Source: Noviherbaspirillum cavernae (lineage in GTDB: Bacteria > Pseudomonadota > Gammaproteobacteria > Burkholderiales > Burkholderiaceae_D). Taken from it: DNA of 64,000 nucleotides. The position numbers and the translations under genes are program-made. The stretch lies in contig NZ_QYUN01000003.1 in assembly GCF_003590875.1 (NCBI RefSeq), forward strand, positions 62,001-126,000. Reading direction: 5' to 3'. Position 1 is the first letter of the stretch. Each line of letters opens with the position of its first letter. Under the pieces are notes generated by a model. The model saw nothing but the letters and a program-made list of their open reading frames with translations, ran no database searches and was not told the origin of the DNA. This document shows, in pieces, positions 1 through 64,000 of this stretch.

Positions 1-121
1 CCGGGCAAGGCGGGTGGAGAAGTCCATGGATATGCTGTCTGGCATGTTGTCGGTTGGGTACAGGATAGGCGGGATTCCTTCGATTGTGAAATTAAATGAT
101 AGGATCGAAACCATCTGATTC

Positions 122-994
122 ATGAATAGTTTGCACATGGCCAATCTGGACCTCGATCTGTTGCGCACCTTCATTGCGGTTGCCGAAAGCGGCGGATTCA
201 CGAGTGCGGCGCGGCGGCTGCACCGGACGCAGTCCACGGTCAGCCAGCAGATTCTGCGTCTGGAGGACAGCGCGGGCGCGGTCCTGTTCGACCGCAGCAG
301 CCGGCTCGTGGTGCTGACGGAGGAGGGCGAGCGCCTGCTGGGTTTTGCGCGGCGCATCCTCAAGCTGAATGATGAGGCATTCGAGGTGCTGGCAAACGGC
401 CTCGCCGAGGGCGTCCTGCGGCTGGGCGTGCCGGAGGACTTTACGACGCAGATGCTGACGCGGGTGCTGGCCGGCTTCGCGCGCCGGCACCCGCAGTTGC
501 GGCTGGATGTGACGAGCGATCTGAGCGCGCGTCTGCTGCACGCCTACGACATGCAGGAACTGGACATCGTGCTGGTGAAGCAGCTGGTCGGCAGCCGCAC
601 AGCCATCGCCTCGTGGCCGGAGCGGCTGCGCTGGATCGACAGCCGCGTGCATCCGGCATTTGCGCGCGACCCGGTGCCGCTCGCGGTCTTTCCGCAGCGC
701 GGCATGTACCGCGACGACATGATCGAGGCGCTGAATGCGAGCGGCCGCCGCTGGCGGATCAGCTATTGCAGCACCAGCCTGACGAGCCTGCAGGCGGCGG
801 TGGCCGATGGTCTCGGCATCAGCCTGCTGCCGGCGCGGGCAGTGACACGCCGGCACCGCATCATCGGTCCCCGCAGCGGCCTGCCGGTGGTCAACACCGT
901 GGAACTCGCGCTGCATTGCCGTCCGGATGCGAGTCCGGCGGTGCGGCAGCTGGCCGATTGCCTGATCGCGCTGTGTCAATCGATTCAGGATTGA
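122..994 (+). CDS. LysR-family transcriptional regulator
   Basis: This 290-residue protein has the normal LysR length. The N-terminal winged helix-turn-helix (about residues 8-66) includes GGFTSAARRLHRTQSTVSQQ, the classic LysR recognition region, and is followed by a substrate-binding domain. A second start at position 137 (MANLDLDLL) gives a protein that begins at the usual point of the family, so either start may be used. LysR proteins normally bind a small effector and act on a nearby promoter. The closest candidate is the MFS carrier 245 bases downstream on the same strand, although LysR genes are more often divergent from their target. The upstream partner may lie outside the window. 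The effector cannot be predicted. Confidence 0.9.
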   Translation: MNSLHMANLDLDLLRTFIAVAESGGFTSAARRLHRTQSTVSQQILRLEDSAGAVLFDRSSRLVVLTEEGERLLGFARRILKLNDEAFEVLANGLAEGVLRLGVPEDFTTQMLTRVLAGFARRHPQLRLDVTSDLSARLLHAYDMQELDIVLVKQLVGSRTAIASWPERLRWIDSRVHPAFARDPVPLAVFPQRGMYRDDMIEALNASGRRWRISYCSTSLTSLQAAVADGLGISLLPARAVTRRHRIIGPRSGLPVVNTVELALHCRPDASPAVRQLADCLIALCQSIQD

Positions 995-1238
995 CGCCAA
1001 GGCAGTAGCTTTCGCTGCAATGCCTTGCGGAATGGCGGCCTGCCTATCCACCGCCTGCATGTTTCGCAAAACACGGTAGACGCCACGCAAACCCTTTCCT
1101 GCCCATGCTTGCTACATTCGATTGCAGCAATCGCTCGCGCACGGCAGCGCGGGCCGGATTGCCTCTGTTCCGTCGAATGACATCGAGGACATGCGCATGA
1201 CGATGATCGCAGGGCAGTGATCATATGGGAGTGACCAT

Positions 1239-2672
1239 ATGACAGTGATACACAGCGACATCCCTGCCCGGCTCGACCGCCTTCCGTGGTCGCGCTGGCA
1301 TTGGCGCGTGGTCATCGCGCTCGGCGTGGCGTGGGTGCTCGACGGACTGGAAGTGACGCTGGTGGGTTCCATCGGCGGCGTGCTGGAAAGGCCCGACACG
1401 CTCGCGCTCACTGCTGCCCAGATCGGCTGGGCGGGCTCGCTCTACGTCGGCGGCGCGGTGGTCGGGGCGCTGGTGTTCGGTCGGCTCACCGACCGGCTGG
1501 GCCGCAAGCGGCTGTTTCTTGCCACGCTGTCGGTCTACATGCTGGCCACGCTGGCGACGGCGTTCTCGCCGGATTTCGCGTTCTTCGCGGCATGCCGCTT
1601 CATCACCGGGCTCGGCATCGGCGGCGAGTATGCGGCGATCAATTCCGCGATTGACGAATTGATCCCGGCGCGGGTGCGCGGCCGGGTCAATCTGGCCATC
1701 AACGGCAGCTTCTGGATCGGCACGGCGCTCGGCGCGGCGCTGAGTCTGGTGCTGCTGGACCCGCGCGTGCTTGGTCCGGTCGTCGGCTGGCGTGCCGGTT
1801 TCGTGCTCGGTGCGCTGCTGGCGGTGGCAATTGTGCTGGTGCGGCGCAACGTACCGGAAAGCCCGCGCTGGCTGCTCACGCATGGCCGTGCCGCGGAGGC
1901 GCAACGCATCATCGAGCGCATCGAGGCCGAGGTCGCGCAACAATGCGGCACGCTGCCCGCCGTCACCGGCAGCATCGCCTTCCCGGCGCATGCCGCGCCA
2001 TCGCTGCGGCAGGTGGCGCGGGTGCTGCTGCATCGCTACCGCCGGCGCAGCGTGGTGGCGCTGGCGCTGATGATTTCGCAGGCGTTTTTCTACAACGCGA
2101 TCTTCTTCACCTATGCGCTGGTGCTCACGCGCTTCCATCACGTGCCGGAAGGCCGGGTCGCGCTCTACATCTTTCCCTTCGCGCTCGGCAACGTGCTGGG
2201 CCCGCTCCTGCTTGGACCGCTGTTCGATCAGGTCGGGCGGCGCAGGATGATCGCGCTGACCTATGTGCTGTCCGGCATCGGACTCGCGCTGACCGGCTGG
2301 GCGTTCATGCAAGGCTGGCTCGATGCGCGCAGCCAGGCGTGGTGCTGGTCGGCCGTCTTCTTTCTGGCATCGGCGGCCGCCAGTTCGGCGTATCTGACGG
2401 TCAGCGAAGTGTTTCCGCTGGAAATGCGCGCGGTCGCCATCTCGGTCTTCTATGCGGTGGGAACAGGCGCGGGCGGATTTGCCGCGCCCGTCCTGTTCGG
2501 GATGCTGATCGAGACCGGCAATCGCGGCGCGGTGGCGGTCGGTTATGGCATCGGCGCGGCGCTCGTCGTGTTTGCCGGCTTGCTGGCATTGCGCTTTGCG
2601 GTGGATGCGGAGCGCAAGCCGCTGGAAGAAGTGGCTGCGCCTCTCTTCGCGTCCACGGAGCAGGAAGAATAA
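1239..2672 (+). CDS. MFS transporter, sugar/aromatic acid:H+ symporter type
   Basis: The protein has 477 residues and about 12 hydrophobic segments. The loop between TM2 and TM3 carries MFS motif A (GRLTDRLGRKRLF), and the loop after TM6 has PESPRWLL, typical of the sugar-porter and aromatic-acid-symporter branch. A long hydrophilic central loop follows (about residues 210-260). The start is supported by GGGAG 7 bases before ATG. It should import a small organic acid or similar solute across the inner membrane. LysR upstream and GntR plus an aldehyde dehydrogenase downstream suggest a role in aromatic or acid catabolism, but the substrate is inference. Confidence 0.88.
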   Translation: MTVIHSDIPARLDRLPWSRWHWRVVIALGVAWVLDGLEVTLVGSIGGVLERPDTLALTAAQIGWAGSLYVGGAVVGALVFGRLTDRLGRKRLFLATLSVYMLATLATAFSPDFAFFAACRFITGLGIGGEYAAINSAIDELIPARVRGRVNLAINGSFWIGTALGAALSLVLLDPRVLGPVVGWRAGFVLGALLAVAIVLVRRNVPESPRWLLTHGRAAEAQRIIERIEAEVAQQCGTLPAVTGSIAFPAHAAPSLRQVARVLLHRYRRRSVVALALMISQAFFYNAIFFTYALVLTRFHHVPEGRVALYIFPFALGNVLGPLLLGPLFDQVGRRRMIALTYVLSGIGLALTGWAFMQGWLDARSQAWCWSAVFFLASAAASSAYLTVSEVFPLEMRAVAISVFYAVGTGAGGFAAPVLFGMLIETGNRGAVAVGYGIGAALVVFAGLLALRFAVDAERKPLEEVAAPLFASTEQEE

Positions 2673-2684
2673 GGCAGTTTAAAC

Positions 2685-2698
2685 CTTGGTATACCAAG
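2685..2698. promoter_or_regulatory. Perfect 14-bp palindrome, probable GntR operator
   Basis: CTTGGTATACCAAG reads identically on both strands. It lies about 135 bases before the GntR gene and 12 bases after the MFS stop. GntR/FCD-family regulators typically bind short palindromes of this kind centred on TA, so autoregulation is a reasonable inference. Confidence 0.6.
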
Positions 2699-2757
2699 CG
2701 CCTCATAATTGAGCAAAAATGCGCAAATATTGTGCGATTAGCGCCCAAAGATGGAAT

Positions 2758-2770
2758 CTTGGTATACATC
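2758..2770. promoter_or_regulatory. Second, partial copy of the GntR operator
   Basis: CTTGGTATACATC repeats the left half and centre of the perfect palindrome at 2685, 73 bases further on, with a degraded right half. It sits 65 bases before the GntR start codon. A full site plus a degenerate site is compatible with cooperative binding. Confidence 0.45.
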
Positions 2771-2834
2771 AATGCCATTCCGGTGTACCTTGTGCGTGGA
2801 GACATCTGCAACAGACAGAAGATCAGGCAGAACA

Positions 2835-3581
2835 ATGAAAAACGAAAAACGCATGGATACCCAGACGGCGCGGCTGGTCGTGGCGCTGCGGGACATGATC
2901 ATGAAGGGCGAATTCCCCGGCGGCGAACGGCTGGTCGAAGCCGTGCTGTCGGAACGCCTGCAGGCATCCCGCACGCCGGTGCGTTCCGCGCTGTTGATGC
3001 TGGAGCAGCAGGGGCTGGTGCAGCGCGCGCAGGGCGGCGGCTACGTGGTGCGCAAGTACACCGCCCGCGAGATTTCCGAAGCTATCGCCGTGCATGCCAA
3101 TCTCGAAGGCATGTGCGCGCGCCTCGTCGCGGAGCAGGGCGTGTCGCGCAGCCTGAGCGATGAATTGCAGGCCTGCCTGGACGAGGGCGACCGCGCCCTG
3201 AGTCCTTCCGAACTCGACATGGACGCCATCGCCGCCTACCTTGCGGCCAACACGCGATTCCACAAGCTCATCGTCGATGCTTCCGGCAATGAAGTACTCA
3301 AGCAATGCATGGAGATGCTCGACCGCATCCCGTTCGCGTCCGCGGGCGGAATGCTGCCATTCCAATCGAAACTGCCGCACAGCGACGACCTGATGCGCTT
3401 TGCGCATCGCCAGCATCACATGCTGGTGGAGGCGCTGCGCCGGGGACAGAGCGCGCGCGCGCAGGCACTGGCCGAGGAACATCGGCAGATCGCGCTGATG
3501 AATCTGAAACACGCCACCGAACATGCCGAAGGCGACGCCGACGACGTGCTGCCGGTGCTGCGGCTCGACCTGATTTCATGA
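2835..3581 (+). CDS. GntR-family (FCD domain) transcriptional regulator
   Basis: From this ATG the protein has 248 residues. The N-terminal winged helix (about residues 10-72) contains GERLVEAVLSERLQASRTPV and LVQRAQGGGYVV, typical of the FadR/VanR branch. The C-terminal all-helical FCD domain has the expected metal or ligand histidines (TRFHKLIVDASGN and HHMLVEALRRG). The frame extends further upstream, but that part is out of character and overlaps the putative operators, so this start is preferred. It is likely to regulate the aldehyde dehydrogenase that follows, and possibly the liv operon, in response to an acid ligand. Confidence 0.88.
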   Translation: MKNEKRMDTQTARLVVALRDMIMKGEFPGGERLVEAVLSERLQASRTPVRSALLMLEQQGLVQRAQGGGYVVRKYTAREISEAIAVHANLEGMCARLVAEQGVSRSLSDELQACLDEGDRALSPSELDMDAIAAYLAANTRFHKLIVDASGNEVLKQCMEMLDRIPFASAGGMLPFQSKLPHSDDLMRFAHRQHHMLVEALRRGQSARAQALAEEHRQIALMNLKHATEHAEGDADDVLPVLRLDLIS

Positions 3582-3582
3582 A

Positions 3583-3602
3583 CCGTTCACCTCGGTGAAC
3601 GG
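3583..3602. other. Hairpin between GntR and aldehyde dehydrogenase genes
   Basis: A 9-bp perfect stem (CCGTTCACC / GGTGAACGG) with a 2-base loop starts just after the GntR stop codon. No T-run follows, so it is not a standard intrinsic terminator. It may stabilise the upstream transcript or attenuate read-through. Confidence 0.4.
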
Positions 3603-3719
3603 AATGCAGCGGACACGATGCGACATCGCGTCGCGTCTGCTGCGCGGAAAAAACGGCGCGGGTTTTCCCGCCGATGCATCAACGCGGCGACATGGCCGCA
3701 CTATCAAAGGAGACAGACG

Positions 3720-5195
3720 ATGACCACCACGGTACCGAGTGCAATTGCAGATTCCCGCGCATGGGAGGGAAAGGCCCTGTCGCACGGCTGGAGCGAAACC
3801 GCCGGCGGACGCCATGACGTGATCGAACCCGCGACCGGCAAGGTATTGCACACCGTGGGACTGGCCAATCCGCAGGACATCGCCGAAGCGGCGAAGCGCG
3901 CCAAGGCCGCGCAACCGAAATGGGAAGCGACGCCGTTCGAGGAGCGCGCCGCGATCCTGCGCCGCGCCGCCGACATCCTCGAACGCAGCGGCGACGCAAT
4001 GAAGCCGCGCTTCATCCGCGAGACCGGCAGCGTGCCGCCGAAGGTCGATTTCGAACTGGGTCTCGGCATCGGCATGCTGCGCGAAGCGGCGGCCCTGCTG
4101 ACGCAGCCGCACGGACTACTGCTGCCCAGCACCGCCAACCGCATGAGCATCGGCCGCCGCGTGCCGCATGGCGTGGTCGGCGTGATCGCACCGTTCAATG
4201 CACCGATGGCGCTGTCGACGCGCGCGGTCGCACCGGCGCTGGCGCTTGGCAATACCGTCGTGCTGAAACCCGATCCGCAAACCACTTACGCCGGTGGCTA
4301 CGTCTTGGCGGCGGCGCTGCTGGAAGCCGGCCTGCCGGAAGACTGCCTGTACGTGCTGCCGGGCGGCGTCGATGCCGGCGAGGCGCTGGTCACCGATCCG
4401 AACGTGTCGATGATTTCCTTCACCGGCTCCACCAATGCCGGCCGCCGCGTCGGCGAACTGGCGAGCCGCCACCTGAAGCGCGTCACGCTGGAGCTGGGCG
4501 GCAAGAATTCGATCATCGTGTTCGACGACGCCGATCTCGACGTCGCCGCCTCGAACGTCGCATGGGGCTGCTACCTGCACCAGGGCCAGATCTGCATGAC
4601 GACCGGCCGCGTGCTGGTGCAGAAGAGCATCGCCGAGGAATTCATCAAGCGCCTCGCGGAGAAGGCGGAACACCTGCCGGTCGGCGATCCGGCCACCGCG
4701 CATGTCGCGCTCGGCCCGGTCATCAACCAGCGCCAGCTGCAGCGCATCGACAGCATCGTGAAGGACACCGTGGCGGCGGGCGCGACCCTGCGCGCGGGCG
4801 GCAGCTACGAGGGACTGTTCTACCGCCCGACCGTGCTGACCGACGTCAAGCCCGGCATGCGCGCCTACGATGAGGAAGTGTTCGGCCCGGTCACGTCCAT
4901 CGTCACCTTCGAGACGGAAGATGAAGCGATCGCTCTGAACAACGACACCGAGTACGGCCTGTCGTGCGGCGTCCTGACGAAGTCGCTGGAGCGTGCAATG
5001 TATGTCGCGCACCGCGTCAAGACCGGCAAGGTGCACATCAACGACCAGACCGTCGGCGACGAACCATGGGTGCCGTTCGGCGGCATGGGCGCTTCCGGCA
5101 ACGGCGGCCGGCACGGCGGCCCGGCGAACTGGGAGGAATTCACCCAGTGGCAATGGATCACGATCCAGGACAAGGCGACGGCTTACCCGTTCTGA
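3720..5195 (+). CDS. Aldehyde dehydrogenase, benzaldehyde/vanillin dehydrogenase-like
   Basis: This 491-residue NAD(P)+-dependent ALDH starts at an ATG behind a good ribosome site (AAAGGAGACAG). It has the family landmarks: GVIAPFNAP near residue 155 (cofactor-binding asparagine), FTGST near 230, the general base Glu258 in LELGGKN and the nucleophile Cys292 in GQICMTTGR. The spacing of 34 between Glu and Cys is the family norm. The overall flavour (IGRRVPHGVVGVIAPFNAP, HQGQICMTT) matches benzaldehyde and vanillin dehydrogenases that oxidise aromatic aldehydes to acids. It follows a GntR regulator and precedes a complete ABC importer. The exact aldehyde is not predictable. Confidence 0.85.
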   Translation: MTTTVPSAIADSRAWEGKALSHGWSETAGGRHDVIEPATGKVLHTVGLANPQDIAEAAKRAKAAQPKWEATPFEERAAILRRAADILERSGDAMKPRFIRETGSVPPKVDFELGLGIGMLREAAALLTQPHGLLLPSTANRMSIGRRVPHGVVGVIAPFNAPMALSTRAVAPALALGNTVVLKPDPQTTYAGGYVLAAALLEAGLPEDCLYVLPGGVDAGEALVTDPNVSMISFTGSTNAGRRVGELASRHLKRVTLELGGKNSIIVFDDADLDVAASNVAWGCYLHQGQICMTTGRVLVQKSIAEEFIKRLAEKAEHLPVGDPATAHVALGPVINQRQLQRIDSIVKDTVAAGATLRAGGSYEGLFYRPTVLTDVKPGMRAYDEEVFGPVTSIVTFETEDEAIALNNDTEYGLSCGVLTKSLERAMYVAHRVKTGKVHINDQTVGDEPWVPFGGMGASGNGGRHGGPANWEEFTQWQWITIQDKATAYPF

Positions 5196-5211
5196 TCGAG
5201 GTACTGCAGCT

Positions 5212-5304
5212 CCTTCCCCTTCAAGGGGAAGGTTGGGATGGGGATGGGTTTTACGCAGCGAGATTGACCCATCCCCACCCTAACCCTCCCTTTGAAGGGG
5301 AGGG
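5212..5304. repeat. Paired palindromic intergenic element (CCTTCCCCTTCAAGGGGAAGG type)
   Basis: One unit is an inner palindrome, CCTTCCCCTTCAAGGGGAAGG, followed by a G-rich tail (GGGATGGGGATGGG). The second unit, ending at 5304, is its inverted complement, so the whole element can fold into a long cruciform. Related units occur again at 6636-6803. It lies between the ALDH and livJ and may act as a transcript-stabilising or terminating BIME-like element. Confidence 0.7.
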
Positions 5305-5390
5305 AACGTAGTCGTCGTCGTGCTACGCAGTTTCGTGACTTATAAAGACAGCAAAAAACACCACGCCCCACCAACTCAAAGGAGACAACA

Positions 5391-6590
5391 ATGAAGAAGA
5401 CGTTCACCGCCAGACGCAGAGCGATCGTCACTGCGCTCGCCGCCGCCATCGCCGCACCCGCCATCAGCTTTGCGCAATCCGCCGACAAGCCCGTGCGCAT
5501 CGGTTACACCATGTCGCGCACCGGTCCGTATGCGCCCGGCGCGCAGGTGTCGCAGGAGCCGAACTACGTGCTGTGGGCGCAACAGGTCAATGCCGCCGGC
5601 GGCCTGTCGGTCAAGGGCCAGAAGCGCAAGGTCGAACTGGTCGCCTACGATGACCGCAGCGAAATCGAAACCGCCGTGCGTACCTATGAAAAGCTGATGG
5701 GCAGCGACAAGGTGGACCTGATCCTGCCGCCGTGGGGCTCGGCCATGAACTTCGCCATCGCGCCGCTGGCGAACCGCTACGGCTATCCCTTCCTCGCGCC
5801 GACCGCGCTGTCACGCAAGCTGATCGACATGCAGCTGCCGTACTTCTTCTCGCTGCTGCAGCAACCGGACAAGATGATGGGCGCGCTGGTCGACATGCTG
5901 AAGGCGAACAACGTCAAGACCATTGCCGTGGTTTACATGGATGACCTGTTCGGCATCGAGAACATGGCATCGCTGCGTCTTGCATTGCGCGGCACCAACA
6001 TCCAGATCATCGAGAGCAAGAGCTATCCGCTCGGCGTGAAGGATCTGTCGCCAGTGCTGAAATCGATCAAGGCGATGAACCCGGATGCCTTCATCGGCAT
6101 CACCTATCCGCCCGATACCATCCTCGCGTCCACACAGTCGCGTGAAATCGAATTCAATCCGAAGTTCTTCTACGCCTCGGTCGGCACCGCGTTCCCGCTC
6201 TACAAGCAGCGCATCGGCGCGAATGCGGAAGGCGTGCTCGGCATGGGCTCGTGGAACTCGAAGGTGACGCCGGAAGCGAAGGTGTACTTCGACGCGCACA
6301 CGTCGCAGATGAAGAAGGAGCCGGACCGCTGGGCCAGCGGCCACGCATGGGCCGGCCTGGAAATCCTGCAGCAATCGGTGGACAAGGTCGGCCTCGACCG
6401 CAAGGCGCTGCGTGACTACATCGCCAACAACGAGTTCAACACCATCCTCGGCAAGATCCGCTTCAGCCGTGGCGAAAATGCCAGCGTGCCGGGTACGGTC
6501 GGGCAGTGGCAGAACGGCGAGTTCGAGGTGGTGTGGCCGCAAGCGCGTGCGACGGCGAAGCTGGTGACGGCGAAGCCGGCGTGGAAGTAA
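5391..6590 (+). CDS. Branched-chain amino acid ABC transporter, periplasmic binding protein (LivJ-like)
   Basis: The protein has 399 residues. An N-terminal signal peptide has a basic start (MKKTFTARRR), an alanine-rich core and a cleavage site near ISFAQS|AD. The mature part is a Peripla_BP_6 fold with PVRIGYTMSRTGPYAPG at the start and the expected NAAGG, YDDRSE and PWGSAMN segments. A strong ribosome site (AAAGGAGACAAC) precedes the ATG. It is the first gene of a five-gene liv-type operon, separated from livH by 250 bases holding palindromic repeats. The ligand may well be an aromatic acid instead of an amino acid, given the ALDH and regulators upstream, but that is inference. Confidence 0.88.
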   Translation: MKKTFTARRRAIVTALAAAIAAPAISFAQSADKPVRIGYTMSRTGPYAPGAQVSQEPNYVLWAQQVNAAGGLSVKGQKRKVELVAYDDRSEIETAVRTYEKLMGSDKVDLILPPWGSAMNFAIAPLANRYGYPFLAPTALSRKLIDMQLPYFFSLLQQPDKMMGALVDMLKANNVKTIAVVYMDDLFGIENMASLRLALRGTNIQIIESKSYPLGVKDLSPVLKSIKAMNPDAFIGITYPPDTILASTQSREIEFNPKFFYASVGTAFPLYKQRIGANAEGVLGMGSWNSKVTPEAKVYFDAHTSQMKKEPDRWASGHAWAGLEILQQSVDKVGLDRKALRDYIANNEFNTILGKIRFSRGENASVPGTVGQWQNGEFEVVWPQARATAKLVTAKPAWK

Positions 6591-6635
6591 GTGCGCATCG
6601 CTTGTAGCAATCAATAGCTTAGGCGGCACAACGTT

Positions 6636-6803
6636 CCCTCCCCTTCAAGGGGAGGGCTAGGGTGGGGATGGATTTCGATACACGTGCATAAAAGCCCATC
6701 CTCATCTGAAAAAACGGAGTACGGGCTTGCAAGCCCGTACCGTTTCATCGGCGGGCGATATATCGCCCGAAACCCCGACTCCACCCCCTTGAAGGGGAAG
6801 GAG
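6636..6803. repeat. Cluster of palindromic elements between livJ and livH
   Basis: This 168-base stretch holds four symmetric sequences. They are CCCTCCCCTTCAAGGGGAGGG at 6636-6656, a perfect 22-bp palindrome at 6719-6740 centred on TTGCAA with GTACGGGC arms, a perfect 18-bp palindrome at 6752-6769 (CGGGCGATATATCGCCCG), and an inverted unit near 6783-6803 matching the first. The outer two belong to the same family as 5212-5304. Such a block between a binding-protein gene and its permease genes commonly sets a stepped expression level, which is inference here. Confidence 0.65.
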
Positions 6804-6840
6804 TCATGCCGCATATCCAAGCAAACGAACAGGAACAACA

Positions 6841-7716
6841 ATGGATCTCTCCCTGTTTGCCGACCTCATAGTCAACGGGTTGGTAATCGGCGGCATCTAT
6901 GCCGTCATCGCCATCGGGCTGAACATGCAGTACGGCCTGATGCGCATATTGAACATCGCCCACGGCGAATTCCTGATGATCGGGGCGTTCCTGATGTTCA
7001 CCCTGCACACGGTCACCGGCATGAGTCCCTTGCTCTTCCTGCCGGTCGTCGTGCTGATCTGCTTCGCGGCGGGACTGCTGCTGCATCGCCTCGTGTTCAA
7101 GCGCCTGTCCGCGACCTCGAAGTCGCTGGACCAGGTCGAGGAGCGCAGCCTCATCGTCGGCTTCGGCCTGATGTTCATCCTGCAGAACGTCGCGTCGCTG
7201 GTCTGGGGCGCCGACCTGCGCGGCTATGACTTCATGAGCGAGCCGGTGAAGTACGGCGGCGTGATCGTGACGCAGAACCGCCTGCTGGTGCTGTTCCTCG
7301 CATTGGTCGCGAGCGTCGGCCTGATCGTGCTGCTGCAACGCACGCTGCTCGGCAAGGCCGTGCGCGGCATGCTGCAATCGCCGCTCGGCGCGTGGCTGGT
7401 CGGCATCGACACGCAGCGCCTGCATCCATTCATGTTTGCGCTGGGCATCGCAATGGCCGGACTGGCCGGCGCGCTCCTGAGCATGATCTACGAAGTGTCG
7501 CCGTCCATCGGCGAGAGCTACACCGTCATGGCCCTGATCGTCATCACGCTCGGCGGACTCGGCAGCATCGCCGGCAGCTTCGCCGCCGCCATGCTGCTCG
7601 GGCTGGTGGAAAGCTTCGGCACCCACTTCACCAATCCATCGCTGAAGATGCTGCTGAGCTACGGCATCTTCGTCCTGATCCTGATGACAAGACCAAAGGG
7701 ACTGTTCGCCAAATGA
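6841..7716 (+). CDS. Branched-chain amino acid ABC transporter permease (LivH-like)
   Basis: The protein has 291 residues and about eight membrane segments. The opening LIVNGLVIGGIYAVIAIGLN and NIAHGEFLMIGAF are LivH signatures, and the cytoplasmic loop with GIDTQRLHPFMFALGIAMAG is the coupling region for the ATPases. The stop overlaps the livM start in ATGA, which implies translational coupling. It forms the membrane channel with LivM, supplied by the periplasmic protein encoded upstream. Confidence 0.9.
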   Translation: MDLSLFADLIVNGLVIGGIYAVIAIGLNMQYGLMRILNIAHGEFLMIGAFLMFTLHTVTGMSPLLFLPVVVLICFAAGLLLHRLVFKRLSATSKSLDQVEERSLIVGFGLMFILQNVASLVWGADLRGYDFMSEPVKYGGVIVTQNRLLVLFLALVASVGLIVLLQRTLLGKAVRGMLQSPLGAWLVGIDTQRLHPFMFALGIAMAGLAGALLSMIYEVSPSIGESYTVMALIVITLGGLGSIAGSFAAAMLLGLVESFGTHFTNPSLKMLLSYGIFVLILMTRPKGLFAK

Positions 7717-8630
7717 AAAAATTCCTGTTCGCCGTCCTCGCGGTCGGCGCCATTCTCGCCTGCGCGCCGTGGGCGCTGCCCGACTTCTGGGTATCGCTCC
7801 TGATGACGTGCATGATGTATTCCGCGCTGGCAGTCAGCTGGGCCATGTTCAGCGGCGCGACGCGCTATCTGTCGCTGGCCACCTCGGCACTGTTCGGCCT
7901 CGGCACCTACACCACCGCAATGGCCATGCCGTACCTGCCATGGCCGCTCCTGATATTCGCCGGCGGTCTGGTGGCGACATTGTTCGCGTTCCTCGCTGGC
8001 GCGGCGGTCATGCATCTGCGCGGCACCTACTTCGCCGTGCTGACTTTCGGGCTGGGCGAACTGGTCAAGCATTCCATCACCTACACCGAGAAGAGCGTGT
8101 TCGGCACGGTCGGACGCGTGCTGACCGAAGTGCCGTCCAATGAAACCCTGTACTGGACCATGCTGATCCTCGCCATGCTCGCCGTCGTTACCTACAAGCT
8201 GGTCGCGAATTCGCGCCTCGGCTTCGCGATGCGCGGCATCGGCGCCGACGAACAGCGTGCCGCGACCCTCGGCGTCAATCCGCGCAAGGTCAAGCTGATC
8301 GGTTTCGCGCTGAGCGCTTGGTTCGCCGGCGCGGTCGGCGCGGCGATGGCCGTACGCTGGACCTACATCGACCCGCATTCCGCCTTCAGCCCGCTGATCG
8401 GATTCCAGACGGTGCTGATCGCGATGATCGGCGGCGCGACCACCTGGCGCGGCCCGGTGATCGCCGCCATCGTCTTGAGCCTGCTGTCGGATGCATTGCG
8501 TCTCAACTTCCCGCAGGCCTATCTCATTCTCTTGGGCGTGCTGCTGATCGTGTGCGTCCTCTTCATCCCCGGCGGCATCGCCAGCATCCAGTGGCGCAAT
8601 CTGCTCGGCAAACGCAAGGAGGCAGCATGA
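7713..8630 (+). CDS. Branched-chain amino acid ABC transporter permease (LivM-like)
   Basis: The start is the ATG that overlaps the livH stop, giving 305 residues. Family features include an early cluster of membrane helices, MHLRGTYFAVLTFGLGEL, and the EAA-like loop RLGFAMRGIGADEQRAATLG, which contacts the ATP-binding subunits. About eight to nine membrane segments are present. The ATGA overlap with livG continues the tight operon. It pairs with LivH to form the transmembrane pore. Confidence 0.9.
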   Translation: MKKFLFAVLAVGAILACAPWALPDFWVSLLMTCMMYSALAVSWAMFSGATRYLSLATSALFGLGTYTTAMAMPYLPWPLLIFAGGLVATLFAFLAGAAVMHLRGTYFAVLTFGLGELVKHSITYTEKSVFGTVGRVLTEVPSNETLYWTMLILAMLAVVTYKLVANSRLGFAMRGIGADEQRAATLGVNPRKVKLIGFALSAWFAGAVGAAMAVRWTYIDPHSAFSPLIGFQTVLIAMIGGATTWRGPVIAAIVLSLLSDALRLNFPQAYLILLGVLLIVCVLFIPGGIASIQWRNLLGKRKEAA

Positions 8631-9364
8631 CAGCAACAACTGCGGCATCCATGCTTTCGGTGCAGATGCTCGGCATGCAATTCGGCGGGCTCAAGGCATT
8701 GTCGGATGTGACGATGGACGTCAAGCACGGCGAATTCGTCGGCGTGATCGGCCCCAACGGCGCAGGCAAAACCACCTTCTTCCACGCCATCAGCGGCGTG
8801 CACGTGCCGACCAGCGGCAAGGTGCTGATCGATGGCGCGGAACTGCAGGGCAAGACGCCCGACGCCTTCTGCCGCGCCGGCATCGCCCGCACCTTCCAGA
8901 CCCCGCGCATCTTCGGCGACATGACGGTGCTGGAGAACGTGCGCTTTGCCTTCCTGTTCGGCAATCACGGCGCGAGCGAAGAACTGATCAACGAAGTGAT
9001 CGAGGAAACGCACATCGGCGCACTGAAGAACGAGATCGCCGGCGCATTGCCGCCGGCACGCCAGCGCCAGCTCGAAATCGCAATGGCGCTCGCCACCTCG
9101 CCGCGCCTGCTGCTGCTGGACGAAGTCGCGGCCGGCCTGACCGAAGGCGAGGTCGAGGATGTCGCCCGCCTGATCTCGCGCCTGCGCCAGCAATACGGCT
9201 TGACCGTGGTCTGGATCGAGCACGCGGTGCGCACCCTGATGAAAACCGTGGACCGCGTCGCGGTCCTCAATTTCGGCCAACTGCTGGCGGACGGCAGTCC
9301 GGAACAAGTGGCCGCCGACCCGCGCGTGATCAGCGCCTATCTGGGCGACGAGGTGAGTGAATGA
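8627..9364 (+). CDS. ABC transporter ATP-binding protein (LivG-like)
   Basis: This 245-residue ATPase has Walker A GPNGAGKTTFF, the Q-loop in ARTFQTPRIF, a signature region reading ALPPARQRQLEIAMALA and Walker B LLLLDEVAAGLTEGE. The signature lacks the usual LSGGQ or LSYG wording (PPARQRQ), a noticeable deviation, though other ATPase landmarks are intact. The ATG overlaps the livM stop. It works with LivF as an ATPase heterodimer on the cytoplasmic face. Confidence 0.9.
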   Translation: MTATTAASMLSVQMLGMQFGGLKALSDVTMDVKHGEFVGVIGPNGAGKTTFFHAISGVHVPTSGKVLIDGAELQGKTPDAFCRAGIARTFQTPRIFGDMTVLENVRFAFLFGNHGASEELINEVIEETHIGALKNEIAGALPPARQRQLEIAMALATSPRLLLLDEVAAGLTEGEVEDVARLISRLRQQYGLTVVWIEHAVRTLMKTVDRVAVLNFGQLLADGSPEQVAADPRVISAYLGDEVSE

Positions 9365-10071
9365 GCGTACTGCTGGAAGCAAAAGAACTGGGCGCAGGCT
9401 ACGGCCCGCTGCGTATCATCCGCAACATCAACATCAAGGTGCCGGAAAAGCAGCTCACCGTCATCGTCGGTCCCAACGGCGCAGGCAAGACCACGCTGAT
9501 GCGCGCACTGTCCGGCATCCTCCCGCTGACCGAAGGCGGCGTCACACTCGCCGGCGCAGCGGTGGAATCGCTCAACGTCTCCAGGCGCGTCGCCAACGGC
9601 CTCGTCCTCGTGCCGGAAGGCCGTCACCTGTTTGCACAGATGACGGTCGAAGAGAACCTGGAACTCGGCGGCTACCTGCTGCGCTCGTCCGAACGGCGCG
9701 CGCTGAAGGAGCAGGTGCTGCAACTGTTTCCACGCCTCGCCGAACGCCGGCAGCAACTGGCCGGCACCATGAGCGGCGGCGAACAGCAGATGGTCGCGGT
9801 AGGTCGCGCATTGATGGGCAAGCCGAAGTGCATGCTGCTGGATGAGCCTTCGCTCGGGCTCGCACCGAAGATGGTGGCGGAGCTGTTCCGCATCCTGAAG
9901 CAGATATGCCAGAGCGGCACCGGCGTGCTGCTGGTCGAGCAGAACGTGCGACAGGCGCTGAGCATCTGCGATCACGCCTACATCCTTGAACAGGGACAGG
10001 TCGTGGCCGAAGGGCCGGGGCAGGAGTTGTTGCAGGGGGAGAGGATACGGAAGTCGTATTTGGGGATGTGA
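9361..10071 (+). CDS. ABC transporter ATP-binding protein (LivF-like)
   Basis: The protein has 236 residues. Walker A is GPNGAGKTTLM, the signature is TMSGGEQQMVAVGRALMG, Walker B is CMLLDEPSLGLAP and the H-loop region is LLVEQNVRQAL, all typical of LivF. The start overlaps the livG stop. It is the last gene of the first liv operon and is followed by a clear intrinsic terminator at 10097-10140. Confidence 0.92.
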   Translation: MSVLLEAKELGAGYGPLRIIRNINIKVPEKQLTVIVGPNGAGKTTLMRALSGILPLTEGGVTLAGAAVESLNVSRRVANGLVLVPEGRHLFAQMTVEENLELGGYLLRSSERRALKEQVLQLFPRLAERRQQLAGTMSGGEQQMVAVGRALMGKPKCMLLDEPSLGLAPKMVAELFRILKQICQSGTGVLLVEQNVRQALSICDHAYILEQGQVVAEGPGQELLQGERIRKSYLGM

Positions 10072-10096
10072 TGCTCCGCTGGGGCATCAATATGAC

Positions 10097-10140
10097 GCAC
10101 GCACCGATGACGGTAGAGTCATCGGTGCGTGCCGTTTTTT
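10097..10140 (+). terminator. Intrinsic terminator of the first liv operon
   Basis: A perfect 15-bp stem, GCACGCACCGATGAC pairing with GTCATCGGTGCGTGC across a 6-base loop, is followed by CGTTTTTT. It lies 26 bases after livF. The T-run is also the first part of the sequence that resembles the integron platform, so the operon end and the integron remnant abut here. Confidence 0.88.
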
Positions 10141-10270
10141 GCATTCGCATTAATACACAATCCATCGACACGAATGCAAGTGTACCAGTGGCTTTCCGAT
10201 CAATCCAAGGCGCTGCGTTATACGGCAAGCCCCAGATTATCCGGACAATCCATGATGTATAAATCAAGTT
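10135..10270 (+). other. attI-like recombination site, copy 1, with remnant of intI start
   Basis: Bases 10209-10270 match 11887-11948 at 54 of 62 positions by eye, including GGCGCTGCGTTATAC and ATAAATCAAGTT. The two copies diverge immediately after AAGTT, which is where integron insertion (between G and TT of the core site) would place different cassettes. Bases 10135-10160 also resemble the start of the integrase gene read on the minus strand, so an integrase gene seems once to have stood here and to have been lost up to the liv terminator. Confidence 0.6.
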
Positions 10271-10298
10271 CGCCGCCAACCTCTCGACAATTACTGCT

Positions 10299-10928
10299 AT
10301 GGACAAAGTTTCGATACTCGACGCATTTCAGGCAGCGCACAATAAGTACTTTAGCTTGCTATTGGAGCACTATCCACTCTTTTCCAAGAATGGGCCGCAC
10401 ACCGAATTCGGCCCGCCTGAACTATGTGACTTTGCGATTGAAGTCCATTCGTGTGCAATTGCACTTGGTCCAAAGGCGCGTGAGCGCCTGTGCTACTTGG
10501 GGCTCGACTTGCTCTATCCGTTTGATAACCCTGTCGATCTCTATAACTGGCGGGTACGAGTGAAGAAGGAAAATATCGATCACACAACTTACGCATCCAT
10601 CGCCATTCGCATTGATTCCGAACTTAAGCGAATTCGTCGCGTCGTCGCGCTAAAGGGCGATGCTGCTTATGAAACAGTGCCGACAGAAGAATTTCTCGTG
10701 TCTAAGGAGCGTTACAAATCGATAGCATCTCCTGAAGAGAAGAGGGAGGAGAGAGACCAATCTACTCCAGGAGGATCGCCGCCAACGATGCATATCGACA
10801 TGGTAAATATTCAGTATGCCGCAGACTCACAAGCTGTGAGCAAGCTTGAGAAACTTGAAAAGGAAACGACCATTGGGGCAAATTTTTCGAGCATCATTAC
10901 CGCCTTGCGAACGCTCTTTGGCGGCTAA
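10299..10928 (+). CDS. Cassette-type hypothetical protein
   Basis: This 209-residue protein was not recognised. It is soluble, rich in charged residues, and has a Pro/Glu/Arg-rich linker (about residues 145-160, PEEKREERDQSTPGGSPP) before a C-terminal segment of about 45 residues with MHIDMVNIQYAADSQ and a short helix. Codon use is AT-richer than the flanking liv genes, as expected for an acquired gene. It starts 28 bases after the attI-like site in the same orientation, the position of a first integron cassette. No function is proposed. Confidence 0.7.
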   Translation: MDKVSILDAFQAAHNKYFSLLLEHYPLFSKNGPHTEFGPPELCDFAIEVHSCAIALGPKARERLCYLGLDLLYPFDNPVDLYNWRVRVKKENIDHTTYASIAIRIDSELKRIRRVVALKGDAAYETVPTEEFLVSKERYKSIASPEEKREERDQSTPGGSPPTMHIDMVNIQYAADSQAVSKLEKLEKETTIGANFSSIITALRTLFGG

Positions 10929-10966
10929 CCCATCATTCCTCCGAACCTGCACGAAAAGTCAAGCAA

Positions 10967-11055
10967 GCGTAGGGTGCGCTCGGCGCACCACCTTGTAACG
11001 TAGAGAAGCGAATTGGACGAGCTGTCGACATTGGTGCGCTGAGCGCACCCTACGC
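10967..11055. repeat. Inverted pair of REP-like elements (GTAGGGTGCGCT type)
   Basis: GCGTAGGGTGCGCTCGGCGC at the left is mirrored by GCGCTGAGCGCACCCTACGC at the right, each unit also containing its own small hairpin (GGTGCGCC-like arms). The conserved GTAGGGTG head is shared with the elements at 11173, 13821 and 21474. It lies just after the first cassette gene, where an attC might be expected, and may have replaced one. Confidence 0.7.
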
Positions 11056-11172
11056 CTGCTATGTCCTGCTTCACATTCAGTCTAGCGAGAGAGTGATTAA
11101 GTTAGAACGTCTAAATAAATTGCTTATAGATTAAATATGGACAACATGTTTTGGCGAATTGTATTCAGTCAG

Positions 11173-11269
11173 GTAGGGTGGGCACGCAGTGTCCACGCGG
11201 GCATCGATAATCGCCATTTCACGATTACTTGACTGCCACCGCCGCGTGGGCACTGAGTATCCACCCTAC
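11173..11269. repeat. 97-bp inverted REP pair that truncates the integrase
   Basis: GTAGGGTGGGCACGCAGTG at the left and GTGGGCACTGAGTATCCACC plus CTAC at the right form an imperfect inverted pair. A second copy of the same length and design is at 13821-13917. Its right edge falls inside the integrase reading frame: residues after MLPQ are encoded by the repeat and lead to an early stop. Confidence 0.8.
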
Positions 11270-11857
11270 AAGCTGCGGCAACATCACGGCCCGGTCCTTG
11301 CCGCTTTTCCCCTCGCGCACAATGATGGTCATCCGGTCGAACTCGATATCCTTGACGCGCAGCCGCAAGGCCTCCGTGATGCGCATGCCGGTGCCATACA
11401 GGAGACGAGCAAGCAGCAGATGTGCTCCCTCCAGATGCGAAAAAATCCCGCGAATCTCATCGGGTGACAGCACCACCGGCAGACGCCGTTTGGTCGAAGC
11501 CCGGCCAAGCTCAGTCATCCATGGCAACTCCACCACCAGCGCTTCCTTGTACAGATACAACAGTGCCGACAAGGCCACGTTGCGCGTGGACGCCGCCACT
11601 TTGCGTTCGTTCGCCAGGTGGCGCAAAAACGCTTCGACTTCTGCCGCCCCCATCTCCTTCGGATACTTCAAGCCATGAAAACGGATGAACCAGCGTACCC
11701 AATACACATAGGCCTGCTCGATACGGTGGCTGTAGTGCTTGTAACGGATGCTCTCGCGAAGTTGATCCAACAGTCGTGGCGACTGTAGAATCGGCTTGCC
11801 GGTTTTTGCATTTTCATTAATGCTGTACATAAATACAGAATGTTGACAGGAAGGCAA
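11225..11857 (-). pseudogene. intI: Truncated integron integrase IntI
   Basis: This 210-residue remnant of a tyrosine recombinase has IntI-specific wording throughout: [51 protein letters not shown] and [19 protein letters not shown], then [17 protein letters not shown]. The first catalytic arginine (GTGMR) is present. The family is normally about 320-340 residues; the HxLR, HxxR/H and tyrosine boxes and the IntI-specific insertion are missing because a REP pair replaces the 3' end. It should be inactive. It is divergent from the cassette side, the standard intI/attI arrangement. A second start at 11830 (MYSINENAK) is possible. Confidence 0.85.
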
Positions 11858-11948
11858 ACATGCAAGCCGCTTTCCAAGGGATATCGGGCGCTGCGTTATA
11901 CAGCAGGCGCCAGATTATGAGGACAAACCATGCTGGATAAATCAAGTT
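11802..11948 (+). other. attI-like recombination site, copy 2 (next to intI)
   Basis: The segment runs from the integrase start codon region to ATAAATCAAGTT. It lies between the divergent intI and the first plus-strand cassette gene, exactly where attI belongs. Its last 62 bases match copy 1 at 10209-10270 in 54 positions, and similarity stops at AAGTT. The crossover core would be GTTAGAG, slightly off the GTTRRRY consensus. Confidence 0.65.
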
Positions 11949-12007
11949 AGAGCGCGCCAGTCGGCTTCGTCAGCACCACTCAAATCTTCAACGCATGGAA
12001 TAGCCAA

Positions 12008-12901
12008 GTGGCCACACCAGACTACTACTCAGTGCTAGGCATCCTCCCAGATGCAGAAGACGTCGTTGTTGCTGCGGCATATCGAGCCCTTGCACAGCGC
12101 TATCACCCTGATCGGTGGACAGGAAACCCCACTGAAGCACACGGAAAGATGAGCGTCCTAAATGAGGCCTACCGCGTTCTGCGCGACAAGACCCTACGAG
12201 CGGAGTACGACAGGGCTCGTGTCAAAGGTCAACAAGCAGAATTCTCATCCGAAGAAAGTAGCGAGTTCACCGAGGCGTTTGCGTCGGGCTTGTCCGAGGT
12301 GGAAGACCGATGGCTGGTCGCCTGCTCAATCTATCCCGATCTAGTTGGTCTTCGGAAGAAACTTGGAGCGGTTTCAACGTCACTCGCGTTTTCATACGTA
12401 ACTGCCATTCTTGAGATAAAGATGTATGAGCAGCGAAATGAAATCGCGGAGGCACTCAAGAGCGCGTTCCTTGAACGCTACTTCGGTACAAACGCCGAGA
12501 TCCTGAAGTACGCGGAAGAGTTGATTTACTCTGGTCATCGCGATGCAGCGAAGGCTCTCAACCGATTGGTCGATGTCATGGGATCCAACGTCGAACCCTC
12601 ACGCTTGATCTCGAAAGTTGACACAGACTTCGGGATACGAACTTCCAGAGAACGCGAAGCAGCAGCGCGACAACGTCAACGAGACCACCAGAGCCTTGCA
12701 TCTGCAGTTCGTGTGTACGGCCACTATCGAGAGGCTCGCGCACTCGCCGATCTGCACGGCTACCAAACACAAGAAGTCGGAGGTGGTTTTCTGTCAGCTC
12801 CAGAGGTTCATGTCAAACCGCCGAAAGGCGACTTGGTCATCTTCAAAAACTCTGTCGCGTTTGTGCAATGGGTGAAGAACACACTTCTACCTGCTGCTTA
12901 G
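12008..12901 (+). CDS. DnaJ-domain protein, first cassette after attI copy 2
   Basis: From a GTG start the protein has 297 residues. A J-domain fills residues 4-72: DYYSVLGI, helix II, the HPD tripeptide in QRYHPDRW, and AYRVLRDKTLRAEYDRA. The rest (about 225 residues, mostly helical) matches no domain I recognise and lacks the zinc-finger and G/F regions of true DnaJ, so it is a J-protein that would recruit Hsp70 to an unknown client. The stop TAG uses two bases of the IS5 target duplication plus the first base of the IS; the pre-insertion sequence also read TAG, so the protein end is unchanged. Confidence 0.78.
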   Translation: MATPDYYSVLGILPDAEDVVVAAAYRALAQRYHPDRWTGNPTEAHGKMSVLNEAYRVLRDKTLRAEYDRARVKGQQAEFSSEESSEFTEAFASGLSEVEDRWLVACSIYPDLVGLRKKLGAVSTSLAFSYVTAILEIKMYEQRNEIAEALKSAFLERYFGTNAEILKYAEELIYSGHRDAAKALNRLVDVMGSNVEPSRLISKVDTDFGIRTSREREAAARQRQRDHQSLASAVRVYGHYREARALADLHGYQTQEVGGGFLSAPEVHVKPPKGDLVIFKNSVAFVQWVKNTLLPAA

Positions 12902-13812
12902 AGCCTATCCCAGTAGGCCTATGCTTCGCCAGGTGATAATGCCGCAGGCGAGATGAAGGAACGCGAGATGGTTCTTCGCCTTCTTGGCCCAACGAATCAG
13001 CAAGCCACGAAACCGGTTCAGCCAGCTATGCGTACGCTCCACCACCCAGCGGCGGGCTCTCGTTCCCGTCTGCCGCTGCTGCGCTTCCTCCCCGCGTGAC
13101 CGGATGTGCGCCCGGTAGCCCAATTCAAGCGCCAACTGCTGGATCTGCGGATAGTCATAGCCCTTGTCCAGGCACAGTCCTTGTGGCCACACCGCAAGCA
13201 ATGACGGTCGCCCCACTTCCAGCGACTCCAGTGTCGGTCGCGCCAGCTTCATGTCATGGCGGTTCGCACCATCAATGACGATGGCCAGGGGAATGCCGTG
13301 TGCGTCCGTCAGCAGGCTGCGCTTGACGCCGCCTTTGCCGCGATCCGTTGGATTGGGGCCGATTTTTTTCCCCACCCAGAGGAGCCTTGGTCATCGCGCC
13401 GTCGAGTGACAGCCAGGACCAGTCGATTTCCCGCAACGCCGCTGCCGACAACAGCCCATGCATCCAGAACTCCTCGAACACGCCGGCATCAACCCATTCC
13501 TGAAAGCGCCGATGCGCCGAACTGCTGGAACAAATGCCGGTACCGTTCAATGCATTCCACTGGCAACCGGTACGCAACACGAACAAGATCGCATCCATGG
13601 CTGCCCGGTCGCAGACACGCGGGTTATGGCAGCCCAGCGGATGTGGCTTGCGTGGCGGTAAAAGCGGCTCCATTTGCGCCCAGAGTCTGTCTGGCAAACG
13701 CCAGCCGTCGTCCTGCTTGACCATGCCCATGTCGAACCTCCTTCGCCAACATGCGCTTGGACCACCATTTACCTCGCAATTTCCCTTGCCGACGGCCTAC
13801 CGGGATAGGCTC
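12901..13812 (-). mobile_element. IS5-family insertion sequence, complete
   Basis: The 912-bp element has terminal inverted repeats (GAGCCTATCCCAGTAGGCC against GAGCCTATCCCGGTAGGCC, one mismatch). It is flanked by a direct TTA duplication at 12898-12900 and 13813-13815, matching the TNA target of the IS1031/IS427 branch. It has landed on the stop codon of the J-protein gene, between that gene and the REP pair at 13821. Confidence 0.9.
12905..13730 (-). CDS. IS5-family transposase, two overlapping frames
   Basis: Frame A begins at 13730 (MGMVKQDDGWRLPDRLWAQM) and contains the first catalytic Asp in LSLDGAMTK. Frame B (to 12905) supplies the second Asp (AIVIDGANRHD) and the Glu region (VVERTHSWLNRFRGL). 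The frames meet at an A7 run (13363-13369 on the minus strand), and frame B lies +1 relative to frame A, so a +1 (or -2) shift joins them into a protein of about 275 residues, the usual IS5 size. This may be programmed frameshifting, as known in the family, or an inactivating indel. Confidence 0.85.
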
Positions 13813-13820
13813 TTAGTCGA

Positions 13821-13917
13821 GTAGGGTGGGCACGCAGTGCCCACGCGGACATCGATAATCCTCATTTCGCGATTACTTGAACGCCACCGCCGAGTGGGCA
13901 CTGCGTGCCCACCCTAC
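13821..13917. repeat. 97-bp inverted REP pair, second copy
   Basis: This has the same architecture and length as 11173-11269, with arms GTAGGGTGGGCACGCAGTGC and GCACTGCGTGCCCACCCTAC that are perfectly complementary here. The interior keeps CATCGATAATC and GCGATTACTTGA in both copies. Both copies lie at the edges of integron parts (intI end; after the J-protein cassette). Confidence 0.8.
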
Positions 13918-13940
13918 AAACTGCAAACTCTCACCGGAAC

Positions 13941-13947
13941 GTTAAAC
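13941..13947 (+). other. attC right-core motif GTTAAAC before the VOC gene
   Basis: GTTAAAC fits the GTTRRRY core. The surrounding AACGTTAAAC-TCGA is repeated at 17262-17275, before another cassette-like gene. The matching left half of the attC was not found; the REP pair and IS upstream may have destroyed it. Confidence 0.35.
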
Positions 13948-13975
13948 GTCGAACCATCAACTTCAAAGATACGTC

Positions 13976-14371
13976 GTGTTCTCCCACATCTTCCTCGGTG
14001 TCAGCGACTTCGATCGCGCACTTGCCTTCTACAACCCCGTGATGTCCGCCCTCGGCATCAAACCTCGCTTCTGCGAGCGCGAGCGTCCGTGGGCCGGATG
14101 GCAGTCAAGTCGCGGGCCACGTCCGCTTTTCCTCATCGGCGCGCCATACGACAAGCTTGCGCATGCGCCGGGCAACGGCCAGATGGTCGCGTTCGACGCA
14201 GAGAGCCGGGACCTCGTGGACAAGGTCTACGCCGTGGCACTGGCCAATGGGGGAACGTCGGAAGGTGCGCCTGGCGTGAGGCCCGAGTACCACGAACATT
14301 ACTACGGCGCCTACTTTCGGGATCCGGACGGAAACAAGCTTTGTGTCGTCTGCCATTCGCCCGCAAGTTGA
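13976..14371 (+). CDS. VOC-family (glyoxalase/bleomycin-resistance fold) protein
   Basis: This 131-residue protein has a probable GTG start. It opens FSHIFLGVSDFDRALAFYNP, giving the first metal-ligand histidine of a VOC half-module, and ends with the HEHYYGAYFRDPDGNKLCVV strand carrying the C-terminal ligand region. The single module would dimerise to form the active site. Family members act as lyases, dioxygenases or resistance proteins, and none of these can be chosen here. Its small size, plus-strand orientation and position in the row mark it as an integron cassette gene. Confidence 0.82.
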   Translation: MFSHIFLGVSDFDRALAFYNPVMSALGIKPRFCERERPWAGWQSSRGPRPLFLIGAPYDKLAHAPGNGQMVAFDAESRDLVDKVYAVALANGGTSEGAPGVRPEYHEHYYGAYFRDPDGNKLCVVCHSPAS

Positions 14372-14458
14372 TCCCACGTGGTATCGTCGCGTGACGACGC
14401 CGAACCTTGGTTAGCGCGCTGATGCACAACACTATGAACCTTGCCGCGGAGGATCCTC

Positions 14459-14974
14459 ATGGCCATTGCTCAGATTCAGCAGTCGATTGAAAGCGTCATC
14501 AAGTTTTACTCCGAGCATCCGGAGAAAGCCCTATCTACAGACAAAGCCGCTGTAGCTGTCATCCAGGAAGGACTTCGGTGCAAAGCCGAGGGCCCAAACG
14601 GCGAAGTCCTGGTTAGCGACATGCCCAAAGGCATAGGCGGTGGCGGGGCGGCGCCAACGCCAGGCTGGTTATTGCGCGCCGCACTTGCAAATTGCGACGC
14701 AACGGTCATTGCCATGCGTGCTGCGCAGCTTGGCGTGGCCCTTACAAGGCTGGAGGTTACCGTCGACAGTGACTCGGACGATCGAGGGCTGCTTGGCGTC
14801 GGAGATATCGCCCCTGCGGGTCCTCTCAGCATACGAGTTCATGTACTTGTCGCCGCCGACGGCGCCTCACCGGAACTGCTTCGTCAGATAGTCGACTGGG
14901 CGGAATCGCACTCACCGGTCGGCGATGCTCTGCGCAGGGCCATACCGTGCAGCACGGAGGTCGAAGTTGCCTGA
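14459..14974 (+). CDS. OsmC-family protein
   Basis: The protein has 171 residues; the start is set by GCGGAGGATCCTC just upstream of ATG. It shows the OsmC/Ohr-like fold: GGGGAAPTPGWLLRAALANC with the first redox cysteine, an alpha-beta core, and a second cysteine near the end (RRAIPCSTEVEV). Two cysteines at these positions are used by OsmC proteins to reduce organic hydroperoxides, so a peroxidase role is plausible but untested. It probably belongs to the cassette row; no clear attC follows it. Confidence 0.78.
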   Translation: MAIAQIQQSIESVIKFYSEHPEKALSTDKAAVAVIQEGLRCKAEGPNGEVLVSDMPKGIGGGGAAPTPGWLLRAALANCDATVIAMRAAQLGVALTRLEVTVDSDSDDRGLLGVGDIAPAGPLSIRVHVLVAADGASPELLRQIVDWAESHSPVGDALRRAIPCSTEVEVA

Positions 14975-15225
14975 CAGTTACGCTTGCACAAAGCGCCCTA
15001 CCCCCTATATGGACGCCCGTCAAATTACAAGAAACTGATCGGTGGATGTGACAAGAGGGATAAGCCTGCAGTCGTATATCCGGCATCGATGGTGGGCTCT
15101 GTGGCGGCCCGTGCCGACATGGAATCCGCGTCACCGTTGCGCCAATCGATGCAAGCGGCAGGCGTGTCGCTGCCGGAAGGGTTATCGGCGTCAAACAGCG
15201 TGGATGCGTCCCGGTTTGCCATGAT
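14975..15225. other. Non-coding or decayed stretch before the IS256 remnant
   Basis: No convincing gene is present. A 65-codon minus-strand frame (15025-15222) starting MANRDASTLFDADNPSG has no recognisable domain. The segment CCCCCTATATGGACG near 15000 has a counterpart after the alpha/beta hydrolase (CCTATATGGACT at 17175), perhaps relics of related cassette ends. Confidence 0.3.
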
Positions 15226-15455
15226 GGGGGTAGTGTCAGAAATTCCGTGTGCTGAGGTGGGGTTAAAAAATCCCGATGCAAGGCGTTGGCGAATCGGTCG
15301 CCGAACAGGAGGTCGAACAGGTTGGCTGCCTGCTTCCAGTTCACAGGGGCATCTTCCAATCCTTCTCGAAATTGCGCGATGTCAGGTAGAGCAGCGTGCC
15401 GGCCGCCTCGTCGCTGGGGAAGTGGCCATGGTTCTTGACGATCTTGCGCAAACAT
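15226..15455 (-). mobile_element. IS256-family insertion sequence, 3' remnant
   Basis: Read on the minus strand, the stretch gives VKNHGHFPSDEAA and, after a frame break, NWKQAANLFDLLFGDRF, which is the C-terminal wording of IS256-family (Mutator-like) transposases. It ends in an IS256-type terminal sequence (GGGGGTAGTGTCAGAAATTC at 15226-15245, top strand). The 5' part and other end are missing, and the GrpB gene starts directly beyond the break. The element is dead. Confidence 0.75.
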
Positions 15456-15458
15456 CCG

Positions 15459-15986
15459 ATGAAGATTGAAGTCGTACCTTGCAACCCTCTCTGGCCTGCT
15501 CAATTCGAAAGCGAGCGCTTGGCGATAGAACGCTCACTTGGCGATATCGTCGTGCAGGCCCATCACATTGGAAGTACCGCCGTCAAGGGACTGGCGGCAA
15601 AACCCATCATCGACATCATTCTCGAAGTCCGGTCGCTTGAAGCTCTCGATCAAGCCGCGTCCGCGCTGGAACTGATGGACTATGAAGCCATGGGGGAGTT
15701 CGGCATTTCCGGGAGACGGTATTTCAGGAAGGGCGGATCATTCAGGACACACCAGATCCATGCATTCAAGGCTGGCGATCCGAACATCTTTCGACATCTC
15801 GCTTTTCGGGATTACCTGAACCACCATCCTGATGTCCGTCGTGAATATCAGGAATTGAAGATCAGGTTGGCGACGGAGTGCAATGACGATCTGGATTTCT
15901 ATTGCGACGGCAAGGACGCTTTCGTCAAGCACCATGAAGCAAAAGCCATTGAATGGAAAAACGGGATGGACGCAAGCACGAGGTAG
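15459..15986 (+). CDS. GrpB-family (UPF0157, nucleotidyltransferase-fold) protein
   Basis: The protein has 175 residues. The family signature HHIGSTAVKGLAAKPIIDI fills residues 35-55, preceded by the W-P-x-x-F-E opening (NPLWPAQFESE) and followed by the RTHQIHAF histidine motif and FRDYLNHHPDVRREY. GrpB proteins have a nucleotidyltransferase-like fold; their biological role is poorly known. The ATG sits immediately after the IS256 remnant, so its original upstream region has been replaced. Such proteins are frequent integron cassette cargo. Confidence 0.85.
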   Translation: MKIEVVPCNPLWPAQFESERLAIERSLGDIVVQAHHIGSTAVKGLAAKPIIDIILEVRSLEALDQAASALELMDYEAMGEFGISGRRYFRKGGSFRTHQIHAFKAGDPNIFRHLAFRDYLNHHPDVRREYQELKIRLATECNDDLDFYCDGKDAFVKHHEAKAIEWKNGMDASTR

Positions 15987-16065
15987 CGGCGTCTCGATCA
16001 GTCCGTACCATCTGAAAATCCACAAGGTACTTAACGATGTGTCCGTGAAACCGGGGGAGGGAAAA

Positions 16066-17145
16066 ATGCAAAAAACCATCGAAACAAGATACCGATCCTT
16101 CGCTGCCTGTTGCTTGCTGGCTTTCGTCTGCCTCTTGAGCGGTTGTGCCTCCACGAGCACCAAACCTATCGTAGACATTGATGGCAAACACGTTGCCGGT
16201 AGTGTGGCCACACTGGAGCAGGTGACGCTCGGCGGAGTAAAGCAATGGATCTTGATACGAGGTCGGAACGCATCGAGTCCGCTGGTTCTGAAGCTTCACG
16301 GCGGACCGGGCCAGGCGGAAATGGCCACTGTGCAATTCAACAACCTGCTTGAGCAGGACTTCTTGATCGTGGAGTGGGACCAACGCGGAGCGGGAAAGTC
16401 TGCCGACGTTCCTGCTGCCGGCTTGACCATGGAGCAGATCGTCTCGGACACGATCGAGCTGAGCCAATACTTATTGAAGCGCTTCAATCAAGACCGACTC
16501 ACCTTGGTCGGGCATTCCTGGGGAAGCGCTGTTGGATTGCAGGCGGTTGATCACGCGCCTCGGCTGTATCGCGCGTTTGTCAGCACTGGCCAGATGACAA
16601 GCTTTTCGAATGCGACCTCGGCGGGCTACCAAGCGCTCCTCGAACACGCGGGCCGCAGCAGCGACAAGGCGCTGGAAGCAGAGATCAATGCGCTCGGCGA
16701 GCCTCCGTATGTGGGCCCGGAAGGAAAGAGCAAGCGGGCGAAGTACGTGGGGCTGCTCGAGAAGTACGGGAGTCTTTGGCACGCCGAGCCCGGATTCAAC
16801 CCTGTCCGCTGGATGATCGCAGCGGAGGAGTACTCCTGGCCGGAAAAGCTTTCCTTCAACCGTGCAGCGGAGACATCCTTCGAGGCGCTTCTTCCTGATC
16901 TGCTCAAGCTCGATATGGCCAGGCTTGTTCCGCGAGTTGAGGTTCCGGTTTATTTTGCCGTCGGGCGACACGATTTGCTGGCGTCACCTTCTCTCGCGTT
17001 CGCGTATTTTTCTCGACTCACGGCACCAAAGAAGGAATGGATCTGGTTCGAAAAATCCGCCCATTTTCCTCAATGGGAGGAACCCGGCGAGTTCCATGGA
17101 TTGCTGATGCGCGTGCTTCGCGAGTCGGGAAGCGCGCCCGGCTAA
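16066..17145 (+). CDS. Lipoprotein alpha/beta hydrolase, proline iminopeptidase-like
   Basis: From a start behind GGGGGAGGGAAAA the protein has 359 residues. A lipoprotein signal ends at CLLSGC (Cys24), so it should be membrane-anchored outside the cytoplasm. The catalytic domain has LHGGPGQAEM (oxyanion hole), VEWDQRGAGKS, the nucleophile serine in LVGHSWGSAVG, an acid in AVGRHDLLAS and a histidine in KSAHFPQWEEP. HGGPG and DQRGAGxS are typical of proline iminopeptidases, although specificity cannot be read from sequence. It follows GrpB by 80 bases on the same strand within the cassette row. Confidence 0.85.
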   Translation: MQKTIETRYRSFAACCLLAFVCLLSGCASTSTKPIVDIDGKHVAGSVATLEQVTLGGVKQWILIRGRNASSPLVLKLHGGPGQAEMATVQFNNLLEQDFLIVEWDQRGAGKSADVPAAGLTMEQIVSDTIELSQYLLKRFNQDRLTLVGHSWGSAVGLQAVDHAPRLYRAFVSTGQMTSFSNATSAGYQALLEHAGRSSDKALEAEINALGEPPYVGPEGKSKRAKYVGLLEKYGSLWHAEPGFNPVRWMIAAEEYSWPEKLSFNRAAETSFEALLPDLLKLDMARLVPRVEVPVYFAVGRHDLLASPSLAFAYFSRLTAPKKEWIWFEKSAHFPQWEEPGEFHGLLMRVLRESGSAPG

Positions 17146-17223
17146 GAAGTGCTGCCTCGCCGGCCTGACTCTTCCTATATGGACTTTGGCGCAAAAAGAC
17201 GGGGAGAGTCCATCCTATCAATC

Positions 17224-17271
17224 GAGAGGCGCCCCGGCTTGCCGGGGCGCCTCTCATGTCAAACGTTAAAC
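17224..17271 (+). other. Strong hairpin followed by attC core motif GTTAAAC
   Basis: A perfect 15-bp stem (GAGAGGCGCCCCGGC / GCCGGGGCGCCTCTC) with a TT loop occupies 17224-17255; no T-run follows. GTTAAAC at 17265-17271 fits the integron core and its context repeats that at 13941. The hairpin may be the end of the upstream hydrolase transcript, the folded body of a shortened attC, or both. Confidence 0.4.
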
Positions 17272-17285
17272 ATCGAGATAGATAT

Positions 17286-17501
17286 ATGGCCGACCAACAC
17301 CGTACATTTTTGGAAGTAGTGGCTCGTGCTATCCATGTACTCATCGGCACAAGCTGCCTCGGTGTCGCTGGATGGTTTTTGTTCTTTGTTTCCCCATTCA
17401 ATCACTTTGGGTTCTGGGGATTTCTCATTGCCGGGACGTTGTTATTGCTGATCGGGATATTCGGCTCACGTAAGGACGTTTTCCTATCTCTTATTCCCTA
17501 G
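17286..17501 (+). CDS. Small membrane protein
   Basis: From this ATG the product has 71 residues, beginning MADQHRTFLEV. Two hydrophobic helices (LIGTSCLGVAGWFLFFVS and FWGFLIAGTLLLLIGIFG) are joined by a short FNHFGF loop, and a charged tail follows. An upstream in-frame ATG at 17256 lies inside the hairpin and is less likely. No family was recognised. The position right after a GTTAAAC core suggests a one-gene integron cassette. Confidence 0.6.
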   Translation: MADQHRTFLEVVARAIHVLIGTSCLGVAGWFLFFVSPFNHFGFWGFLIAGTLLLLIGIFGSRKDVFLSLIP

Positions 17502-17601
17502 TGAAAACTCATGAGCATGAAAGAGATACCGTTTAACTCGTTGCTGGACACAGACATATAGCACCACTTTTCGCAGGTAGTTCAACCGGAGGAAAACACT
17601 A

Positions 17602-18390
17602 ATGATGACCAACCAAATCCGCTTCGACGACGGGGCTGCCTACGAACGATACATGGGGAAGTGGAGCCAGCTTGCAGGTGAAACTTTCCTCGACTGGCTT
17701 GCTCCAAAATCAGGTTTGCGATGGCTCGACGTTGGCTGCGGCAACGGCGCCTTTACCGAAATGCTCGTCGAGCGGTGTGCACCAGTCTCGGTACAGGGGA
17801 TAGACCCGTCTGAGGGGCAACTTGCCTATGCTCGCACACGACCCGCGTCGCGTGTCGCACAGTTTCGTCAGGGCGATGCAATGGCACAGCCTTTCCCCGA
17901 CGACACGTTCGACGCGGCTGTCATGCCGCTGGTGATTTTCTTCGTTCCCGACCCGGCCAAGGGCGTTGCCGAAATGGCGCGAGTGGTCTGCCCGGGCGGT
18001 ACCGTCACAGCCTATGCGTGGGACATGTTCGGCGGTGGTTTTCCTTACGAGGCGTTGCAGGTTGAAATGCGTGGGCTAGGCGTTGCGGTTCCGGTACCGC
18101 CGAGCCCTGGCGCGTCTCGAATAGATGCAATGCGGGACTTGTGGGCTGGTGCGGGTTTGGATGCTGTCGAAACGCGGGAGATCACCGTGCAACGGACATT
18201 CGCCGATTTTGACGACTACTGGACGACCATCCTCGGGGGGCCGAGCGTCGGTCCACAGCTCGCAGCGATGGCATCCGAGGATCTCGCGCTTCTCAAAGCG
18301 CGGATGCGCGCGCGCCTGCCGGCAGATGCCATTGGCCGTATCACCTATAGTGCCCGGGCCAACGCAGTAAAGGGTCACGTACCAAACTGA
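17602..18390 (+). CDS. Class I SAM-dependent methyltransferase
   Basis: The protein has 262 residues and an ATG behind CCGGAGGAAAACACTA. The SAM site is complete: motif I WLDVGCGNGAF at about residues 40-50, an acidic end of strand 2 (GIDPSEGQLAYA), motif II GDAMAQPFPDDTFDAAVMP and motif III ARVVCPGGTVTAYAWD. It belongs to the UbiE/Methyltransf_11 group of small-molecule methyltransferases; the substrate is unknown. An attC-like site begins 90 bases after the stop, so this is probably a mobile cassette gene. Confidence 0.87.
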   Translation: MMTNQIRFDDGAAYERYMGKWSQLAGETFLDWLAPKSGLRWLDVGCGNGAFTEMLVERCAPVSVQGIDPSEGQLAYARTRPASRVAQFRQGDAMAQPFPDDTFDAAVMPLVIFFVPDPAKGVAEMARVVCPGGTVTAYAWDMFGGGFPYEALQVEMRGLGVAVPVPPSPGASRIDAMRDLWAGAGLDAVETREITVQRTFADFDDYWTTILGGPSVGPQLAAMASEDLALLKARMRARLPADAIGRITYSARANAVKGHVPN

Positions 18391-18479
18391 TTTCAAGGAT
18401 GAATCTCTGTGTGACTTTGGAAAAGTCGATTTACTTGTGCAGATTTTGAATTGGTGCAAAGTCGAAGCAATCCAATGCC

Positions 18480-18537
18480 GCATGATAAGGCGTTGCAGCC
18501 GACAGCCTTCGGCGGCCGCTGAACGCGAATGTTATGC
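18480..18537 (+). other. attC-like site after the methyltransferase gene
   Basis: The site folds with outer arms GCAT/ATGC, a stem GCGTT-CAGC (18490-18499) paired with GCTGAACGC (18518-18526), one unpaired G at 18495, and a short loop. An extrahelical base on one arm is a hallmark of attC. The right core is GTTATGC (18531-18537), one base off GTTRRRY. The next gene starts 28 bases later. Confidence 0.6.
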
Positions 18538-18564
18538 GCACGATCAATGAGCAGAGGTGAATAA

Positions 18565-18963
18565 ATGACCAAGAAGTTAGTGAATCCTGACAGACTGTAT
18601 GACGGCACTCCCTTTGGAATGTCGCAGGCAGTGCTTGATACCGAGAGTTCGCTGGTGTTTGTTTCCGGTCAGGTCGACTGGAATCACCAATACCAGGTGT
18701 CCCGGAACTCCGTCACGGGCCAGTTTGAAGCCGCGCTGGAAAATTTACGGACGGTACTCGTGGCTGCCGGCGCGAGCGTCGACGGCCTGCTGCATCTGCG
18801 GCTATATATCCGTGGAGAACTCGAGGATCACATGGAATCATTGGTGCCAATCCTGGCCGGGTTTCTTGGCAGTTCACGCCCGGCTGTAACGGCTATCGGT
18901 GTCGCGTCTCTCGCATCGAAAGCCACGCTTGTGGAAGTAGAAGCGGTCGCCAGAGCTGATTAG
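18565..18963 (+). CDS. RidA/YjgF-family protein
   Basis: This 132-residue protein shows the RidA fold: LVFVSGQVDWNHQYQV, QFEAALENLRTVLVAAGAS and the C-terminal strand ATLVEVEAVARAD. RidA proteins deaminate reactive enamine/imine intermediates, and the catalytic arginine near the C-terminal third (RPAVTAIGV) appears present. The glycine-rich SGQ is kept. It stands alone between a clear attC-like site and a partial one, so it is a good candidate cassette. Confidence 0.85.
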   Translation: MTKKLVNPDRLYDGTPFGMSQAVLDTESSLVFVSGQVDWNHQYQVSRNSVTGQFEAALENLRTVLVAAGASVDGLLHLRLYIRGELEDHMESLVPILAGFLGSSRPAVTAIGVASLASKATLVEVEAVARAD

Positions 18964-18984
18964 TTTCAGTCATCACGTGTTGCC

Positions 18985-19016
18985 GCATAACACAGCGTTG
19001 GACCGACTACCGGCTC
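18985..19016 (+). other. Left half of an attC-like site
   Basis: GCATAAC at 18985-18991 is the exact complement of the GTTATGC right core of the preceding site and is followed by GCGTTGGACCGAC, a plausible left arm. No matching right arm was found before the next gene at 19040, so the site looks truncated, probably fusing two cassettes. Confidence 0.45.
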
Positions 19017-19039
19017 CCATTCGCGGAGGAAGAGAACAT

Positions 19040-19456
19040 ATGAAAAAATCAGGTTCGACCGAGGACGAATCGGCATCCAGGCTGATTGACGCAAGAATCG
19101 CCGCGCTTGCGGACTGGCGGGGGGAGACCTTGGCCAAGATGCGCAAGCTCATCCAGGAGGCAGACCCGGACGTCGTCGAAGAGTGGAAGTGGGTGGACAC
19201 GCCCGTATGGTCACATGATGGAATCATCTGCACCGGCGAGTCGTACAAAGCGAAGGTGAAGTTGACCTTTGCCAAGGGGGCTTCGTTGGAAGACCCGGCC
19301 AGGCTCTTCAACTCGAGCCTCGACGGGAACGTACGGCGAGCGATTGACATCCATGAGGGGGATGAGGTCGACGCGGACGCGTTCAAGGCACTCATCCGTA
19401 CCGCGGTCGCCCTCAATACATCTGTCGAAAAGGCAACGGCGAGACGAGCGAAGTAG
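19040..19456 (+). CDS. DUF1801-family protein
   Basis: From an ATG behind GGAGGAAGAGAAC the protein has 138 residues. It matches the DUF1801 (YdhG/Frataxin-like fold) pattern: RIAALADWRGETLAKMRKLI, WKWVDTPVWSHDGIICTGES, KVKLTFAKGASLEDPARLFN and the closing basic helix. Some family members have been linked to iron handling, but the function is unclear. It is followed by the best attC in the region, marking it as a gene cassette. Confidence 0.82.
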   Translation: MKKSGSTEDESASRLIDARIAALADWRGETLAKMRKLIQEADPDVVEEWKWVDTPVWSHDGIICTGESYKAKVKLTFAKGASLEDPARLFNSSLDGNVRRAIDIHEGDEVDADAFKALIRTAVALNTSVEKATARRAK

Positions 19457-19524
19457 GCTGCGGGAGTTGCTCGCTGGCGTTGGCGTTCCATGGCGCGCCG
19501 TTGAAGGGCAAGACCAAGGCATCG

Positions 19525-19588
19525 GCCTGACAATCCCATCATTCAAGCCGACGCCGCTTCGCGATTCGGCTTGATTCAGGCGTTAGCC
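19525..19588 (+). other. attC (59-base element), best example in the window
   Basis: The 64-base site starts GCCTGAC and ends GTTAGCC. The inner arms TCAAGCCGA (19543-19551) and TCGGCTTGA (19566-19574) pair perfectly, with GCCGCTTCGCG at the tip. Layout, length and wording closely resemble the classical aadA-type attC (…TCAAGCCGA…CGGCTTGA…CAGGCGTTAG). It lies 68 bases after the DUF1801 stop and 23 before the DinB start. Confidence 0.85.
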
Positions 19589-19611
19589 CCTCGTTCACCC
19601 CAGGAGTCAGA

Positions 19612-20118
19612 ATGAACCCCATCACGCTGAACACTCTGGAAGCATTCCCTCAGCAGTTGGAGGCGCACTACGCCGCCATTCCTGCCGGGTTCAGGCATTG
19701 GTCCCCGTCGTCATGGGAAGGCGTGCCGAGTGAGCCCTTCACCGCCATAGAGCAGATTTGCCACGTGCGCGATATAGAAATCGATGGCTATCACGTGCGA
19801 TTCCAGCGTACTCTTGATGAATTCAAACCGATGCTGGTCTCCATCGATGGTGAAGCTCTGGCCAAGGAGCGCTCCTACGCCACCGCAAACGCCGATGAAG
19901 TCTTTGTGGCCTTTCGAGAGGCGCGCGCGAAGACAATTGCGCTCATCTCCGGCCTGAGCCAAGAGCAGTTCAACCGAACCGCCGAGTTCGAAGGCTACGG
20001 ACCTTTGTCCTTGCGCAGTTTGGTGCATTACCTGTGCAGCCATGATCAGCAACATCTGGCAGGCTTGCAGTGGCTGCTGGGAAAAATCGAGGCTTCGCGT
20101 GTTCAGTTGCGGGGCTGA
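19612..20118 (+). CDS. DinB-family protein
   Basis: This 168-residue four-helix protein has the DinB/YfiT metal-histidine pattern: the first in EQICHVRDIEIDGYH and the second in YLCSHDQQHLAGL near the C-terminus. DinB-like enzymes are metal-dependent and include bacillithiol and mycothiol transferases; in proteobacteria the substrate is generally unknown. It follows the attC at 19525-19588 and is probably the next cassette. No attC was found after it. Confidence 0.84.
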   Translation: MNPITLNTLEAFPQQLEAHYAAIPAGFRHWSPSSWEGVPSEPFTAIEQICHVRDIEIDGYHVRFQRTLDEFKPMLVSIDGEALAKERSYATANADEVFVAFREARAKTIALISGLSQEQFNRTAEFEGYGPLSLRSLVHYLCSHDQQHLAGLQWLLGKIEASRVQLRG

Positions 20119-20206
20119 CCACTCAGTGAATTCGGACGAGGATGAATCTCCGCGTTCTTTACCTTGTCCTCCATGTTTCCCAACCCACGCTGAAAGGAGC
20201 GGTTCG

Positions 20207-20695
20207 ATGAAATCACTCGCCTTGGTTGCACTTGCTGGTTGCGCAGTCCTTGCAGGATGCGCCTCCAAGGGCGGCATGCCGCCCACCGCTCAGACCGCGC
20301 AGACCGAACGTTGCAAGGTCATCACCGAACAGGAAATCGCATCGTTGTTTGATCGGTGGAATCAGTCATTGCAGACTGGCGATCCGCGTAAGGTCGTTGC
20401 CAATTATGCGGAGCGTTCCATTTTGTTGCCTACCGTTTCGAACAAACCGCGCCTGACCCCGGCGGACAAGGAAGATTATTTTCATCATTTCCTGGAGAAT
20501 CGCCCTTCCGGAAAGATTGATCTGCGCTTCGTCGAGATGGGTTGCAATACCGCTGTCGATGCCGGCCTCTACACATTCACGTTCGCCAAGACAGGCGCAG
20601 TGGTCAGTGGCCGCTATAGCTATACCTATCGCTGGGATGGTTCGACGTGGCTCATTACCAGTCATCATTCCTCCGCAATGCCAGAGAAGAAGTAA
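20207..20695 (+). CDS. Lipoprotein with SnoaL/NTF2-like domain
   Basis: The start is supported by TGAAAGGAGCGG. The 162-residue product begins with a lipoprotein signal ending LAGCAS (Cys near residue 18). A cystatin/NTF2-like domain follows (SLFDRWNQSLQTGDPRKVVA, YAERSILLPT, FTFAKTGAVVSGRYSYTYRW, WLITSHHSS), resembling the DUF4440/CaMKII-association group. It is likely to be a periplasm-facing lipoprotein that binds a small ligand or partner. A short hairpin (20694-20722) follows the stop. Confidence 0.78.
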   Translation: MKSLALVALAGCAVLAGCASKGGMPPTAQTAQTERCKVITEQEIASLFDRWNQSLQTGDPRKVVANYAERSILLPTVSNKPRLTPADKEDYFHHFLENRPSGKIDLRFVEMGCNTAVDAGLYTFTFAKTGAVVSGRYSYTYRWDGSTWLITSHHSSAMPEKK

Positions 20696-20762
20696 CAGCG
20701 GGATACCAGCGCTGTTATCCGAACAAGGCCAATTCCAATATGGCGCAAAGGATATATAGAAA

Positions 20763-21455
20763 ATGAGAAATTGTTCTCTAAAGGCCTATGTCGCGCTTTT
20801 CTTTTCTACTTGCTTCGGAGTCTTTCCATCTCTGTCTATCGCACAAAATGCAGCGTATTCCACAGAGGAAGGCATTTCAGCCATTGAAATGAAAGCAAGG
20901 ACGAGTGCTTCGATATCTTGGTATGGGGTATCGATCCCATTAGGAAAATTCACATTGGTTCGCAAAGATGATGCTTTATGTGCGATTCAAATTACAGAAT
21001 TCCATCATAACTGGACAGAGCGATCACAAAATAAGTCTTCGCCGGATACGAAAATTCTTCTAAATCGATATGCCAAATACCAATGGCATATTTTGTCGGT
21101 CAATGATGATGAAATTCATGTGCGATCGATTCGGCACGGAGGTGGCAACCTAAAGATAGAGCCGACTGGGTCGTCAATATTCGGTCATATGGCTATTGCC
21201 AACAGTAAGACGACAATTTCCTGTGGGGCTATAGTGGTTGACTGGACATATCCAAATCACATCGGAATTTCAAAAGCCGGGAAATTGCATTTACTGGATA
21301 CGGCGGCAAAGAAAGACGTATTTAGCTTTGAGTTCTCTCCGACAAACTGGGACGCTATTGAAAGTATTGACCTACAGAATCCATTTCTGAAATGGTATCG
21401 AGTCGAAGAAAATCGACCATCATTAACTTTGAATATGGATGCCCTTCCTGGTTGA
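20763..21455 (+). CDS. Secreted hypothetical protein, AT-rich
   Basis: The product has 230 residues. A signal peptide is evident (MRNCSLKAYVALFFSTCFGV… with cleavage near SIAQNA). The mature part is beta-rich with no recognised domain. Features include SWYGVSIPLGKFTLVRKDDA, which could wrap a ligand, and a cysteine pair (ALCAIQ, TISCGAI). Codon use is clearly AT-richer than the rest of the window, suggesting recent acquisition. It lies between the cassette row and the RAYT element. Confidence 0.65.
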   Translation: MRNCSLKAYVALFFSTCFGVFPSLSIAQNAAYSTEEGISAIEMKARTSASISWYGVSIPLGKFTLVRKDDALCAIQITEFHHNWTERSQNKSSPDTKILLNRYAKYQWHILSVNDDEIHVRSIRHGGGNLKIEPTGSSIFGHMAIANSKTTISCGAIVVDWTYPNHIGISKAGKLHLLDTAAKKDVFSFEFSPTNWDAIESIDLQNPFLKWYRVEENRPSLTLNMDALPG

Positions 21456-21473
21456 ATGGAGGTCACGCGCGAA

Positions 21474-21504
21474 CAGCGCGGTAGGTTGGGCTGCAAAGCC
21501 CAAC
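21474..21504 (+). repeat. REP element, left flank of the RAYT gene
   Basis: The 31-base sequence (CAGCGCGGTAGGTTGGGCTG then CAAAGCCCAAC) contains a hairpin GTTGGGCT/AGCCCAAC preceded by the GTAGG head. It is the exact reverse complement of 22075-22105 on the far side of the transposase gene. Confidence 0.9.
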
Positions 21505-21537
21505 ATTCACGACCGCGCTACCAATGACATCAAGACG

Positions 21538-22053
21538 ATGAGATATCGAAGATCGAACATCGCTGGCGGGACGTATTTTTTCACGGTCAATCTCGCGGAT
21601 CGAAAAAGCAGTCTCCTGACGGAGCACATAGAAGTACTCCGCAACGCCATGCGAAAAATTTGCCAATCCCATCCGTTCGAAACGATGGCGGTGGTGGTGT
21701 TGCCCGATCATTTGCACGCGATCTGGCGCTTGCCGGAGGGTGATGCGGATTTTTCGTTGCGCTGGTCCCTGATCAAGGCGGCGTTCTCAAGGGAGATGCC
21801 GAAAACCGAGGCGATACGAAGCAGCAGAAGATTAAAGCGAGAGCGAGGGATCTGGCAGCGGCGTTATTGGGAGCATCAGATTCGAGACGACGATCTGGAA
21901 AAGCACGTGGCTTACGTTCACTTCAATCCGGTAAAGCACGGTTACGTTACCAGGGCGTCGGACTGGCCGTATTCGTCCATTCATCGGGAAATCGAGAGGG
22001 GAAGTCTCGATGCCGATTGGGGATGTATTAAGAAAGAAGAACGTGATGAATAG
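21538..22053 (+). CDS. REP-associated tyrosine transposase (RAYT)
   Basis: From MRYRRSNIAGGTYFF the protein has 171 residues, the usual RAYT size. It carries the HUH motif in VVLPDHLHAIWRLP and the catalytic tyrosine region KHVAYVHFNPVKHGYV, both diagnostic of Y1 (TnpA-REP) transposases. Exact inverted 31-bp REPs flank the gene, the standard RAYT arrangement. The enzyme would nick and move single-stranded REP DNA. Since the catalytic residues are intact it may be active; the other REP-like pairs in the window have different stems and are not obvious substrates. Confidence 0.9.
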   Translation: MRYRRSNIAGGTYFFTVNLADRKSSLLTEHIEVLRNAMRKICQSHPFETMAVVVLPDHLHAIWRLPEGDADFSLRWSLIKAAFSREMPKTEAIRSSRRLKRERGIWQRRYWEHQIRDDDLEKHVAYVHFNPVKHGYVTRASDWPYSSIHREIERGSLDADWGCIKKEERDE

Positions 22054-22074
22054 GCGGCATCACGTTTTGAGGAT

Positions 22075-22105
22075 GTTGGGCTTTGCAGCCCAACCTACCG
22101 CGCTG
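22075..22105 (-). repeat. REP element, right flank of the RAYT gene
   Basis: This is an exact inverted copy of 21474-21504, starting 22 bases after the RAYT stop. The 170 bases between it and rnk hold no gene that I can see. Confidence 0.9.
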
Positions 22106-22278
22106 CATCATGTAAAACCGATGGGAAAGGTGACGTTCTATGTCGAGTTTTACCATTGAAATGCTTTCTTGCGAGTCATCCAGACTGACGCGTGTCGACG
22201 TGACTTGACGGCAACGTCAGGCAATTCAGGCCATACGCATTTTTCTGCGACAGCGCATGCTCACGAAAGAGGATAGCC

Positions 22279-22686
22279 ATGAAACCGAAGATCATCATTT
22301 CATCGCTCGACGCCGATAGGTTGGAGCAATTGTTGGAGTCTCTTCCTGCTCACGCATTCCCGGGCAGGGAGGATCTGGAAGCCGAGCTCGCTCGCGCAGA
22401 AGTCGTCGATTCGAAAGAGATGCCGCCAACCGTGGTGACGATGAATTCGACCGTGCGATTCAGAATGGAATCGTCGTCCGAAGCGTTCACGCTGACGTTG
22501 GTATATCCGAAGGACGTCGATGCCAGTGGCGGCACCATTTCCATCCTTGCCCCTGTCGGCAGTGCGCTACTCGGCCTTTCCAAAGGCGATGAAATCGAGT
22601 GGCCGAAGCCCGGCGGCGGCGTGTTGCGGGTGCGGATCGACGATGTCACCTATCAGCCGGAACGTGCTGGCGAGTATCGGCGGTAG
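22279..22686 (+). CDS. rnk: Regulator of nucleoside diphosphate kinase (Rnk), GreA/GreB-like
   Basis: The protein has 135 residues, the normal Rnk length. An N-terminal short coiled segment (about residues 1-45) precedes a GreA/GreB C-terminal FKBP-like domain: VRFRMESSSEAFTLTLVYP, ISILAPVGSALLGLSKGDEI and EWPKPGGGVLRVRIDDVTYQ. Rnk binds the secondary channel of RNA polymerase. The start is preceded by GAAAGAGGATAGCC. It marks the return to ordinary chromosomal genes after the mobile region. Confidence 0.88.
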   Translation: MKPKIIISSLDADRLEQLLESLPAHAFPGREDLEAELARAEVVDSKEMPPTVVTMNSTVRFRMESSSEAFTLTLVYPKDVDASGGTISILAPVGSALLGLSKGDEIEWPKPGGGVLRVRIDDVTYQPERAGEYRR

Positions 22687-22851
22687 TTGCGCCGCCAACA
22701 AAGTCGTCGGTCTGCAAGGAGCGAGCGTCCATTTGCACGAACACGCTGTGTCCATGCTCCCTGTGGTGTCGCATCGCGACGATCAGCCCATCAGCATTTG
22801 CCGGTCAATCGCGGAGTGTTGGACCGGATTGTTGAAGCAAGCTTGCGCCGT

Positions 22852-23268
22852 TCAGTCATCACGAAGCAGGTCGTGCGCATTGAGGATGGCATACGCGATG
22901 TCCGGATTCTTGTCGAGACAACGGCGAATGGCGGCGGGAATCGACTGGCGGGTCTTTCTGCAAAGGCCGGGGCGTTCCACGATCTGGATGTTGAAGCCGC
23001 GCACGGTGCGCACTTCGTGCATGCCTGGCGAGATGCGAAGGTCGATGCCCAGTTGTTCCCGCATGCGTTCTTCGATGTGTTGCAAGTCGGCGTAGGTGGA
23101 AATGCTGTCGATGCGTGCGACGAGTCTTTTCTCTTCCTCGCTCGTCAGCCGCAGTATGCGCGTGTCGCCTTGCGGGTCGTCCAACAGGCGCTCGCGCTCG
23201 CATATGCAGGCGCCGGGCGGGCACTCCTTGCGGATTGGAAAGGGGACCGGTTGCAACATGGGGATCAC
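22852..23268 (-). CDS. Conserved hypothetical protein with Cys-x-Cys motif
   Basis: The product has 138 residues from a GTG at 23268; an ATG at 23259 is also possible. It begins with PPGACICERERLLDDPQ, which carries two close cysteines, then LTSEEEKRLVARIDSISTYA, a helical middle, and RPGLCRKTRQSIPAAIRRCL. The overall pattern feels like a family common in Burkholderiales with a conserved CxC and basic C-terminus, but I cannot assign a function. It is convergent with rnk and has no close partner. Confidence 0.65.
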   Translation of the reverse strand: MIPMLQPVPFPIRKECPPGACICERERLLDDPQGDTRILRLTSEEEKRLVARIDSISTYADLQHIEERMREQLGIDLRISPGMHEVRTVRGFNIQIVERPGLCRKTRQSIPAAIRRCLDKNPDIAYAILNAHDLLRDD

Positions 23269-23407
23269 ACTGCGGAGGATGGGTTGTCGATCCTCCGAGT
23301 ATCGTTTGCCGACGATGCGCTGTCAAACCTGTGTTTCCTCTTTCGTGGCATGACGAGGCGCGACGCGTGACGGCAGGCGATGTGCGGATGCGATGTCATC
23401 CGCACAA

Positions 23408-23430
23408 GAAAAACCCCGCCGTGGCGGGGT
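23408..23430 (-). terminator. Intrinsic terminator for the methyltransferase operon
   Basis: Read on the minus strand this is ACCCCGCCACGGCGGGGT followed by TTTTTC, a 7-bp GC stem plus T-run, about 36 bases after the methyltransferase stop. Confidence 0.82.
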
Positions 23431-23465
23431 CTGCGGGTGAGCGGATGGATTGTTTGCAGTCGTCA

Positions 23466-24299
23466 TCACTTCCGGTCGATCACGACTTCGAGGTACTCGC
23501 TTGGCAGCACCAAGGTGCTGTCGCCCGAACGGTTGCGGCTTTCCATGAGCGCCAGTAACTCCTTGGTGAAAGCGGCCTGCTTCTCGGCATCGAGCGCGCC
23601 GAAAGTCTTGTTCATCGGTCCGTAGTAGGTGCGGAACACGTCGAGAAAGTGTGCCGGCGAGCGGTAGCGGAAGACGAAGTCGCGGCTGGTCGTGCGGATC
23701 TCCCTTGCGGTTTCTCCGAAGAGCGCATCGAGTCTCGCCTTCGTGCCCCACAGTGCCGGTGATTGGACGCCTGGCGCGGGGGGAATGTACTTGCCGATGG
23801 TCTTGAACACCTGCCCGATGAAGCTTTCGGGCGTCCAGTTCGCCAGACCGATCTTGCCGCCGCTCTTGCAGACGCGTGCGAGTTCGGCTGCTGCTTTTTC
23901 CTGGTTCGGGGTAAACATCACGCCGAAGGTGGACATCACGACGTCGAATGATGCGTCGCCGAACGGCAGGTTCTCGGCGTCGGCTTCCTGGAACTGGATC
24001 GTGTGGCCCTCGGCCTGCGCGCGCGCTCGTCCGGACTCGAGCAGCGACGGTACATAGTCGGTCGACGTCACGTCGCACCAGCGGCGCGCGGCGGCAAGGG
24101 TGGCATTGCCGTTGCCGGCGGCGACGTCGAGCACGCTTGTGCCGGCGCGCAGGTCGAGCGCCTCGCACAGATTTTCACCGACGATCTGCAGAGTGGTGCC
24201 GACGACGGCATAGTTGCCTGAGGACCAGGCGGCTTGCTGACGCGTCTTGACTGCGACGAGGTCAATGGCGGGGGATGAGTTGGGAACAACTGCGGACAT
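23466..24299 (-). CDS. Class I SAM-dependent methyltransferase
   Basis: From the ATG behind CAGGAGTACAGCC the protein has 277 residues. SAM motifs are SVLDVAAGNGNATLAAA (motif I), TDYVPSLLESGRARA, FQEADAENLPFGDASFDVVM (motif II) and ARVCKSGGKIGLANWTPE (motif III). It belongs to the Methyltransf_11/UbiE-like group. It is last in a minus-strand string: alpha/beta hydrolase, decayed GFA-type gene, methyltransferase, terminator. The frame stays open upstream of this ATG but the ribosome site fixes the start. Substrate unknown. Confidence 0.85.
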   Translation of the reverse strand: MSAVVPNSSPAIDLVAVKTRQQAAWSSGNYAVVGTTLQIVGENLCEALDLRAGTSVLDVAAGNGNATLAAARRWCDVTSTDYVPSLLESGRARAQAEGHTIQFQEADAENLPFGDASFDVVMSTFGVMFTPNQEKAAAELARVCKSGGKIGLANWTPESFIGQVFKTIGKYIPPAPGVQSPALWGTKARLDALFGETAREIRTTSRDFVFRYRSPAHFLDVFRTYYGPMNKTFGALDAEKQAAFTKELLALMESRNRSGDSTLVLPSEYLEVVIDRK

Positions 24300-24369
24300 G
24301 GCTGTACTCCTGGTGACTTGAATGGGGATTGAATTCGTGAAGCTTGAACTGCCGGGGTGAGTCGATGTG

Positions 24370-24501
24370 CTATTCGGCCGGGCCGCCCCGTCTTCGACGC
24401 GACTCCACATGGCAATCACCCATTCCGGCTGTGTCACCGCTGGCCGTGAACCGAACCGCGTCGCAGACGCGGCTTCCTTTGCTGGCTTTTGCATTGCTCA
24501 T
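24370..24501 (-). pseudogene. Decayed GFA-family (glutathione-dependent formaldehyde-activating type) gene fragment
   Basis: A 43-codon frame with a good ribosome site (AAGGAG 6 bases before ATG) reads MSNAKASKGSRVCDAVRFTA… then MGDCHVESRRRRGGPAE. This matches the opening of GFA-domain proteins, whose zinc motif is normally GYCHCESCRRWSGGP. Here the second and third cysteines have become Val and Arg, and the frame stops about 90 residues early. It keeps its ribosome site but can have no GFA activity. Confidence 0.6.
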
Positions 24502-24603
24502 GATGCATCTCCTTGGTGGTTTGCATTCGTCCTTCTGACGTCGTACTGCGGTAGTGCTGTGCGCAACGTGATGGACGGTGCAGACTGGCACCACAAGCAC
24601 ACT

Positions 24604-24680
24604 GCGAACTGCGAACTGCGAACTGCGAACTGCGAACTGCGAACTGCGAACTTCGAACTTCGAACTTCGAACTTCGAACT
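24604..24680. repeat. Heptanucleotide tandem repeat (11 units)
   Basis: Seven copies of GCGAACT (24604-24652) are followed by four copies of TCGAACT (24653-24680), 77 bases in all. The units change by one base in a clean block. It lies about 100 bases upstream of the decayed GFA gene start and just downstream of the promoter segment at 24706. Copy number is likely to be unstable through slippage. Confidence 0.95.
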
Positions 24681-24705
24681 GCCGATGACGCGGGCCATCG
24701 TGGCC

Positions 24706-24799
24706 TGCGTTCCTGTTCGATACGGAACGCAGTGCCAGTATCGATCTCTAATCCTCTCCATGGAATGATCCGGCCCCCGCCTTTCTTGCCCGAGACGCC
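24706..24799. promoter_or_regulatory. Duplicated promoter segment, copy A
   Basis: It aligns along about 90 bases with 25700-25796: TGTTCGATRCGGA, AGTATCRATC, TCCAT, GAATGATC and GACGCC are shared in order. Within it CTGCGTTCC and GGAACGCAG form a perfect inverted repeat around TGTTCGATAC. It lies between the alpha/beta hydrolase stop and the GFA remnant. Confidence 0.6.
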
Positions 24800-24840
24800 G
24801 GATATGGGATTGCCGTGATGCGCTCTTTCCGAACGGAGAA

Positions 24841-25638
24841 TCAGGCCCGTTCGAGAAACCGTTCGATGACTTCATTCACCTGGTCAGGATGGGTAATCGG
24901 CCCCATATGGCCAAGCGTTTCAAACTCCACATGCTCCACACGCGGCAGCGCGCTCGTCAACAGGCGTGCCACCCCGTGTGCGGAGCGTCTTGAGCGCTTG
25001 CCCGTCATGTAGAGCACCGGGACATCGAGCTCGCGGAATGCCTTCAGGGGTGTGGGCTCGGTAAACAAGGCATGTCCCCATCTGCGCACATTCGTCACCG
25101 ACGCGGCGATGGGCGGCTTGCGCGCCTCCGGCGTCTGCTTCCAGCTGCCATCGCCCATCCAGTAGTCGATGAAACGCTCGGCGGCTGCATCATGGTTTCC
25201 CGCGTCAAGAGCGGTGCCTGCGTCGGCCACCGCGTTGCGGATGCCATCGGCGTCGTTGGGTGCAGGCGTCTCCGCGTCGAGGAGCGCAAACAAGGTCGGC
25301 TCGTACAGGGCGATCGCACGTATGCGACCGGGATTCTCCAGGGCTGCCATCAGCGCGACTGCGGCACCGTATGAATGCCCCACCAGCGCAAACGGTGCGC
25401 CTGCCATGGCGAGGACCGGTTCAATGAACACGACTTCGTCCCCGAGCGTGACGGCTCGGTCCGAGAACCACTCCGGACTTTTTCCGGCACCGTAGGAATC
25501 AGGCGCGAGGACGTGAAACGTGTCGGCGAGACGATCCATCAATCCTCGCCATTGGCCCGAGGTGCTCGCGTTCGAGTGTATGCATACGACCCCGGGGCCG
25601 GTTCCTGCTTCACGGAAATAGGGTACGGGCTGATGCAT
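24841..25638 (-). CDS. Alpha/beta hydrolase
   Basis: The start is the ATG 5 bases after GGAGG (MHQPVPYFREAGTG), giving 265 residues; the frame extends 10 codons further but without signal. It has VVCIHSNASTSGQWRGLMDR (oxyanion region), the nucleophile in ALVGHSYGAAVALMAA, a catalytic-acid region after ALYEP and a C-terminal histidine in ETLGHMGPITHPDQV. This is typical of esterase/lactonase-like enzymes in the AB_hydrolase_6 group. It is divergent from an AraC regulator across a 180-base promoter that contains the duplicated segment, so AraC control is likely. Confidence 0.85.
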   Translation of the reverse strand: MHQPVPYFREAGTGPGVVCIHSNASTSGQWRGLMDRLADTFHVLAPDSYGAGKSPEWFSDRAVTLGDEVVFIEPVLAMAGAPFALVGHSYGAAVALMAALENPGRIRAIALYEPTLFALLDAETPAPNDADGIRNAVADAGTALDAGNHDAAAERFIDYWMGDGSWKQTPEARKPPIAASVTNVRRWGHALFTEPTPLKAFRELDVPVLYMTGKRSRRSAHGVARLLTSALPRVEHVEFETLGHMGPITHPDQVNEVIERFLERA

Positions 25639-25699
25639 GCATGCCTCCATTGCGAATACTGCCGACATACTGTCGACCGGGTTCCTGCCTTATGGCATT

Positions 25700-25796
25700 A
25701 CTCGCATCCTTGTTCGATGCGGAGCACAATGCGAGTATCAATCCCTTGTCTTCCATATTGAATGATCAGGCGTCCGGTTCTTTTGACCGGGACGCC
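25700..25796. promoter_or_regulatory. Duplicated promoter segment, copy B (divergent hydrolase/araC promoter)
   Basis: This is the homologue of 24706-24799. The inverted repeat ACTCGCAT…ATGCGAGT brackets the shared TTGTTCGATGCGGA. It lies between the hydrolase and the AraC gene, so both copies may be binding sites of this AraC protein. Confidence 0.6.
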
Positions 25797-25816
25797 AGCT
25801 CTCGAAAGAAACGGCC

Positions 25817-26872
25817 ATGGATGCCTTGTCTGATGTCTTGCGCGTCGTGCAACTCAGCGGTGCGGTCTTTCTCAACGGCGAGTTCACGGCACCGTGGTGC
25901 CTGATCAGCGAAGCCGACAGCGACGTCTGCGCCGCCTATCTGCCGCGCTCCGAGCGCGTGGTGTCGTATCACCTCATCGTCGAGGGTTCCTGCGTGGCAA
26001 GGCTGGTCGATGACGAGCATTCGGCGCTACGCGTAGATGCCGGTGAGCTGCTGGTGGTTCCGCAAGGGGATGAGCATTTGATGGGCAGCACGCTCGACAT
26101 GACGCCCACGCGCGCCGCGCCGCTTTTGGCAGAGCATCTGGAGACGCTGCCGGGAGAAGTCATGCGCGTCATGTACGGCGGCGGCGGTGCGCCGACGCGC
26201 ATCGTATGCGGCTTTCTCACCTGTGACGAAATGCTCAGCAATCCTCTGCTGGCTTCGCTGCCGCGCATCTTCAAGGTAGACGTGAGCAGAACGGTCGAAT
26301 CGGCGTGGCTCGCGTCGGCGCTCGGTTTCGCCGCTGCAGAAGCGGCCGGACAGCGCGCCGGCAGCGCCACGGTGCTCGCCAAGCTGTCGGAGCTGCTGTT
26401 CGTCGAAGCCTTGCGGCGCTGTATCGATACGCTGCCGCAGCATGAAAAGGGCTGGCTTGCCGGAGTGCGCGACCGCTATGTCGGACGCGCCTTGTCGCGC
26501 CTGCACGCGCAACCCGCGCATCCATGGACCGTCGATGAGCTTGCGGGCAATGTCGGACTGTCACGCTCCGCGCTCGCGCAGCGATTCACCGATCTGCTCG
26601 GCCAGCCGCCGATGCAGTATCTGGCGCGCTGGCGGCTGCACACGGCGGCGCGCCAGTTGCGCAGCGGCCGTCAGTCGCTGGCCGAGGTGGCGGATGCAGT
26701 CGGATACGATTCCGAGGCCGCCTTCAGCCGCGCCTTCAAGCGCGAGTTCGGACTCCCGCCGGCGAGTTGGCGCACGAGCCAGGAACGAGAGGCGGGCACA
26801 ATGGATATGAACGCCGTCTCGCGTATCGAGCGAGACGGGATGGCCGCGCAGGGATACGCGCGACGCTCGTAG
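25817..26872 (+). CDS. AraC-family transcriptional regulator (cupin-type sensor)
   Basis: The protein has 351 residues. The N-terminal cupin-like domain (about 1-190, AraC_binding_2-like: FTAPWCLISEAD, YHLIVEGSCVARL, LLVVPQGDEHLMGS) is followed by a two-HTH AraC domain: HPWTVDELAGNVGLSRSALA and SLAEVADAVGYDSEAAFSRA. The C-terminal PASWRTSQ end is followed by an unusual extra 28-residue tail. It is divergent from the alpha/beta hydrolase. Members with this N-terminus often regulate adjacent enzyme genes in response to aldehydes or other small molecules. Confidence 0.87.
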   Translation: MDALSDVLRVVQLSGAVFLNGEFTAPWCLISEADSDVCAAYLPRSERVVSYHLIVEGSCVARLVDDEHSALRVDAGELLVVPQGDEHLMGSTLDMTPTRAAPLLAEHLETLPGEVMRVMYGGGGAPTRIVCGFLTCDEMLSNPLLASLPRIFKVDVSRTVESAWLASALGFAAAEAAGQRAGSATVLAKLSELLFVEALRRCIDTLPQHEKGWLAGVRDRYVGRALSRLHAQPAHPWTVDELAGNVGLSRSALAQRFTDLLGQPPMQYLARWRLHTAARQLRSGRQSLAEVADAVGYDSEAAFSRAFKREFGLPPASWRTSQEREAGTMDMNAVSRIERDGMAAQGYARRS

Positions 26873-26922
26873 GCCGGCGGCCAGTCAAGAAAACCGTTTG
26901 CGCTTGTTTCGTACGGAATCGT

Positions 26923-27588
26923 TCACGGCGCGACGTTCCTGCGGCCGCCGAGCGCCGCCTGCATGACCGCCAGCATGATCAGCAGCGGCAAGATCATCTC
27001 GAACGGCTCTTCGAACGATTGTCCGAGCGCCATGAGCCAGTCCGGTGCGATGTAACCGAAGACTTCCCGCAGCACGCCCAGCGACCGGTCGGCAAGTTTG
27101 GAAACGACGAGCGTGATGAAAAAGGTCAGTATCGTCACGGCCACCGGCTCCGCGCGACGAATCTGCGCGAAGAATCCGCGAGCGTGGGTTTTGGCGAGAT
27201 ACGCGATGGCCGCGATGATCAGCAAGAGAATGACCGCCGCCTCCACTTTCGCCAGCCACGGCGTGCCGCTGTTGGTCCAGAAGCGCAGCTTGAGCAGACT
27301 CATGTCCGCCAGCCGCTTGTGCAAGTCGAGTTCGCGCGCCGCCATCGCCGTCAGGATGATGTGCAGCGCCGCCGCGCTCAGGCGATTCAAGGCAGGAGGC
27401 CGGAACAGCCAGATAGCGATGATCGCCAGGTAATAGAGAAAGACAGTCGCGTTCTCGATCAAGCCGCTTTCCTCGAAAAGCATGATGGTCGTTTCGTAGG
27501 GAAGAAACAGCCAGTTGGTGAGCGAAATGACGGCAACGAGAAGAACAAGTTGTGGCGCGAATCCTGCCCGGCAAAGTAGTTTATCCAT
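26923..27588 (-). CDS. Multi-pass membrane protein of unknown function
   Basis: The protein has 221 residues and about six hydrophobic segments: one near residues 13-32 (LVLLVAVISLTNWLFLP), others at 44-60, 75-90, 115-132, 148-165 and 190-215. The motif EESGLIENATVFLYYLAI is reminiscent of small integral membrane families with a conserved acidic start of TM2, but I do not recognise it. It is convergent with the AraC gene and monocistronic. Confidence 0.65.
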   Translation of the reverse strand: MDKLLCRAGFAPQLVLLVAVISLTNWLFLPYETTIMLFEESGLIENATVFLYYLAIIAIWLFRPPALNRLSAAALHIILTAMAARELDLHKRLADMSLLKLRFWTNSGTPWLAKVEAAVILLLIIAAIAYLAKTHARGFFAQIRRAEPVAVTILTFFITLVVSKLADRSLGVLREVFGYIAPDWLMALGQSFEEPFEMILPLLIMLAVMQAALGGRRNVAP

Positions 27589-27923
27589 GGATTATTTCTT
27601 CTGGGGAACGTAAGCGTCCATATTACACGGGTCCATGCAGGCGCATTGCTCGAGGCGCAACAGCTTTGCATGGTTTTACAAGGGGTGCGTTAAACACGAT
27701 AACGCGATGGCAGACGCAAGCGCGTGGCCACGCTGACGGGAAAGATCGGCATCGCCGCGCCCCACACCGGATGGCTTTACAGGCGGCTGAATGATTCCTG
27801 CACGGTCTTCTCGTCTCTTGCTCCCGGGCGCATCAGACAAACCTGACCGAGGCGATTATGATTCGTCCTCCTGGCCGACGAGCACGGCCGCCCGGAAGGG
27901 TTAGCCACAATTATTTTTAAAGG
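27589..27923. other. Intergenic region upstream of the GST gene
   Basis: These 335 bases hold no credible gene. A chance GTTAAAC at 27689 lacks any attC arms. The last 20 bases (TTATTTTTAAAGGATGCAC) provide an AAAGGA ribosome site for the GST gene. Confidence 0.4.
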
Positions 27924-28646
27924 ATGCACATGACCGATCTTTCCGCCTTTCCCATCACGAAGAAATGGCCCGCGCGGCATCACGACCGGATTCAACTCTA
28001 TTCCCTGCCTACCCCGAATGGCGTCAAGGTGTCGATCATGCTTGAAGAGACGGGGCTGCCTTATGAGCCGCATCTCGTCGATTTCGGCACCAATGACCAG
28101 ATGACGCCGGAATTTCTCTCTCTCAATCCGAACAACAAGATCCCCGCCATCATCGACCCCAACGGACCCGATGGCAGGCCGCGTGCCTTGTTCGAATCCG
28201 GCGCGATCCTGATCTATCTCGCCGACAAGAGCGGACAATTCATCCCGCAGGATTCCGCCGGCCGCTACGAAACGATTCAGTGGCTCATGTTCCAGATGGG
28301 AGGCGTCGGCCCGATGTTCGGCCAGCTTGGCTTCTTCAACAAATTCGCCGGCAGGGAATACGACGACAAACGCCCGCGCGACCGCTACGTTGCGGAATCA
28401 AAGCGCCTGCTCGGCGTACTCAACCAGCGGCTTGCAGGCCGGGACTGGATCATGGGCGAGACTTACACGATTGCCGACATGGCGACATTCCCCTGGGTGC
28501 GCAACCTGATCGGCTTTTACGAAGCCGGCGATCTGGTGGGCATTGCGGATTTTCCGCATGTCACGCGCGTCCTCGATGCGTTCCTGGCGCGTCCGGCAGT
28601 TGCACGCGGCCTTGAAATTCCGAGGCGGCATTCGACCGGCGCATAA
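27924..28646 (+). CDS. Glutathione S-transferase family protein, YfcG/YghU-like
   Basis: The protein has 240 residues. The thioredoxin-like N-domain has IQLYSLPTPNGVKVSIMLEE, NPNNKIPAIIDPNG and ALFESGAILIYLADKSGQF, matching the Nu-class GSTs YfcG and YghU, in which TPNG provides the glutathione-binding residues. The helical C-domain follows, with GETYTIADMATFPWVRNL. These enzymes show disulfide-bond reductase activity on glutathionyl substrates. It stands alone; start at 27924 (MHMTD) or 27930. Confidence 0.88.
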   Translation: MHMTDLSAFPITKKWPARHHDRIQLYSLPTPNGVKVSIMLEETGLPYEPHLVDFGTNDQMTPEFLSLNPNNKIPAIIDPNGPDGRPRALFESGAILIYLADKSGQFIPQDSAGRYETIQWLMFQMGGVGPMFGQLGFFNKFAGREYDDKRPRDRYVAESKRLLGVLNQRLAGRDWIMGETYTIADMATFPWVRNLIGFYEAGDLVGIADFPHVTRVLDAFLARPAVARGLEIPRRHSTGA

Positions 28647-28649
28647 GCG

Positions 28650-28833
28650 GGAGCGGCCATCTGCATCGTGCGCAAGGGACGGTGGATGCCGAGTTCTGGC
28701 AGCCCAATCACGTCAATGCATCGCCTGCCGACTTGCCGATCGGGCTTGCGGTCATTTCCGCTGTGCGGGGCATCTCAACTGCATACGGTCACACCAAGGT
28801 GTGGGCGGTCGAGACGGTCGCTGAAGGTTCCTG
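28650..28833 (+). pseudogene. Possible coding remnant between GST and aquaporin
   Basis: In one forward frame the 400-base gap after the GST gene reads about 60 codons without a start, including DAEFWQPNHVNASPADLPIG then GLAVISAVRGISTAYGHTKV, ending at a TGA near 28833. The composition looks protein-like, but I recognise no family and no start codon, so it is at best a gene fragment. The remaining bases to 29056 hold nothing visible except the aqpZ leader. Confidence 0.25.
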
Positions 28834-29056
28834 AAGGTTCCTGGCTACGGCCGCCATCTCGCAGCCTTGCATGACAGATCTTCACGAACTTGTTTGCCAT
28901 CGCACAAACATCGGCGCTATCGGCCTTGTTAAGCTTCGCATGAAGGTGGCAGCAGCTTCACGTGAGCACTCATGCCATTGTCTGCTGGCATCCACGGCAA
29001 GCCCTTGGGTGCTGTCAGACGCTTTGGGAATTCATCATCACCATGAGGACGCGTTC

Positions 29057-29746
29057 ATGAAGCAATACAGTGCGGAGTTTCTTGGAACCTTCTGGCTTGT
29101 TCTTGGTGGATGCGGCAGCGCTGTACTCGCTGCTGCCTTTCCGCAGGTTGGCATCGGTCTGCATGGCGTTGCGCTTGCCTTCGGCCTGACCGTGCTCACG
29201 ATGGCGTTTGCCATCGGGCATATCTCCGGTTGCCATCTGAATCCGGCCGTCTCCGTGGGGCTCTGGGCAGGTGGGCGCTTCCCGGCCAGCAAGCTTGCTC
29301 CCTACATCGTGGCGCAGGTGCTGGGTGGCATCGTGGCCGGCGGCGTACTGTATGTCATCGCCAGCGGCGCACCGGGCTTCGATGTCTCCAAGGGCTTTGC
29401 CTCGAACGGCTACGGGGCGCATTCGCCAGGCGGCTACTCGCTGCTGGCGGGGCTGGTCAGCGAGGTGGTGATGACCATGTTCTTCCTGGTGATCATCCTT
29501 GTCGTCACCGACAAGCGTACACCGGCAGGCTTTGCGCCGATCGCCATCGGCTTTGCCTTGACGCTCATCCACCTCATCAGCATTCCGGTCACCAACACCT
29601 CGGTCAACCCGGCGCGCAGCACGGGTGTCGCCGTCTATGTTGGCGGCTGGGCTGTCGCCCAGTTGTGGCTGTTCTGGTTTGCGCCGATCGTTGGTGCGCT
29701 GCTGGGCGCGGTGACTTATCGCGCCATCGCCAGCGAGGACAGCTGA
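29057..29746 (+). CDS. aqpZ: Aquaporin Z
   Basis: The protein has 229 residues from the ATG chosen to match the family start ([18 protein letters not shown]). Both NPA boxes are present ([13 protein letters not shown] and [13 protein letters not shown]), with an internally duplicated six-helix arrangement. Histidine and arginine of the selectivity filter are where expected (the Arg follows NPA as NPAR), supporting water specificity over glycerol. The frame extends upstream with no sensible sequence. It works in the inner membrane as a tetramer. Confidence 0.93.
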
Positions 29747-29775
29747 CGACGCCGGAACCAGGCGCAGAACACCGG

Positions 29776-30849
29776 CTACGCCTTTCCTCCAACCACCGGA
29801 TGCCCTTCCGCGCGCCAGCGCAGCATGCCGCCCGCGAGATTGGCGACCTGCGCGAATCCTGCGCGTTGCAGCAGCACTGTCGCTTGCGCCGAGCGCGCGC
29901 CCGATCTGCATACGGTCACGACCGGGCGGGTGCGGTCGAGTCGGTCGATGGATGTGCCGAGTTGGCCCAGCGGCACCAGGGTGGCGCTGGCGATATGGCC
30001 GAGCGGGCCATCGAACTCGCTCGGTTCGCGCACATCGACCAGCTGTATTGTTGCCGCGTTCTCTTCAAATGCGTCCGGCTGGATTTCGTAGATGCCGGCG
30101 AACGTGTAGGTCAGCGGCGCCCAGTGCTGCGCCGATGCCTTGTCCTGCCCGTCCGCCGGCTGGCCGGATTTCATGTTGGCGGGCACGGCGATGTCGATCT
30201 GCTTGGGATGCGGCAGTCCGAGGTTCTTCATGTAGCCGACGAAATCCTCTTCGCCGATGGCGATGCCCAGACGCGGATTGAAGCGCTTCTCTTCTTCCAC
30301 GCTGGTGACGGTCAGGCCGCGATAGTCATGGGCGGGGTAGAGCAGGCAGGTGGATGGCAGCGTGAAGATCCGGCGGTGGACCGACTGGTACATCTTGTGC
30401 GCATCGCCCTGCTGGAAATCGGTGCGGCCGCTGCCGCGGATCAGCAGCACGTCGCCGGTAAAGGCCATGCTGCGGTCGTCCAGCACGTAGGTCAGGCAGC
30501 CGCTCGTGTGGCCCGGTGTGGCGCGGGCTTCGAGATGGCGCGCGCCGAATTGCACCAGATCGCCGTCCGCCAGATACCTGTCCGCGCCTTCGGCCTGGCT
30601 CGCGGCCGATACCGCGATCTTGCTGCCCAGTCGTTGCTTCAACAGCCACGCGCCGGTGACGTGGTCGGCGTGGACGTGGGTGTCGAGCGTGTAGAGCAGG
30701 CGCAGGTCCAGTTCGTGCAGGATCGCCGCGTCGCGTTCGACCTGCTCGAAGACCGGATCGATCAACACTGCTTCGCGGCTGTCGCTGTCGGCGAGCAAAT
30801 AGGTATACGTGGAGGAGGTCGGGTCGGCCAGTTGGCGAAAGATCAGCAT
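29776..30849 (-). CDS. MBL-fold persulfide dioxygenase fused to a rhodanese domain
   Basis: From ATG at 30849 the protein has 357 residues. Residues 1-235 are an ETHE1-type metallo-beta-lactamase domain: [41 protein letters not shown] and YPAHDYRG provide the single-iron ligands. Residues 255-355 are a rhodanese domain with the active-site loop [10 protein letters not shown] (catalytic Cys). Such fusions oxidise glutathione persulfide and exchange sulfane sulfur in sulfide detoxification. The aqpZ gene is convergent. An inverted ATTGCACATTGCAAT near 30959-30973 may be part of its promoter. Confidence 0.88.
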
Positions 30850-31224
30850 GATGGGTTTCCGGAAAGTCGATGAACGGAGTTTACAGTCGGAAGGAGATTT
30901 CTTCAGCGAATGGAACGGCGACTTATCGATATGCAGCACCGGATTCGAATGGCGCATTGCACATTGCAATGTTTTTCTGCCCCTAGGTAATGCAGTGTGT
31001 CATTCCTTTGACTGCGCTGGCCGGTTTTTGTTTTGATGCGCGAGGGAAAGCGACATCACATGCTTGCGCCGGACAGCGGCAAGAATGCGGCGCGGGAGGC
31101 GAACAGGAAGGGAGGATGCGGCGCGTCGCGAAAGTGGGCAAGCGCGGGCAAGCGCAAGGCTGCGCTGCCGGCAGAAAAGGCGCAGCGCTCAACAAGCGTG
31201 CGATGAGCGTTGCGCCTCCCTGCC
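30850..31224. other. Intergenic region without a gene
   Basis: The 375 bases contain the upstream region of the persulfide dioxygenase gene (with ATTGCACATTGCAAT) and a GC-rich 3' part with repeated GCGGGCAAGCGCAAGG-like wording. No frame reads convincingly as protein. Confidence 0.4.
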
Positions 31225-33342
31225 TCAGATCACATCGTCCGCCAATGGCGGGTATTGCGGCGTTGCGCTGCTCCAGGTGATCGTCAGTCCGTCTTTCGAG
31301 AAGGTGTCGCCGATGAGGGTGAAGTCGGCGCCGTATTTCACCTGGACCGCCGTCAATGGAACCTCCACGATGCCGATGCCGGTTTCACGCTCGAATTCTT
31401 CCAGGCCTTGCAGCAAGCCGAAGTTCGTGCCGAACTTGTGCGAGTCGCTGCAACCCTTTTCCGTGAAGTCGGGTGCAAAACTGCCAAGTCCCAGGCCCAG
31501 GGCGCCCGTGCGTTTCGCGGTGTTCACCTTCAGGTAGGCGAAGATGACATGACCACCGGCATCCGGCAGGCCGGGATAGGTCATCGATCCGCTCCAGGTG
31601 ATCGTGCAGTCCGGCGGCTGCGGATACGATCCGCTCGCCGTCAGGGACAGCGCAGAATCGGCGGTGGCGATCGCATATCCCGTTACGTCCCTGGGTTTCT
31701 CGGCCGGCGTGTCCCGGATCTTGCCGATATCGGCGCGATGGACAATCTTGGCCATGCCTTGCGTTTTCAGTCCGGGCCGGTCGACATCCTCGAACAGGTA
31801 TTTCAGACTGGTCGTCCACTGCGACAGTTGGCGTATGTTGCTCTTGCGGTCGCCCACGCGCACGAACACCGGGCCGCAGGATCCGGCGCTGCCGGGACGT
31901 TCCAGCTTGCAGAAAATGCGATCGGGCTTCCAGCTGACGACAGCGGCCTCGACGCCGCCGATGACGACCTTGCCCTCGATGGAGCCGAAGTCGCCGATCA
32001 GCATGAGCTGGTCGGTCAGCTCGATCGGTTTCACCTCGCGGATGCCGGGTGCGAGGATGTGGCTCTTGTTTTCACTCGGGCGCGGCAGGGCGATCAGTTT
32101 TGCACCCTTGTGCGGATCGATGTCCAGTTTTTTCGCAGCCATGTCTTCCATCACCTTGTCCCACGCGAAAGCCCGCTGCTCCGGGCTCTCGGGCGAGTCT
32201 GCATTCGCGCCGATGAGACGGTCCACGAAGTAGCGCGGCGCGCGGTAGGCACCGACATTGGACACGGTCTTGGTCCAGCCCAGCACCACGCCGGCACCCT
32301 TGTCGTGGCAGGCATTGACGAAGGCGGCGGCGGAATACACCTGCGGATTGGCAACGTTGCAGGCGTTGATGAAGACGATGCTGTCGGCTGCGAACTGCCA
32401 GTACTTCTCGACGAACTTGTAGGTGATGCCGTAGCGGCACTCCATCACCGGAACTTCTTCATCGCCCTCCATGATGACGTCACCGGTCGATGTGGTGAAA
32501 TAGGTCAGGCGCAGGTTGTCGAGGTCGTCGCGGAAGTCGGGCATCTTTTCCAGCAGGTCGCTGACGGCGGTGGACGACCAGATGCAGTAGAGCGCCACGC
32601 CTGTCTTGTCCTTGCCGGTGTAGGTGGCTGCGCCGCCGTGCGTGTTGATGTAGAAGAAGCCGTCGCCGGTCACTGCGCGCAGCGTGGATATGCGGGCATC
32701 GCCCTCGACGCCGCCGCGAATCTTGTATCCGCGCAAGGCCATCCAGGCGCTTATGTCGTTCACTGTCGATTGTCCCGGAAAGTGCTGGCCGAAGGCGTGC
32801 ATCAGGCGCGCATTGACCGAGGCGGGCAGTTCCACCGGCGTCGCCGCGAGCGATGCGGCGCCTGCGGCATGCATCTCGCCCGCCATTTTCGGCATCGGCG
32901 CGCCGTCGGGATCGGGCGCGCGATTGTTCGCAATGATGTGAACCCGCCCGTCGGTGAAGATGCCCCACGCCGACAGTGTTTCCTCGTCCACGCCGGCTGC
33001 CGCGTATTCGGGGCGGCCTGCCATGAACGCGCTCACGGCATTGAGTCGATCGAGTTCGGTCATGCCGCCGGCAGACAGGCTCTGGTATCGCGCCTGAACG
33101 GCATCCAGTGCGGCGATGCGCGCGGCGGCATCGATGCTGCCGCCGGCGCTGCCGCCAGCACCGCCATCGGAACCGGGATTGCCGCTTCCGCCATCACCGC
33201 CGCTTTCGCCTCCGCCGCCACACGATGCGAGCGTCGGCAAGGCCGCCGCCATTGCGCCGGCCGACATCCATCCGAGGAAAGCGCGCCGCTCCAGTGGCGG
33301 ACGGTCCTTGCCTGTGCCTTGTTCTTGAGCTTCTTTTTTCAT
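31225..33342 (-). CDS. Tat-type lipoprotein with caspase-fold (clan CD-like) domain and IPT/TIG-like domain
   Basis: The ATG at 33342 gives 705 residues. The N-terminus carries a twin-arginine signal with lipobox (LERRAFLGW… LPTLASC, Cys41), then a low-complexity Gly/Ser linker (residues 42-70). The central domain has a His in FFYINTHGG (His235) and a Cys in IVFINACNVAN (Cys328), each after a hydrophobic strand, matching the HG and AC dyad of caspase, gingipain and CHAT proteases. The region around residues 470-530 (WKPDRIFCKLERPG, GPVFVRVGDRKSN) resembles an IPT/TIG immunoglobulin-like domain; the C-terminal 170 residues are beta-rich and unknown. A surface protease or a binding relative is inferred, not shown. 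Confidence 0.72.
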   Translation of the reverse strand: MKKEAQEQGTGKDRPPLERRAFLGWMSAGAMAAALPTLASCGGGGESGGDGGSGNPGSDGGAGGSAGGSIDAAARIAALDAVQARYQSLSAGGMTELDRLNAVSAFMAGRPEYAAAGVDEETLSAWGIFTDGRVHIIANNRAPDPDGAPMPKMAGEMHAAGAASLAATPVELPASVNARLMHAFGQHFPGQSTVNDISAWMALRGYKIRGGVEGDARISTLRAVTGDGFFYINTHGGAATYTGKDKTGVALYCIWSSTAVSDLLEKMPDFRDDLDNLRLTYFTTSTGDVIMEGDEEVPVMECRYGITYKFVEKYWQFAADSIVFINACNVANPQVYSAAAFVNACHDKGAGVVLGWTKTVSNVGAYRAPRYFVDRLIGANADSPESPEQRAFAWDKVMEDMAAKKLDIDPHKGAKLIALPRPSENKSHILAPGIREVKPIELTDQLMLIGDFGSIEGKVVIGGVEAAVVSWKPDRIFCKLERPGSAGSCGPVFVRVGDRKSNIRQLSQWTTSLKYLFEDVDRPGLKTQGMAKIVHRADIGKIRDTPAEKPRDVTGYAIATADSALSLTASGSYPQPPDCTITWSGSMTYPGLPDAGGHVIFAYLKVNTAKRTGALGLGLGSFAPDFTEKGCSDSHKFGTNFGLLQGLEEFERETGIGIVEVPLTAVQVKYGADFTLIGDTFSKDGLTITWSSATPQYPPLADDVI

Positions 33343-33605
33343 CAACGTCGATCTATAAAAAAATGGAGAGCGTCCTGCGGCGATTACCGGGCTGCAAAGA
33401 CGTGCGATCAGACTCGTCGCGGCTGGCTTGCATGGATGGAAATGAGCGCCTTGACGGCCTCGGATGCTTGCCCGATGCGGGTTTGTCGTGCGGACGGAGC
33501 ATAGTGCCGCGGCACTTACAAATGGATTACAGATGAGGGAATGGCTGCCGCTTGCGGCGCATGCGCGCAGGGGGGCGAAGTGGCGAGGCGGCGGATTGCC
33601 GGGAC
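33343..33605. other. Intergenic region between lipoprotein and STAND regulator genes
   Basis: These 263 bases hold no gene or clear terminator. They are the upstream region of the caspase-like lipoprotein gene; the STAND regulator gene upstream ends at 33606 in the same direction. Confidence 0.4.
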
Positions 33606-36600
33606 TTATTTCAGGTCGAGCACGGCGGCCAGGTGTTCCGTTTCGGCGGAGGGTTTGCGTCCGAGGACGATGGACAGCGTGTCGCGGCAGCGGCGATAGG
33701 TGCTGAAGGCGGCGGCAGGATCGTTCTGCGCGTGGGCGCAGCGCATCAGGCCGCGATAGACCGTTTCGGCCAGCGGTTCGGCTTCCTGCGCGCGCAGGTA
33801 GAGGCGATGCGCAAGCGCCCATTCGCGCGCCTGTTCCAGCCGCTGTCCGAGCTGTTCCACCGCCGCCAGGAAACGGCCGCGCAGGCGCTCACGCGCAGGC
33901 AAAAGCCAGCTGTCTTCCTCGCCGTCGCAGAACGGACCGCGGTACAGGTTCAGCAGCATGGAGGCCAGGCGGTTGACAACATGGCCGCTCGTGCCGTCGT
34001 CCAGACGACCGCACTGCTCGCATATCTCGATCAGCGCGGCGACGTCGGACCATACGCGGGTCTCGGCCAGCATGATTTTTCCTGCGGCGACCACGACTGC
34101 CTCGTCGTTGTCGAGCAGCTTGCGCAGGCGGTGCACGTTGATGTTGAGCGCGGCCTTGGGATCGCTGGCATCGGGCCAGAGCCGAACTGCCAGCGATTGC
34201 TGCAATTGGCCGGCATCGCCGGAGGCCAGCAATGCCTTCAGCAGCATCAAGGGGCGCTGCTGCGCCTTGCCGCTCGCCGCGACGCCGCCGCCCGCGAGAG
34301 ACAGTTCGAACTTGCCCAGGCAGCGCACGACCACCGGCCATGGCCAGTCCGGCGTGACGCGGTCGGGCGCGGCCAGTTTTTGCCGCGCGATGAGGCCACG
34401 CACGTAATCGACCTCGATCCCTTCGCGCAAGGCCAGTGCAAACAGGCTGCGCGCCAGATGCGGATAGGAGGCAAAGGTGACCGACAGCGTGGCGTCGGGA
34501 CGGCGCAGCTCGGCAAACAGTTGCCTGAGGATTTCAGCCGCCTGTGCTTCGTCATTGCGGAACAGGGAGGCGCAGGCTCGGACGAACAGCTGCGCATTGC
34601 GCGCATAGTCCTTGTTGTAGCCATGCATGTCCGCGACCGCTTCGGCACATTGCTGTTCCGCCGCCGCATAGTCGCCGGCCTGTACGTGGCAGCAGGCGAG
34701 CGAGACGTGCAGCTGGCAGCGCGTCGTCGGACTGACGGCGGCATCCGTCGCGAGGTCGAGCGCGGTTTGCGCCAGGGGCAGCGCCGCCCGTATGTCGCCG
34801 CACTGGGCGAGATAGCAGGCCTCGATCGAGCGCAGATACACAAGGTCGAGCTTGCGCGCCGACGGCAGCGAGCGGCGGAGGTCGCCCAGCAGTGCGGCGG
34901 TCGCGGCGAGATCGCCCGCGCCCAGCAGGCCGATCGCTGCTCTGAGGTTGAAATGGATCAGCAGATGGTCGAGGCCGAATTCGGTCGCGAGCCTTCGGGC
35001 ATTGGCGACCATGGTTTCGGCGGCCGGGTAATTGCTGTCGAGCTGGTGCCGGAAGGACGCGGAGCGATACCACCAGATCCGGTGGAAGGGGCCGATGGCC
35101 GGGTCGTCGGCGTGCCGGTCGAGCGAGGCGGTCAGTTCCCGCGCGGCGACGATATCGGTCGTGCTGAAATAATCCAGCAGGAAGGTGCCGGCGGCGAGTT
35201 GCTCGGTGCGGTCGTCGACCAGCGATATCGCCTTCAAGGCGCGCTCGGCGCTTCGTGCCAGCGCGGGCGAGTCGGGCGCGGTAAAGAACAAGGCCAGGGT
35301 GAGACGCGAATGGATTCTGAGGTCCGTCAGCGGGTCCAGTGTGGCGGGATCGAGCTGTGCCAAGCCATCGAGCATCACTTCGGCCCACTCCCGGAGCGCG
35401 CTGAAGCCCGCCCATTCGTAGGTGTAACTGTCGATGATCGCGGCGACGGTCAGGAGGCGTGCGCGTACGTCGCCGCCGGCGTGGAATGCCTGTTCAGCCT
35501 GCACCAGAAATTGCCGTCCCAATGCAGGATCGACGTGATTCAGCGAAGCGCCCTGCCAGTGCCGGAGCCAGGGTTCGGCCTCGACCATGGCCGGCGGCAG
35601 CCAGTGCAGCCATTCGCGCCATGTCTGGCCGCGCCCCGTGGTCAGCATGTCGCTTGCACGGTGCAGCAGCAGGCGCGCGAGCTGTGGCCAGGCACGGGCC
35701 TCGTGATAGAGGCGGGCGGCCTCGTCGGTGCGGCCTTGCGTGTCCGCGATCGTGGCGGCGCGTTCCAGCAATGCGGCGCGTTCGTCGGCGTCAAGCCGCT
35801 GCCGGGCCTCGTACTGCAGGAATTCGCGGAACAGCGCGTGGAAATGATAGGTGTACGGCGCCGGACCGCGGCGATCGACGAACAGGCGATGCTGGAACAG
35901 CTGGCTCAATATGCCGGAAGCCGCCGAATCGCCGGTCAGCAATTGCGCATCGCTGGGAGAAATGCCCGGCAGGCTGGACAGCAGCAGCAGCGAGTGCTGC
36001 CATGCGCTCGGCATGCGTTCCAGAATCTCGCCGGCAAAATAGCGGAACACGGCCTCGCGTCCTTCGAGCAGCGGCACATCGGTCTGTCCCAGATGCTCGG
36101 CCAGATGCTCGCGCAGCATGACGATGCCGGCGGCCCAGCCATCGATCTTGTCGAGCCAGACCTGGCGGTGAGGGCAGTCGATGTCATCGAGTTGCATCAG
36201 CGCGCGCGCTTCATCCGCATTCAGGCGCAGCTCGTTCCAGTCGAGCGTGACCAGCAGCCCGTGCACCTCGAGTCGTGCCAGACGCGCGGGCGGCGCATCC
36301 CGGCTCAGGGCCAGCACCGTGACTCCGTAGGGGATTTCGCTGAACGCGATTTCCATCAATTCGCCCGAATTGCTCCAGTCGAATTCCTGGATGTTGTCGA
36401 AGACGACGACCGCGCCTCGCGGCAGGCGTGCATAGAAGTCGCGGAAGAACAGACGCGCGATGCGCACCACGTTGCCCTCCAGTTCGGGCGCCAGCCAGGG
36501 CAGGGCAGGGCCGGCACCGCGCACCGCCTCGCTCAGGAAAAAGAAGAAGCTGGCGGGATCGGCATCACCCTGATCGATCTGGCACCACACGGAAGGCACT

Positions 36601-36785
36601 TGTGCGGCGGCCAGATAGCTGGCGGCGAGCGTGGTCTTGCCGGCACCCGGCGGCGCGGCGAGCCAGATCACCGCATGCGTCTTGCACAAGGCGTCCAGAC
36701 GCGCAAACAGACGCGTGCGCGGCACCGCTTCATGCACGCGCGGCGGCGAGAGTTTGGCGTAGGTGGGCGAGCGGTCGGGCAGCAT
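33606..36785 (-). CDS. Large STAND-type ATPase regulator with C-terminal BTAD domain
   Basis: The protein has 1059 residues. Residues 40-55 contain the P-loop (LAAPPGAGKTTLAAS), VVVFDNIQEF is Walker B, and the following segment to about 330 is a MalT/STAND NTPase with a winged helix. Residues 330-780 are TPR-like helical repeats. The C-terminal 260 residues begin LGKFELSLAGGGVAASGKAQ, with a winged-helix DNA-binding unit (LWPDASDPKAALNINVHRLR), and end in a bacterial transcriptional activation (BTAD) domain. It is probably a signal-gated transcription activator. It precedes the caspase-like lipoprotein in the same direction and may control it. Confidence 0.83.
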   Translation of the reverse strand: MLPDRSPTYAKLSPPRVHEAVPRTRLFARLDALCKTHAVIWLAAPPGAGKTTLAASYLAAAQVPSVWCQIDQGDADPASFFFFLSEAVRGAGPALPWLAPELEGNVVRIARLFFRDFYARLPRGAVVVFDNIQEFDWSNSGELMEIAFSEIPYGVTVLALSRDAPPARLARLEVHGLLVTLDWNELRLNADEARALMQLDDIDCPHRQVWLDKIDGWAAGIVMLREHLAEHLGQTDVPLLEGREAVFRYFAGEILERMPSAWQHSLLLLSSLPGISPSDAQLLTGDSAASGILSQLFQHRLFVDRRGPAPYTYHFHALFREFLQYEARQRLDADERAALLERAATIADTQGRTDEAARLYHEARAWPQLARLLLHRASDMLTTGRGQTWREWLHWLPPAMVEAEPWLRHWQGASLNHVDPALGRQFLVQAEQAFHAGGDVRARLLTVAAIIDSYTYEWAGFSALREWAEVMLDGLAQLDPATLDPLTDLRIHSRLTLALFFTAPDSPALARSAERALKAISLVDDRTEQLAAGTFLLDYFSTTDIVAARELTASLDRHADDPAIGPFHRIWWYRSASFRHQLDSNYPAAETMVANARRLATEFGLDHLLIHFNLRAAIGLLGAGDLAATAALLGDLRRSLPSARKLDLVYLRSIEACYLAQCGDIRAALPLAQTALDLATDAAVSPTTRCQLHVSLACCHVQAGDYAAAEQQCAEAVADMHGYNKDYARNAQLFVRACASLFRNDEAQAAEILRQLFAELRRPDATLSVTFASYPHLARSLFALALREGIEVDYVRGLIARQKLAAPDRVTPDWPWPVVVRCLGKFELSLAGGGVAASGKAQQRPLMLLKALLASGDAGQLQQSLAVRLWPDASDPKAALNINVHRLRKLLDNDEAVVVAAGKIMLAETRVWSDVAALIEICEQCGRLDDGTSGHVVNRLASMLLNLYRGPFCDGEEDSWLLPARERLRGRFLAAVEQLGQRLEQAREWALAHRLYLRAQEAEPLAETVYRGLMRCAHAQNDPAAAFSTYRRCRDTLSIVLGRKPSAETEHLAAVLDLK

Positions 36786-37094
36786 GGATTCTCGGTGCGG
36801 ATTCTTTTACGGGGGGCGCCTGGCGCGGTATCCGGTGCGGCATCCATTCTCAAGCTGCCGAATTTCAGCCGGATATCGTCAATGGTCTTGTTGTGTTGTC
36901 CATTCGTGACATTGACCCGGGGACACGGCCTGCGCGGCATGATGTCCATGGCGAAATATTATATCTGTACATCATCTGTAATCCCGCCCGCCATAGGCTT
37001 CGTTCCCGGAATGCATTTCATCAGTTGATCAAATCAGCCCGCGCGCATGAAGGGAAGCAGGTCGCGCCGGTTCGTCTGTCGAGAGTTCTTTCAC
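36786..37094. other. Upstream region of the STAND regulator
   Basis: The 309 bases contain no gene. An AT-rich block (AAATATTATATCTGTACATC at 36955-36974) stands out from the GC-rich surroundings and is a plausible promoter position, but no -35/-10 pair is assigned with confidence. Confidence 0.35.
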
Positions 37095-37280
37095 ATGAAG
37101 AAGAAAAAGCAGGATCCATGGAAGGTCGTGATCCCGACCGAGACCGGATTGCGCGGGCTGAAGCGCCGCATTTTCCGCAACGCCTGCCACGAGAAGGGCG
37201 CGGGTCTGGTGCCGGGCTGGACCAGGTCCGTGTCCCATGTCGGCGCCTGCCGCGCGCGCGTGCGACACGCCGCAGTCCTC
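37095..37280 (+). pseudogene. Remnant of a second caspase-like lipoprotein gene
   Basis: The frame beginning at 37095 reads RNACHEKGAGLVPGWTRSVS (37176-37235), then HVGACRARVRH. The intact gene at 31225-33342 encodes VNACHDKGAGVVLGWTKTVS, then NVGAYRAPRY just after its catalytic Cys, and the DNA is also closely similar (for example GGGCTGGACCA and TGTCGGYGCCT). Only about 35 residues are recognisable. The frame runs on without a stop into the secreted protein at 37281, so a fused product is possible. Confidence 0.65.
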
Positions 37281-38279
37281 ATGCGAAGCACCCTGCTGTT
37301 GCCGCTGTGCGCGCTCGCCGCTTGGGCATGCGCCGCCGACCAGGTGCCTGTCGTGCCTGCCGGCGCGGATAAGCGCTTCGAACTGGCGCTTGACCCCAGG
37401 ACGAAGATACAAAATCTCAAACCGGTGCAAGTCGCGCAATTTCGCCAGCGCGTCGATGGCCTCGTCAGTTACCTGCGCACGCTCGGTGCAGTGACCGAGC
37501 CGCCGCCGCCCTTGTGCATGCGGCTGAGTTCGTGGATCGAGATGGGGCTGGGCCGCAATGGCATGGCGCAAGCGGTGCTCGATACGCATCTGCCGATCGG
37601 TTTCACCAACGGCAAATGCCATCGCATGACCGGCACCGGCGTCGGCTATGCGATCAACCATGACAGCGTCCTGTTCCTGAACGATTTTGCACACGCGAAT
37701 TCGAGCGATGACGAGCACCGCTATTACGTCCTGCCGATCGAATCGCAGCAGGGCCGCATCACGCGCTTCAACGACCGCAGCATCATCCTCACACGCGGAG
37801 AAATCCTGCCGTGGCGGCAGGTGCCGCGCCAGCGTTATCTTCAGCAAGTCGTGCCGCGTATGGAAGCGGAGATGGCGAAGCTGGAGCAGGTCGATGAAGC
37901 CTTGCGTGAGCTGGCCATCAGGCAGGGGCGCAAGCTGCATGCGCCGTCCGCCGCCGAGCTGCGCTCCAGGCAGCAGCGGCGCGACCTGCTCGCTCGCATG
38001 AAACGCGAACTCGCCAGCGGCGAGGCGGCGCGCAGCATGGCGCCGGTATGCATCGACTTGACGGGGCAGTTGGCCGAAGGCGGCTGCAAGGCGGACCGGA
38101 TGCTGGTCGAACCCAATCCCGATTACTGGAAAGGCCTGGCACCCGACCGCATCGCGCTGATCGTGATCAGCACCATCAAGCGCCAGGTCATGCAGGAATC
38201 GAACGAGAAATATGCCGCGCGCATGCGCATCTACAACAGCCTGGATCTTGAGCGCATCGTCACGATGCTCGACAACTGA
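37281..38279 (+). CDS. Secreted hypothetical protein
   Basis: From this ATG the product has 332 residues with a signal peptide (MRSTLLLPLCALAAWACA|AD). The mature protein has FELALDPRTKIQNLKPVQVA, GFTNGKCHRMTGTGVGYAIN, a helical region with many Arg/Glu (about 170-260) and two cysteines near PVCIDLTGQLAEGGCKADRM. No family was recognised. The frame is open further upstream through the caspase-like remnant to 37047; a start at 37095 would place foreign sequence in front of the signal peptide, so 37281 is preferred, although no strong ribosome site is visible. Confidence 0.6.
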   Translation: MRSTLLLPLCALAAWACAADQVPVVPAGADKRFELALDPRTKIQNLKPVQVAQFRQRVDGLVSYLRTLGAVTEPPPPLCMRLSSWIEMGLGRNGMAQAVLDTHLPIGFTNGKCHRMTGTGVGYAINHDSVLFLNDFAHANSSDDEHRYYVLPIESQQGRITRFNDRSIILTRGEILPWRQVPRQRYLQQVVPRMEAEMAKLEQVDEALRELAIRQGRKLHAPSAAELRSRQQRRDLLARMKRELASGEAARSMAPVCIDLTGQLAEGGCKADRMLVEPNPDYWKGLAPDRIALIVISTIKRQVMQESNEKYAARMRIYNSLDLERIVTMLDN

Positions 38280-38497
38280 TGATCAGAATTCGTTTGATGA
38301 ATCCCGGTGCCGTCCCGGCGAAGAAGGAAGTCCTGCGTCGTTTCCCGTACCGACATGGCACCGGATTTCCCCTGGCAGGGCGCGTTGCTGCCAGCAAGCG
38401 GCAACGTTTCCGCAGGCGGGCGGCGTACCGTCTGGATTTCGTGCTGGCTGTTCGCGGGACCGATGCAAAAAGCGCATGGCTTCGCGCATAACTTCGC

Positions 38498-39115
38498 TTA
38501 ACCGTAAGGCTTGGAGTTGCTGTCCACCATCACTTCCGCCGTGCTGAGATAGCCTTCGACCGGATCGACGTCTTGTTTGCGCTCCACGCGATCCGGCGAC
38601 TTGAGCAGATTCGGCGCGATCTGTTCGAGCAGATCGGCGGGGATGGATTCTGCGCCTGCTTCGACGATTCGCAGTTGCTCTTGCGGCAGATCAGCCTTGC
38701 CGTCCCGCATTTCCTGCGCCAGTGGCGTGAAGTGCGTCCGCGCAACATCCATCAGCGCCGCCCGCATGCGCGCCGACGACGCATTCCACTGCGCTTCTTC
38801 GGCCATGCCCGCGTGGTCAATGACAGGCAGTTCGGTATCGCCGGAGCCGGCCTTGACCAGTTTGAAGGGATCGAATCCGGCTTCCAGCGAATACGTGAGA
38901 AAGCGTTCGTGAAACTCGGTGTGCTGCGTGCCGTCGAGCGCGAGCGCGTGAAAGGAGGGGCCCGCGCCTTCGTTGTAGGCGTGCGCGCCTTCCTGCGCCA
39001 ATGCTTGCAGATCGGCCCAATCGAAGCTCGCAGGATTGTTTTGCCAGCGTTCTTGCAAATCCGCAAATCTGCCGATCAGCCGGTTGATCGTATTGGGGTC
39101 GTGCCGCTTGTTCAT
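38498..39115 (-). CDS. Hypothetical protein, mainly helical
   Basis: This 205-residue soluble protein was not recognised. It begins MNKRHDPNTINRLIGRFADL, is rich in Ala, Glu and Asp, has no signal peptide or cysteines, and ends with the polar segment STAEVMVDSNSKPYG. It lies 70 bases downstream of the sigma-factor gene on the same strand and could be the last gene of that operon. Confidence 0.6.
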   Translation of the reverse strand: MNKRHDPNTINRLIGRFADLQERWQNNPASFDWADLQALAQEGAHAYNEGAGPSFHALALDGTQHTEFHERFLTYSLEAGFDPFKLVKAGSGDTELPVIDHAGMAEEAQWNASSARMRAALMDVARTHFTPLAQEMRDGKADLPQEQLRIVEAGAESIPADLLEQIAPNLLKSPDRVERKQDVDPVEGYLSTAEVMVDSNSKPYG

Positions 39116-39185
39116 CGTGGCTTCTCCAAATCAGATTGGGCGCGCGATCTGCAAAAACGTTCAACCGCAATGCACGGGATTTTCC

Positions 39186-40478
39186 TTACGGCAGCGATTT
39201 CGCATCCATTGCACATGCATGCGCGCGTGTCAGCAGCAAGTGCTGTTCGCGCACGTTGTGCGTCAGCGTGGCGGCACGTTCGAATTCGGTTCGTGCCTCG
39301 TCGTGGCGGCCGAGCTTGCACAGCAGGTCGCCGCGTACGCTCGGCAACAGGTGATAGGCCTTGAGCTGCGGCTCCGCCGTCAGTGCATCCACCAGTTCCA
39401 GTCCCGCCGCCAGTCCATAGGCCATCGCGATCGCGACCGCGCGATTGAGCGCGACGACGGGCGAGGGCGCCAGCTGTCCGAGCGCGTCGTACAGCGCCGC
39501 GATGCGACCCCAGTCCGTTTCCTGCGCAGTGCGCGCGCGGGCATGGCATGCGGCAATCGCAGCCTGCAATGCATACGGTCCGAGCGCACCGCCATGCTGC
39601 GCAGCGCGTTCGAGTGCGGCCAGTCCGCGGCGGATCAGCAACTGGTCCCAGCGTGACCGGTTCTGTTCCAGCAGCAGGACCGGCTCGCCGCCGGGGCCGA
39701 TGCGCGCAGCCGCCCGCGATGCCTGGATTTCCATCAGCGCGACCAGTCCGTGCACTTCCGGTTCGTCCGGTACCAGCTCGGCCACGATGCGACCCAGGCG
39801 CAAGGCTTCCTCGCACAGCGCCGGACGCATCCAGTCGCCGCCGCTGGTGGCGGCATAGCCTTCGTTGAAAATGAGATAGAGCACGTCGAGCACCGACGAC
39901 AGCCGCGTCGCAAGCGCATCCTTGCGCGGCACTTCGAACGGCACGCGGGCCTCGGACAGCGTGCGCTTGGCGCGCACGATGCGCTGCGCGATGGTCGCTT
40001 CCGGCACGAGGAAGGCGCGCGCGATTTCCCCGGTGGTCAGGCCGCCCAGCAGGCGCAGCGTGAGCGCCACGCGCGCGTCGGCAGACAGCACCGGATGGCA
40101 TGCGGTGAAGACGAGGCGCAGCAGATCGTCGCCGATATCGTCGTCGAGCGCGGCATCGATTGCATTGACGGCGTGTTCCTGCCGCAGCGCCTCCTCGATT
40201 TCAAGTTCGTGGCCGAACTCTTCATGCTTTGCCTGGTGCAGCTTGCGTTGCCGCAGATGATCCAGCGCGCGGTTCTTCGCGGCGGTCATGAGCCAGGCGG
40301 CCGGCTTGTCCGGCACGCCTTTTTCGGGCCACTGCTCCAGCGCAGTGACGAGCGCATCCTGCGCAAGCTCTTCGGCCAGGCCGACGTCGCGCACCATGCG
40401 CGCAACTCGGGCGATGATGGCGGCGGATTCGATCCGCCACACCGCGTCGATCGCCCGATGTGTACCGGAGTCGGTCAC
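39186..40478 (-). CDS. ECF RNA polymerase sigma factor, ECF42 type (DUF6596 extension)
   Basis: The 430-residue protein has sigma region 2 at about 20-85 (VGLAEELAQDALVTALEQWP, KNRALDHLRQRKLH) and region 4 at about 120-170 (GLTTGEIARAFLVPEATIAQ). A long C-terminal TPR-like extension (RGLAALERAAQHGGALGPYA, VVALNRAVAIAMAYG, GRHDEARTEFERAATL) identifies the ECF42 group, normally encoded with a YCII/DGPF protein instead of an anti-sigma factor. Here the start overlaps the stop of a YCII gene (TGA within the ATG context at 40475-40478), and a second YCII gene is upstream. Confidence 0.88.
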   Translation of the reverse strand: MTDSGTHRAIDAVWRIESAAIIARVARMVRDVGLAEELAQDALVTALEQWPEKGVPDKPAAWLMTAAKNRALDHLRQRKLHQAKHEEFGHELEIEEALRQEHAVNAIDAALDDDIGDDLLRLVFTACHPVLSADARVALTLRLLGGLTTGEIARAFLVPEATIAQRIVRAKRTLSEARVPFEVPRKDALATRLSSVLDVLYLIFNEGYAATSGGDWMRPALCEEALRLGRIVAELVPDEPEVHGLVALMEIQASRAAARIGPGGEPVLLLEQNRSRWDQLLIRRGLAALERAAQHGGALGPYALQAAIAACHARARTAQETDWGRIAALYDALGQLAPSPVVALNRAVAIAMAYGLAAGLELVDALTAEPQLKAYHLLPSVRGDLLCKLGRHDEARTEFERAATLTHNVREQHLLLTRAHACAMDAKSLP

Positions 40479-40903
40479 GCGCCTTGATACTGGCCGTTCT
40501 GCGTCTGCATCTCGACGAAACCGGCCGCCGCCTTCTGCACGTCGGGCGGAAAGTCGGCGAATTCCTGCACCTGACGGATCTCGATCATTTCGTTATCCGA
40601 GGCCGGGCAGCGCGAAGCCCATTCGATCGCCTCCTCCTTCGAGCGTACCTGGATCATCCAGTAGCCGCCGAGCACTTCCTTCGCTTCGGCAAACGGCCCG
40701 TCGGTCACCGTCGGCTTGCCGCCGGAGAAGCTGACGCGCGCACCCATCGACGGCGGATGCAGGCCGTCCAGCGTGAGCAGCACGCCGGCCTTTTGCAGGG
40801 TTTCGTTGTACCGCATCATCACTTCAATCGCCTTGGCGTCCGGCAGAGTGCCCGGTGCCACGCTTTCGTATCCCTTGGGAATCATCAGCATCATGAATCG
40901 CAT
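40475..40903 (-). CDS. YCII/DGPF-domain protein, ECF42 partner
   Basis: The product has 142 residues: MRFMMLMIPKGYESVAPGTL, VRSKEEAIEWASRCP and EIRQVQEFADFPP. TDGPFAEAKEVLGGYWMIQV is the diagnostic DGPF segment. Proteins of this family are the usual neighbours of ECF42 sigma factors and are thought to affect signal sensing. The TGA overlaps the sigma factor start, suggesting translational coupling. Confidence 0.88.
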   Translation of the reverse strand: MRFMMLMIPKGYESVAPGTLPDAKAIEVMMRYNETLQKAGVLLTLDGLHPPSMGARVSFSGGKPTVTDGPFAEAKEVLGGYWMIQVRSKEEAIEWASRCPASDNEMIEIRQVQEFADFPPDVQKAAAGFVEMQTQNGQYQGA

Positions 40904-41003
40904 GTCGTCTCTCCTTTTTCGGGTTGGGAGCGGGGCGGCTGTCCCGCTACCTCACTTCAACAGTACGACGATCGAGACCGGCCGAAATCGACAGCCGAAA
41001 CCA

Positions 41004-41420
41004 TCATTTCGGTTCGACGATGATCATCCAGCCCAGGCCGAAACGGTCTTCCAGCATGCCGAAAGTTTCGGCAAAGAAGGTCTTCCCGAGCGGCATCGTC
41101 ACCTTGCCGCCATCGGACAGCGCCTTGAACCATTGCTCCGCCCTGGCGGCATCGGGCGCAGTCAGCGACAGCGAAAATCCGCCGAATTCCGGTTGTCCAC
41201 TGTTGCAGCCGTCGGATGCCATCAGGGTGGTGTCGCCGATGCGAAAATTCGCATGCATCACTTTCTCTTCGGAGCCGGGCGGCACCATGCCGGGTTGCGG
41301 CGGTTCGGGACTGTCCTTGAAGCGCATCAGCACCTCCACCTCGGCGCCGATCGTCTTGCGGTAGAACTCGAGGGCTTCCTCGCAACGGCCGTTATAGAAC
41401 AGATAGGGTTGAACTTGCAT
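41004..41420 (-). CDS. VOC-family protein, PhnB-like
   Basis: The protein has 138 residues from MQVQPYLFYNGRCEEALEFY; the ribosome site is AAGGAGATTGCC. It has the PhnB/YjdN (3-dmu-9_3-mt) pattern: an opening FYRKTIGAEVEVLMRFKDSP, MHANFRIGDTTLMASDG, and ETFGMLEDRFGLGWMIIVEP at the end. It lies between two YCII genes in the ECF42 gene set. PhnB-like VOC proteins commonly sit next to ECF42/YCII genes, and their biochemical role is unclear. Confidence 0.85.
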   Translation of the reverse strand: MQVQPYLFYNGRCEEALEFYRKTIGAEVEVLMRFKDSPEPPQPGMVPPGSEEKVMHANFRIGDTTLMASDGCNSGQPEFGGFSLSLTAPDAARAEQWFKALSDGGKVTMPLGKTFFAETFGMLEDRFGLGWMIIVEPK

Positions 41421-41495
41421 GGCAATCTCCTTCTTGATGTTTGAGGGATGGTTTGAGGGATGTTGCAGACAGCGTGCGCGCAACCGCTTGCGACG

Positions 41496-41921
41496 TCAGC
41501 GCCAGGTTGCTGTTTCGGCGCGCAGCCGCTCTTCCTGCGCGCGCAATTCAGGCGTGAATTCCGCGCCGAAATCCTCGGCCTCGAATATCTGACGGATCTC
41601 GATCTCGCTTTCCGCACCGGTCGGATTGGGGCAGCGCTTGACCCATTCGATCGCCTCTTCCTTCGACTTCACCTGCCACAACCAGTAGCCGGCGATCAGC
41701 TCCTTCGTCTCGGCGAACGGCCCGTCGATCACCGTGCGCGTATCGCCGGAAAACCGGACGCGCGCGCCCTTCGAACTCGGATGCAGTCCCTCGCCGGCCA
41801 GCAGCACGCCCGCCTTCACCAGCTCTTCATTGAAGTTGCCCATCGCGGTCAGCAGTTTTTCGTCAGGCATCATGCCTGCCTCGGTGTTCTTGTCAGCCTT
41901 GATGATGATCATGAATCGCAT
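41496..41921 (-). CDS. YCII/DGPF-domain protein, second copy
   Basis: From the ATG behind AGGAGATATGCG the product has 141 residues: MRFMIIIKADKNTEAGMMPD, IDGPFAETKELIAGYWLWQV, KSKEEAIEWVKRCPNPTGAE and a C-terminal tail. It is about as similar to the YCII protein at 40475 as expected for a diverged paralogue. Genes in this run (SRPBCC, YCII, VOC, YCII, sigma) are all on the minus strand with small gaps and look like one transcriptional unit. Confidence 0.87.
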   Translation of the reverse strand: MRFMIIIKADKNTEAGMMPDEKLLTAMGNFNEELVKAGVLLAGEGLHPSSKGARVRFSGDTRTVIDGPFAETKELIAGYWLWQVKSKEEAIEWVKRCPNPTGAESEIEIRQIFEAEDFGAEFTPELRAQEERLRAETATWR

Positions 41922-42032
41922 CGCATATCTCCTGTCGGGTTGGGTTGGAGAGCATGGGAAATTCCACGGCTCTGATTGCACGACGAACAAGGCGGCGGAA
42001 AATCGACACGGGCCGCGCATATTTTTTACAGC

Positions 42033-42569
42033 TTACTTCTCCGCAAGAACCTTCAGATCGGCAAGACCAACTTCGAAGTCCTTGCCTACCATTTTGTCCA
42101 TGTCGAAGAACAGATGCATGATCCTGGCCAGGTAAGGTGCGGGTCCTTGCATTGACCAGGTGACTTCGGTGGCGTCGCCTTGCGGTATCAGCGTGAAGTC
42201 CACCATGTTGTGGGCCTCGAATGGCTTAATGAAGTCCAGTTTGATTGTGACCTTGGCGGGCGCAGCGGATTCCGCGATTTCCATCCGGCCCTTGCCCACC
42301 TCGCCATTGCCTTCCCATGCATACGCCGCGCCCTTGCCGCTGGCAGCGCCGCTGTAGGTGCGCTGCATCGCCGGGTCTTTCTTGTCATACGGCGACCACA
42401 CGCTGAAGCGGCGCAAGTCGTTGATGTGCGGGAAGATTTTTTCCGGCGTTGCCTGGATGCTTGTCGTACGCTGGACGCGGAAGGTGTCCGGCCGGGTTGC
42501 AGCCAGGGCGAGCACGATGACGACAATGCCGACAATGCCGACAAGCGAGATACCGATGATTTTCAACAT
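42033..42569 (-). CDS. SRPBCC-family protein with N-terminal membrane anchor
   Basis: The start behind GGAGGCATTC gives 178 residues. The first 28 residues form one hydrophobic helix (MLKIIGISLVGIVGIVVIVL). The rest is an SRPBCC/polyketide-cyclase-like pocket: FRVQRTTSIQATPEKIFPHI, FSVWSPYDKKDP and WSMQGPAPYLARIMHLF. It may be anchored to the membrane and bind a hydrophobic ligand. It is first after the MFS gene in a minus-strand run that includes the ECF42 set. Confidence 0.8.
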   Translation of the reverse strand: MLKIIGISLVGIVGIVVIVLALAATRPDTFRVQRTTSIQATPEKIFPHINDLRRFSVWSPYDKKDPAMQRTYSGAASGKGAAYAWEGNGEVGKGRMEIAESAAPAKVTIKLDFIKPFEAHNMVDFTLIPQGDATEVTWSMQGPAPYLARIMHLFFDMDKMVGKDFEVGLADLKVLAEK

Positions 42570-42612
42570 GAATGCCTCCAGTGTGTTTGATGCGGAAATG
42601 TCGATGTCCGGG

Positions 42613-44055
42613 CTACGACGCTGCCGACACGGCTGCCTGCGCGGGCGCGTGCTGCCGTGAATCAGGCAGCAAGATTCCCAGCAAGGCCGCCGCAGCCGCG
42701 AAGACCGCGCCGACGGCGAAAGCAATTTGGTAGCCGCCGTTGAGTGCGACGGCAGGAGCCGTTCCAGCCGCAAGCAAGCCTTCGGTGCGGGCGGCAGCGA
42801 GGCTGGCGAGAACCGCCAGTCCGAGCGCGCCACCCATCATGAACGAGGTGTTGACGACACCGGACGCCAAGCCGGATTGGCCCGGTTCGATTTCGCTCAT
42901 GGCAGCCAGCAGGACCGGATTGAAGGCAATGCCGGCGCCGATGCCGAGGAGCGTCATGCCGGGCAATACGTGCATGGTGAAGTTCCCATCCACCGGTGCG
43001 AGGGCAAACAGCGCGAGGCCGGTCGCCGCCACCAGCAGTCCTGCCGCGAGCGGCAGACGGATGCCGAAGCGCATCACGATTTTGGCGGAGAGGCCGAGCG
43101 AAAATGCGGCCATGATGAGATTGGCCGGCAGGAAGGAAAGACCGACCTGCATCGCGTCATAGCCAAGAACGAGTTGGAGATAGAGCGCCGAAATGAAGAA
43201 CCACGCGAACGTCGCGGCCGCCCACAGCACGCCGACGATGTTCGCGACAGTGACGCTGCGCAGGCGAAAGAGTGCCAGCGGCACGAGCGGCGCACGCACC
43301 CGCGCTTCGATGCCGAGGAAGAGTGCGAGAAGCGCAACAGCTGCAGCAAGCAGCCCGATCGACTGCGCGGATCCCCAGCCCGCTTCGTTGCCGTTGACGA
43401 TCGCGTAGACGGCGAGCATCAGCGACGCGGTAATCGTTGCCGCGCCGGCGACGTCGAGACGTTCCCCGGCTGCCTGTCCGCGGCCGTCCGGCAGCAGCAC
43501 GAGACAGAGCGCGAACACCGCGACGCCGATCGGCAGATTGACGAGGAAAATCCAGTGCCAGTTGAACTCGCTGGTCAGGACGCCGCCGAGCAGCACGCCG
43601 ATGCTTCCGCCGCCGGCGCACACGAAACCGTAGACGCCCATTGCCTTTGCCCGTTCGGCGGGCTCGGTGAAGAGATCCATGATGAGTGACAGCGCAACTG
43701 CCGAAACGACCGCGCCGCCCAGCCCTTGCGCGGCGCGTGCGCCGATCAGCAATGCCTGCGAATTCGCCATGCCGCAGGCCAGCGATGCCAGCGTGAAGAG
43801 CGTGAGCCCGATCAGGAAGAGGCGGCGGTGGCCGTACAGGTCGCCCAGCCGGCCGCCGAGCAGCAGGAAGCCGCCGAAGGTGAGCATGTATGCGTTCACC
43901 ACCCAGACCAGCGAGGTTTCGGAAAAGCCGAGATCGCTCCTGATCGACGGCAGGGCGACATTCACGATCGTGGTGTCGAGCACGATCATCAGCACGCCGA
44001 AGCAGAGGACCGTCAGTGCCAGCCAGCGCTTTTGCCCATCGATGTGTTTTGTCAA
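42613..44055 (-). CDS. MFS drug exporter, DHA2 (14-TMS, EmrB/QacA type)
   Basis: The protein has 480 residues. The opening LTVLCFGVLMIVLDTTIVNV, GGRLGDLYGHRRLFLIGLTL (motif A), the acidic D in TM1 (VLDTTIVNVALPSI, motif D1) and the long motif-C-like segment place it in the DHA2 family; about 14 helices are predicted. It probably exports a toxic compound. An HxlR regulator is divergent across a 139-base promoter containing a palindrome, a common repressor-efflux pair. Confidence 0.88.
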   Translation of the reverse strand: MTKHIDGQKRWLALTVLCFGVLMIVLDTTIVNVALPSIRSDLGFSETSLVWVVNAYMLTFGGFLLLGGRLGDLYGHRRLFLIGLTLFTLASLACGMANSQALLIGARAAQGLGGAVVSAVALSLIMDLFTEPAERAKAMGVYGFVCAGGGSIGVLLGGVLTSEFNWHWIFLVNLPIGVAVFALCLVLLPDGRGQAAGERLDVAGAATITASLMLAVYAIVNGNEAGWGSAQSIGLLAAAVALLALFLGIEARVRAPLVPLALFRLRSVTVANIVGVLWAAATFAWFFISALYLQLVLGYDAMQVGLSFLPANLIMAAFSLGLSAKIVMRFGIRLPLAAGLLVAATGLALFALAPVDGNFTMHVLPGMTLLGIGAGIAFNPVLLAAMSEIEPGQSGLASGVVNTSFMMGGALGLAVLASLAAARTEGLLAAGTAPAVALNGGYQIAFAVGAVFAAAAALLGILLPDSRQHAPAQAAVSAAS

Positions 44056-44160
44056 ACGATTCTCCTTGTTGTTTTGCGTTGTTATGGGGTTTCAGGATGT
44101 CTTTCCGGGCCGAATTGTTGCCGATATTTCAAGCCGCGTTTCGTCGCAGTATAGCATTTC

Positions 44161-44177
44161 GCTTGCATGATGCAAGC
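44161..44177. promoter_or_regulatory. Palindrome in the MFS/HxlR divergent promoter
   Basis: GCTTGCATGATGCAAGC is a perfect inverted repeat of 8 bases either side of a central G. It lies 16 bases before the HxlR ATG at 44194 and about 105 before the MFS gene. It fits an HxlR dimer site that would repress both. Confidence 0.6.
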
Positions 44178-44193
44178 ATGTTACAATAAGTTC

Positions 44194-44643
44194 ATGAAAC
44201 GCGCTGAAAATAAATCGCATTGCCCCGTCAACTTCGCGCTCGAAACATTCGGCGACCCGTGGTCGCTGCTGATCGTGCGCGACATTGTCTTCTGGGGAAA
44301 AAGGACCTACGGCGAATTTCGCGATTCGAGCGAGGGCATTGCCACCAACGTGCTTGCCGCGCGCCTCGCCCATCTGGAGCAGAAGGGCATACTCGTCAAG
44401 GGGCCGCACGAGAAGGATGGCCGCAAGGATGTCTACGCGCTGACGGAAAAGGGGCTGGGGCTGATCCCCATCCTGCTGGAAATGTCCGGCTGGAGCGCAC
44501 AGCATGACCCCGAGACGACCGCGCCCATGCAGTTCGTCGATGCGGTCTATGCCGACAGGGACAAGATGTTCAGGCGGATTCAGGACGTGGTGCGGCGCGG
44601 CGGTTCGCTGTTCGGTGGTGATAATGCGCTGGTGAAGCGCTGA
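44194..44643 (+). CDS. HxlR-family transcriptional regulator
   Basis: The product has 149 residues from MKRAENKSHCPVNFALETF; the upstream ATG at 44167 lies in the palindrome and is less likely. It has the HxlR winged-helix (GDPWSLLIVRDIVFWGKRTY, RLAHLEQKGILVKGPHEKDG, DVYALTEKGLGLIPILLEMS) with the family cysteine near the N-terminus (CPVN). HxlR members sense electrophiles, oxidants or drugs. Divergence from the MFS exporter suggests control of it. Confidence 0.87.
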   Translation: MKRAENKSHCPVNFALETFGDPWSLLIVRDIVFWGKRTYGEFRDSSEGIATNVLAARLAHLEQKGILVKGPHEKDGRKDVYALTEKGLGLIPILLEMSGWSAQHDPETTAPMQFVDAVYADRDKMFRRIQDVVRRGGSLFGGDNALVKR

Positions 44644-44667
44644 AGCGGGCGTGCTTCCATCTATCCG

Positions 44668-46747
44668 CTACGCCAGCGTCACCGGCTGCGGCGCGCGCGA
44701 AGCCTGTTCGACGCGAATGAAAAACACGCAGGCGGTCGCCGCTAGAAACAGCAGGCCGCACACGATATACACCACCTGCGTCCCCGCCACGAGCATCGCA
44801 CCCACCAGAAACTGCGCCAGCATCTGCCAGTGCGTATCCGCAGGCAAGGCCGCCACGCGTTCGCGGATCGCGTTGTAGTTGAGGTAGACATCAAGCGAGA
44901 AATAGATACTGGCGACTTCCGCGATGTCGAGCACCGCGCCGACGATTTCCGCATCGCGGGCCGCCAGCAGGGTGACCAGTTTCGGTCCGAGGTCGTCGGC
45001 CGCGACGCGCAGCCGGGCGGCCGTGGCCTCCATCGATTCGCGCGCATCGTGGTGACGCAGGAACCATTGGTCTGATAGGTCGCGATGATCTCGCGCTTGA
45101 GCGGATGCTGCTCCATCGTCGCGCGGTAGCGCTCGCGCAGCTGCTCCGGGAAATACTGCGCCAGCGCGCGTGCGATGACCGGCTCTTCTGGAAGATCGGA
45201 GTTGAGCATCTCGTGGTTGGTCCACATTTTGCTGTACGCAAGCAGCACGGCATGCTCTGGCAAGAACAAGCCTTGCTTCGCGAGTTTGCGTTCCGCGATT
45301 TCATCATCGGCGGGCAGAAACTCGATGGCACGATTGAGCCGTCCCGCCTGTTCGAGAAAGCGCATCAGGCGCACCTCCGGCTCCAGCATGTCAGCGGCGA
45401 CATGGCGGGCCAGCGCGAGCGCCTGCGTCTGGTAGTAGTTATCGGACAAGACCATGCGGCCGACGTCGTCCGTCATGTCGGCGAGCAAGACATTGCGCTG
45501 CTTCTCCGTCATTTCGCCGTCGCCGACCACGAGGTTGAGCAGGATCTTGATCTTGACTTCATGGTCAGAGCAATCGACGCCGGCCGAGTTGTCGATGGCG
45601 TCGGTGTTGATTCTGCCGCCACCGGTACTACTCTGGGCAAATTCGATGCGGCCGAGTTGCGTCACACCCAGGTTGCCGCCTTCGGCCACCACTTGTTCAC
45701 GTTCGGCAATCCCTCCGGACGCGCATGCACCGTGATGTAAAGACGCGCCAGCACCGATTCCGACGGCAGGGGAGTGAACTCGACACTGCTGCCGTTGAAC
45801 GACTTCAACAGCAGCTTCTGTATCTGCACGCGCAACTCCGTGGTGTATTTTTCGCGCGGCACGAAAATGATGCAGGACACGTAGCGATCCAGCACATCGC
45901 GCCGCACGAACAGGCGCGTGCGCTGCCGTTCCTCCAGCCGCAGAATGCCCAGACCGGTATCGGCTTTTCCCTGAAGGAAATTGTCGCCATCCTTCGTGAT
46001 CAGGTCAAAGTCGCGATAGCCGAGGAAGATGAAATGCCCTGCCGTCAGCCACTCCAGAAACGCCCGGGCTTCCGTGACCTCGGCCTGGCGGGCTGCATCG
46101 CCTTGATGATCGTCCGCCAGCTCCTTGATGCTGCGCCGGGCCGCGTCCAGCATCGCCGGCCAGTCCGTCACCGCTGCGCGGACATCGCTCAATGCCTTGG
46201 CGATGCCGGTGCGCAGTGCTTCGAGCTTCTCCGGCTCGCTGCAGCGGTCCACCTCGAAATGCATCCAGGACTCCAGCGTGGCGTGTGTGGATCCATCGGG
46301 AAGATTGTCCGACGCCGGCTGCACTTTCTCGATGCGGCCCTGCCCATCGCGCCACACACGGAATACGGGATGGATGGCCGAATGCAGCGTCAGGCCAAGC
46401 CGGTTGATTTCCATCGTCACCGAGTCGACGAGGAAGGGCATGTCGTCATTGACGATCTCGATCACCGTATGCGCGGACTTCCAGCCATGCTCTTCGAGTT
46501 CCGGGTTGTACACATGCACACGCGGCGCGCCGCTGACGAAGCCGCGCGCAAGCTGCCAGTGAGCAAGGGCGGCGCCATACAAATCCTCGACATTCGTGCC
46601 GAGTACGCCGTCCGCGCCGACCTGCGCGTAGTAATGCGCGAGGAAAGGCTGGACGATCGAAAAGTCATTCTGTTGCAAACGGCTGCGCGCAAATTCCTGC
46701 ATGCTGGCGAGCAACTGTTGCTTCTTGTCTTCGGCTTGGCTGTTCAT
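44668..46747 (-). pseudogene. Chimeric pseudogene: NAD-glutamate dehydrogenase N-part + C-part + MFS tail
   Basis: Starting at 46747 (MNSQAEDKKQQLLASMQEFA) about 355 residues match the N-terminus of the 180-kDa NAD-dependent glutamate dehydrogenase (FLVDSVTMEINRLGLTLHS, FIFLGYRDFDLI, RLFVRRDVLDRYVSCIIFVP). Near 45705 it jumps, out of frame, to the C-terminal part (VVAEGGNLGVTQLGRIEFAQ, INTDAIDNSAGVDCSDHEVK). A further frame break near 45065 follows. At 44811 the frame continues as about 47 residues of transporter-like hydrophobic sequence (FLVGAMLVAGTQVVYIVCGL), ending at 44668. The catalytic centre is deleted, so no enzyme can be made. Confidence 0.83.
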
Positions 46748-46925
46748 GCTGGTTTCCCTCATGGGTAAAGCAGTCGGCGGAAACGCCTGACGATGGATCG
46801 TCACGCCTGCCTGTCCATGATGCCAATGAAATTTGGCCAAACGTTGATCGGCATCGGGAAAAGCGATTTCGAGAATGAGTGTGACGAAACTTCCGTGCGT
46901 CAATCAGCGCCCGCAATGGCGCTGC

Positions 46926-47528
46926 TCAAAACCGGCATTTCTCCAGATCGGACGCCGTGTCGATGTCGCGAAGGATGCCGGGGTCGCTTACGGGAACCTC
47001 GTGCACAGGATGGGTTTGCATCAGTCGGCGTGCCCCGATGTCGCCGCGCAGCTGCAACAGCTCGTCGAGGTGCCTGCGGCTGAATGCAACGGGATTGCCG
47101 CGCATCCCCTGATGGACCGGCACTGCGATATCCGCGCCTTGCGCGAGCGCGGCGGCAAGCTGTCGGATCGTGTCGGGCGAGACGAAGGGCATGTCGCCAA
47201 GGGCAATGATCCAGCCCGGCGCATCGTGGGCGAGGCGCAATGCATGTACCAGCGACGCGGCCATGCCGGTATCGGCGGCGGCGCACTTGGTCACCGCGCA
47301 GCCCTGCGCGGAAAGGTGGGCGGAGAGGACGGGTGAATCGGCGGGCACCACGGCAAGCAGGGAGTCAGTTGCGGCTTGCAGATGGCGTGCGGCAGCGGCC
47401 ACGATGGTGGTGCCGTCCGGGAGAGTCTGCAGCAGCTTGTTCTGTCTGCCTTCCGGATCGAAGCGCCATCCCCGTCCTGCGGCGAGCAGGATGCCGGCGT
47501 AGCGGGGTTTTGCTTCGGCGCAGGTCAT
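46926..47528 (-). CDS. mocA: Molybdenum cofactor nucleotidyltransferase (MocA-like)
   Basis: The 200-residue protein has the GT-A nucleotidyltransferase opening LLAAGRGWRFDPEGRQNKLL, followed by WIIALGDMPFVSPDTIRQLA (metal-binding Asp) and GMRGNPVAFSRRHLDELL. MocA transfers CMP from CTP to molybdopterin to form the MCD cofactor of the xanthine-oxidase-type enzymes. It starts 26 bases after the xdhC stop in the same direction. This fits maturation of the nicotinate-dehydrogenase-like enzyme at the right edge of the window. Confidence 0.85.
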   Translation of the reverse strand: MTCAEAKPRYAGILLAAGRGWRFDPEGRQNKLLQTLPDGTTIVAAAARHLQAATDSLLAVVPADSPVLSAHLSAQGCAVTKCAAADTGMAASLVHALRLAHDAPGWIIALGDMPFVSPDTIRQLAAALAQGADIAVPVHQGMRGNPVAFSRRHLDELLQLRGDIGARRLMQTHPVHEVPVSDPGILRDIDTASDLEKCRF

Positions 47529-47553
47529 CGAGGATGTGTGCCCGATCAGTCGC

Positions 47554-48567
47554 TCAGCCGAACCTGCAGCCTGATGACGCTGTTGTCACCGCTGCATGTT
47601 CGCGCATGGCATGCGTCTGCAGGACCGGCACGCCGTTCCGCATCGCCGTCATTTCCGCCAGTATTGCAATCGCGATTTCCGGCGGCGTGCGCGCGCCGAG
47701 ATGCATGCCGACCGGGCCGTGCAGCCGGGCGATTTCGGCAGTGCTGATGTCGAACAGCGCGAGCCGCTGGCGACGCTTGTCGTTGTTCGCGCGCGAACCG
47801 ATCGCGCCGACGTAGAACGCGGGCGATTTCAATGCTTCCAGCAAGGCCATGTCATCGAGTTTGGGATCGTGCGTCAGTGCCAGCACGGCGCAGTGCGAGT
47901 CGAGCTGCAGGCGCAGGATCAGGTCGTCGGGCATTTCGGTCGACAGCTGCACGCCGTCGATATCCCATTCGGCGAGATATTCCTCACGCGGGTCGCAGAC
48001 GATGATCTCGTAGTCGAGCATCTTCGCCAAGGCGGCGACGTAGCGCGACAGTTGTGCCGCACCGATGATCACCAGCCGGTAGCGCGGGCCGTGCACCGTA
48101 ATCAGCCGCGCGTCGTCGAAGGCGAGTGCGGCGGCATGAGCGCCGGGCGCGAGCGTGACCGCGCCCGATGCAAGATCGAGCTCCCTGGTCACGAGCCGCT
48201 GCTGCTGCACGGCATCGAGCAGCGGAGCCAGCTGCGACTGTGCAGAAACGCACTCAAGGACGATTTGCAGCGTTCCGCCGCACGGCAGGCCGAAGCGATG
48301 CGCTTCGTCGGCCGACACACCGTAAGTCAGGATGCGCGGACTGCGATCGCGGTATTCGCCCGCCCGGATTTTCCGGATCAGATCGTCTTCGATGCAACCG
48401 CCGGAGACGGATCCCTTGACGTGCCCGTCTTCGCGAATGACCATCATCGAGCCGACCGGACGCGGTGCCGAACCCCAGGTTCGCACCACCGTCGCCAGCA
48501 GCGTACGGGCGCCGCTATCGGACCATTTCAAGGCAGTCTTCAAAACCTCGAGATCGATGCTGTCCAT
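47554..48567 (-). CDS. xdhC: XdhC-family molybdoenzyme maturation factor
   Basis: The protein has 337 residues. The N-terminal XdhC_CoxI domain contains ATVVRTWGSAPRPVGSMMVI and GSVSGGCIEDDLIRKI, and the C-terminal Rossmann domain has RLVIIGAAQLSRYVAALAKM, LTHDPKLDDMALLEALKSPA and GAIGSRANNDKRRQRL. XdhC binds the molybdopterin cofactor, guides its sulfuration and delivers it to xanthine-dehydrogenase-type apoproteins. The mocA-xdhC pair sits in the same gene block as the NicAB-like enzyme, so they probably serve it. Confidence 0.88.
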   Translation of the reverse strand: MDSIDLEVLKTALKWSDSGARTLLATVVRTWGSAPRPVGSMMVIREDGHVKGSVSGGCIEDDLIRKIRAGEYRDRSPRILTYGVSADEAHRFGLPCGGTLQIVLECVSAQSQLAPLLDAVQQQRLVTRELDLASGAVTLAPGAHAAALAFDDARLITVHGPRYRLVIIGAAQLSRYVAALAKMLDYEIIVCDPREEYLAEWDIDGVQLSTEMPDDLILRLQLDSHCAVLALTHDPKLDDMALLEALKSPAFYVGAIGSRANNDKRRQRLALFDISTAEIARLHGPVGMHLGARTPPEIAIAILAEMTAMRNGVPVLQTHAMREHAAVTTASSGCRFG

Positions 48568-48700
48568 GACGCTTTCCCGTTTCGTGAGTTGCTGGCCTTG
48601 ACCTGTTCGAAGTTATTGAATTGCTGGAAGTCGCCACAAAGGTTCGCCATTCCGACGTGTGCCGGGATGACGAAACGAGTGTCAGGTATTTGCTGAACTC

Positions 48701-49891
48701 TCAGTGGACGACGACCGGTATCTCGGTGGCTGGCGGTGTATTGCGGCTGCGGCCGCAGCGCACGATGCCGTCGATCATCACCATGCCGACGCCGGGGATG
48801 TCGCCGAGCTGCACGCTGTCGAGAAGATTGCGTCCGGCGGAATGTTGCGCCTTGTCCATGAACACAAAATCCGCCGCGCGGCCGACCTCGATCAGTCCGC
48901 GGTTGAGATTGCGGATGCGCGCCGTGTTCCCCGTTGCGAAGCAGAACACCAGTTCCGCTGGAATCCGTCCGAGGCTCGACAGCAGGGCGACCATGCGCAG
49001 CATCCCGAGCGGCTGGACGCCCGAGCCGGCAGGGCCGTCCGTTCCGAGGATCACGCGATGCGGGCACTTGAGCTGGATGGCGGCTTGTGCGGCCGCAATG
49101 GCGACGCGTTCATTGCCGTTGTGGACGATCTCGATGGCACGGCTCGATTTTTCGCACAGCTCGCAGACATGGGCTTCGGGCAGCGACGTGTGGCCGCCGT
49201 TGATGTGGCCGATGACGTCGGCGTCGGCTTCGAGCACCACGTCCTTGTCGATCAGTCCGGAACCGGGAATGGAAGGACCGCCGGTGTGGATGGTGCTCTG
49301 GATGCCGTACTTGCGCGCCCATGCCACCATCTTCTGTGCCTCTTCGCCTGCCTTCACCGAGCCGAGGCCGACTTCGCCAAGCAGTGTGACGCCGGCTTCC
49401 GCGAGATCCTTGAAGTCTTCCTCGGTCATGCCTTTCTCGATGACGGGCGCGCCGGCGATCACCTTGACCCCGCCGGGGCGGAAATTGTCGAAGGCGCGCT
49501 GCGCGGTGATGGCAAGCGCCTTCAGGCCGACGATATCCTTGGGGCGGCCCGGCAGGTGCACTTCGCCGGCGGAAATCATGGTGGTCACGCCGCCGTGCAT
49601 GGTGGAATCGATCCAGCCGAGCTGGTTTTGACGGGGAGTCCAGTCGCCGAACACCGGATGCACATGGCTGTCGATCAGGCCCGGCGCCACGCAGGTTTGA
49701 CGCGCATCGATGACCGTGTCCGCCTGCGCCGTATCGCAATCCGACTCTGCGCCCACCGCGGTGATCACGCCGTCATGAATGACGATGGTATCGGCCTGGA
49801 GAATCGGCTGGTCGATGTCGCCCGAGAGGAGAAGACCGATGTTCTTGATGACGACTTTCCCGGATTTCGATGTGGTGCCTGCGTCTGCCAT
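48701..49891 (-). CDS. Amidohydrolase, enamidase-like
   Basis: The protein has 396 residues of the metal-dependent amidohydrolase superfamily. Metal ligands are seen in LIDSHVHPVFG (HxH), a later Lys/Glu region (VIAGAPVIEKGMTEEDF), the histidines in STIHTGGPS and GHINGGHTSL, and the Asp in ILGTDGPAGSGV. The overall wording is close to enamidase of the Eubacterium barkeri nicotinate pathway, which opens the ring of 6-oxo-1,4,5,6-tetrahydronicotinate. The neighbour coding a 6-hydroxynicotinate-reductase-like protein strengthens the guess. Start at 49891 is preceded by GGGGACAACTC. Confidence 0.78.
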   Translation of the reverse strand: MADAGTTSKSGKVVIKNIGLLLSGDIDQPILQADTIVIHDGVITAVGAESDCDTAQADTVIDARQTCVAPGLIDSHVHPVFGDWTPRQNQLGWIDSTMHGGVTTMISAGEVHLPGRPKDIVGLKALAITAQRAFDNFRPGGVKVIAGAPVIEKGMTEEDFKDLAEAGVTLLGEVGLGSVKAGEEAQKMVAWARKYGIQSTIHTGGPSIPGSGLIDKDVVLEADADVIGHINGGHTSLPEAHVCELCEKSSRAIEIVHNGNERVAIAAAQAAIQLKCPHRVILGTDGPAGSGVQPLGMLRMVALLSSLGRIPAELVFCFATGNTARIRNLNRGLIEVGRAADFVFMDKAQHSAGRNLLDSVQLGDIPGVGMVMIDGIVRCGRSRNTPPATEIPVVVH

Positions 49892-50013
49892 GAGTTGTCC
49901 CCTGTTCTGGATGAGATTTTCCCGACGATGTAACGTAAAAAGAAGGATGTATCGGCTGCGTATTCATCATAAAAACGCAACACATAAACGCAACACAAAA
50001 AAGGCAGGGGCTG

Positions 50014-50754
50014 TCAGGTCACCTTTCGCCTGCCGGCCTTCGGCTTGTCTGGCGGTTTCGTATTCTGTTTCGTACTCTCCGTCATCGATACCTGCCGTAT
50101 CACCGCCGATGTAATGAATCCTTCCCAATGCGCCAGCGCGTCCGGTGCTCCCAGGTCTTCGCCCAGAAAGGCCGACAGCGTAAAGCGGTTGGATGTATAG
50201 AAATAGGCCAGCGCCGCGCTCATCAGGTAGATGTCGCGTGCCCGGACGTCAGGCCGGAAAACGCCCATCTCGGCGCCTCTCGCCAGCACGCGCCCCATCA
50301 GCGAGATCGCCGGCGAGGAATACTCGCGCGCGCGCAGAGACTTGGAAATGTGCTTGCCCCGATGCAGGTTTTCGCTGTTGAGCAGCGTGATGAACTCGGG
50401 GTTCTGCTGGTAGTAGTCCCACATGAACCGCACCAGCGTCTTCAGATCCTCGACCGGATCATCCATGTTCAGGATGACCTTCGACTCTGCGTCGTTGAAG
50501 CGCCGGTAGGTATCCTCGATGACGGCAATGAACAACTCTTCCTTGTTGCCGAAGTAGTAATAGATCATGCGGTCGTGCGACTTGGCGGCTTTGGAGATCT
50601 GTTCGATGCGGCCGCCGGCGAAACCGTGCTTTGCAAACACCTTCGTCGCCGCGCGCAGGATGTTTTCCTGCGTCGTTTGCGCGGCCAGCTCGCGCACGCG
50701 TGGCCGCCTTGCCGCTGTATTGGCAGTGGTGCGTCGTGGGGAAGTTGTCGCCAT
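50014..50754 (-). CDS. TetR-family transcriptional regulator
   Basis: The protein has 246 residues. A basic N-terminal arm (MATTSPRRTTANTAARRPRV) is followed by the HTH (ATKVFAKHGFAGGRIEQISK, SHDRMIYYYFGNKEELFIAV), and the helical ligand-binding part is TetR_C-like (FMWDYYQQNPEFITLLNSEN). The C-terminal tail is unusually Lys/Pro-rich. It lies between the amidohydrolase and the ferredoxin reductase on the same strand. The likely operators are the tandem palindromes at 52047-52087. Confidence 0.87.
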   Translation of the reverse strand: MATTSPRRTTANTAARRPRVRELAAQTTQENILRAATKVFAKHGFAGGRIEQISKAAKSHDRMIYYYFGNKEELFIAVIEDTYRRFNDAESKVILNMDDPVEDLKTLVRFMWDYYQQNPEFITLLNSENLHRGKHISKSLRAREYSSPAISLMGRVLARGAEMGVFRPDVRARDIYLMSAALAYFYTSNRFTLSAFLGEDLGAPDALAHWEGFITSAVIRQVSMTESTKQNTKPPDKPKAGRRKVT

Positions 50755-50819
50755 GTTCAGGCCGTTATTGAAAAGTTATCCAAAGCCATCAAGCCGCAGA
50801 GCACATGGCGGAGCGGATG

Positions 50820-51593
50820 CTATTGCTCTGCAAACGCGCGTTCGATGACGAAATCGCCTGGTGTCGACGTATTCCCTTCCTTGAAGCCGTCTTCCTCAAG
50901 CATCTTCTTCAGGTCGCGCAGCATGCCGGGGCTGCCGCAGATCATGATCCGGTCTGCTTTGGGGTCGAGCGGGGGGAGGCCGAGATCGGAGAAGATTTTG
51001 CCGCTGGTGATCAGGTCGGTCACGCGGCCCATGTTCTTGTACTGCTCGCGGGTGACGGTGGGGTAGTAGCGCAGCTTGCTGGTCACCATGTCGCCGAGGA
51101 ATTCGTGGTTCGGCAGGTGTTCCACCAGCAGATCATGATATGCAAGTTCGTCAACCTGGCGCACGCCATGAACGAGGACGATCTGGTCGAATTTTTCGTA
51201 GGTCTCGGGATCGCGGATGATGCTCATGAACGGCGCGAGTCCGGTGCCCGTGGATAGCAGATACAAATGCTTTCCTGGCAACAGATAGTCGGTGACGAGC
51301 GTGCCGGTGGGCTTGCGGCCGACAATGATCGTGTCGCCGACCTGGATGTTCTGCAGTCTGGAAGTCAGCGGGCCGTCGGGCACCTTGATGCTCAGGAACT
51401 CGAGGTGATCCTCGTAGTTGGCGCTGACGATGCTGTATGCCCTCAACAGGGGCTTGTTCTCCACCCGCAAGCCGATCATGGTGAAATGACCATTGCTGAA
51501 GCGTAGCGCGGGATCGCGGGTAGTCGTGAAGGTAAACAGGCGGTCGGTCCAGTGGTGGACGCTCAGTACTCGTTCTTCGTGCAGGTTGCTCAT
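50820..51593 (-). CDS. fpr: Ferredoxin-NADP+ reductase
   Basis: The 257-residue protein resembles the bacterial Fpr (subclass A) type. It has RAYSIVSANYEDHLEFLSIK (FAD), the NADP-binding LLSTGTGLAPFMSIIRDPET, LVHGVRQVDELAYHD and the C-terminal GSPGMLRDLKKMLEEDGFKE. It transfers electrons between NADPH and ferredoxin. It lies 40 bases downstream of the ferredoxin gene fdxA in the same direction, so the two are co-transcribed, and they probably supply electrons to the reductase encoded across the divergent promoter. Confidence 0.9.
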   Translation of the reverse strand: MSNLHEERVLSVHHWTDRLFTFTTTRDPALRFSNGHFTMIGLRVENKPLLRAYSIVSANYEDHLEFLSIKVPDGPLTSRLQNIQVGDTIIVGRKPTGTLVTDYLLPGKHLYLLSTGTGLAPFMSIIRDPETYEKFDQIVLVHGVRQVDELAYHDLLVEHLPNHEFLGDMVTSKLRYYPTVTREQYKNMGRVTDLITSGKIFSDLGLPPLDPKADRIMICGSPGMLRDLKKMLEEDGFKEGNTSTPGDFVIERAFAEQ

Positions 51594-51632
51594 ATCGTTG
51601 CCACAATCAAATTATTCAAGAAAATGGAGCAA

Positions 51633-51956
51633 TCAACGCTCCAGATATGTAATTTTATCCGTTCTCTCTCTCCAGATTTCCGCATCGGGCAGCGGGCCCT
51701 TGCGTTTCGAGATGGTCGGCCAGCTTCTGGCCAGGTCGGCATTGAGGTCGGCGAATGAATGCATCGCTGCCGGCAGGTCGTCTTCCGCGCAGATTGCCTG
51801 CACCGGACACTCCGCTATGCACACCGCGCAATCGATGCATTCCTCGGGATCGATCACCAGAAAATTCGGCCCTTCCTTGAAGCAGTCGACCGGGCATACG
51901 TCAACGCAGTCGGTGTATTTGCAGCGGATACAGGATTCAGTCACCACATGTGTCAT
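51633..51956 (-). CDS. fdxA: 7Fe ferredoxin (3Fe-4S/4Fe-4S), FdxA type
   Basis: The product has 107 residues from an ATG behind GGGAGACTGC. The N-terminal half has [17 protein letters not shown] and the second motif is [13 protein letters not shown], the arrangement of FdxA ferredoxins with one 3Fe-4S and one 4Fe-4S cluster. The following Ala/Trp/Ile-rich tail (about 45 residues) matches the Azotobacter-type ferredoxin. It is divergent from the 6-hydroxynicotinate-reductase-like gene, with two palindromes in between, and co-directional with fpr. Confidence 0.93.
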
Positions 51957-52046
51957 TGCAGTCTCCCGGCATGCGAGGCGCTGCGGCATTGCCGGCATGC
52001 GGCAGGTGCGTCGCCCTTCGCTCAATTTTGCGCTTGCAGCATCAAT

Positions 52047-52087
52047 ATGTAGCATATACTAAACGAAAATGTAGTGTACACTACATT
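52047..52087. promoter_or_regulatory. Tandem palindromic operators in the fdxA/reductase divergent promoter
   Basis: AATGTAGTGTACACTACATT (52068-52087) is a perfect 20-bp palindrome. A degenerate copy, ATGTAGCATATACTAAAC (52047-52064), matches its inner 18 bases at 13 positions. The corresponding bases of the two copies are 22 bp apart, two helical turns. Probable binding sites of the TetR regulator encoded at 50014-50754. Confidence 0.7.
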
Positions 52088-52134
52088 AAATAAAACGGGA
52101 TGTGCGATCAAGGAACAACGGAGACGCAGGCATC

Positions 52135-53757
52135 ATGACCGAGCACACGAAGACCGACGGCTTGCCAGGAATCGAGCCGCAAATACTTGAGCGAGCCAAG
52201 CCGCGCAGCGAGCGCATGGCAAGCGACAAGATCGAATGCAATGCCTGTCCCGTGCTGTGCCAGATCACTGCCGGCAGATCGGGCGCGTGCGACCGCTACG
52301 CCAATGTGGATGGAACGCTTGTGCGCGTGGATCCGGTCATTCTCCTGAAAAAGGTTCTTGGTTCCTCGGATGGCGCGGTCGTGCCTTTTACAGGACGTCC
52401 GGGCATGGAGGAAGACGACACGCAAGGGAAGTCCGGCGAAAGTCCCGTTGCGGAATCCGAGTGGAACGGCGACCTGCTGCACGCCGGCGAGGTGTTCGTC
52501 ACCGGCGTCGGTTCATCGACCACCTATCCCGACTACAAACCCGCGCCCTTCATCGTGTCGTCCAGGGCCGAGGGCGTCGACATGGTGACCGTCGTCACTG
52601 AAGGAATCTTCAGCTACTGCAGCTTCAAGGTGAAGATCGACACCGACAGATATCTCGGCCCGGAGCAGGCCAATGTCCGTTACAAGGGCGAAGTCGTTGG
52701 ACACGTGACGACCGCCGAGTACGGCTCCCAAATGCTCTCGCTCGGTGGTGTGCATCACCTCACCGGAGGAAGCAAGAAGGAAGGGCGCCTCACGGCCGAG
52801 ATGATGCAGGTAATCGGCAACAAGCAGGCGGCGGAACTGACCATCGATGGCGGCTCCCAGGTCATGATCCATGCTGGTCGCGCGCCTATCGTCAACGGCA
52901 TCGAAGAACAGCGCATGCGGGTCGGCTGCGGGTCGGCTACGATCGGCATCTTTGCCAAGCAGTTGTACGGCAAGGTGGATGAGGTGATCGTGGTGGACGA
53001 CCACATCACCGGCGTGCTGACCGAGCATCAGGCCGGGCGCTGTCTCGACATTCCGCCGTCCGGCGTGAAAATCCGCGGACGCAAGTCGACGCCGGGCCGT
53101 TACTTCCAGGTCGCCAACCCAGGCATCGGGTGGGGCGGCACCGACATCTCCGATCCGATCAGCATCATCGAAGGATGGGATCCTGACGTGGCATGGCCGG
53201 GACTGCGTCTGCTGATGACCTCCACCACGGGCGAGCATTCTGCCTGGTTCGTGCTGGACGACAGCCTGTGCCCCATCGAGCAGGACATGCCGGCCGAGGT
53301 CGAAAAGGTCGTGCAGCGGATCGGCGAAAACTGCGAACCGTCATTGACGACCGTCCTGTTCCTCGGCGGCGCGGGTGGCAGCCTGCGCGCAGGCGTCACC
53401 GAGAACCCGGTCCTGTTGACCCGATCCATCAAGCAGGCATTGGTCAATGTGACATGTGGTGGAGCGCCCGCATATGTCTGGCCCGGCGGCGGCATTACCG
53501 TCATGACCGATGTGATGCGCATGCCTGACAACAGCTTCGGCACCGTGCCGACGCCGGCAATCGTCGCGCCGATAGAATTCACCATGAAGCTGGCCGACTA
53601 TCAGGCGCTTGGCGGTCATATGGATTACGTGCGCTCGCTGTCGTCGGTGCTCGGCACGGGCGCATGGCACAACGAGGGCGCACCGACACGCAGAAGATGG
53701 CTGCAGCAGCCTTCAATCAATGCGTGGCCGGCCGATGTCGGCCCGATGCTCGGTTGA
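52135..53757 (+). CDS. 6-hydroxynicotinate reductase-like Fe-S protein
   Basis: From the ATG behind ACGGAGACGCAGG the protein has 540 residues. Near the N-terminus IECNACPVLCQITAG plus the Cys in SGACDRY give a CxxCx3Cx9C cluster-ligand pattern. Several flavin- or substrate-like glycine-rich segments follow (FVTGVGSSTTYPDY, AGRCLDIPPSGVKIRG, LFLGGAGGSLRAGVTENP). This length and wording fit the family annotated as 6-hydroxynicotinate reductase, which in Eubacterium barkeri reduces 6-hydroxynicotinate to 6-oxo-1,4,5,6-tetrahydronicotinate with reduced ferredoxin. The divergent fdxA-fpr pair would supply electrons. Confidence 0.75.
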   Translation: MTEHTKTDGLPGIEPQILERAKPRSERMASDKIECNACPVLCQITAGRSGACDRYANVDGTLVRVDPVILLKKVLGSSDGAVVPFTGRPGMEEDDTQGKSGESPVAESEWNGDLLHAGEVFVTGVGSSTTYPDYKPAPFIVSSRAEGVDMVTVVTEGIFSYCSFKVKIDTDRYLGPEQANVRYKGEVVGHVTTAEYGSQMLSLGGVHHLTGGSKKEGRLTAEMMQVIGNKQAAELTIDGGSQVMIHAGRAPIVNGIEEQRMRVGCGSATIGIFAKQLYGKVDEVIVVDDHITGVLTEHQAGRCLDIPPSGVKIRGRKSTPGRYFQVANPGIGWGGTDISDPISIIEGWDPDVAWPGLRLLMTSTTGEHSAWFVLDDSLCPIEQDMPAEVEKVVQRIGENCEPSLTTVLFLGGAGGSLRAGVTENPVLLTRSIKQALVNVTCGGAPAYVWPGGGITVMTDVMRMPDNSFGTVPTPAIVAPIEFTMKLADYQALGGHMDYVRSLSSVLGTGAWHNEGAPTRRRWLQQPSINAWPADVGPMLG

Positions 53758-53772
53758 ACGGAAGGAGAGATC

Positions 53773-54705
53773 ATGGCGCCCCAGTGCACTTCGCTCCCGG
53801 ATGGCCGTCAGCATTTCTCTCACGGGCCGATCGATCTCGTGATCCAGGCCGACGGTCACGCCGATGCGGTCCACGCAGCACATCGTCGGGCATGGCGCCG
53901 ATTCGAGAGCGTGTTGCCGGAACTGGTGAGCGAACTTGATGAACTTCGTCGCCCCGTGCGCGAGACATGCCGCGTCAATGGCGCAATCGCCCGGCGCATG
54001 TGGGAGGCCTGTCATCCGTTCCGTGCTCGTTATATCACTCCCATGGCGGCGGTGGCAGGTTCGGTCGCCCAGGAACTCATCGGCTGCTACGAACAACCCG
54101 GCATCGATCGGGCCGCGATCAACAATGGCGGCGATATCGCGCTCCATCTGAGTGCGGGCGAGTCATGGCGGGTCGGTATCTGCACCGATATTGTCGCGGC
54201 GACCGGTGATGCCATGCGTGGCGAGCTGCGCGCCGACGGGGAAATTATGATCGACGCGCACATGGCGGTGCGCGGTATCGCAACGAGCGGATGGCGCGGC
54301 CGCAGTTTCTCGCTCGGCATTGCCGACAGCGTGACGGTGCTTGCCGCGACCGCCGCGCAGGCCGATGCCGCGGCAACCGTGATTGCGAATGCGGTCAACG
54401 TGGACGACATGCGCATCCGGCGTCTTCCCGCATGCGAACTCAAGGACGACACGGATCTCGGAAGCCTGCCAGTGACCGTCGATGTGCCGCGGCTCGAGGC
54501 GGCGCTTGTCGACGAAGCGTTGCGCGCCGGTCTTGTGCAGGCACGCGACTTGCAAGAAGCAGGACTGATTCGTGATGCGTTTCTGGTGTGTCAGGGAAGG
54601 GCTGCACATCTGGATGAATACATGGCGGGAACACTGCAGTTTTTCCGGCGCGCCTTGAACGGTCCGGCAAAGGCGGCGCACCGGTCTTCCGCTATAGTGT
54701 GTTGA
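53773..54705 (+). CDS. UPF0280-family (ApbE-like fold) protein
   Basis: The protein has 310 residues and a start behind GAAGGAGAGATC, 16 bases after the reductase stop. It has PMAAVAGSVAQELIGCYEQP, AAINNGGDIALHLSAGESW and ATSGWRGRSFSLGIADSVTV, the pattern of the UPF0280 family, which is distantly related to ApbE flavin transferases. Function unknown; the close coupling to the reductase suggests a role in its maturation (perhaps flavin attachment) or in the same pathway, which is inference. Confidence 0.75.
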   Translation: MAPQCTSLPDGRQHFSHGPIDLVIQADGHADAVHAAHRRAWRRFESVLPELVSELDELRRPVRETCRVNGAIARRMWEACHPFRARYITPMAAVAGSVAQELIGCYEQPGIDRAAINNGGDIALHLSAGESWRVGICTDIVAATGDAMRGELRADGEIMIDAHMAVRGIATSGWRGRSFSLGIADSVTVLAATAAQADAAATVIANAVNVDDMRIRRLPACELKDDTDLGSLPVTVDVPRLEAALVDEALRAGLVQARDLQEAGLIRDAFLVCQGRAAHLDEYMAGTLQFFRRALNGPAKAAHRSSAIVC

Positions 54706-54770
54706 AATATTTCGGATAAGCTTGCGCTCATGCCGAACAGCATCGAATCGAAAATCAGAGGGACATGCTT

Positions 54771-55412
54771 ATGATCGAGATCCGCCGTGTCTTCAGTCAT
54801 GTCGAAGACATTTTTCACGAATTCGGCCCGGTGCCTGCGGTACCGCTCCGGCGCGGCTATATTGCCGGCATCCTCACCAATCCCTATGCGGGACGCCATG
54901 AACCCGACATCCTTCCCATGATGGAGCGACTCAACGACGTGGGTATCAGCCTGGCGCGCCATCTGCTTGACGATCTTGATGTTCCTGTCGAAAGAATCGA
55001 AGGCTACGGCAAGGGTGCGCTGATCGGTGCACACGGCGAGCTGGAGCATGGTGCGCTCTGGCATGTGCCGGGCGGTTATGCGATGCGGGAGCTGCTGGGC
55101 TGGAAAGGCGATCCGGCCGCTTATGCGGCGGGCCAGGGCAGCGGAGTGAAGGGGCAGCCAGGCAACGCGCTGGCCATCGTGCCATCCACGAAGAAGGTGG
55201 CTGGTCCGGGCGCGACCCTCGATGTTCCCTTGACGCACATTAACGCGGCCTATGTGCGCAGCCATTTCGATGCGATCGAAGTGCGGGTTCCCGGTGCGCC
55301 GCGTCCCGATGAACTGGTTGTCATTCTCGCGATGAGCACCGGAGCGCGTGTTCACGCGCGCGTCGGTGGTCTGAAGGCGGCCGACATCGCAAAATGGGAT
55401 GGCCTGCGCTGA
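54771..55412 (+). CDS. DUF1185 (amino acid synthesis family) protein, copy 1
   Basis: From the ATG after GAGGGAC the product has 213 residues; an ATG at 54765 is also possible. It opens MIEIRRVFSHVEDIFHEFG and has GILTNPYAGRHEPDIL, YGKGALIGAHGELEHGALWH, VPSTKKVAGPGATLDVPL and VRSHFDAIEVRVPGAPRPDE, all matching the DUF1185/AA_synth family. Its biochemical function is not established; the name amino acid synthesis is historical. It is followed by a second, shorter member of the same family. Confidence 0.78.
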   Translation: MIEIRRVFSHVEDIFHEFGPVPAVPLRRGYIAGILTNPYAGRHEPDILPMMERLNDVGISLARHLLDDLDVPVERIEGYGKGALIGAHGELEHGALWHVPGGYAMRELLGWKGDPAAYAAGQGSGVKGQPGNALAIVPSTKKVAGPGATLDVPLTHINAAYVRSHFDAIEVRVPGAPRPDELVVILAMSTGARVHARVGGLKAADIAKWDGLR

Positions 55413-55459
55413 TATCCGATGCGCGTTTTCCAACTCACACATGGAAAGGTAACAACGCA

Positions 55460-56044
55460 ATGCCTGCAAAGATTCGAAAACTGATCGTGCAAGTTGACGA
55501 GACCCGCTCCGAAATGGGAAAGTCCATCGATCCGCCCGTACGGAAAGCACTGGCGATGGCTGTCATCGACAATCCCTACGCCGGACGTTATGCAGAGTCG
55601 CTCGATGAACTGATCGCCATCGGCGAGGAACTGGGCGGGCTGCTGGGAACGCGCTGCGTGCAGGCGCTGGGCATCGCGCCGGAGAAGGCGGAAAGCTACG
55701 GCAAGGCTGCCATCGTCGGTGAGGCGGGAGAACTCGAACACGCTGCGGCCATCCTTCATCCCAAGCTCGGCGCACCGCTGCGTCAGGCGGTGAGCAAGGG
55801 CGCCGCACTCGTCCCGTCGAGCAAGAAGATGGGCGGCGTCGGATCCGCCATCGACGTGCCGCTCGGCCACAAGGATGCCGCATTCGTCCGCAGTCATTTC
55901 GACGCGATGGAAGCACGGGTGGCTGACGCGCCGCGGGCCAACGAAATCGTCGTTGCCGTTGTCGTCACCGACAGCGGCCGACCATTACCCCGCGTGGGAG
56001 GGCTGCAGCCCCACGAAATCAAAGGAGAAGACGGTTTGCGCTAG
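55460..56044 (+). CDS. DUF1185 (amino acid synthesis family) protein, copy 2
   Basis: The ATG behind GGAAAGGTAAC gives 194 residues. It shares with copy 1 the motifs DNPYAGRYAESLDELI, YGKAAIVGEAGELEHAAA, VPSSKKMGGVGSAIDVPL and VRSHFDAMEARVADAPRANE, and both end in GG-x-D-G-L-R-like wording (IKGEDGLR, KWDGLR). The two have drifted clearly but align along their whole length, so a heteromer or two related steps are possible. The position between the reductase set and the ABC importer indicates that they belong to the catabolic pathway. Confidence 0.78.
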   Translation: MPAKIRKLIVQVDETRSEMGKSIDPPVRKALAMAVIDNPYAGRYAESLDELIAIGEELGGLLGTRCVQALGIAPEKAESYGKAAIVGEAGELEHAAAILHPKLGAPLRQAVSKGAALVPSSKKMGGVGSAIDVPLGHKDAAFVRSHFDAMEARVADAPRANEIVVAVVVTDSGRPLPRVGGLQPHEIKGEDGLR

Positions 56045-56103
56045 AGAGTGAGCTGCATTGCGCACGAACGCTGTATTGATTGATCCACTACAAGGAGAGG
56101 TAC

Positions 56104-57309
56104 ATGAAGAAGACAAGCAGTTGGCTCGCAACAGTTGCTGTTCTCTGGGCCGCCGCCAATGCACTCACGGCACATGCGCAAGGAGTGATCAAGATCGGGG
56201 AAGTCAACAGTTACAAGGCGCAACCAGCCTTCCTTGAGCCGTACCGCAAGGGCCTCGAACTGGCCGTGGATCAGGTCAATGCAAGCGGCGGCGTCAACGG
56301 CAAGAAGCTGGAACTGGTGATTCGCGACGACAACGGCAATCCGGGCGATGCGGTGCGCGCGGCGGAGGAGCTGATTTCGCGCGAGAAGGTGGATGTGCTG
56401 ACCGGGACTTTCCTGTCGCACGTCGGCCTGGCGCTGACGGATTTCGCCAAGCAGCGCAAATTCTTCTTCCTGGCTGCGGAGCCGCTCACCGACAAGATCG
56501 TCTGGCAGAACGGCAACAAGTACACCTACCGTTTGCGCCCGTCGACCTATATGCAGGTCGCCATGCTGGTGCCGGAAGCCGCTGCGCTGAAGAAGAAACG
56601 CTGGGCGCTTGTGTACCCCAACTATGAGTACGGCCAATCCGCCGTGGCGACATTCAAGGAATTGCTGAAGGCCGCGCAGCCCGATGTGGAATTTGTGACC
56701 GAACAGGCTTCACCGTTGGGCAAGGTCGATTCCGGCAGCGTCGTCCAGGCGCTTGCCGATGCCAAACCCGATGCGATCTTCAACGTGCTCTTTGGACCTG
56801 ACCTCTCGAAATTCGTCCGTGAGGGCAATACGCGCGGCCTGTTCCAGGGGCGCGAGGTGGTCAGCTTGCTGACTGGCGAGCCGGAATACCTGGACCCGCT
56901 CAAGGATGAAACGCCAAACGGCTGGATCGTCACCGGTTATCCGTGGTACAGCATCCAGACGCCGGAACATAAAGCGTTCCGCAGTGCATATGAAGCAAAG
57001 TTCAAGGACTATCCGCGCCTTGGTTCCGTCGTCGGCTATAGCGCAATCATGTCGCTCGCAGAGGGCATGAAAAAAGCAAAATCGACCGAGACTGAAAAGC
57101 TGGTCGCAGCGTTCAAGGGGCTGCAACTCATGACGCCGTTCGGGCAGATCACGTACCGCCCCGAGGACAATCAATCGACGATGGGTGGCTACGTGGGACG
57201 CACCAAGAACGAGGGCGGCAAGGGCGTGATGGTCAACTATCACTACCTCGACGGCGCAAAGTACCAGCCTTCCGCCGCTGAGGTGGCGAAGCGCCGAGCG
57301 GTTGATTAA
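56104..57309 (+). CDS. ABC transporter periplasmic binding protein (Liv-type), catabolic cluster
   Basis: The protein has 401 residues from an ATG behind AAGGAGAGGTAC. A signal peptide is seen (MKKTSSWLATVAVLWAAANA, cleavage near AHAQGV), and the mature Peripla_BP_6 fold has VIKIGEVNSYKAQPAFLEPY, ELVIRDDNGNPGDAVRAAEE and LVYPNYEYGQSAVATFKELL. It is the first gene of the second Liv system and lies next to the DUF1185 pair. Ligand probably the N-heterocyclic substrate of the neighbouring enzymes, by context only. Confidence 0.87.
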   Translation: MKKTSSWLATVAVLWAAANALTAHAQGVIKIGEVNSYKAQPAFLEPYRKGLELAVDQVNASGGVNGKKLELVIRDDNGNPGDAVRAAEELISREKVDVLTGTFLSHVGLALTDFAKQRKFFFLAAEPLTDKIVWQNGNKYTYRLRPSTYMQVAMLVPEAAALKKKRWALVYPNYEYGQSAVATFKELLKAAQPDVEFVTEQASPLGKVDSGSVVQALADAKPDAIFNVLFGPDLSKFVREGNTRGLFQGREVVSLLTGEPEYLDPLKDETPNGWIVTGYPWYSIQTPEHKAFRSAYEAKFKDYPRLGSVVGYSAIMSLAEGMKKAKSTETEKLVAAFKGLQLMTPFGQITYRPEDNQSTMGGYVGRTKNEGGKGVMVNYHYLDGAKYQPSAAEVAKRRAVD

Positions 57310-57389
57310 GTCACGGATCTGTGGACGCATGGGCGGCAGCGGGAACGCCGTCGCCCATGCCGCAGGAGCGTCGAACATCTTTCAAAATG

Positions 57390-57421
57390 CACTGTCGTGA
57401 CTGCTCATCGACACGACAGTG
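57390..57421. other. Hairpin between binding-protein and permease genes
   Basis: CACTGTCGTG (57390-57399) pairs perfectly with CACGACAGTG (57412-57421) in the 247-base gap after the binding-protein gene. No T-run follows. It may limit transcription of the permease genes relative to the binding protein; the rest of the gap shows nothing. Confidence 0.5.
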
Positions 57422-57556
57422 TTCCGCTTGGTTTGACGAGAGATCTCCACCGGATGCGCTTGCATTGAGGTTTGAGATTCCTCGCTTCATTCGGAATGAC
57501 GATAAAGGCGATTTTGCCGTACGCACTTCACATTCCGCTGAAAGAAGGCACGGTTC

Positions 57557-59479
57557 ATGAACTTTTCCAGTTTCGCGGTTCAGTTACTCAATGGTCTGGC
57601 GGGCGCCTCGTCGCTCTTCCTGGTGGCAGCCGGACTGTCGTTGATTTTTGGCGTGACGCGCATTGTCAATTTCGCGCATGGCTCGTTTTACATGGTCGGT
57701 ATTTATGTCGCCTATACGCTGGTCGAGCGACTGGGCGGCGGCATGAGTTTCTGGCTGGCGTTGGTGCTGGCCGCGCTGGTGGTCGGTGTACTCGGCGCAG
57801 TGGTGGAGATCGTGCTGTTGCGCCGCATTTATCGCGCGCCCGAATTGTTCCAGTTGCTGGCGACCTTTGCCCTGGTGCTGGTCATCAAGGATGCCGCGTT
57901 GTGGTTGTGGGGGCCGGATGAATTGCTCGGGCCGCGTGCGCCGGGATTGTCCGGCTCGGTCACCATACTCGGGCGTCAGTTTCCTCAATATGACTTGTTC
58001 CTGATCGTTATCGGGCCTGTCGTACTCGGCTTGCTCTGGTTGCTGCTGACGCGCACGCGCTGGGGCACATTGGTTCGTGCCGCCACACAGGATCGCGAGA
58101 TGGTGAGCGCGCTGGGCGTGAATCAGGCTTGGCTGTTCACCAGCGTTTTCGCATTGGGTGCCGTGCTTGCAGGATTGGGGGGCGCGTTGCAGCTTCCGCG
58201 CGAACCGGCGAATCTGGAAATGGACCTCATCACGATCGGCGCCGCATTTGTCGTGGTCGTGGTGGGCGGCATGGGGTCGATTCCCGGTGCGTATATCGCC
58301 GCCTTGCTGATCGCAGAGGTCAAGGCGATCTGCATCTGGCTGGGACTTGTCGATGTATTCGGCGTCAGCGTGTCGTTCTCCAAATTGACGCTGGTCGTGG
58401 AGTTCCTTGTGATGGCCGCGGTGCTCGTGGTTCGTCCTTGCGGACTGCTGGGGAGGCCGCAGGCGCCGAGTCGCAGTTACGGCGCGGCGGAAGAACCGTT
58501 GCGCCCCGCGCACAAGCTGTACAAGCTGGCAGGAGTGGTGCTCGTCGTGGCGCTGGTTGTCTTGCCGCTGTTGATGAAAGATTCGCCATACATGACCGTG
58601 CTGGCGATCGATCTGATGGTGGCGGCATTGTTCGCGGCCAGTCTGCACTTCATCATGGGACCGGCCGGGATGCATTCGTTCGGGCACGCCGCGTATTTCG
58701 GACTGGGCGCATATGGCGCAGCGATGCTGGTGCGCAGCTTCGGCTTGCCGATGGAAGCATCGCTGGTGGTTGCGCCATTGTTGGCGGCTGGTGGGGCGCT
58801 GCTGTTCGGCTGGTTCTGCGTGCGTCTGTCGGGGATTTATCTCGCGATGCTGACCCTGGCTTTTGCGCAGATTACTTGGGCGATCTGTTACCAATGGGAT
58901 GCCGTTACCGGCGGCAGCAACGGTTTGACCGGCGTGTGGCCGGCACCGTGGTTGGCCGACAAGACTGCGTACTACTATCTCACTCTTGCGGTTGCGCTTG
59001 CCGGTATCCTGCTATTGCGCCGCATGCTGTTTTCACCCTTCGGCTACGCCATGCGCGCCAGCCGCGACTCCTTCCTGCGGGCCGATGCCATCGGGATCGA
59101 CGTGAAGCGGATGCAATGGGTCGCATTCACTGTCGCCGGCTTGTTCGCGGGTATCGCGGGCGCGCTGTTCGCATTTTCCAAGGGCAGCATTTCGCCGGAA
59201 ACGCTCCACGTCAGCAAATCGGTGGATGGCATCGTGATGGTCATGCTGGGCGGCATCCAGACCCTGATCGGCCCCATCGTCGGCGCGGTCACCTTCAACT
59301 GGCTGCACGACACGATTGCGCGCAGCACCGATTACTGGCGCGCGACGCTGGGTGCGATCATCCTGCTGCTGGTATTGCTCTTTCCCCAGGGGATTGCCGG
59401 TTTCGTGCGGCAATTGTTTGAACGCATCGGGCGCAACAGTAGCAATGACGGCAAGACCGAAACGAAGGAGGCACACTGA
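57557..59479 (+). CDS. ABC transporter permease, LivH-LivM fusion
   Basis: The 640-residue protein joins two permeases. Residues 1-295 are LivH-like (LNGLAGASSLFLVAAGLSLI, RIVNFAHGSFYMVGIYVAYT, TQDREMVSALGVNQAWLFTS) and residues 330-630 are LivM-like (GPAGMHSFGHAAYFGLGAYG, LSGIYLAMLTLAFAQITWAI, RASRDSFLRADAIGIDVKRM). A cytoplasmic linker with GRPQAPSRSYGAAEEPLRPA joins them. No frameshift or stop separates the halves, so it is a natural fusion. Its stop overlaps the next start (TGATG). Confidence 0.88.
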   Translation: MNFSSFAVQLLNGLAGASSLFLVAAGLSLIFGVTRIVNFAHGSFYMVGIYVAYTLVERLGGGMSFWLALVLAALVVGVLGAVVEIVLLRRIYRAPELFQLLATFALVLVIKDAALWLWGPDELLGPRAPGLSGSVTILGRQFPQYDLFLIVIGPVVLGLLWLLLTRTRWGTLVRAATQDREMVSALGVNQAWLFTSVFALGAVLAGLGGALQLPREPANLEMDLITIGAAFVVVVVGGMGSIPGAYIAALLIAEVKAICIWLGLVDVFGVSVSFSKLTLVVEFLVMAAVLVVRPCGLLGRPQAPSRSYGAAEEPLRPAHKLYKLAGVVLVVALVVLPLLMKDSPYMTVLAIDLMVAALFAASLHFIMGPAGMHSFGHAAYFGLGAYGAAMLVRSFGLPMEASLVVAPLLAAGGALLFGWFCVRLSGIYLAMLTLAFAQITWAICYQWDAVTGGSNGLTGVWPAPWLADKTAYYYLTLAVALAGILLLRRMLFSPFGYAMRASRDSFLRADAIGIDVKRMQWVAFTVAGLFAGIAGALFAFSKGSISPETLHVSKSVDGIVMVMLGGIQTLIGPIVGAVTFNWLHDTIARSTDYWRATLGAIILLLVLLFPQGIAGFVRQLFERIGRNSSNDGKTETKEAH

Positions 59480-60258
59480 TGAGCCTGTTGACAGTGACCA
59501 ACCTCGGAAAGTCGTTCGGCGGCGTCAAGGCAGTCGACGGCATCAGCTTCGATCTCCACGCGGGCGAATTGCTGGCATTGATCGGCCCGAACGGCGCAGG
59601 CAAGTCCACCACCTTCAACATGGTGAACGGCCAGCTCACAGCCGACGTGGGATCGATCAAGTTCGATGGCAAAGAGCTGGTGGGACTCAAGCCTCGCGAA
59701 ATCTGGCGACTGGGCGTCGGCCGCACTTTCCAGATTGCCGAAACGTTCTCTTCGCTGACCGTGGTCGAGAACGTGCAGATGGCGCTGCTGTCCGCTGACA
59801 GAAAATTATTTTCGATGTGGCGTCCCGCTTCTGCGCACAAGCGCGAAGAGGCATTGGCCTTGCTGGATCAGGTCGGCATGGCGGCGCAGGCGGACCGCCC
59901 ATGCAGCGTGCTTGCCTATGGCGACGTCAAGCGCGTCGAACTCGCCATCGCGATGGCGAACAAGCCCAAGCTCTTGCTGATGGACGAACCGACTGCCGGC
60001 ATGGCACCCAAGGAACGCAACGAGCTGATGGCATTGACCAAGAAACTGGTGACCGAACGCAACATGGCGGTGCTGTTCACCGAGCACAGCATGGATGTCG
60101 TCTTTGCCTACGCCGACCGCATGATCGTGCTGGCGCGTGGTCGCCTGATCGCAGGCGGCGCGCCGAAAGATATCCGCGATCATCCGAAAGTGCAGGAAGT
60201 CTATTTCGGCACCGGCAAGACGTTTGAAAAAGAAAAAACATCCAGGGAGATCGCGTGA
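59479..60258 (+). CDS. ABC transporter ATP-binding protein (LivG-like)
   Basis: The protein has 259 residues. Walker A is GPNGAGKSTTFN, the Q-loop is RTFQIAETFSSLT, and the signature segment reads SVLAYGDVKRVELAIAMAN, followed by Walker B LLLMDEPTAGMAPKE and FTEHSMDVVF. AYGDVKR replaces the usual LSYGQQR, as in other LivG copies. Start and stop overlap the neighbouring genes (ATG with TGA on both sides), so translation is coupled. Confidence 0.92.
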   Translation: MSLLTVTNLGKSFGGVKAVDGISFDLHAGELLALIGPNGAGKSTTFNMVNGQLTADVGSIKFDGKELVGLKPREIWRLGVGRTFQIAETFSSLTVVENVQMALLSADRKLFSMWRPASAHKREEALALLDQVGMAAQADRPCSVLAYGDVKRVELAIAMANKPKLLLMDEPTAGMAPKERNELMALTKKLVTERNMAVLFTEHSMDVVFAYADRMIVLARGRLIAGGAPKDIRDHPKVQEVYFGTGKTFEKEKTSREIA

Positions 60259-61034
60259 TGCGCGTCACGGCAGACAATGCAACGCAGGGAGGGGCAGCCG
60301 GCCCCGTCAAGGAAACACTGCTGGACGTCAAGGCGCTCAGTGCATGGTATGGCGCGGCGCAAATCCTGTTCAACGTCGATCTCGATGTCCGTCGCGGCGA
60401 AGTCGTTGCCCTGATGGGACGCAACGGCGCGGGAAAATCGACGACGCTCAAGGCCATCATGGGCCTGGTGCCGAAACGGCGCGGGGCATTGTCCTTCATG
60501 GGACACGATGTCTCGACCTCGCAGCCGCATGAAACGGCAGCGCGCGGGCTGGGCTTCGTGCCGGAGGATCGCCGCATCTTCACCGATCTGAGCGTGATGG
60601 AAAACCTCGATGTCGGACGTCAGAAAAAACGTCATTGGCCCGATGGTTCGCTGGCTCCGGTGTGGACGCCGGAGCGCCTGTTCAAACTGTTCCCTAACCT
60701 GGGAGAAATGCCGAATCGCCCCGGCGGCCGCATGAGCGGCGGCGAACAACAGATGCTCACGGTGGCACGCACGCTGATGGGAAACCCGTATCTGGTCTTG
60801 CTGGATGAACCATCGGAAGGGGTAGCGCCGGTGATCGTCGAGCAGATGGCACAGATGATTCTGGAGTTGAAGGCGGAGGGCGTGAGCATTCTTCTGTCGG
60901 AACAGAACATGCATTTCGCCGAGCTGGTTTCCGACCGGACCTACGTGCTGGAAAAAGGCCAGATCCGCTTCGAGGGATCGATGGAAGAACTTGCCGCCAA
61001 CGAAGCCGTCAGGCAAGCCTATCTCAGCGTATGA
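60258..61034 (+). CDS. ABC transporter ATP-binding protein (LivF-like)
   Basis: The ATG overlapping the livG-like stop gives 258 residues. There is an 18-residue N-terminal extension before the normal start (ETLLDVKALSAWYGAAQILF). Walker A is MGRNGAGKSTTLKA, the signature is RMSGGEQQMLTVARTLMG, Walker B is LVLLDEPSEGVAPVI and the H-loop is LLSEQNMHFAELV. It completes the second Liv system. The next gene, for the 2Fe-2S subunit, starts 13 bases later, so uptake and oxidation appear to be co-transcribed. Confidence 0.92.
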   Translation: MRVTADNATQGGAAGPVKETLLDVKALSAWYGAAQILFNVDLDVRRGEVVALMGRNGAGKSTTLKAIMGLVPKRRGALSFMGHDVSTSQPHETAARGLGFVPEDRRIFTDLSVMENLDVGRQKKRHWPDGSLAPVWTPERLFKLFPNLGEMPNRPGGRMSGGEQQMLTVARTLMGNPYLVLLDEPSEGVAPVIVEQMAQMILELKAEGVSILLSEQNMHFAELVSDRTYVLEKGQIRFEGSMEELAANEAVRQAYLSV

Positions 61035-61047
61035 GCCTGCACGCGGA

Positions 61048-61536
61048 ATGAACACATCGCCTTTGCGGGTGACGGTGAACGGACAGCAGTGTTGCCTCGA
61101 TGTGCCGGGCGACGCGCCGCTGCTGTTCGTGCTGCGCAACGATCTCGGACTCAACGGGCCGAAGTATGGCTGCGGCCTCGGGCAGTGCGGTGCCTGCACG
61201 GTTCTGATTGATGGCAAGAGTGCGCGTTCCTGCGTGATTCCGACAAGCGGTGCCGCCGGTAGGCATGTGACGACGCTGGAGGGACTGGGTAGCAAGACAG
61301 CGCTGCATTATGTGCAGCAAGCATTCATCGAGGAACAGGCCGCGCAATGCGGTTATTGCCTCAACGGCATGATCATGTCGACCGTTGCGCTGTTGCAAAA
61401 AAATCCCTGTCCGACCGACGAGCAGATCAGGAATGCGCTTGCACATAACCTGTGCCGTTGCGGCACGCATGTCGAAATACTGAAGGCGGTCCGGCGTGCC
61501 ATGCAACTCGCCGCCGCGGAGAAGGAGCCGAAATGA
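61048..61536 (+). CDS. 2Fe-2S subunit of a nicotinate-dehydrogenase-like molybdoenzyme (NicA-like)
   Basis: The product has 162 residues, the usual size of the small subunit. The plant-type cluster is KYGCGLGQCGACTVLIDGK, and the second cluster is in AAQCGYCLNGMIM and LCRCGTHVEILKAVRRAM. Such subunits pass electrons from the molybdenum centre to the next carrier. The stop overlaps the ATG of the molybdopterin subunit in ATGA. The pair resembles Pseudomonas putida NicAB (nicotinate to 6-hydroxynicotinate) but also isoquinoline 1-oxidoreductases; the adjacent 6-hydroxynicotinate-reductase-like gene favours the former. Confidence 0.87.
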   Translation: MNTSPLRVTVNGQQCCLDVPGDAPLLFVLRNDLGLNGPKYGCGLGQCGACTVLIDGKSARSCVIPTSGAAGRHVTTLEGLGSKTALHYVQQAFIEEQAAQCGYCLNGMIMSTVALLQKNPCPTDEQIRNALAHNLCRCGTHVEILKAVRRAMQLAAAEKEPK

Positions 61537-64000
61537 CCCGTCGCGCCGACACGCCGTACAGCCGGCGTGATTTTCATGAAGCGCAGGGCGTGCTGCTGAT
61601 CACGCGCGAGCCGCCGCCTGCGCCACCGCCGGTGAAAGGTCAGCCAGCCGCAGTGCCGGGAAATCCCGCTGAAGGTGTCGAGATTCTGATTGCGGTCTGG
61701 GACGACGGCAGCGTCACCGCATTGAGCGGGCATGTCGATCTCGGAACCGGCATTCGCACCGCACTCGCGCAGATCGCGGCGGAAGAACTCGACGTCCGCA
61801 TGGACCAGATCAACATGGTCCTTGGCGATACCACACGCGCGCCGAACCAGGGTGCCACTATTGCCAGCGCATCGATCCAGATTCATGCCAATCCCTTGCG
61901 TGCGGCCGCGGCGCAGGCGCGCGCATGGCTGCTATCTCAGGCAGCGGCGCATCTTGATGCCGCAATCGACGAACTGGAAGTCAACGGTGGAATCGTGTCG
62001 GTGCGCGGAAATTCGGAGCACGCGATCAGTTACGCCGATCTTGTTCGGGGACGCCACACCGCCTTGCTGCTCGACTTGAATACGGCGGTGAAGCGGCCCG
62101 AGGATTATCGTCTGGTCGGACAGAGCACGCCGCGCGTCGATATTCCGTCCAAGGCCGTGGGCGAGCTGACTTTCGTGCATGATGTGCGCGTGCCGGGGAT
62201 GCTGCACGGTCGCGTGATCCGGCCGCCATACGCCGGTGCCGACCATGGCGACTTCATCGGTAATACGCTGGAGTCGGTCGATGAAAGTTCGATCGCACAT
62301 ATTCCGGGTATCGTCACGACGGTCGTGATCGGCGACTTCGTCGGCGTTGTCGCGCTGCGCGAGGAACATGCGGAGCAGGCGATGCGGGAGTTGGCCGTGA
62401 AGTGGAAGGAATGGCCCGCCTTGCCCGACCTCGCCAATCTCGAAGTGGCGCTGCGCGACAACCCTTCCACGCGCAGGGTGGTCGCCAATCAGGGCGACGT
62501 CGATGCTGCACTCGCCAATGCCGCGGTGCGCATGGACAGGACGTATGTCTGGCCTTACCAGCTGCATGCATCCATCGGGCCTTCCTGTGCGGTGGCCGAT
62601 TGGCATGCCGAACGAATGACGGTATGGGCGGGAACGCAAAACCCGCACGTCCTGCGCGCGGATCTCGCCAAGCTCATGGACCTGCCCGATGTCGCCATCG
62701 ACGTCATCCGCATGGAAGCGGCCGGATGCTATGGACGCAACTGTGCCGACGATGTTGCGGCGGACGCCGCGTTGCTATCGCGCGCGGTCGGCAGCCCGGT
62801 GCGCGTGCAACTGACCAGAGAGCAAGAGCACCAATGGGAGCCGAAGGGCGCGGCGCAATTGATGGAAATCCACGGCGGCTTGAATGCCGACGGCAGCGTT
62901 GCCGGCTACGATTTCCAGACTTCCTATCCGTCGAACGGTGCCGTCACGCTGGCGCTGCTGCTGACCGGAAAAGTCAGTCCGCAGCCGATTGCCTACGAAA
63001 TGGGCGACCGCACTTCGGTGCCGCCCTACGATTACCAGAACCTCCGTGTGACGATCAACGACATGGCGCCGATCCTGCGCGCGTCGTGGCTGCGCGGCGT
63101 ATCCGCATTGCCCAATTCGTTCGCGCACGAGTGTTACATCGACGAGCTGGCCGCCGAGGCGGGTGTCGATCCGGTCGAATATCGTTTGCGCTACCTGAAG
63201 GACGACAGGGCCGCCGAACTGCTGCGTGCCACGACCGAGCGCGCCGGCTGGATGCCGCATGTGAAGCCGCAGCAACAGGAAGCCGACGGTGATTTTCTCA
63301 AGGGGCAGGGTGTCGCCTATGCTCGCTATGTCCATAGCCGCTTTCCCGGCTTCGGCGCAGCCTGGGCAGCGTGGGTCGCGGATGTGGAAGTCAATCGCAA
63401 CACCGGCGAGGTCCACGTGCGGCGCGTCGTGGTCGGTCACGATGCCGGTCTGATGATCAATCCGGATGGCGTGAAACACCAGATTCACGGCAATGTGGTG
63501 CAGACAACCAGCCGCGCGCTCAAGGAAGAGGTCAAGGTCGATGCGCGAACCAACACAGTCATCAGCAAGGAGTGGGGAAGTTATCCGATCCTGAATTTCC
63601 GCGAAGTGCCCGTCATCGACGTGATGATGATGCCGCGCAACGATCAGCCGCCGCAGGGGGCGGGCGAATCCTCATCGGTGCCGGGGACCGCCGCCATTGC
63701 CAATGCCATTTTCGATGCGACCGGTATCCGTTTCCGGCAGCCGCCCTTTACTGCCGAGCTGGTCAAGGCGGCCTTGAGTCCGCCGCCGGCCGAGCCCGCA
63801 AACCCGCCACGCACGCGCCGGCCATGGTGGGCGGTTCCGGGCGCCTTGCTGGCGGGAGCGATGGGAATCGGCGCGGCCATGCTGGGATGGAAGTCCGCCA
63901 TTCCCGAGGTGACGCGCATCGATCCGTCGATCTACTCGGCGGAGGTCATCGAACGCGGTCGCCGTCTGGCCGCCGCAGGCGACTGCTCGGTGTGCCATAC
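61533..64000 (+). CDS. Molybdopterin-binding subunit of nicotinate-dehydrogenase-like enzyme, cytochrome c-tailed (NicB-like), partial
   Basis: The frame runs from the overlapping ATG to the window end (822 codons, incomplete). It has Ald_Xan_dh_C2-type segments: VDLGTGIRTALAQIAAEELD (metal-binding), GELTFVHDVRVPGMLHGRVI, QLHASIGPSCAVADWHAERM, AAGCYGRNCADDVAADAALL and GAGESSSVPGTAAIANAIFD (catalytic-glutamate region). Around residue 765 there is a Pro-rich linker and one hydrophobic segment (WWAVPGALLAGAMGIGAAML). The last visible bases encode CSVCH, the first haem site of a cytochrome c domain. As in P. putida NicB, electrons would go to the respiratory chain, not to NAD. The C-terminus lies outside the window. 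Confidence 0.85.
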   Translation, partial: MTRRADTPYSRRDFHEAQGVLLITREPPPAPPPVKGQPAAVPGNPAEGVEILIAVWDDGSVTALSGHVDLGTGIRTALAQIAAEELDVRMDQINMVLGDTTRAPNQGATIASASIQIHANPLRAAAAQARAWLLSQAAAHLDAAIDELEVNGGIVSVRGNSEHAISYADLVRGRHTALLLDLNTAVKRPEDYRLVGQSTPRVDIPSKAVGELTFVHDVRVPGMLHGRVIRPPYAGADHGDFIGNTLESVDESSIAHIPGIVTTVVIGDFVGVVALREEHAEQAMRELAVKWKEWPALPDLANLEVALRDNPSTRRVVANQGDVDAALANAAVRMDRTYVWPYQLHASIGPSCAVADWHAERMTVWAGTQNPHVLRADLAKLMDLPDVAIDVIRMEAAGCYGRNCADDVAADAALLSRAVGSPVRVQLTREQEHQWEPKGAAQLMEIHGGLNADGSVAGYDFQTSYPSNGAVTLALLLTGKVSPQPIAYEMGDRTSVPPYDYQNLRVTINDMAPILRASWLRGVSALPNSFAHECYIDELAAEAGVDPVEYRLRYLKDDRAAELLRATTERAGWMPHVKPQQQEADGDFLKGQGVAYARYVHSRFPGFGAAWAAWVADVEVNRNTGEVHVRRVVVGHDAGLMINPDGVKHQIHGNVVQTTSRALKEEVKVDARTNTVISKEWGSYPILNFREVPVIDVMMMPRNDQPPQGAGESSSVPGTAAIANAIFDATGIRFRQPPFTAELVKAALSPPPAEPANPPRTRRPWWAVPGALLAGAMGIGAAMLGWKSAIPEVTRIDPSIYSAEVIERGRRLAAAGDCSVCH

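Follow-up and report, generated by a model that had tools for sequence, protein, structure and literature searches.

A nicotinate-utilisation gene cluster of probable Azorhizobium/SG-6C type in Noviherbaspirillum cavernae and its candidate UPF0280 and DUF1185 partner proteins

Closest described systems

A route in which nicotinate is oxidised, then reduced and opened by hydrolysis, is not new, as it was known earlier from a few bacteria. Kitts is said to have worked out the reaction order in Azorhizobium in 1992. Eubacterium barkeri ferments nicotinate with the use of a 6-hydroxynicotinate reductase (Hnr) and an enamidase (Ena); its entry enzyme is a selenium-containing protein of four subunits, and methyleneglutarate and dimethylmalate are among its later intermediates. 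The Azorhizobium pathway and the corresponding cluster type in Bradyrhizobiaceae have already been published, including SG-6C, which carries such a cluster and degrades nicotinate as well as 6-hydroxynicotinate (PMC3511419).

The locus described here lies in a stretch of 64,000 nt of Noviherbaspirillum cavernae (GCF_003590875.1, NZ_QYUN01000003.1, positions 62,001-126,000, forward strand), in the following called the window. It would share the route via 1,4,5,6-tetrahydro-6-oxonicotinate and glutarate with the clusters of Azorhizobium caulinodans ORS571, Bradyrhizobium japonicum USDA110, Rhodopseudomonas palustris HaA2 and SG-6C (PMC3511419), but differs from them by a TetR regulator with a palindrome, by two DUF1185 genes and by glutaryl-CoA-type genes directly after nicB. 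Compared to the nic pathway of Pseudomonas putida, covered in part by PMC9304392, the NicAB-type entry with cytochrome c domains is alike, whereas no NicC-type monooxygenase is visible in the cluster and the ring would be opened by way of reduction and hydrolysis, not by oxidation. The trigonelline (tgn) clusters likewise encode a DUF1185-like protein; there, however, the ring is opened by a luciferase-like oxygenase, and the tgn DUF1185 proteins form a separate clade in our trees. With E. barkeri the locus has enamidase and Hnr in common, while its entry enzyme is a cytochrome-c-linked NicAB and its downstream genes point to glutaryl-CoA.

Gene content and conservation

A first-pass annotation had listed mocA, xdhC, an enamidase-like amidohydrolase, TetR, fpr, fdxA, an Fe-S protein resembling Hnr, UPF0280, two DUF1185 genes, a complete Liv-type importer and a NicA/NicB-like molybdoenzyme with a cytochrome c tail. 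Each of these was recovered as an open frame in the window, the first being mobA-like, the DUF1185 genes matching PF06684 and the importer having a fused LivHM, and a separate NicA subunit was found in addition. Gene identities, conservation and co-occurrence, as well as the conservation of the palindrome, were established by sequence, and the cluster in the window reads as intact.

In 80 loci fetched with the Hnr alignment (tblastn), homologues were found as follows: hnr in 80, UPF0280 in 79, clade b DUF1185 in 76, clade a DUF1185 in 73, livHM in 71, tetR in 70, ena in 68, nicA in 64, fpr in 60, nicB in 57 and fdxA in 17. Since these genes recur, mostly in the order of the window and with several contigs ending early, their grouping is beyond chance. 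The MobA/MocA-like NTP transferase (46926..47528, minus strand; PF12804, E 1.6e-35, TIGR03310 below cut-off) and the XdhC-type maturation factor for molybdenum enzymes (47554..48567, minus strand; PF13478, PF02625) are present as annotated, yet neither had a match in the 80 loci, so that neither belongs to the conserved set; the former could perhaps mature the molybdenum cofactor of NicAB. Recent acquisition of the region was considered and rejected: the GC content of 58-64% over 36-64 kb shows no clear step, and the repeats listed at 42.0-52.2 kb are short and imperfect.

The Hnr homologue adjoins a hydroxylase, an enamidase and an ABC importer. Very probably, the cluster serves nicotinate utilisation, is of the Azorhizobium/SG-6C type and encodes most of the route, which would lead via NicAB, Hnr and Ena to glutaryl-CoA.

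Nicotinate hydroxylase, importer and proposed route

The importer comprises a LivK-like substrate-binding protein (56080..57309; PF13458), fused LivHM permeases (57557..59479; PF02653 in two stretches) and the ATPases LivG (59479..60258; PF00005, PF12399) and LivF (60255..61034; PF00005), all on the plus strand. On the same strand follow the 2Fe-2S subunit NicA (about 61048..61536 within an open frame of 60991-61536; PF01799, PF00111) and the molybdenum subunit NicB (61533..64000, on to L002:5120; PF20256, PF02738; matches to PDB 8gy3, 3hrd and others), to which cytochrome c domains are fused (PF00034, Cytochrom_C, and PF13442, Cytochrome_CBB3). Beyond position 64000, where the first-pass annotation had proposed to look for later steps, two further pathway-type genes come directly after the NicB frame. 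They encode an acyl-CoA dehydrogenase and a class III CoA-transferase and would fit a route through glutaryl-CoA. Homologues of both occur near ena and hnr in 2 of 15 loci of family f51 (L174, L182). Against this, within the flanks covered, 1 of the 80 related loci showed the CoA-transferase and none the acyl-CoA dehydrogenase, most flanks ending near nicB, and a glutarate-semialdehyde dehydrogenase was not found in the cluster. An aldehyde dehydrogenase located further down lies among phosphonate-type genes.

The Ena match, the family membership of Hnr and the NicAB-type enzyme make the combination predicted in the first pass, in which an aerobic first step is followed by reduction and hydrolytic opening of the ring, well supported at the level of sequence; the absence of a NicC-like monooxygenase also held among the Pfam-scanned frames. 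The substrate, the electron path, the regulation and the roles of the DUF1185 and UPF0280 proteins we infer to be as follows. Nicotinate would be taken up by the Liv importer and converted by NicAB to 6-hydroxynicotinate, with electrons passing to cytochrome c. Supplied by Fpr and FdxA, Hnr, for which UPF0280 would be a dedicated maturation partner, would form 1,4,5,6-tetrahydro-6-oxonicotinate, from which Ena would release 2-formylglutarate and ammonia. Decarboxylation to glutarate semialdehyde, most likely aided by the DUF1185 proteins, would be followed by oxidation to glutarate by an aldehyde dehydrogenase encoded elsewhere, and the CoA-transferase and acyl-CoA dehydrogenase past the window would form and then oxidise glutaryl-CoA. 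TetR would act at the palindrome before hnr.

The sequence does not reveal which substrates NicAB and the Liv binding protein accept, and SG-6C degrades 6-chloronicotinate by this route after dechlorination (PMC3511419). A different N-heteroaromatic acid, e.g. a substituted nicotinate, could thus be the natural substrate with unchanged chemistry, but this is improbable, as Hnr and Ena stand near enzymes that have been named or structurally solved as members of the nicotinate route and the scanned frames include neither a dehalogenase nor another extra entry enzyme.

Enamidase and HyuA-type lactamase

Among solved structures, the enamidase (48701..49891, minus strand) matched E. barkeri Ena (PDB 2vun) over residues 11-390 with an E-value of 1.7e-110, while the next structure reached 8.5e-06. 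In the alignment, 179 of 380 residues are identical (47%), including H67, H69, E164, H193, H220 and D276, among them those which we take to bind metal. The amidohydrolase noted in the first pass thus groups with Ena and is predicted to open the ring of 1,4,5,6-tetrahydro-6-oxonicotinate.

Among 398 genomes of Pseudomonadota, 32 encode Hnr and 18 of these an enamidase. The other 14 all possess a particular HyuA-type lactamase; the HyuA of one of them (G139) scored 500.7 bits against the NCBIfam caprolactamase model, under its cut-off of 1000. The two enzymes are not strict alternatives, since two of the 18 enamidase genomes (G123, G194) carry both, and in the examined surroundings of hnr G465, G508 and G544 carry neither. 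On the Hnr tree, the enamidase state changes at least 4 times, and in 2 of 4 independent pairs HyuA differs as well, both times in the opposite sense.

6-Hydroxynicotinate reductase and UPF0280

The E. barkeri Hnr contains three Fe-S clusters and, as Alhapel reportedly found in 2006, a covalent flavin. The Hnr of the window (52135..53757, plus strand, 540 aa) groups with proteins named 6-hydroxynicotinate reductase in several sources, these names being labels from databases. It had no match at E 0.001 among the Pfam and NCBIfam models, the only hit being a weak GCV_T_C at 0.0025 or worse. The alignment rows show only 7 invariant Cys, which is few for three Fe-S clusters and counts against our reading. 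For comparison, the SG-6C Hnr is 42% identical to that of E. barkeri (PMC3511419). The Hnr-like P0122 (654 aa) is not a fusion, but by eye carries an internally repeated Hnr stretch. Kinship of Hnr with DUF39 (HcyBio) was rejected as well, because 13 Hnr rows gave no such Pfam match at E up to 10; PF01837 occurs in 0 of the 398 genomes.

The likely electron source for Hnr is the ferredoxin-NADP reductase Fpr (50820..51593, minus strand; best match NF008178, 159.8 bits against a cut-off of 390). The ferredoxin FdxA (51633..51956, minus strand) reached 156.1 bits with NF045490 (cut-off 135, residues 34-135); within its open frame (51633-52055) the start was set to residue 34 to coincide with the beginning of the family model.

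UPF0280 (53773..54705, plus strand; NF003322, 382.8 bits, cut-off 290) is distantly ApbE-like (PF02424, E 1.7e-05, just under cut-off). The genomes in which it exceeds its cut-off are exactly those 32 among the 398 that have Hnr; there it lies 8 to 501 bases from hnr. It also adjoins hnr in 79 of the 80 further loci, the contig of the 80th ending, and in all 15 additional ones. A role as dedicated maturation partner of Hnr is therefore predicted from this co-occurrence. G119-G120-D121 and the ApbE-like Ser/Asp positions S172 and D198 are invariant in 70 of 70 rows. The catalytic triad of Vibrio cholerae ApbE is Asp-Ser-His at 285, 241 and 257 (PMC12052999); read by motif, Ser and Asp seem kept in UPF0280, and no His was found at the third place. 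The canonical ApbE acceptor D-x-x-[ST]-G-A-[ST] is absent from Hnr. All of its rows (13 of 13 and 76 of 76) have D289-H-I-T-G-[VI]-[LMV] instead, with the [ST] coming one position further on. These deviations would agree with maturation of Fe-S or persulfide sites of Hnr instead of flavin attachment, as would the requirement for COG2122, together with DUF39 and a NIL/ferredoxin protein, in homocysteine synthesis of Desulfovibrio, where a persulfide role was proposed and the likeness to ApbE is said to stop short of the flavin-binding region (PMC5764234). We give this explanation not far short of an even chance, as the invariant S172, D198 and G119-G120-D121 speak against it. The covalent flavin reported for E. 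barkeri Hnr does so too.

DUF1185 proteins

Both DUF1185 genes lie on the plus strand and were assigned to clades by trees: clade a at 54765..55412 (PF06684, E 1e-61) and clade b at 55460..56044 (PF06684, E 6e-73; PDB 2qtp, E 9.4e-88), the latter with an open frame from 55394 and an inner ATG at 55460. DUF1185 adjoins UPF0280 in 31 of the 32 Hnr genomes; beside hnr, none was found in G139, G465, G508 and G544. All 18 enamidase genomes carry clade b, compared to 1 of 14 others; in 12 of these 14 enamidase-free genomes, the sole DUF1185 beside hnr is one of clade a. Fisher values for these co-occurrences ignore kinship; on the Hnr tree, clade b follows enamidase in 3 or 4 of 4 independent pairs and never the reverse (p 0.125 to 0.25). 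The support of clade b was 98 in the first and 77 in the second tree, which placed 11 of the 12 listed copies away from hnr in Hnr genomes, the twelfth being a 40-residue fragment (G159). None of these copies from enamidase-free genomes fell in clade b; one long-branched copy of the enamidase genome G339 did.

The crystal-structure paper of 2010, arguing partly from branched-chain transporter neighbours, and the Pfam name propose a function in amino-acid metabolism (PMC2954203), in which case DUF1185 would be present here only because of the Liv genes. This appears unlikely, since DUF1185 adjoins hnr where the fetched region holds no Liv gene apart from weak matches (e.g. L140, L143, L146, L155), clade b tracks enamidase, and Ruegeria pomeroyi, the species of SPO0826, itself has a protein named Hnr. 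Furthermore, within six genes of DUF1185 in 20 contexts without Hnr, an aldehyde dehydrogenase was found in 15 and a luciferase-like monooxygenase in 10, which matches tgn gene contexts. As such trigonelline-like clusters would yield an analogous formyl-diacid, DUF1185 is our best candidate for the step following ring opening, to which no enzyme had been assigned. The DUF1185-like TgnF is reported to stimulate the semialdehyde dehydrogenase TgnE, while for HcdD, a DUF1185 protein of the coumarin pathway, the authors saw no stimulation (PMC7913881), which counts against our explanation.

DUF1185 could also act at the step before decarboxylation, hydrolysing an enamine or imine to free ammonia, with CO2 then lost spontaneously. 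HyuA-type opening would leave an enamine requiring deamination, in genomes most of which (12 of 14) have clade a as the only DUF1185 beside hnr, and beta-formyl acids readily lose CO2. We regard this as possible but the less probable reading, because the E. barkeri enamidase deaminates unaided (PMC9304392) and clade b nevertheless accompanies enamidase in all 18 genomes.

Regulation

The TetR regulator (50014..50754, minus strand; PF17938, PF00440) has a homologue in 70 of the 80 Hnr loci. Its predicted operator (52048..52085) consists of the palindrome TGTAGTGTACACTACA, which starts at 52070, and of a weaker copy (12/16) at 52048; the window has no further site of this kind. Upstream of hnr, the palindrome was found with at least 12 of 16 bases in 71 of the 80 loci compared to 3 of 1281 control pieces, and it is likely the TetR operator. 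Among the 32 Hnr genomes, tetR matches occurred only in the 4 loci of the same order, and 27 of the 28 others showed a MarR-like gene.

Implications for nicotinate breakdown

Altogether, we tentatively propose that Hnr needs UPF0280 as an enzyme dedicated to its maturation, which may be a flavin transferase of unorthodox type; that DUF1185, with its invariant set of Lys, Glu, His and Arg, is a family of 2-formyl (or 2-aminomethylene) diacid enzymes common to nicotinate and trigonelline breakdown; and that an ATP-dependent HyuA-type lactamase, mostly with HyuB alongside, replaced enamidase in a large part of the bacteria that degrade nicotinate aerobically. Taken as a whole, this joint reading stays somewhat short of even confidence. 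Several genes of the known route still bear names that declare them unknown or refer to another function. Provided that the co-occurrence holds, concrete roles in the breakdown of vitamin B3 would fall to UPF0280, to DUF1185 and to a group of HyuA lactamases, and UPF0280 would tie this breakdown to the synthesis of homocysteine in anaerobes, which also depends on this family.

Gene content of the cluster and its downstream extension

The gene list of the first-pass annotation, from the MobA-like protein to the molybdoenzyme, was confirmed by reading frames and family models. The MobA-like transferase, XdhC, the enamidase homologue, TetR, a ferredoxin-NADP reductase and FdxA are encoded on the minus strand, and 6-hydroxynicotinate reductase (Hnr), UPF0280, two DUF1185 proteins, LivK, a fused LivHM, LivG, LivF and the molybdoenzyme (NicB) on the plus strand. 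A separate gene for NicA, the 2Fe-2S subunit, is located between those of LivF and NicB, and its stop overlaps the likely start of nicB. As had been proposed for finding later steps, the sequence was read on past position 64000 (region L002; host genome of 4.66 Mb in four contigs). There, the NicB frame extends to 1,222 codons with terminal Cytochrom_C and cbb3-type domains. A gap of 28 bases separates it from an acyl-CoA dehydrogenase gene, and a class III CoA-transferase gene comes next.

Beyond the latter, the neighbourhood shifts to apparent phosphonate-use genes. At L002:7986-17401, past the window, genes for a class V aminotransferase, an ABC importer with binding protein, a GntR regulator, a phosphodiesterase-type protein, an aldehyde dehydrogenase and an HD protein resemble a cluster for 2-aminoethylphosphonate use. 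On the other side, window positions 44742-46903 (minus strand) hold fragments of a second gene for NAD-glutamate dehydrogenase: ACT domains, then the last part of the catalytic domain and the first part of the C-terminal one. A copy of full length is found at about G000:C3:246293-247789 (genome G000).

Spread of the cluster

When genome contigs were scanned with an alignment of Hnr, at least 591 relatives were confirmed, the best 80 of which were used. These 80 loci are labelled as Burkholderiales or Betaproteobacteria, except for one labelled only as an uncultured bacterium. Among them, with some contigs ending early, we found hnr in 80, UPF0280 in 79, DUF1185b in 76, DUF1185a in 73, livHM in 71, tetR in 70, ena in 68, livG in 66, livF and nicA in 64 each, livK in 63, fpr in 60, nicB in 57 and fdxA in 17. 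Neither mobA nor xdhC had a match in these 80 loci, and both genes (window 46926-48567) may be a local addition to the cluster. Of 398 evenly sampled Pseudomonadota genomes, 32 encode Hnr; that of G016 (locus L141) consists of two overlapping pieces, reflecting a sequencing error or decay.

Enzyme identities and the predicted route

The enamidase homologue matched the Eubacterium barkeri enamidase (Ena, PDB 2vun) with an E value of 1.7e-110, compared to 8.5e-06 for the next solved structure, and 179 of 380 aligned residues are identical. The identical positions include H67, H69, E164, H193, H220 and D276, which we take to be the metal site. At an E value of 0.001, Hnr had no match among Pfam or NCBIfam models, GCV_T_C being matched only weakly (best E 0.0025), while many of its homologues with source names are labelled 6-hydroxynicotinate reductase. 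NicB shows two similarities: its cytochrome part is like the cytochrome c subunit of an aldehyde dehydrogenase complex, whilst the matches of its molybdenum part include subunits of E. barkeri nicotinate dehydrogenase. Because of the Ena match, the names of the Hnr homologues and both NicB similarities, the earlier reading of an aerobic entry combined with reductive ring opening is supported: a route that starts with a cytochrome-linked aerobic step and continues by reduction and hydrolysis can be predicted from sequence with good support.

Concerning the entry enzyme, cytochrome-linked NicAB was found at the hnr locus in 14 of the 18 Hnr genomes with enamidase versus none of the 14 others, leaving out a 47% NicB-like match in G386. 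A molybdenum enzyme of the xanthine dehydrogenase type was present in 16 of the 18 Hnr genomes without cytochrome-linked NicAB; G167 and G386 showed neither type in the stretch covered.

Between fdxA and hnr, a perfect 16-base palindrome lies at position 52070, a predicted TetR operator. In the stretch of about 300 bases preceding hnr, 71 of the best 80 loci (from at least 591) contain a match of at least 12 of 16 bases, compared to 3 of 1281 random control pieces. This level is reached in 64 of the 70 loci with tetR (the other six show 10 or 11), in 7 loci whose contig stops before the expected tetR, and in none of the three with full flank but without tetR (L060, L077, L113; 8 or 9 of 16).

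UPF0280 as a predicted partner of Hnr

The NCBIfam model of UPF0280 was exceeded in exactly the 32 Hnr genomes among the 398 Pseudomonadota, two further matches (G293, G373) scoring far under the cut-off. The spacing to hnr ranges from 8 to 501 bases in all 32. Adjacency was also observed in 79 of the best 80 loci (from at least 591), the contig of the 80th ending just past hnr, and in 15 of 15 additional loci from f51, a separately sampled bacterial family. UPF0280 of G386 (L145) contains an internal TGA, from a sequencing error or decay.

UPF0280 is distantly ApbE-like (PF02424, E 1.7e-05, slightly below cut-off) and belongs to COG2122. Since the Hnr of E. barkeri reportedly carries a covalent flavin (Alhapel 2006), a function of UPF0280 as flavin transferase for Hnr would be an attractive idea. 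Against this, of the catalytic Ser, Asp and His named for ApbE in PMC12052999, UPF0280 seems to keep the Ser and Asp but not the His (70 aligned rows, one from the window and the others from 69 of the 79 loci). Furthermore, Hnr reads D-H-I-T-G-V/I-L/M/V instead of the exact ApbE acceptor motif, with a Ser or Thr one residue further on in all rows (13 + 76 Hnr rows). A passage of PMC5764234 describes that homocysteine synthesis in Desulfovibrio requires COG2122 together with DUF39 and a NIL/ferredoxin protein. Altogether, UPF0280 is a predicted dedicated partner of Hnr, likely acting in its maturation.

A likely alternative ring-opening enzyme

Enamidase orthologues (E below 1e-160) were found in 18 of the 32 Hnr genomes, while the other 14 gave no match (6) or weak matches with E above 1e-5 (8). 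All 14 encode a HyuA-type protein, G139 providing the query and the other 13 showing 59-67% identity; the best NCBIfam model for the query, caprolactamase alpha, lies far under its cut-off. Two of the 18 enamidase genomes also have HyuA (G123, G194), with matches of at most 50% in the other 16. Judged by coordinates, 8 of the 14 have HyuA no more than 10 kb from hnr. In 12 of them, all but G016 and G139, HyuA has a HyuB-type gene next to it.

As a control, 161 f51 genomes were searched, the Hnr and HyuA searches being taken to cover the same draw and HyuA requiring at least 59% identity over its length. Of 62 genomes with Hnr, 47 have HyuA, versus 1 of 99 without Hnr (G480), G523 from the latter group showing one partial match; in 24 of the 47 it lies within 10 kb of hnr. 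Among the 15 Hnr genomes without HyuA, the fetched regions contained enamidase in 6 and, by best match, a clade-b DUF1185 in 10. G465, G508 and G544 showed no enamidase or DUF1185 near hnr in the fetched region and no close HyuA genome-wide; their loci (L179, L183, L186) contain Hnr, UPF0280 and a xanthine-dehydrogenase-type enzyme. On this distribution, a HyuA-type lactamase would likely be the alternative ring opener in place of enamidase, with exceptions remaining. Among 20 papers listed by a literature search, those containing 6-hydroxynicotinate did not contain hydantoinase.

DUF1185

DUF1185 adjoins UPF0280 in 31 of the 32 Hnr genomes with gaps of 2 to 153 bases. In a quick tree of 62 proteins, clade b, with 19 rows and a support of 98, was distinct from clade a, whose 27 rows (support 99) include three from Hnr-free genomes. 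Clade b occurs in all 18 enamidase genomes versus 1 of 14 others (G386), and clade a, at the hnr or ena locus, in 9 of 18 and 13 of 14, respectively. Adding 11 copies from elsewhere in Hnr genomes left this pattern unchanged (support of clade b then 77). In G123 and G194, enamidase lies apart from hnr, yet beside its own pair of DUF1185 a and b. Extra copies away from hnr in G035, G200, G217, G365 and G384 (L190-L194) are 78-82% identical to that of L135 and form their own group near clade a.

A further 28 genomes, none of them with Hnr, contain DUF1185 as well. In 20 regions from 19 of these genomes (Pfam names taken from L121 and L123 representatives; no DUF1185 called in L131), an aldehyde dehydrogenase family member lies within six genes of DUF1185 in 15 cases and a luciferase-like monooxygenase in 10, a context that resembles trigonelline clusters; the remaining contexts vary, e.g. 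a fumarylacetoacetate-hydrolase-type gene in L119. The trigonelline and nicotinate routes would each proceed via a 2-formyl diacid. According to PMC7913881, TgnF of the trigonelline pathway is a homologue of HcdD, a DUF1185 protein from a coumarin pathway; TgnF has a stimulating effect on TgnE, the semialdehyde dehydrogenase, while no such effect was seen for HcdD itself. The HcdD case sits poorly with a formyl-diacid role of DUF1185.

K104, E113, E115, H116, R130, E184, R196 and R200 (216-aa numbering) are invariant in each of the four groups that make up the 62 rows. In BB2672, the counterparts of E113, H116 and R200 are Glu90, His93 and Arg176, the conserved cavity described in PMC2954203, where an amino-acid role rested partly on adjacent transporters. 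The structures 3byq (BB2672) and 2qtp (SPO0826) were assigned by comparing first residues with the primers given in that paper. The species of SPO0826, Ruegeria (Silicibacter) pomeroyi, also has a protein named Hnr, though the strain may differ.

Relation to the known pathway type

The aerobic-reductive nicotinate route itself is not new and has already been published; its reaction order in Azorhizobium was reportedly described by Kitts in 1992. According to PMC3511419, Hnr of strain SG-6C is 42% identical to the E. barkeri enzyme, Azorhizobium breaks nicotinate down completely via glutarate, and A. caulinodans and further proteobacteria share the cluster, which includes an ABC transporter and two functionally uncharacterised proteins. 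Formation and oxidation of glutaryl-CoA would fit the two genes next to nicB, those of the acyl-CoA dehydrogenase and the CoA-transferase. Homologues of both accompany ena and hnr in 2 of 15 f51 loci (L174, L182). In the best 80 loci (from at least 591), most flanks of which stop near nicB, the CoA-transferase was found in one and the acyl-CoA dehydrogenase in none. The cluster is a correctly read member of a known, little-studied pathway type; what makes it valuable is that testable roles can now be suggested for three protein families that have not been characterised.
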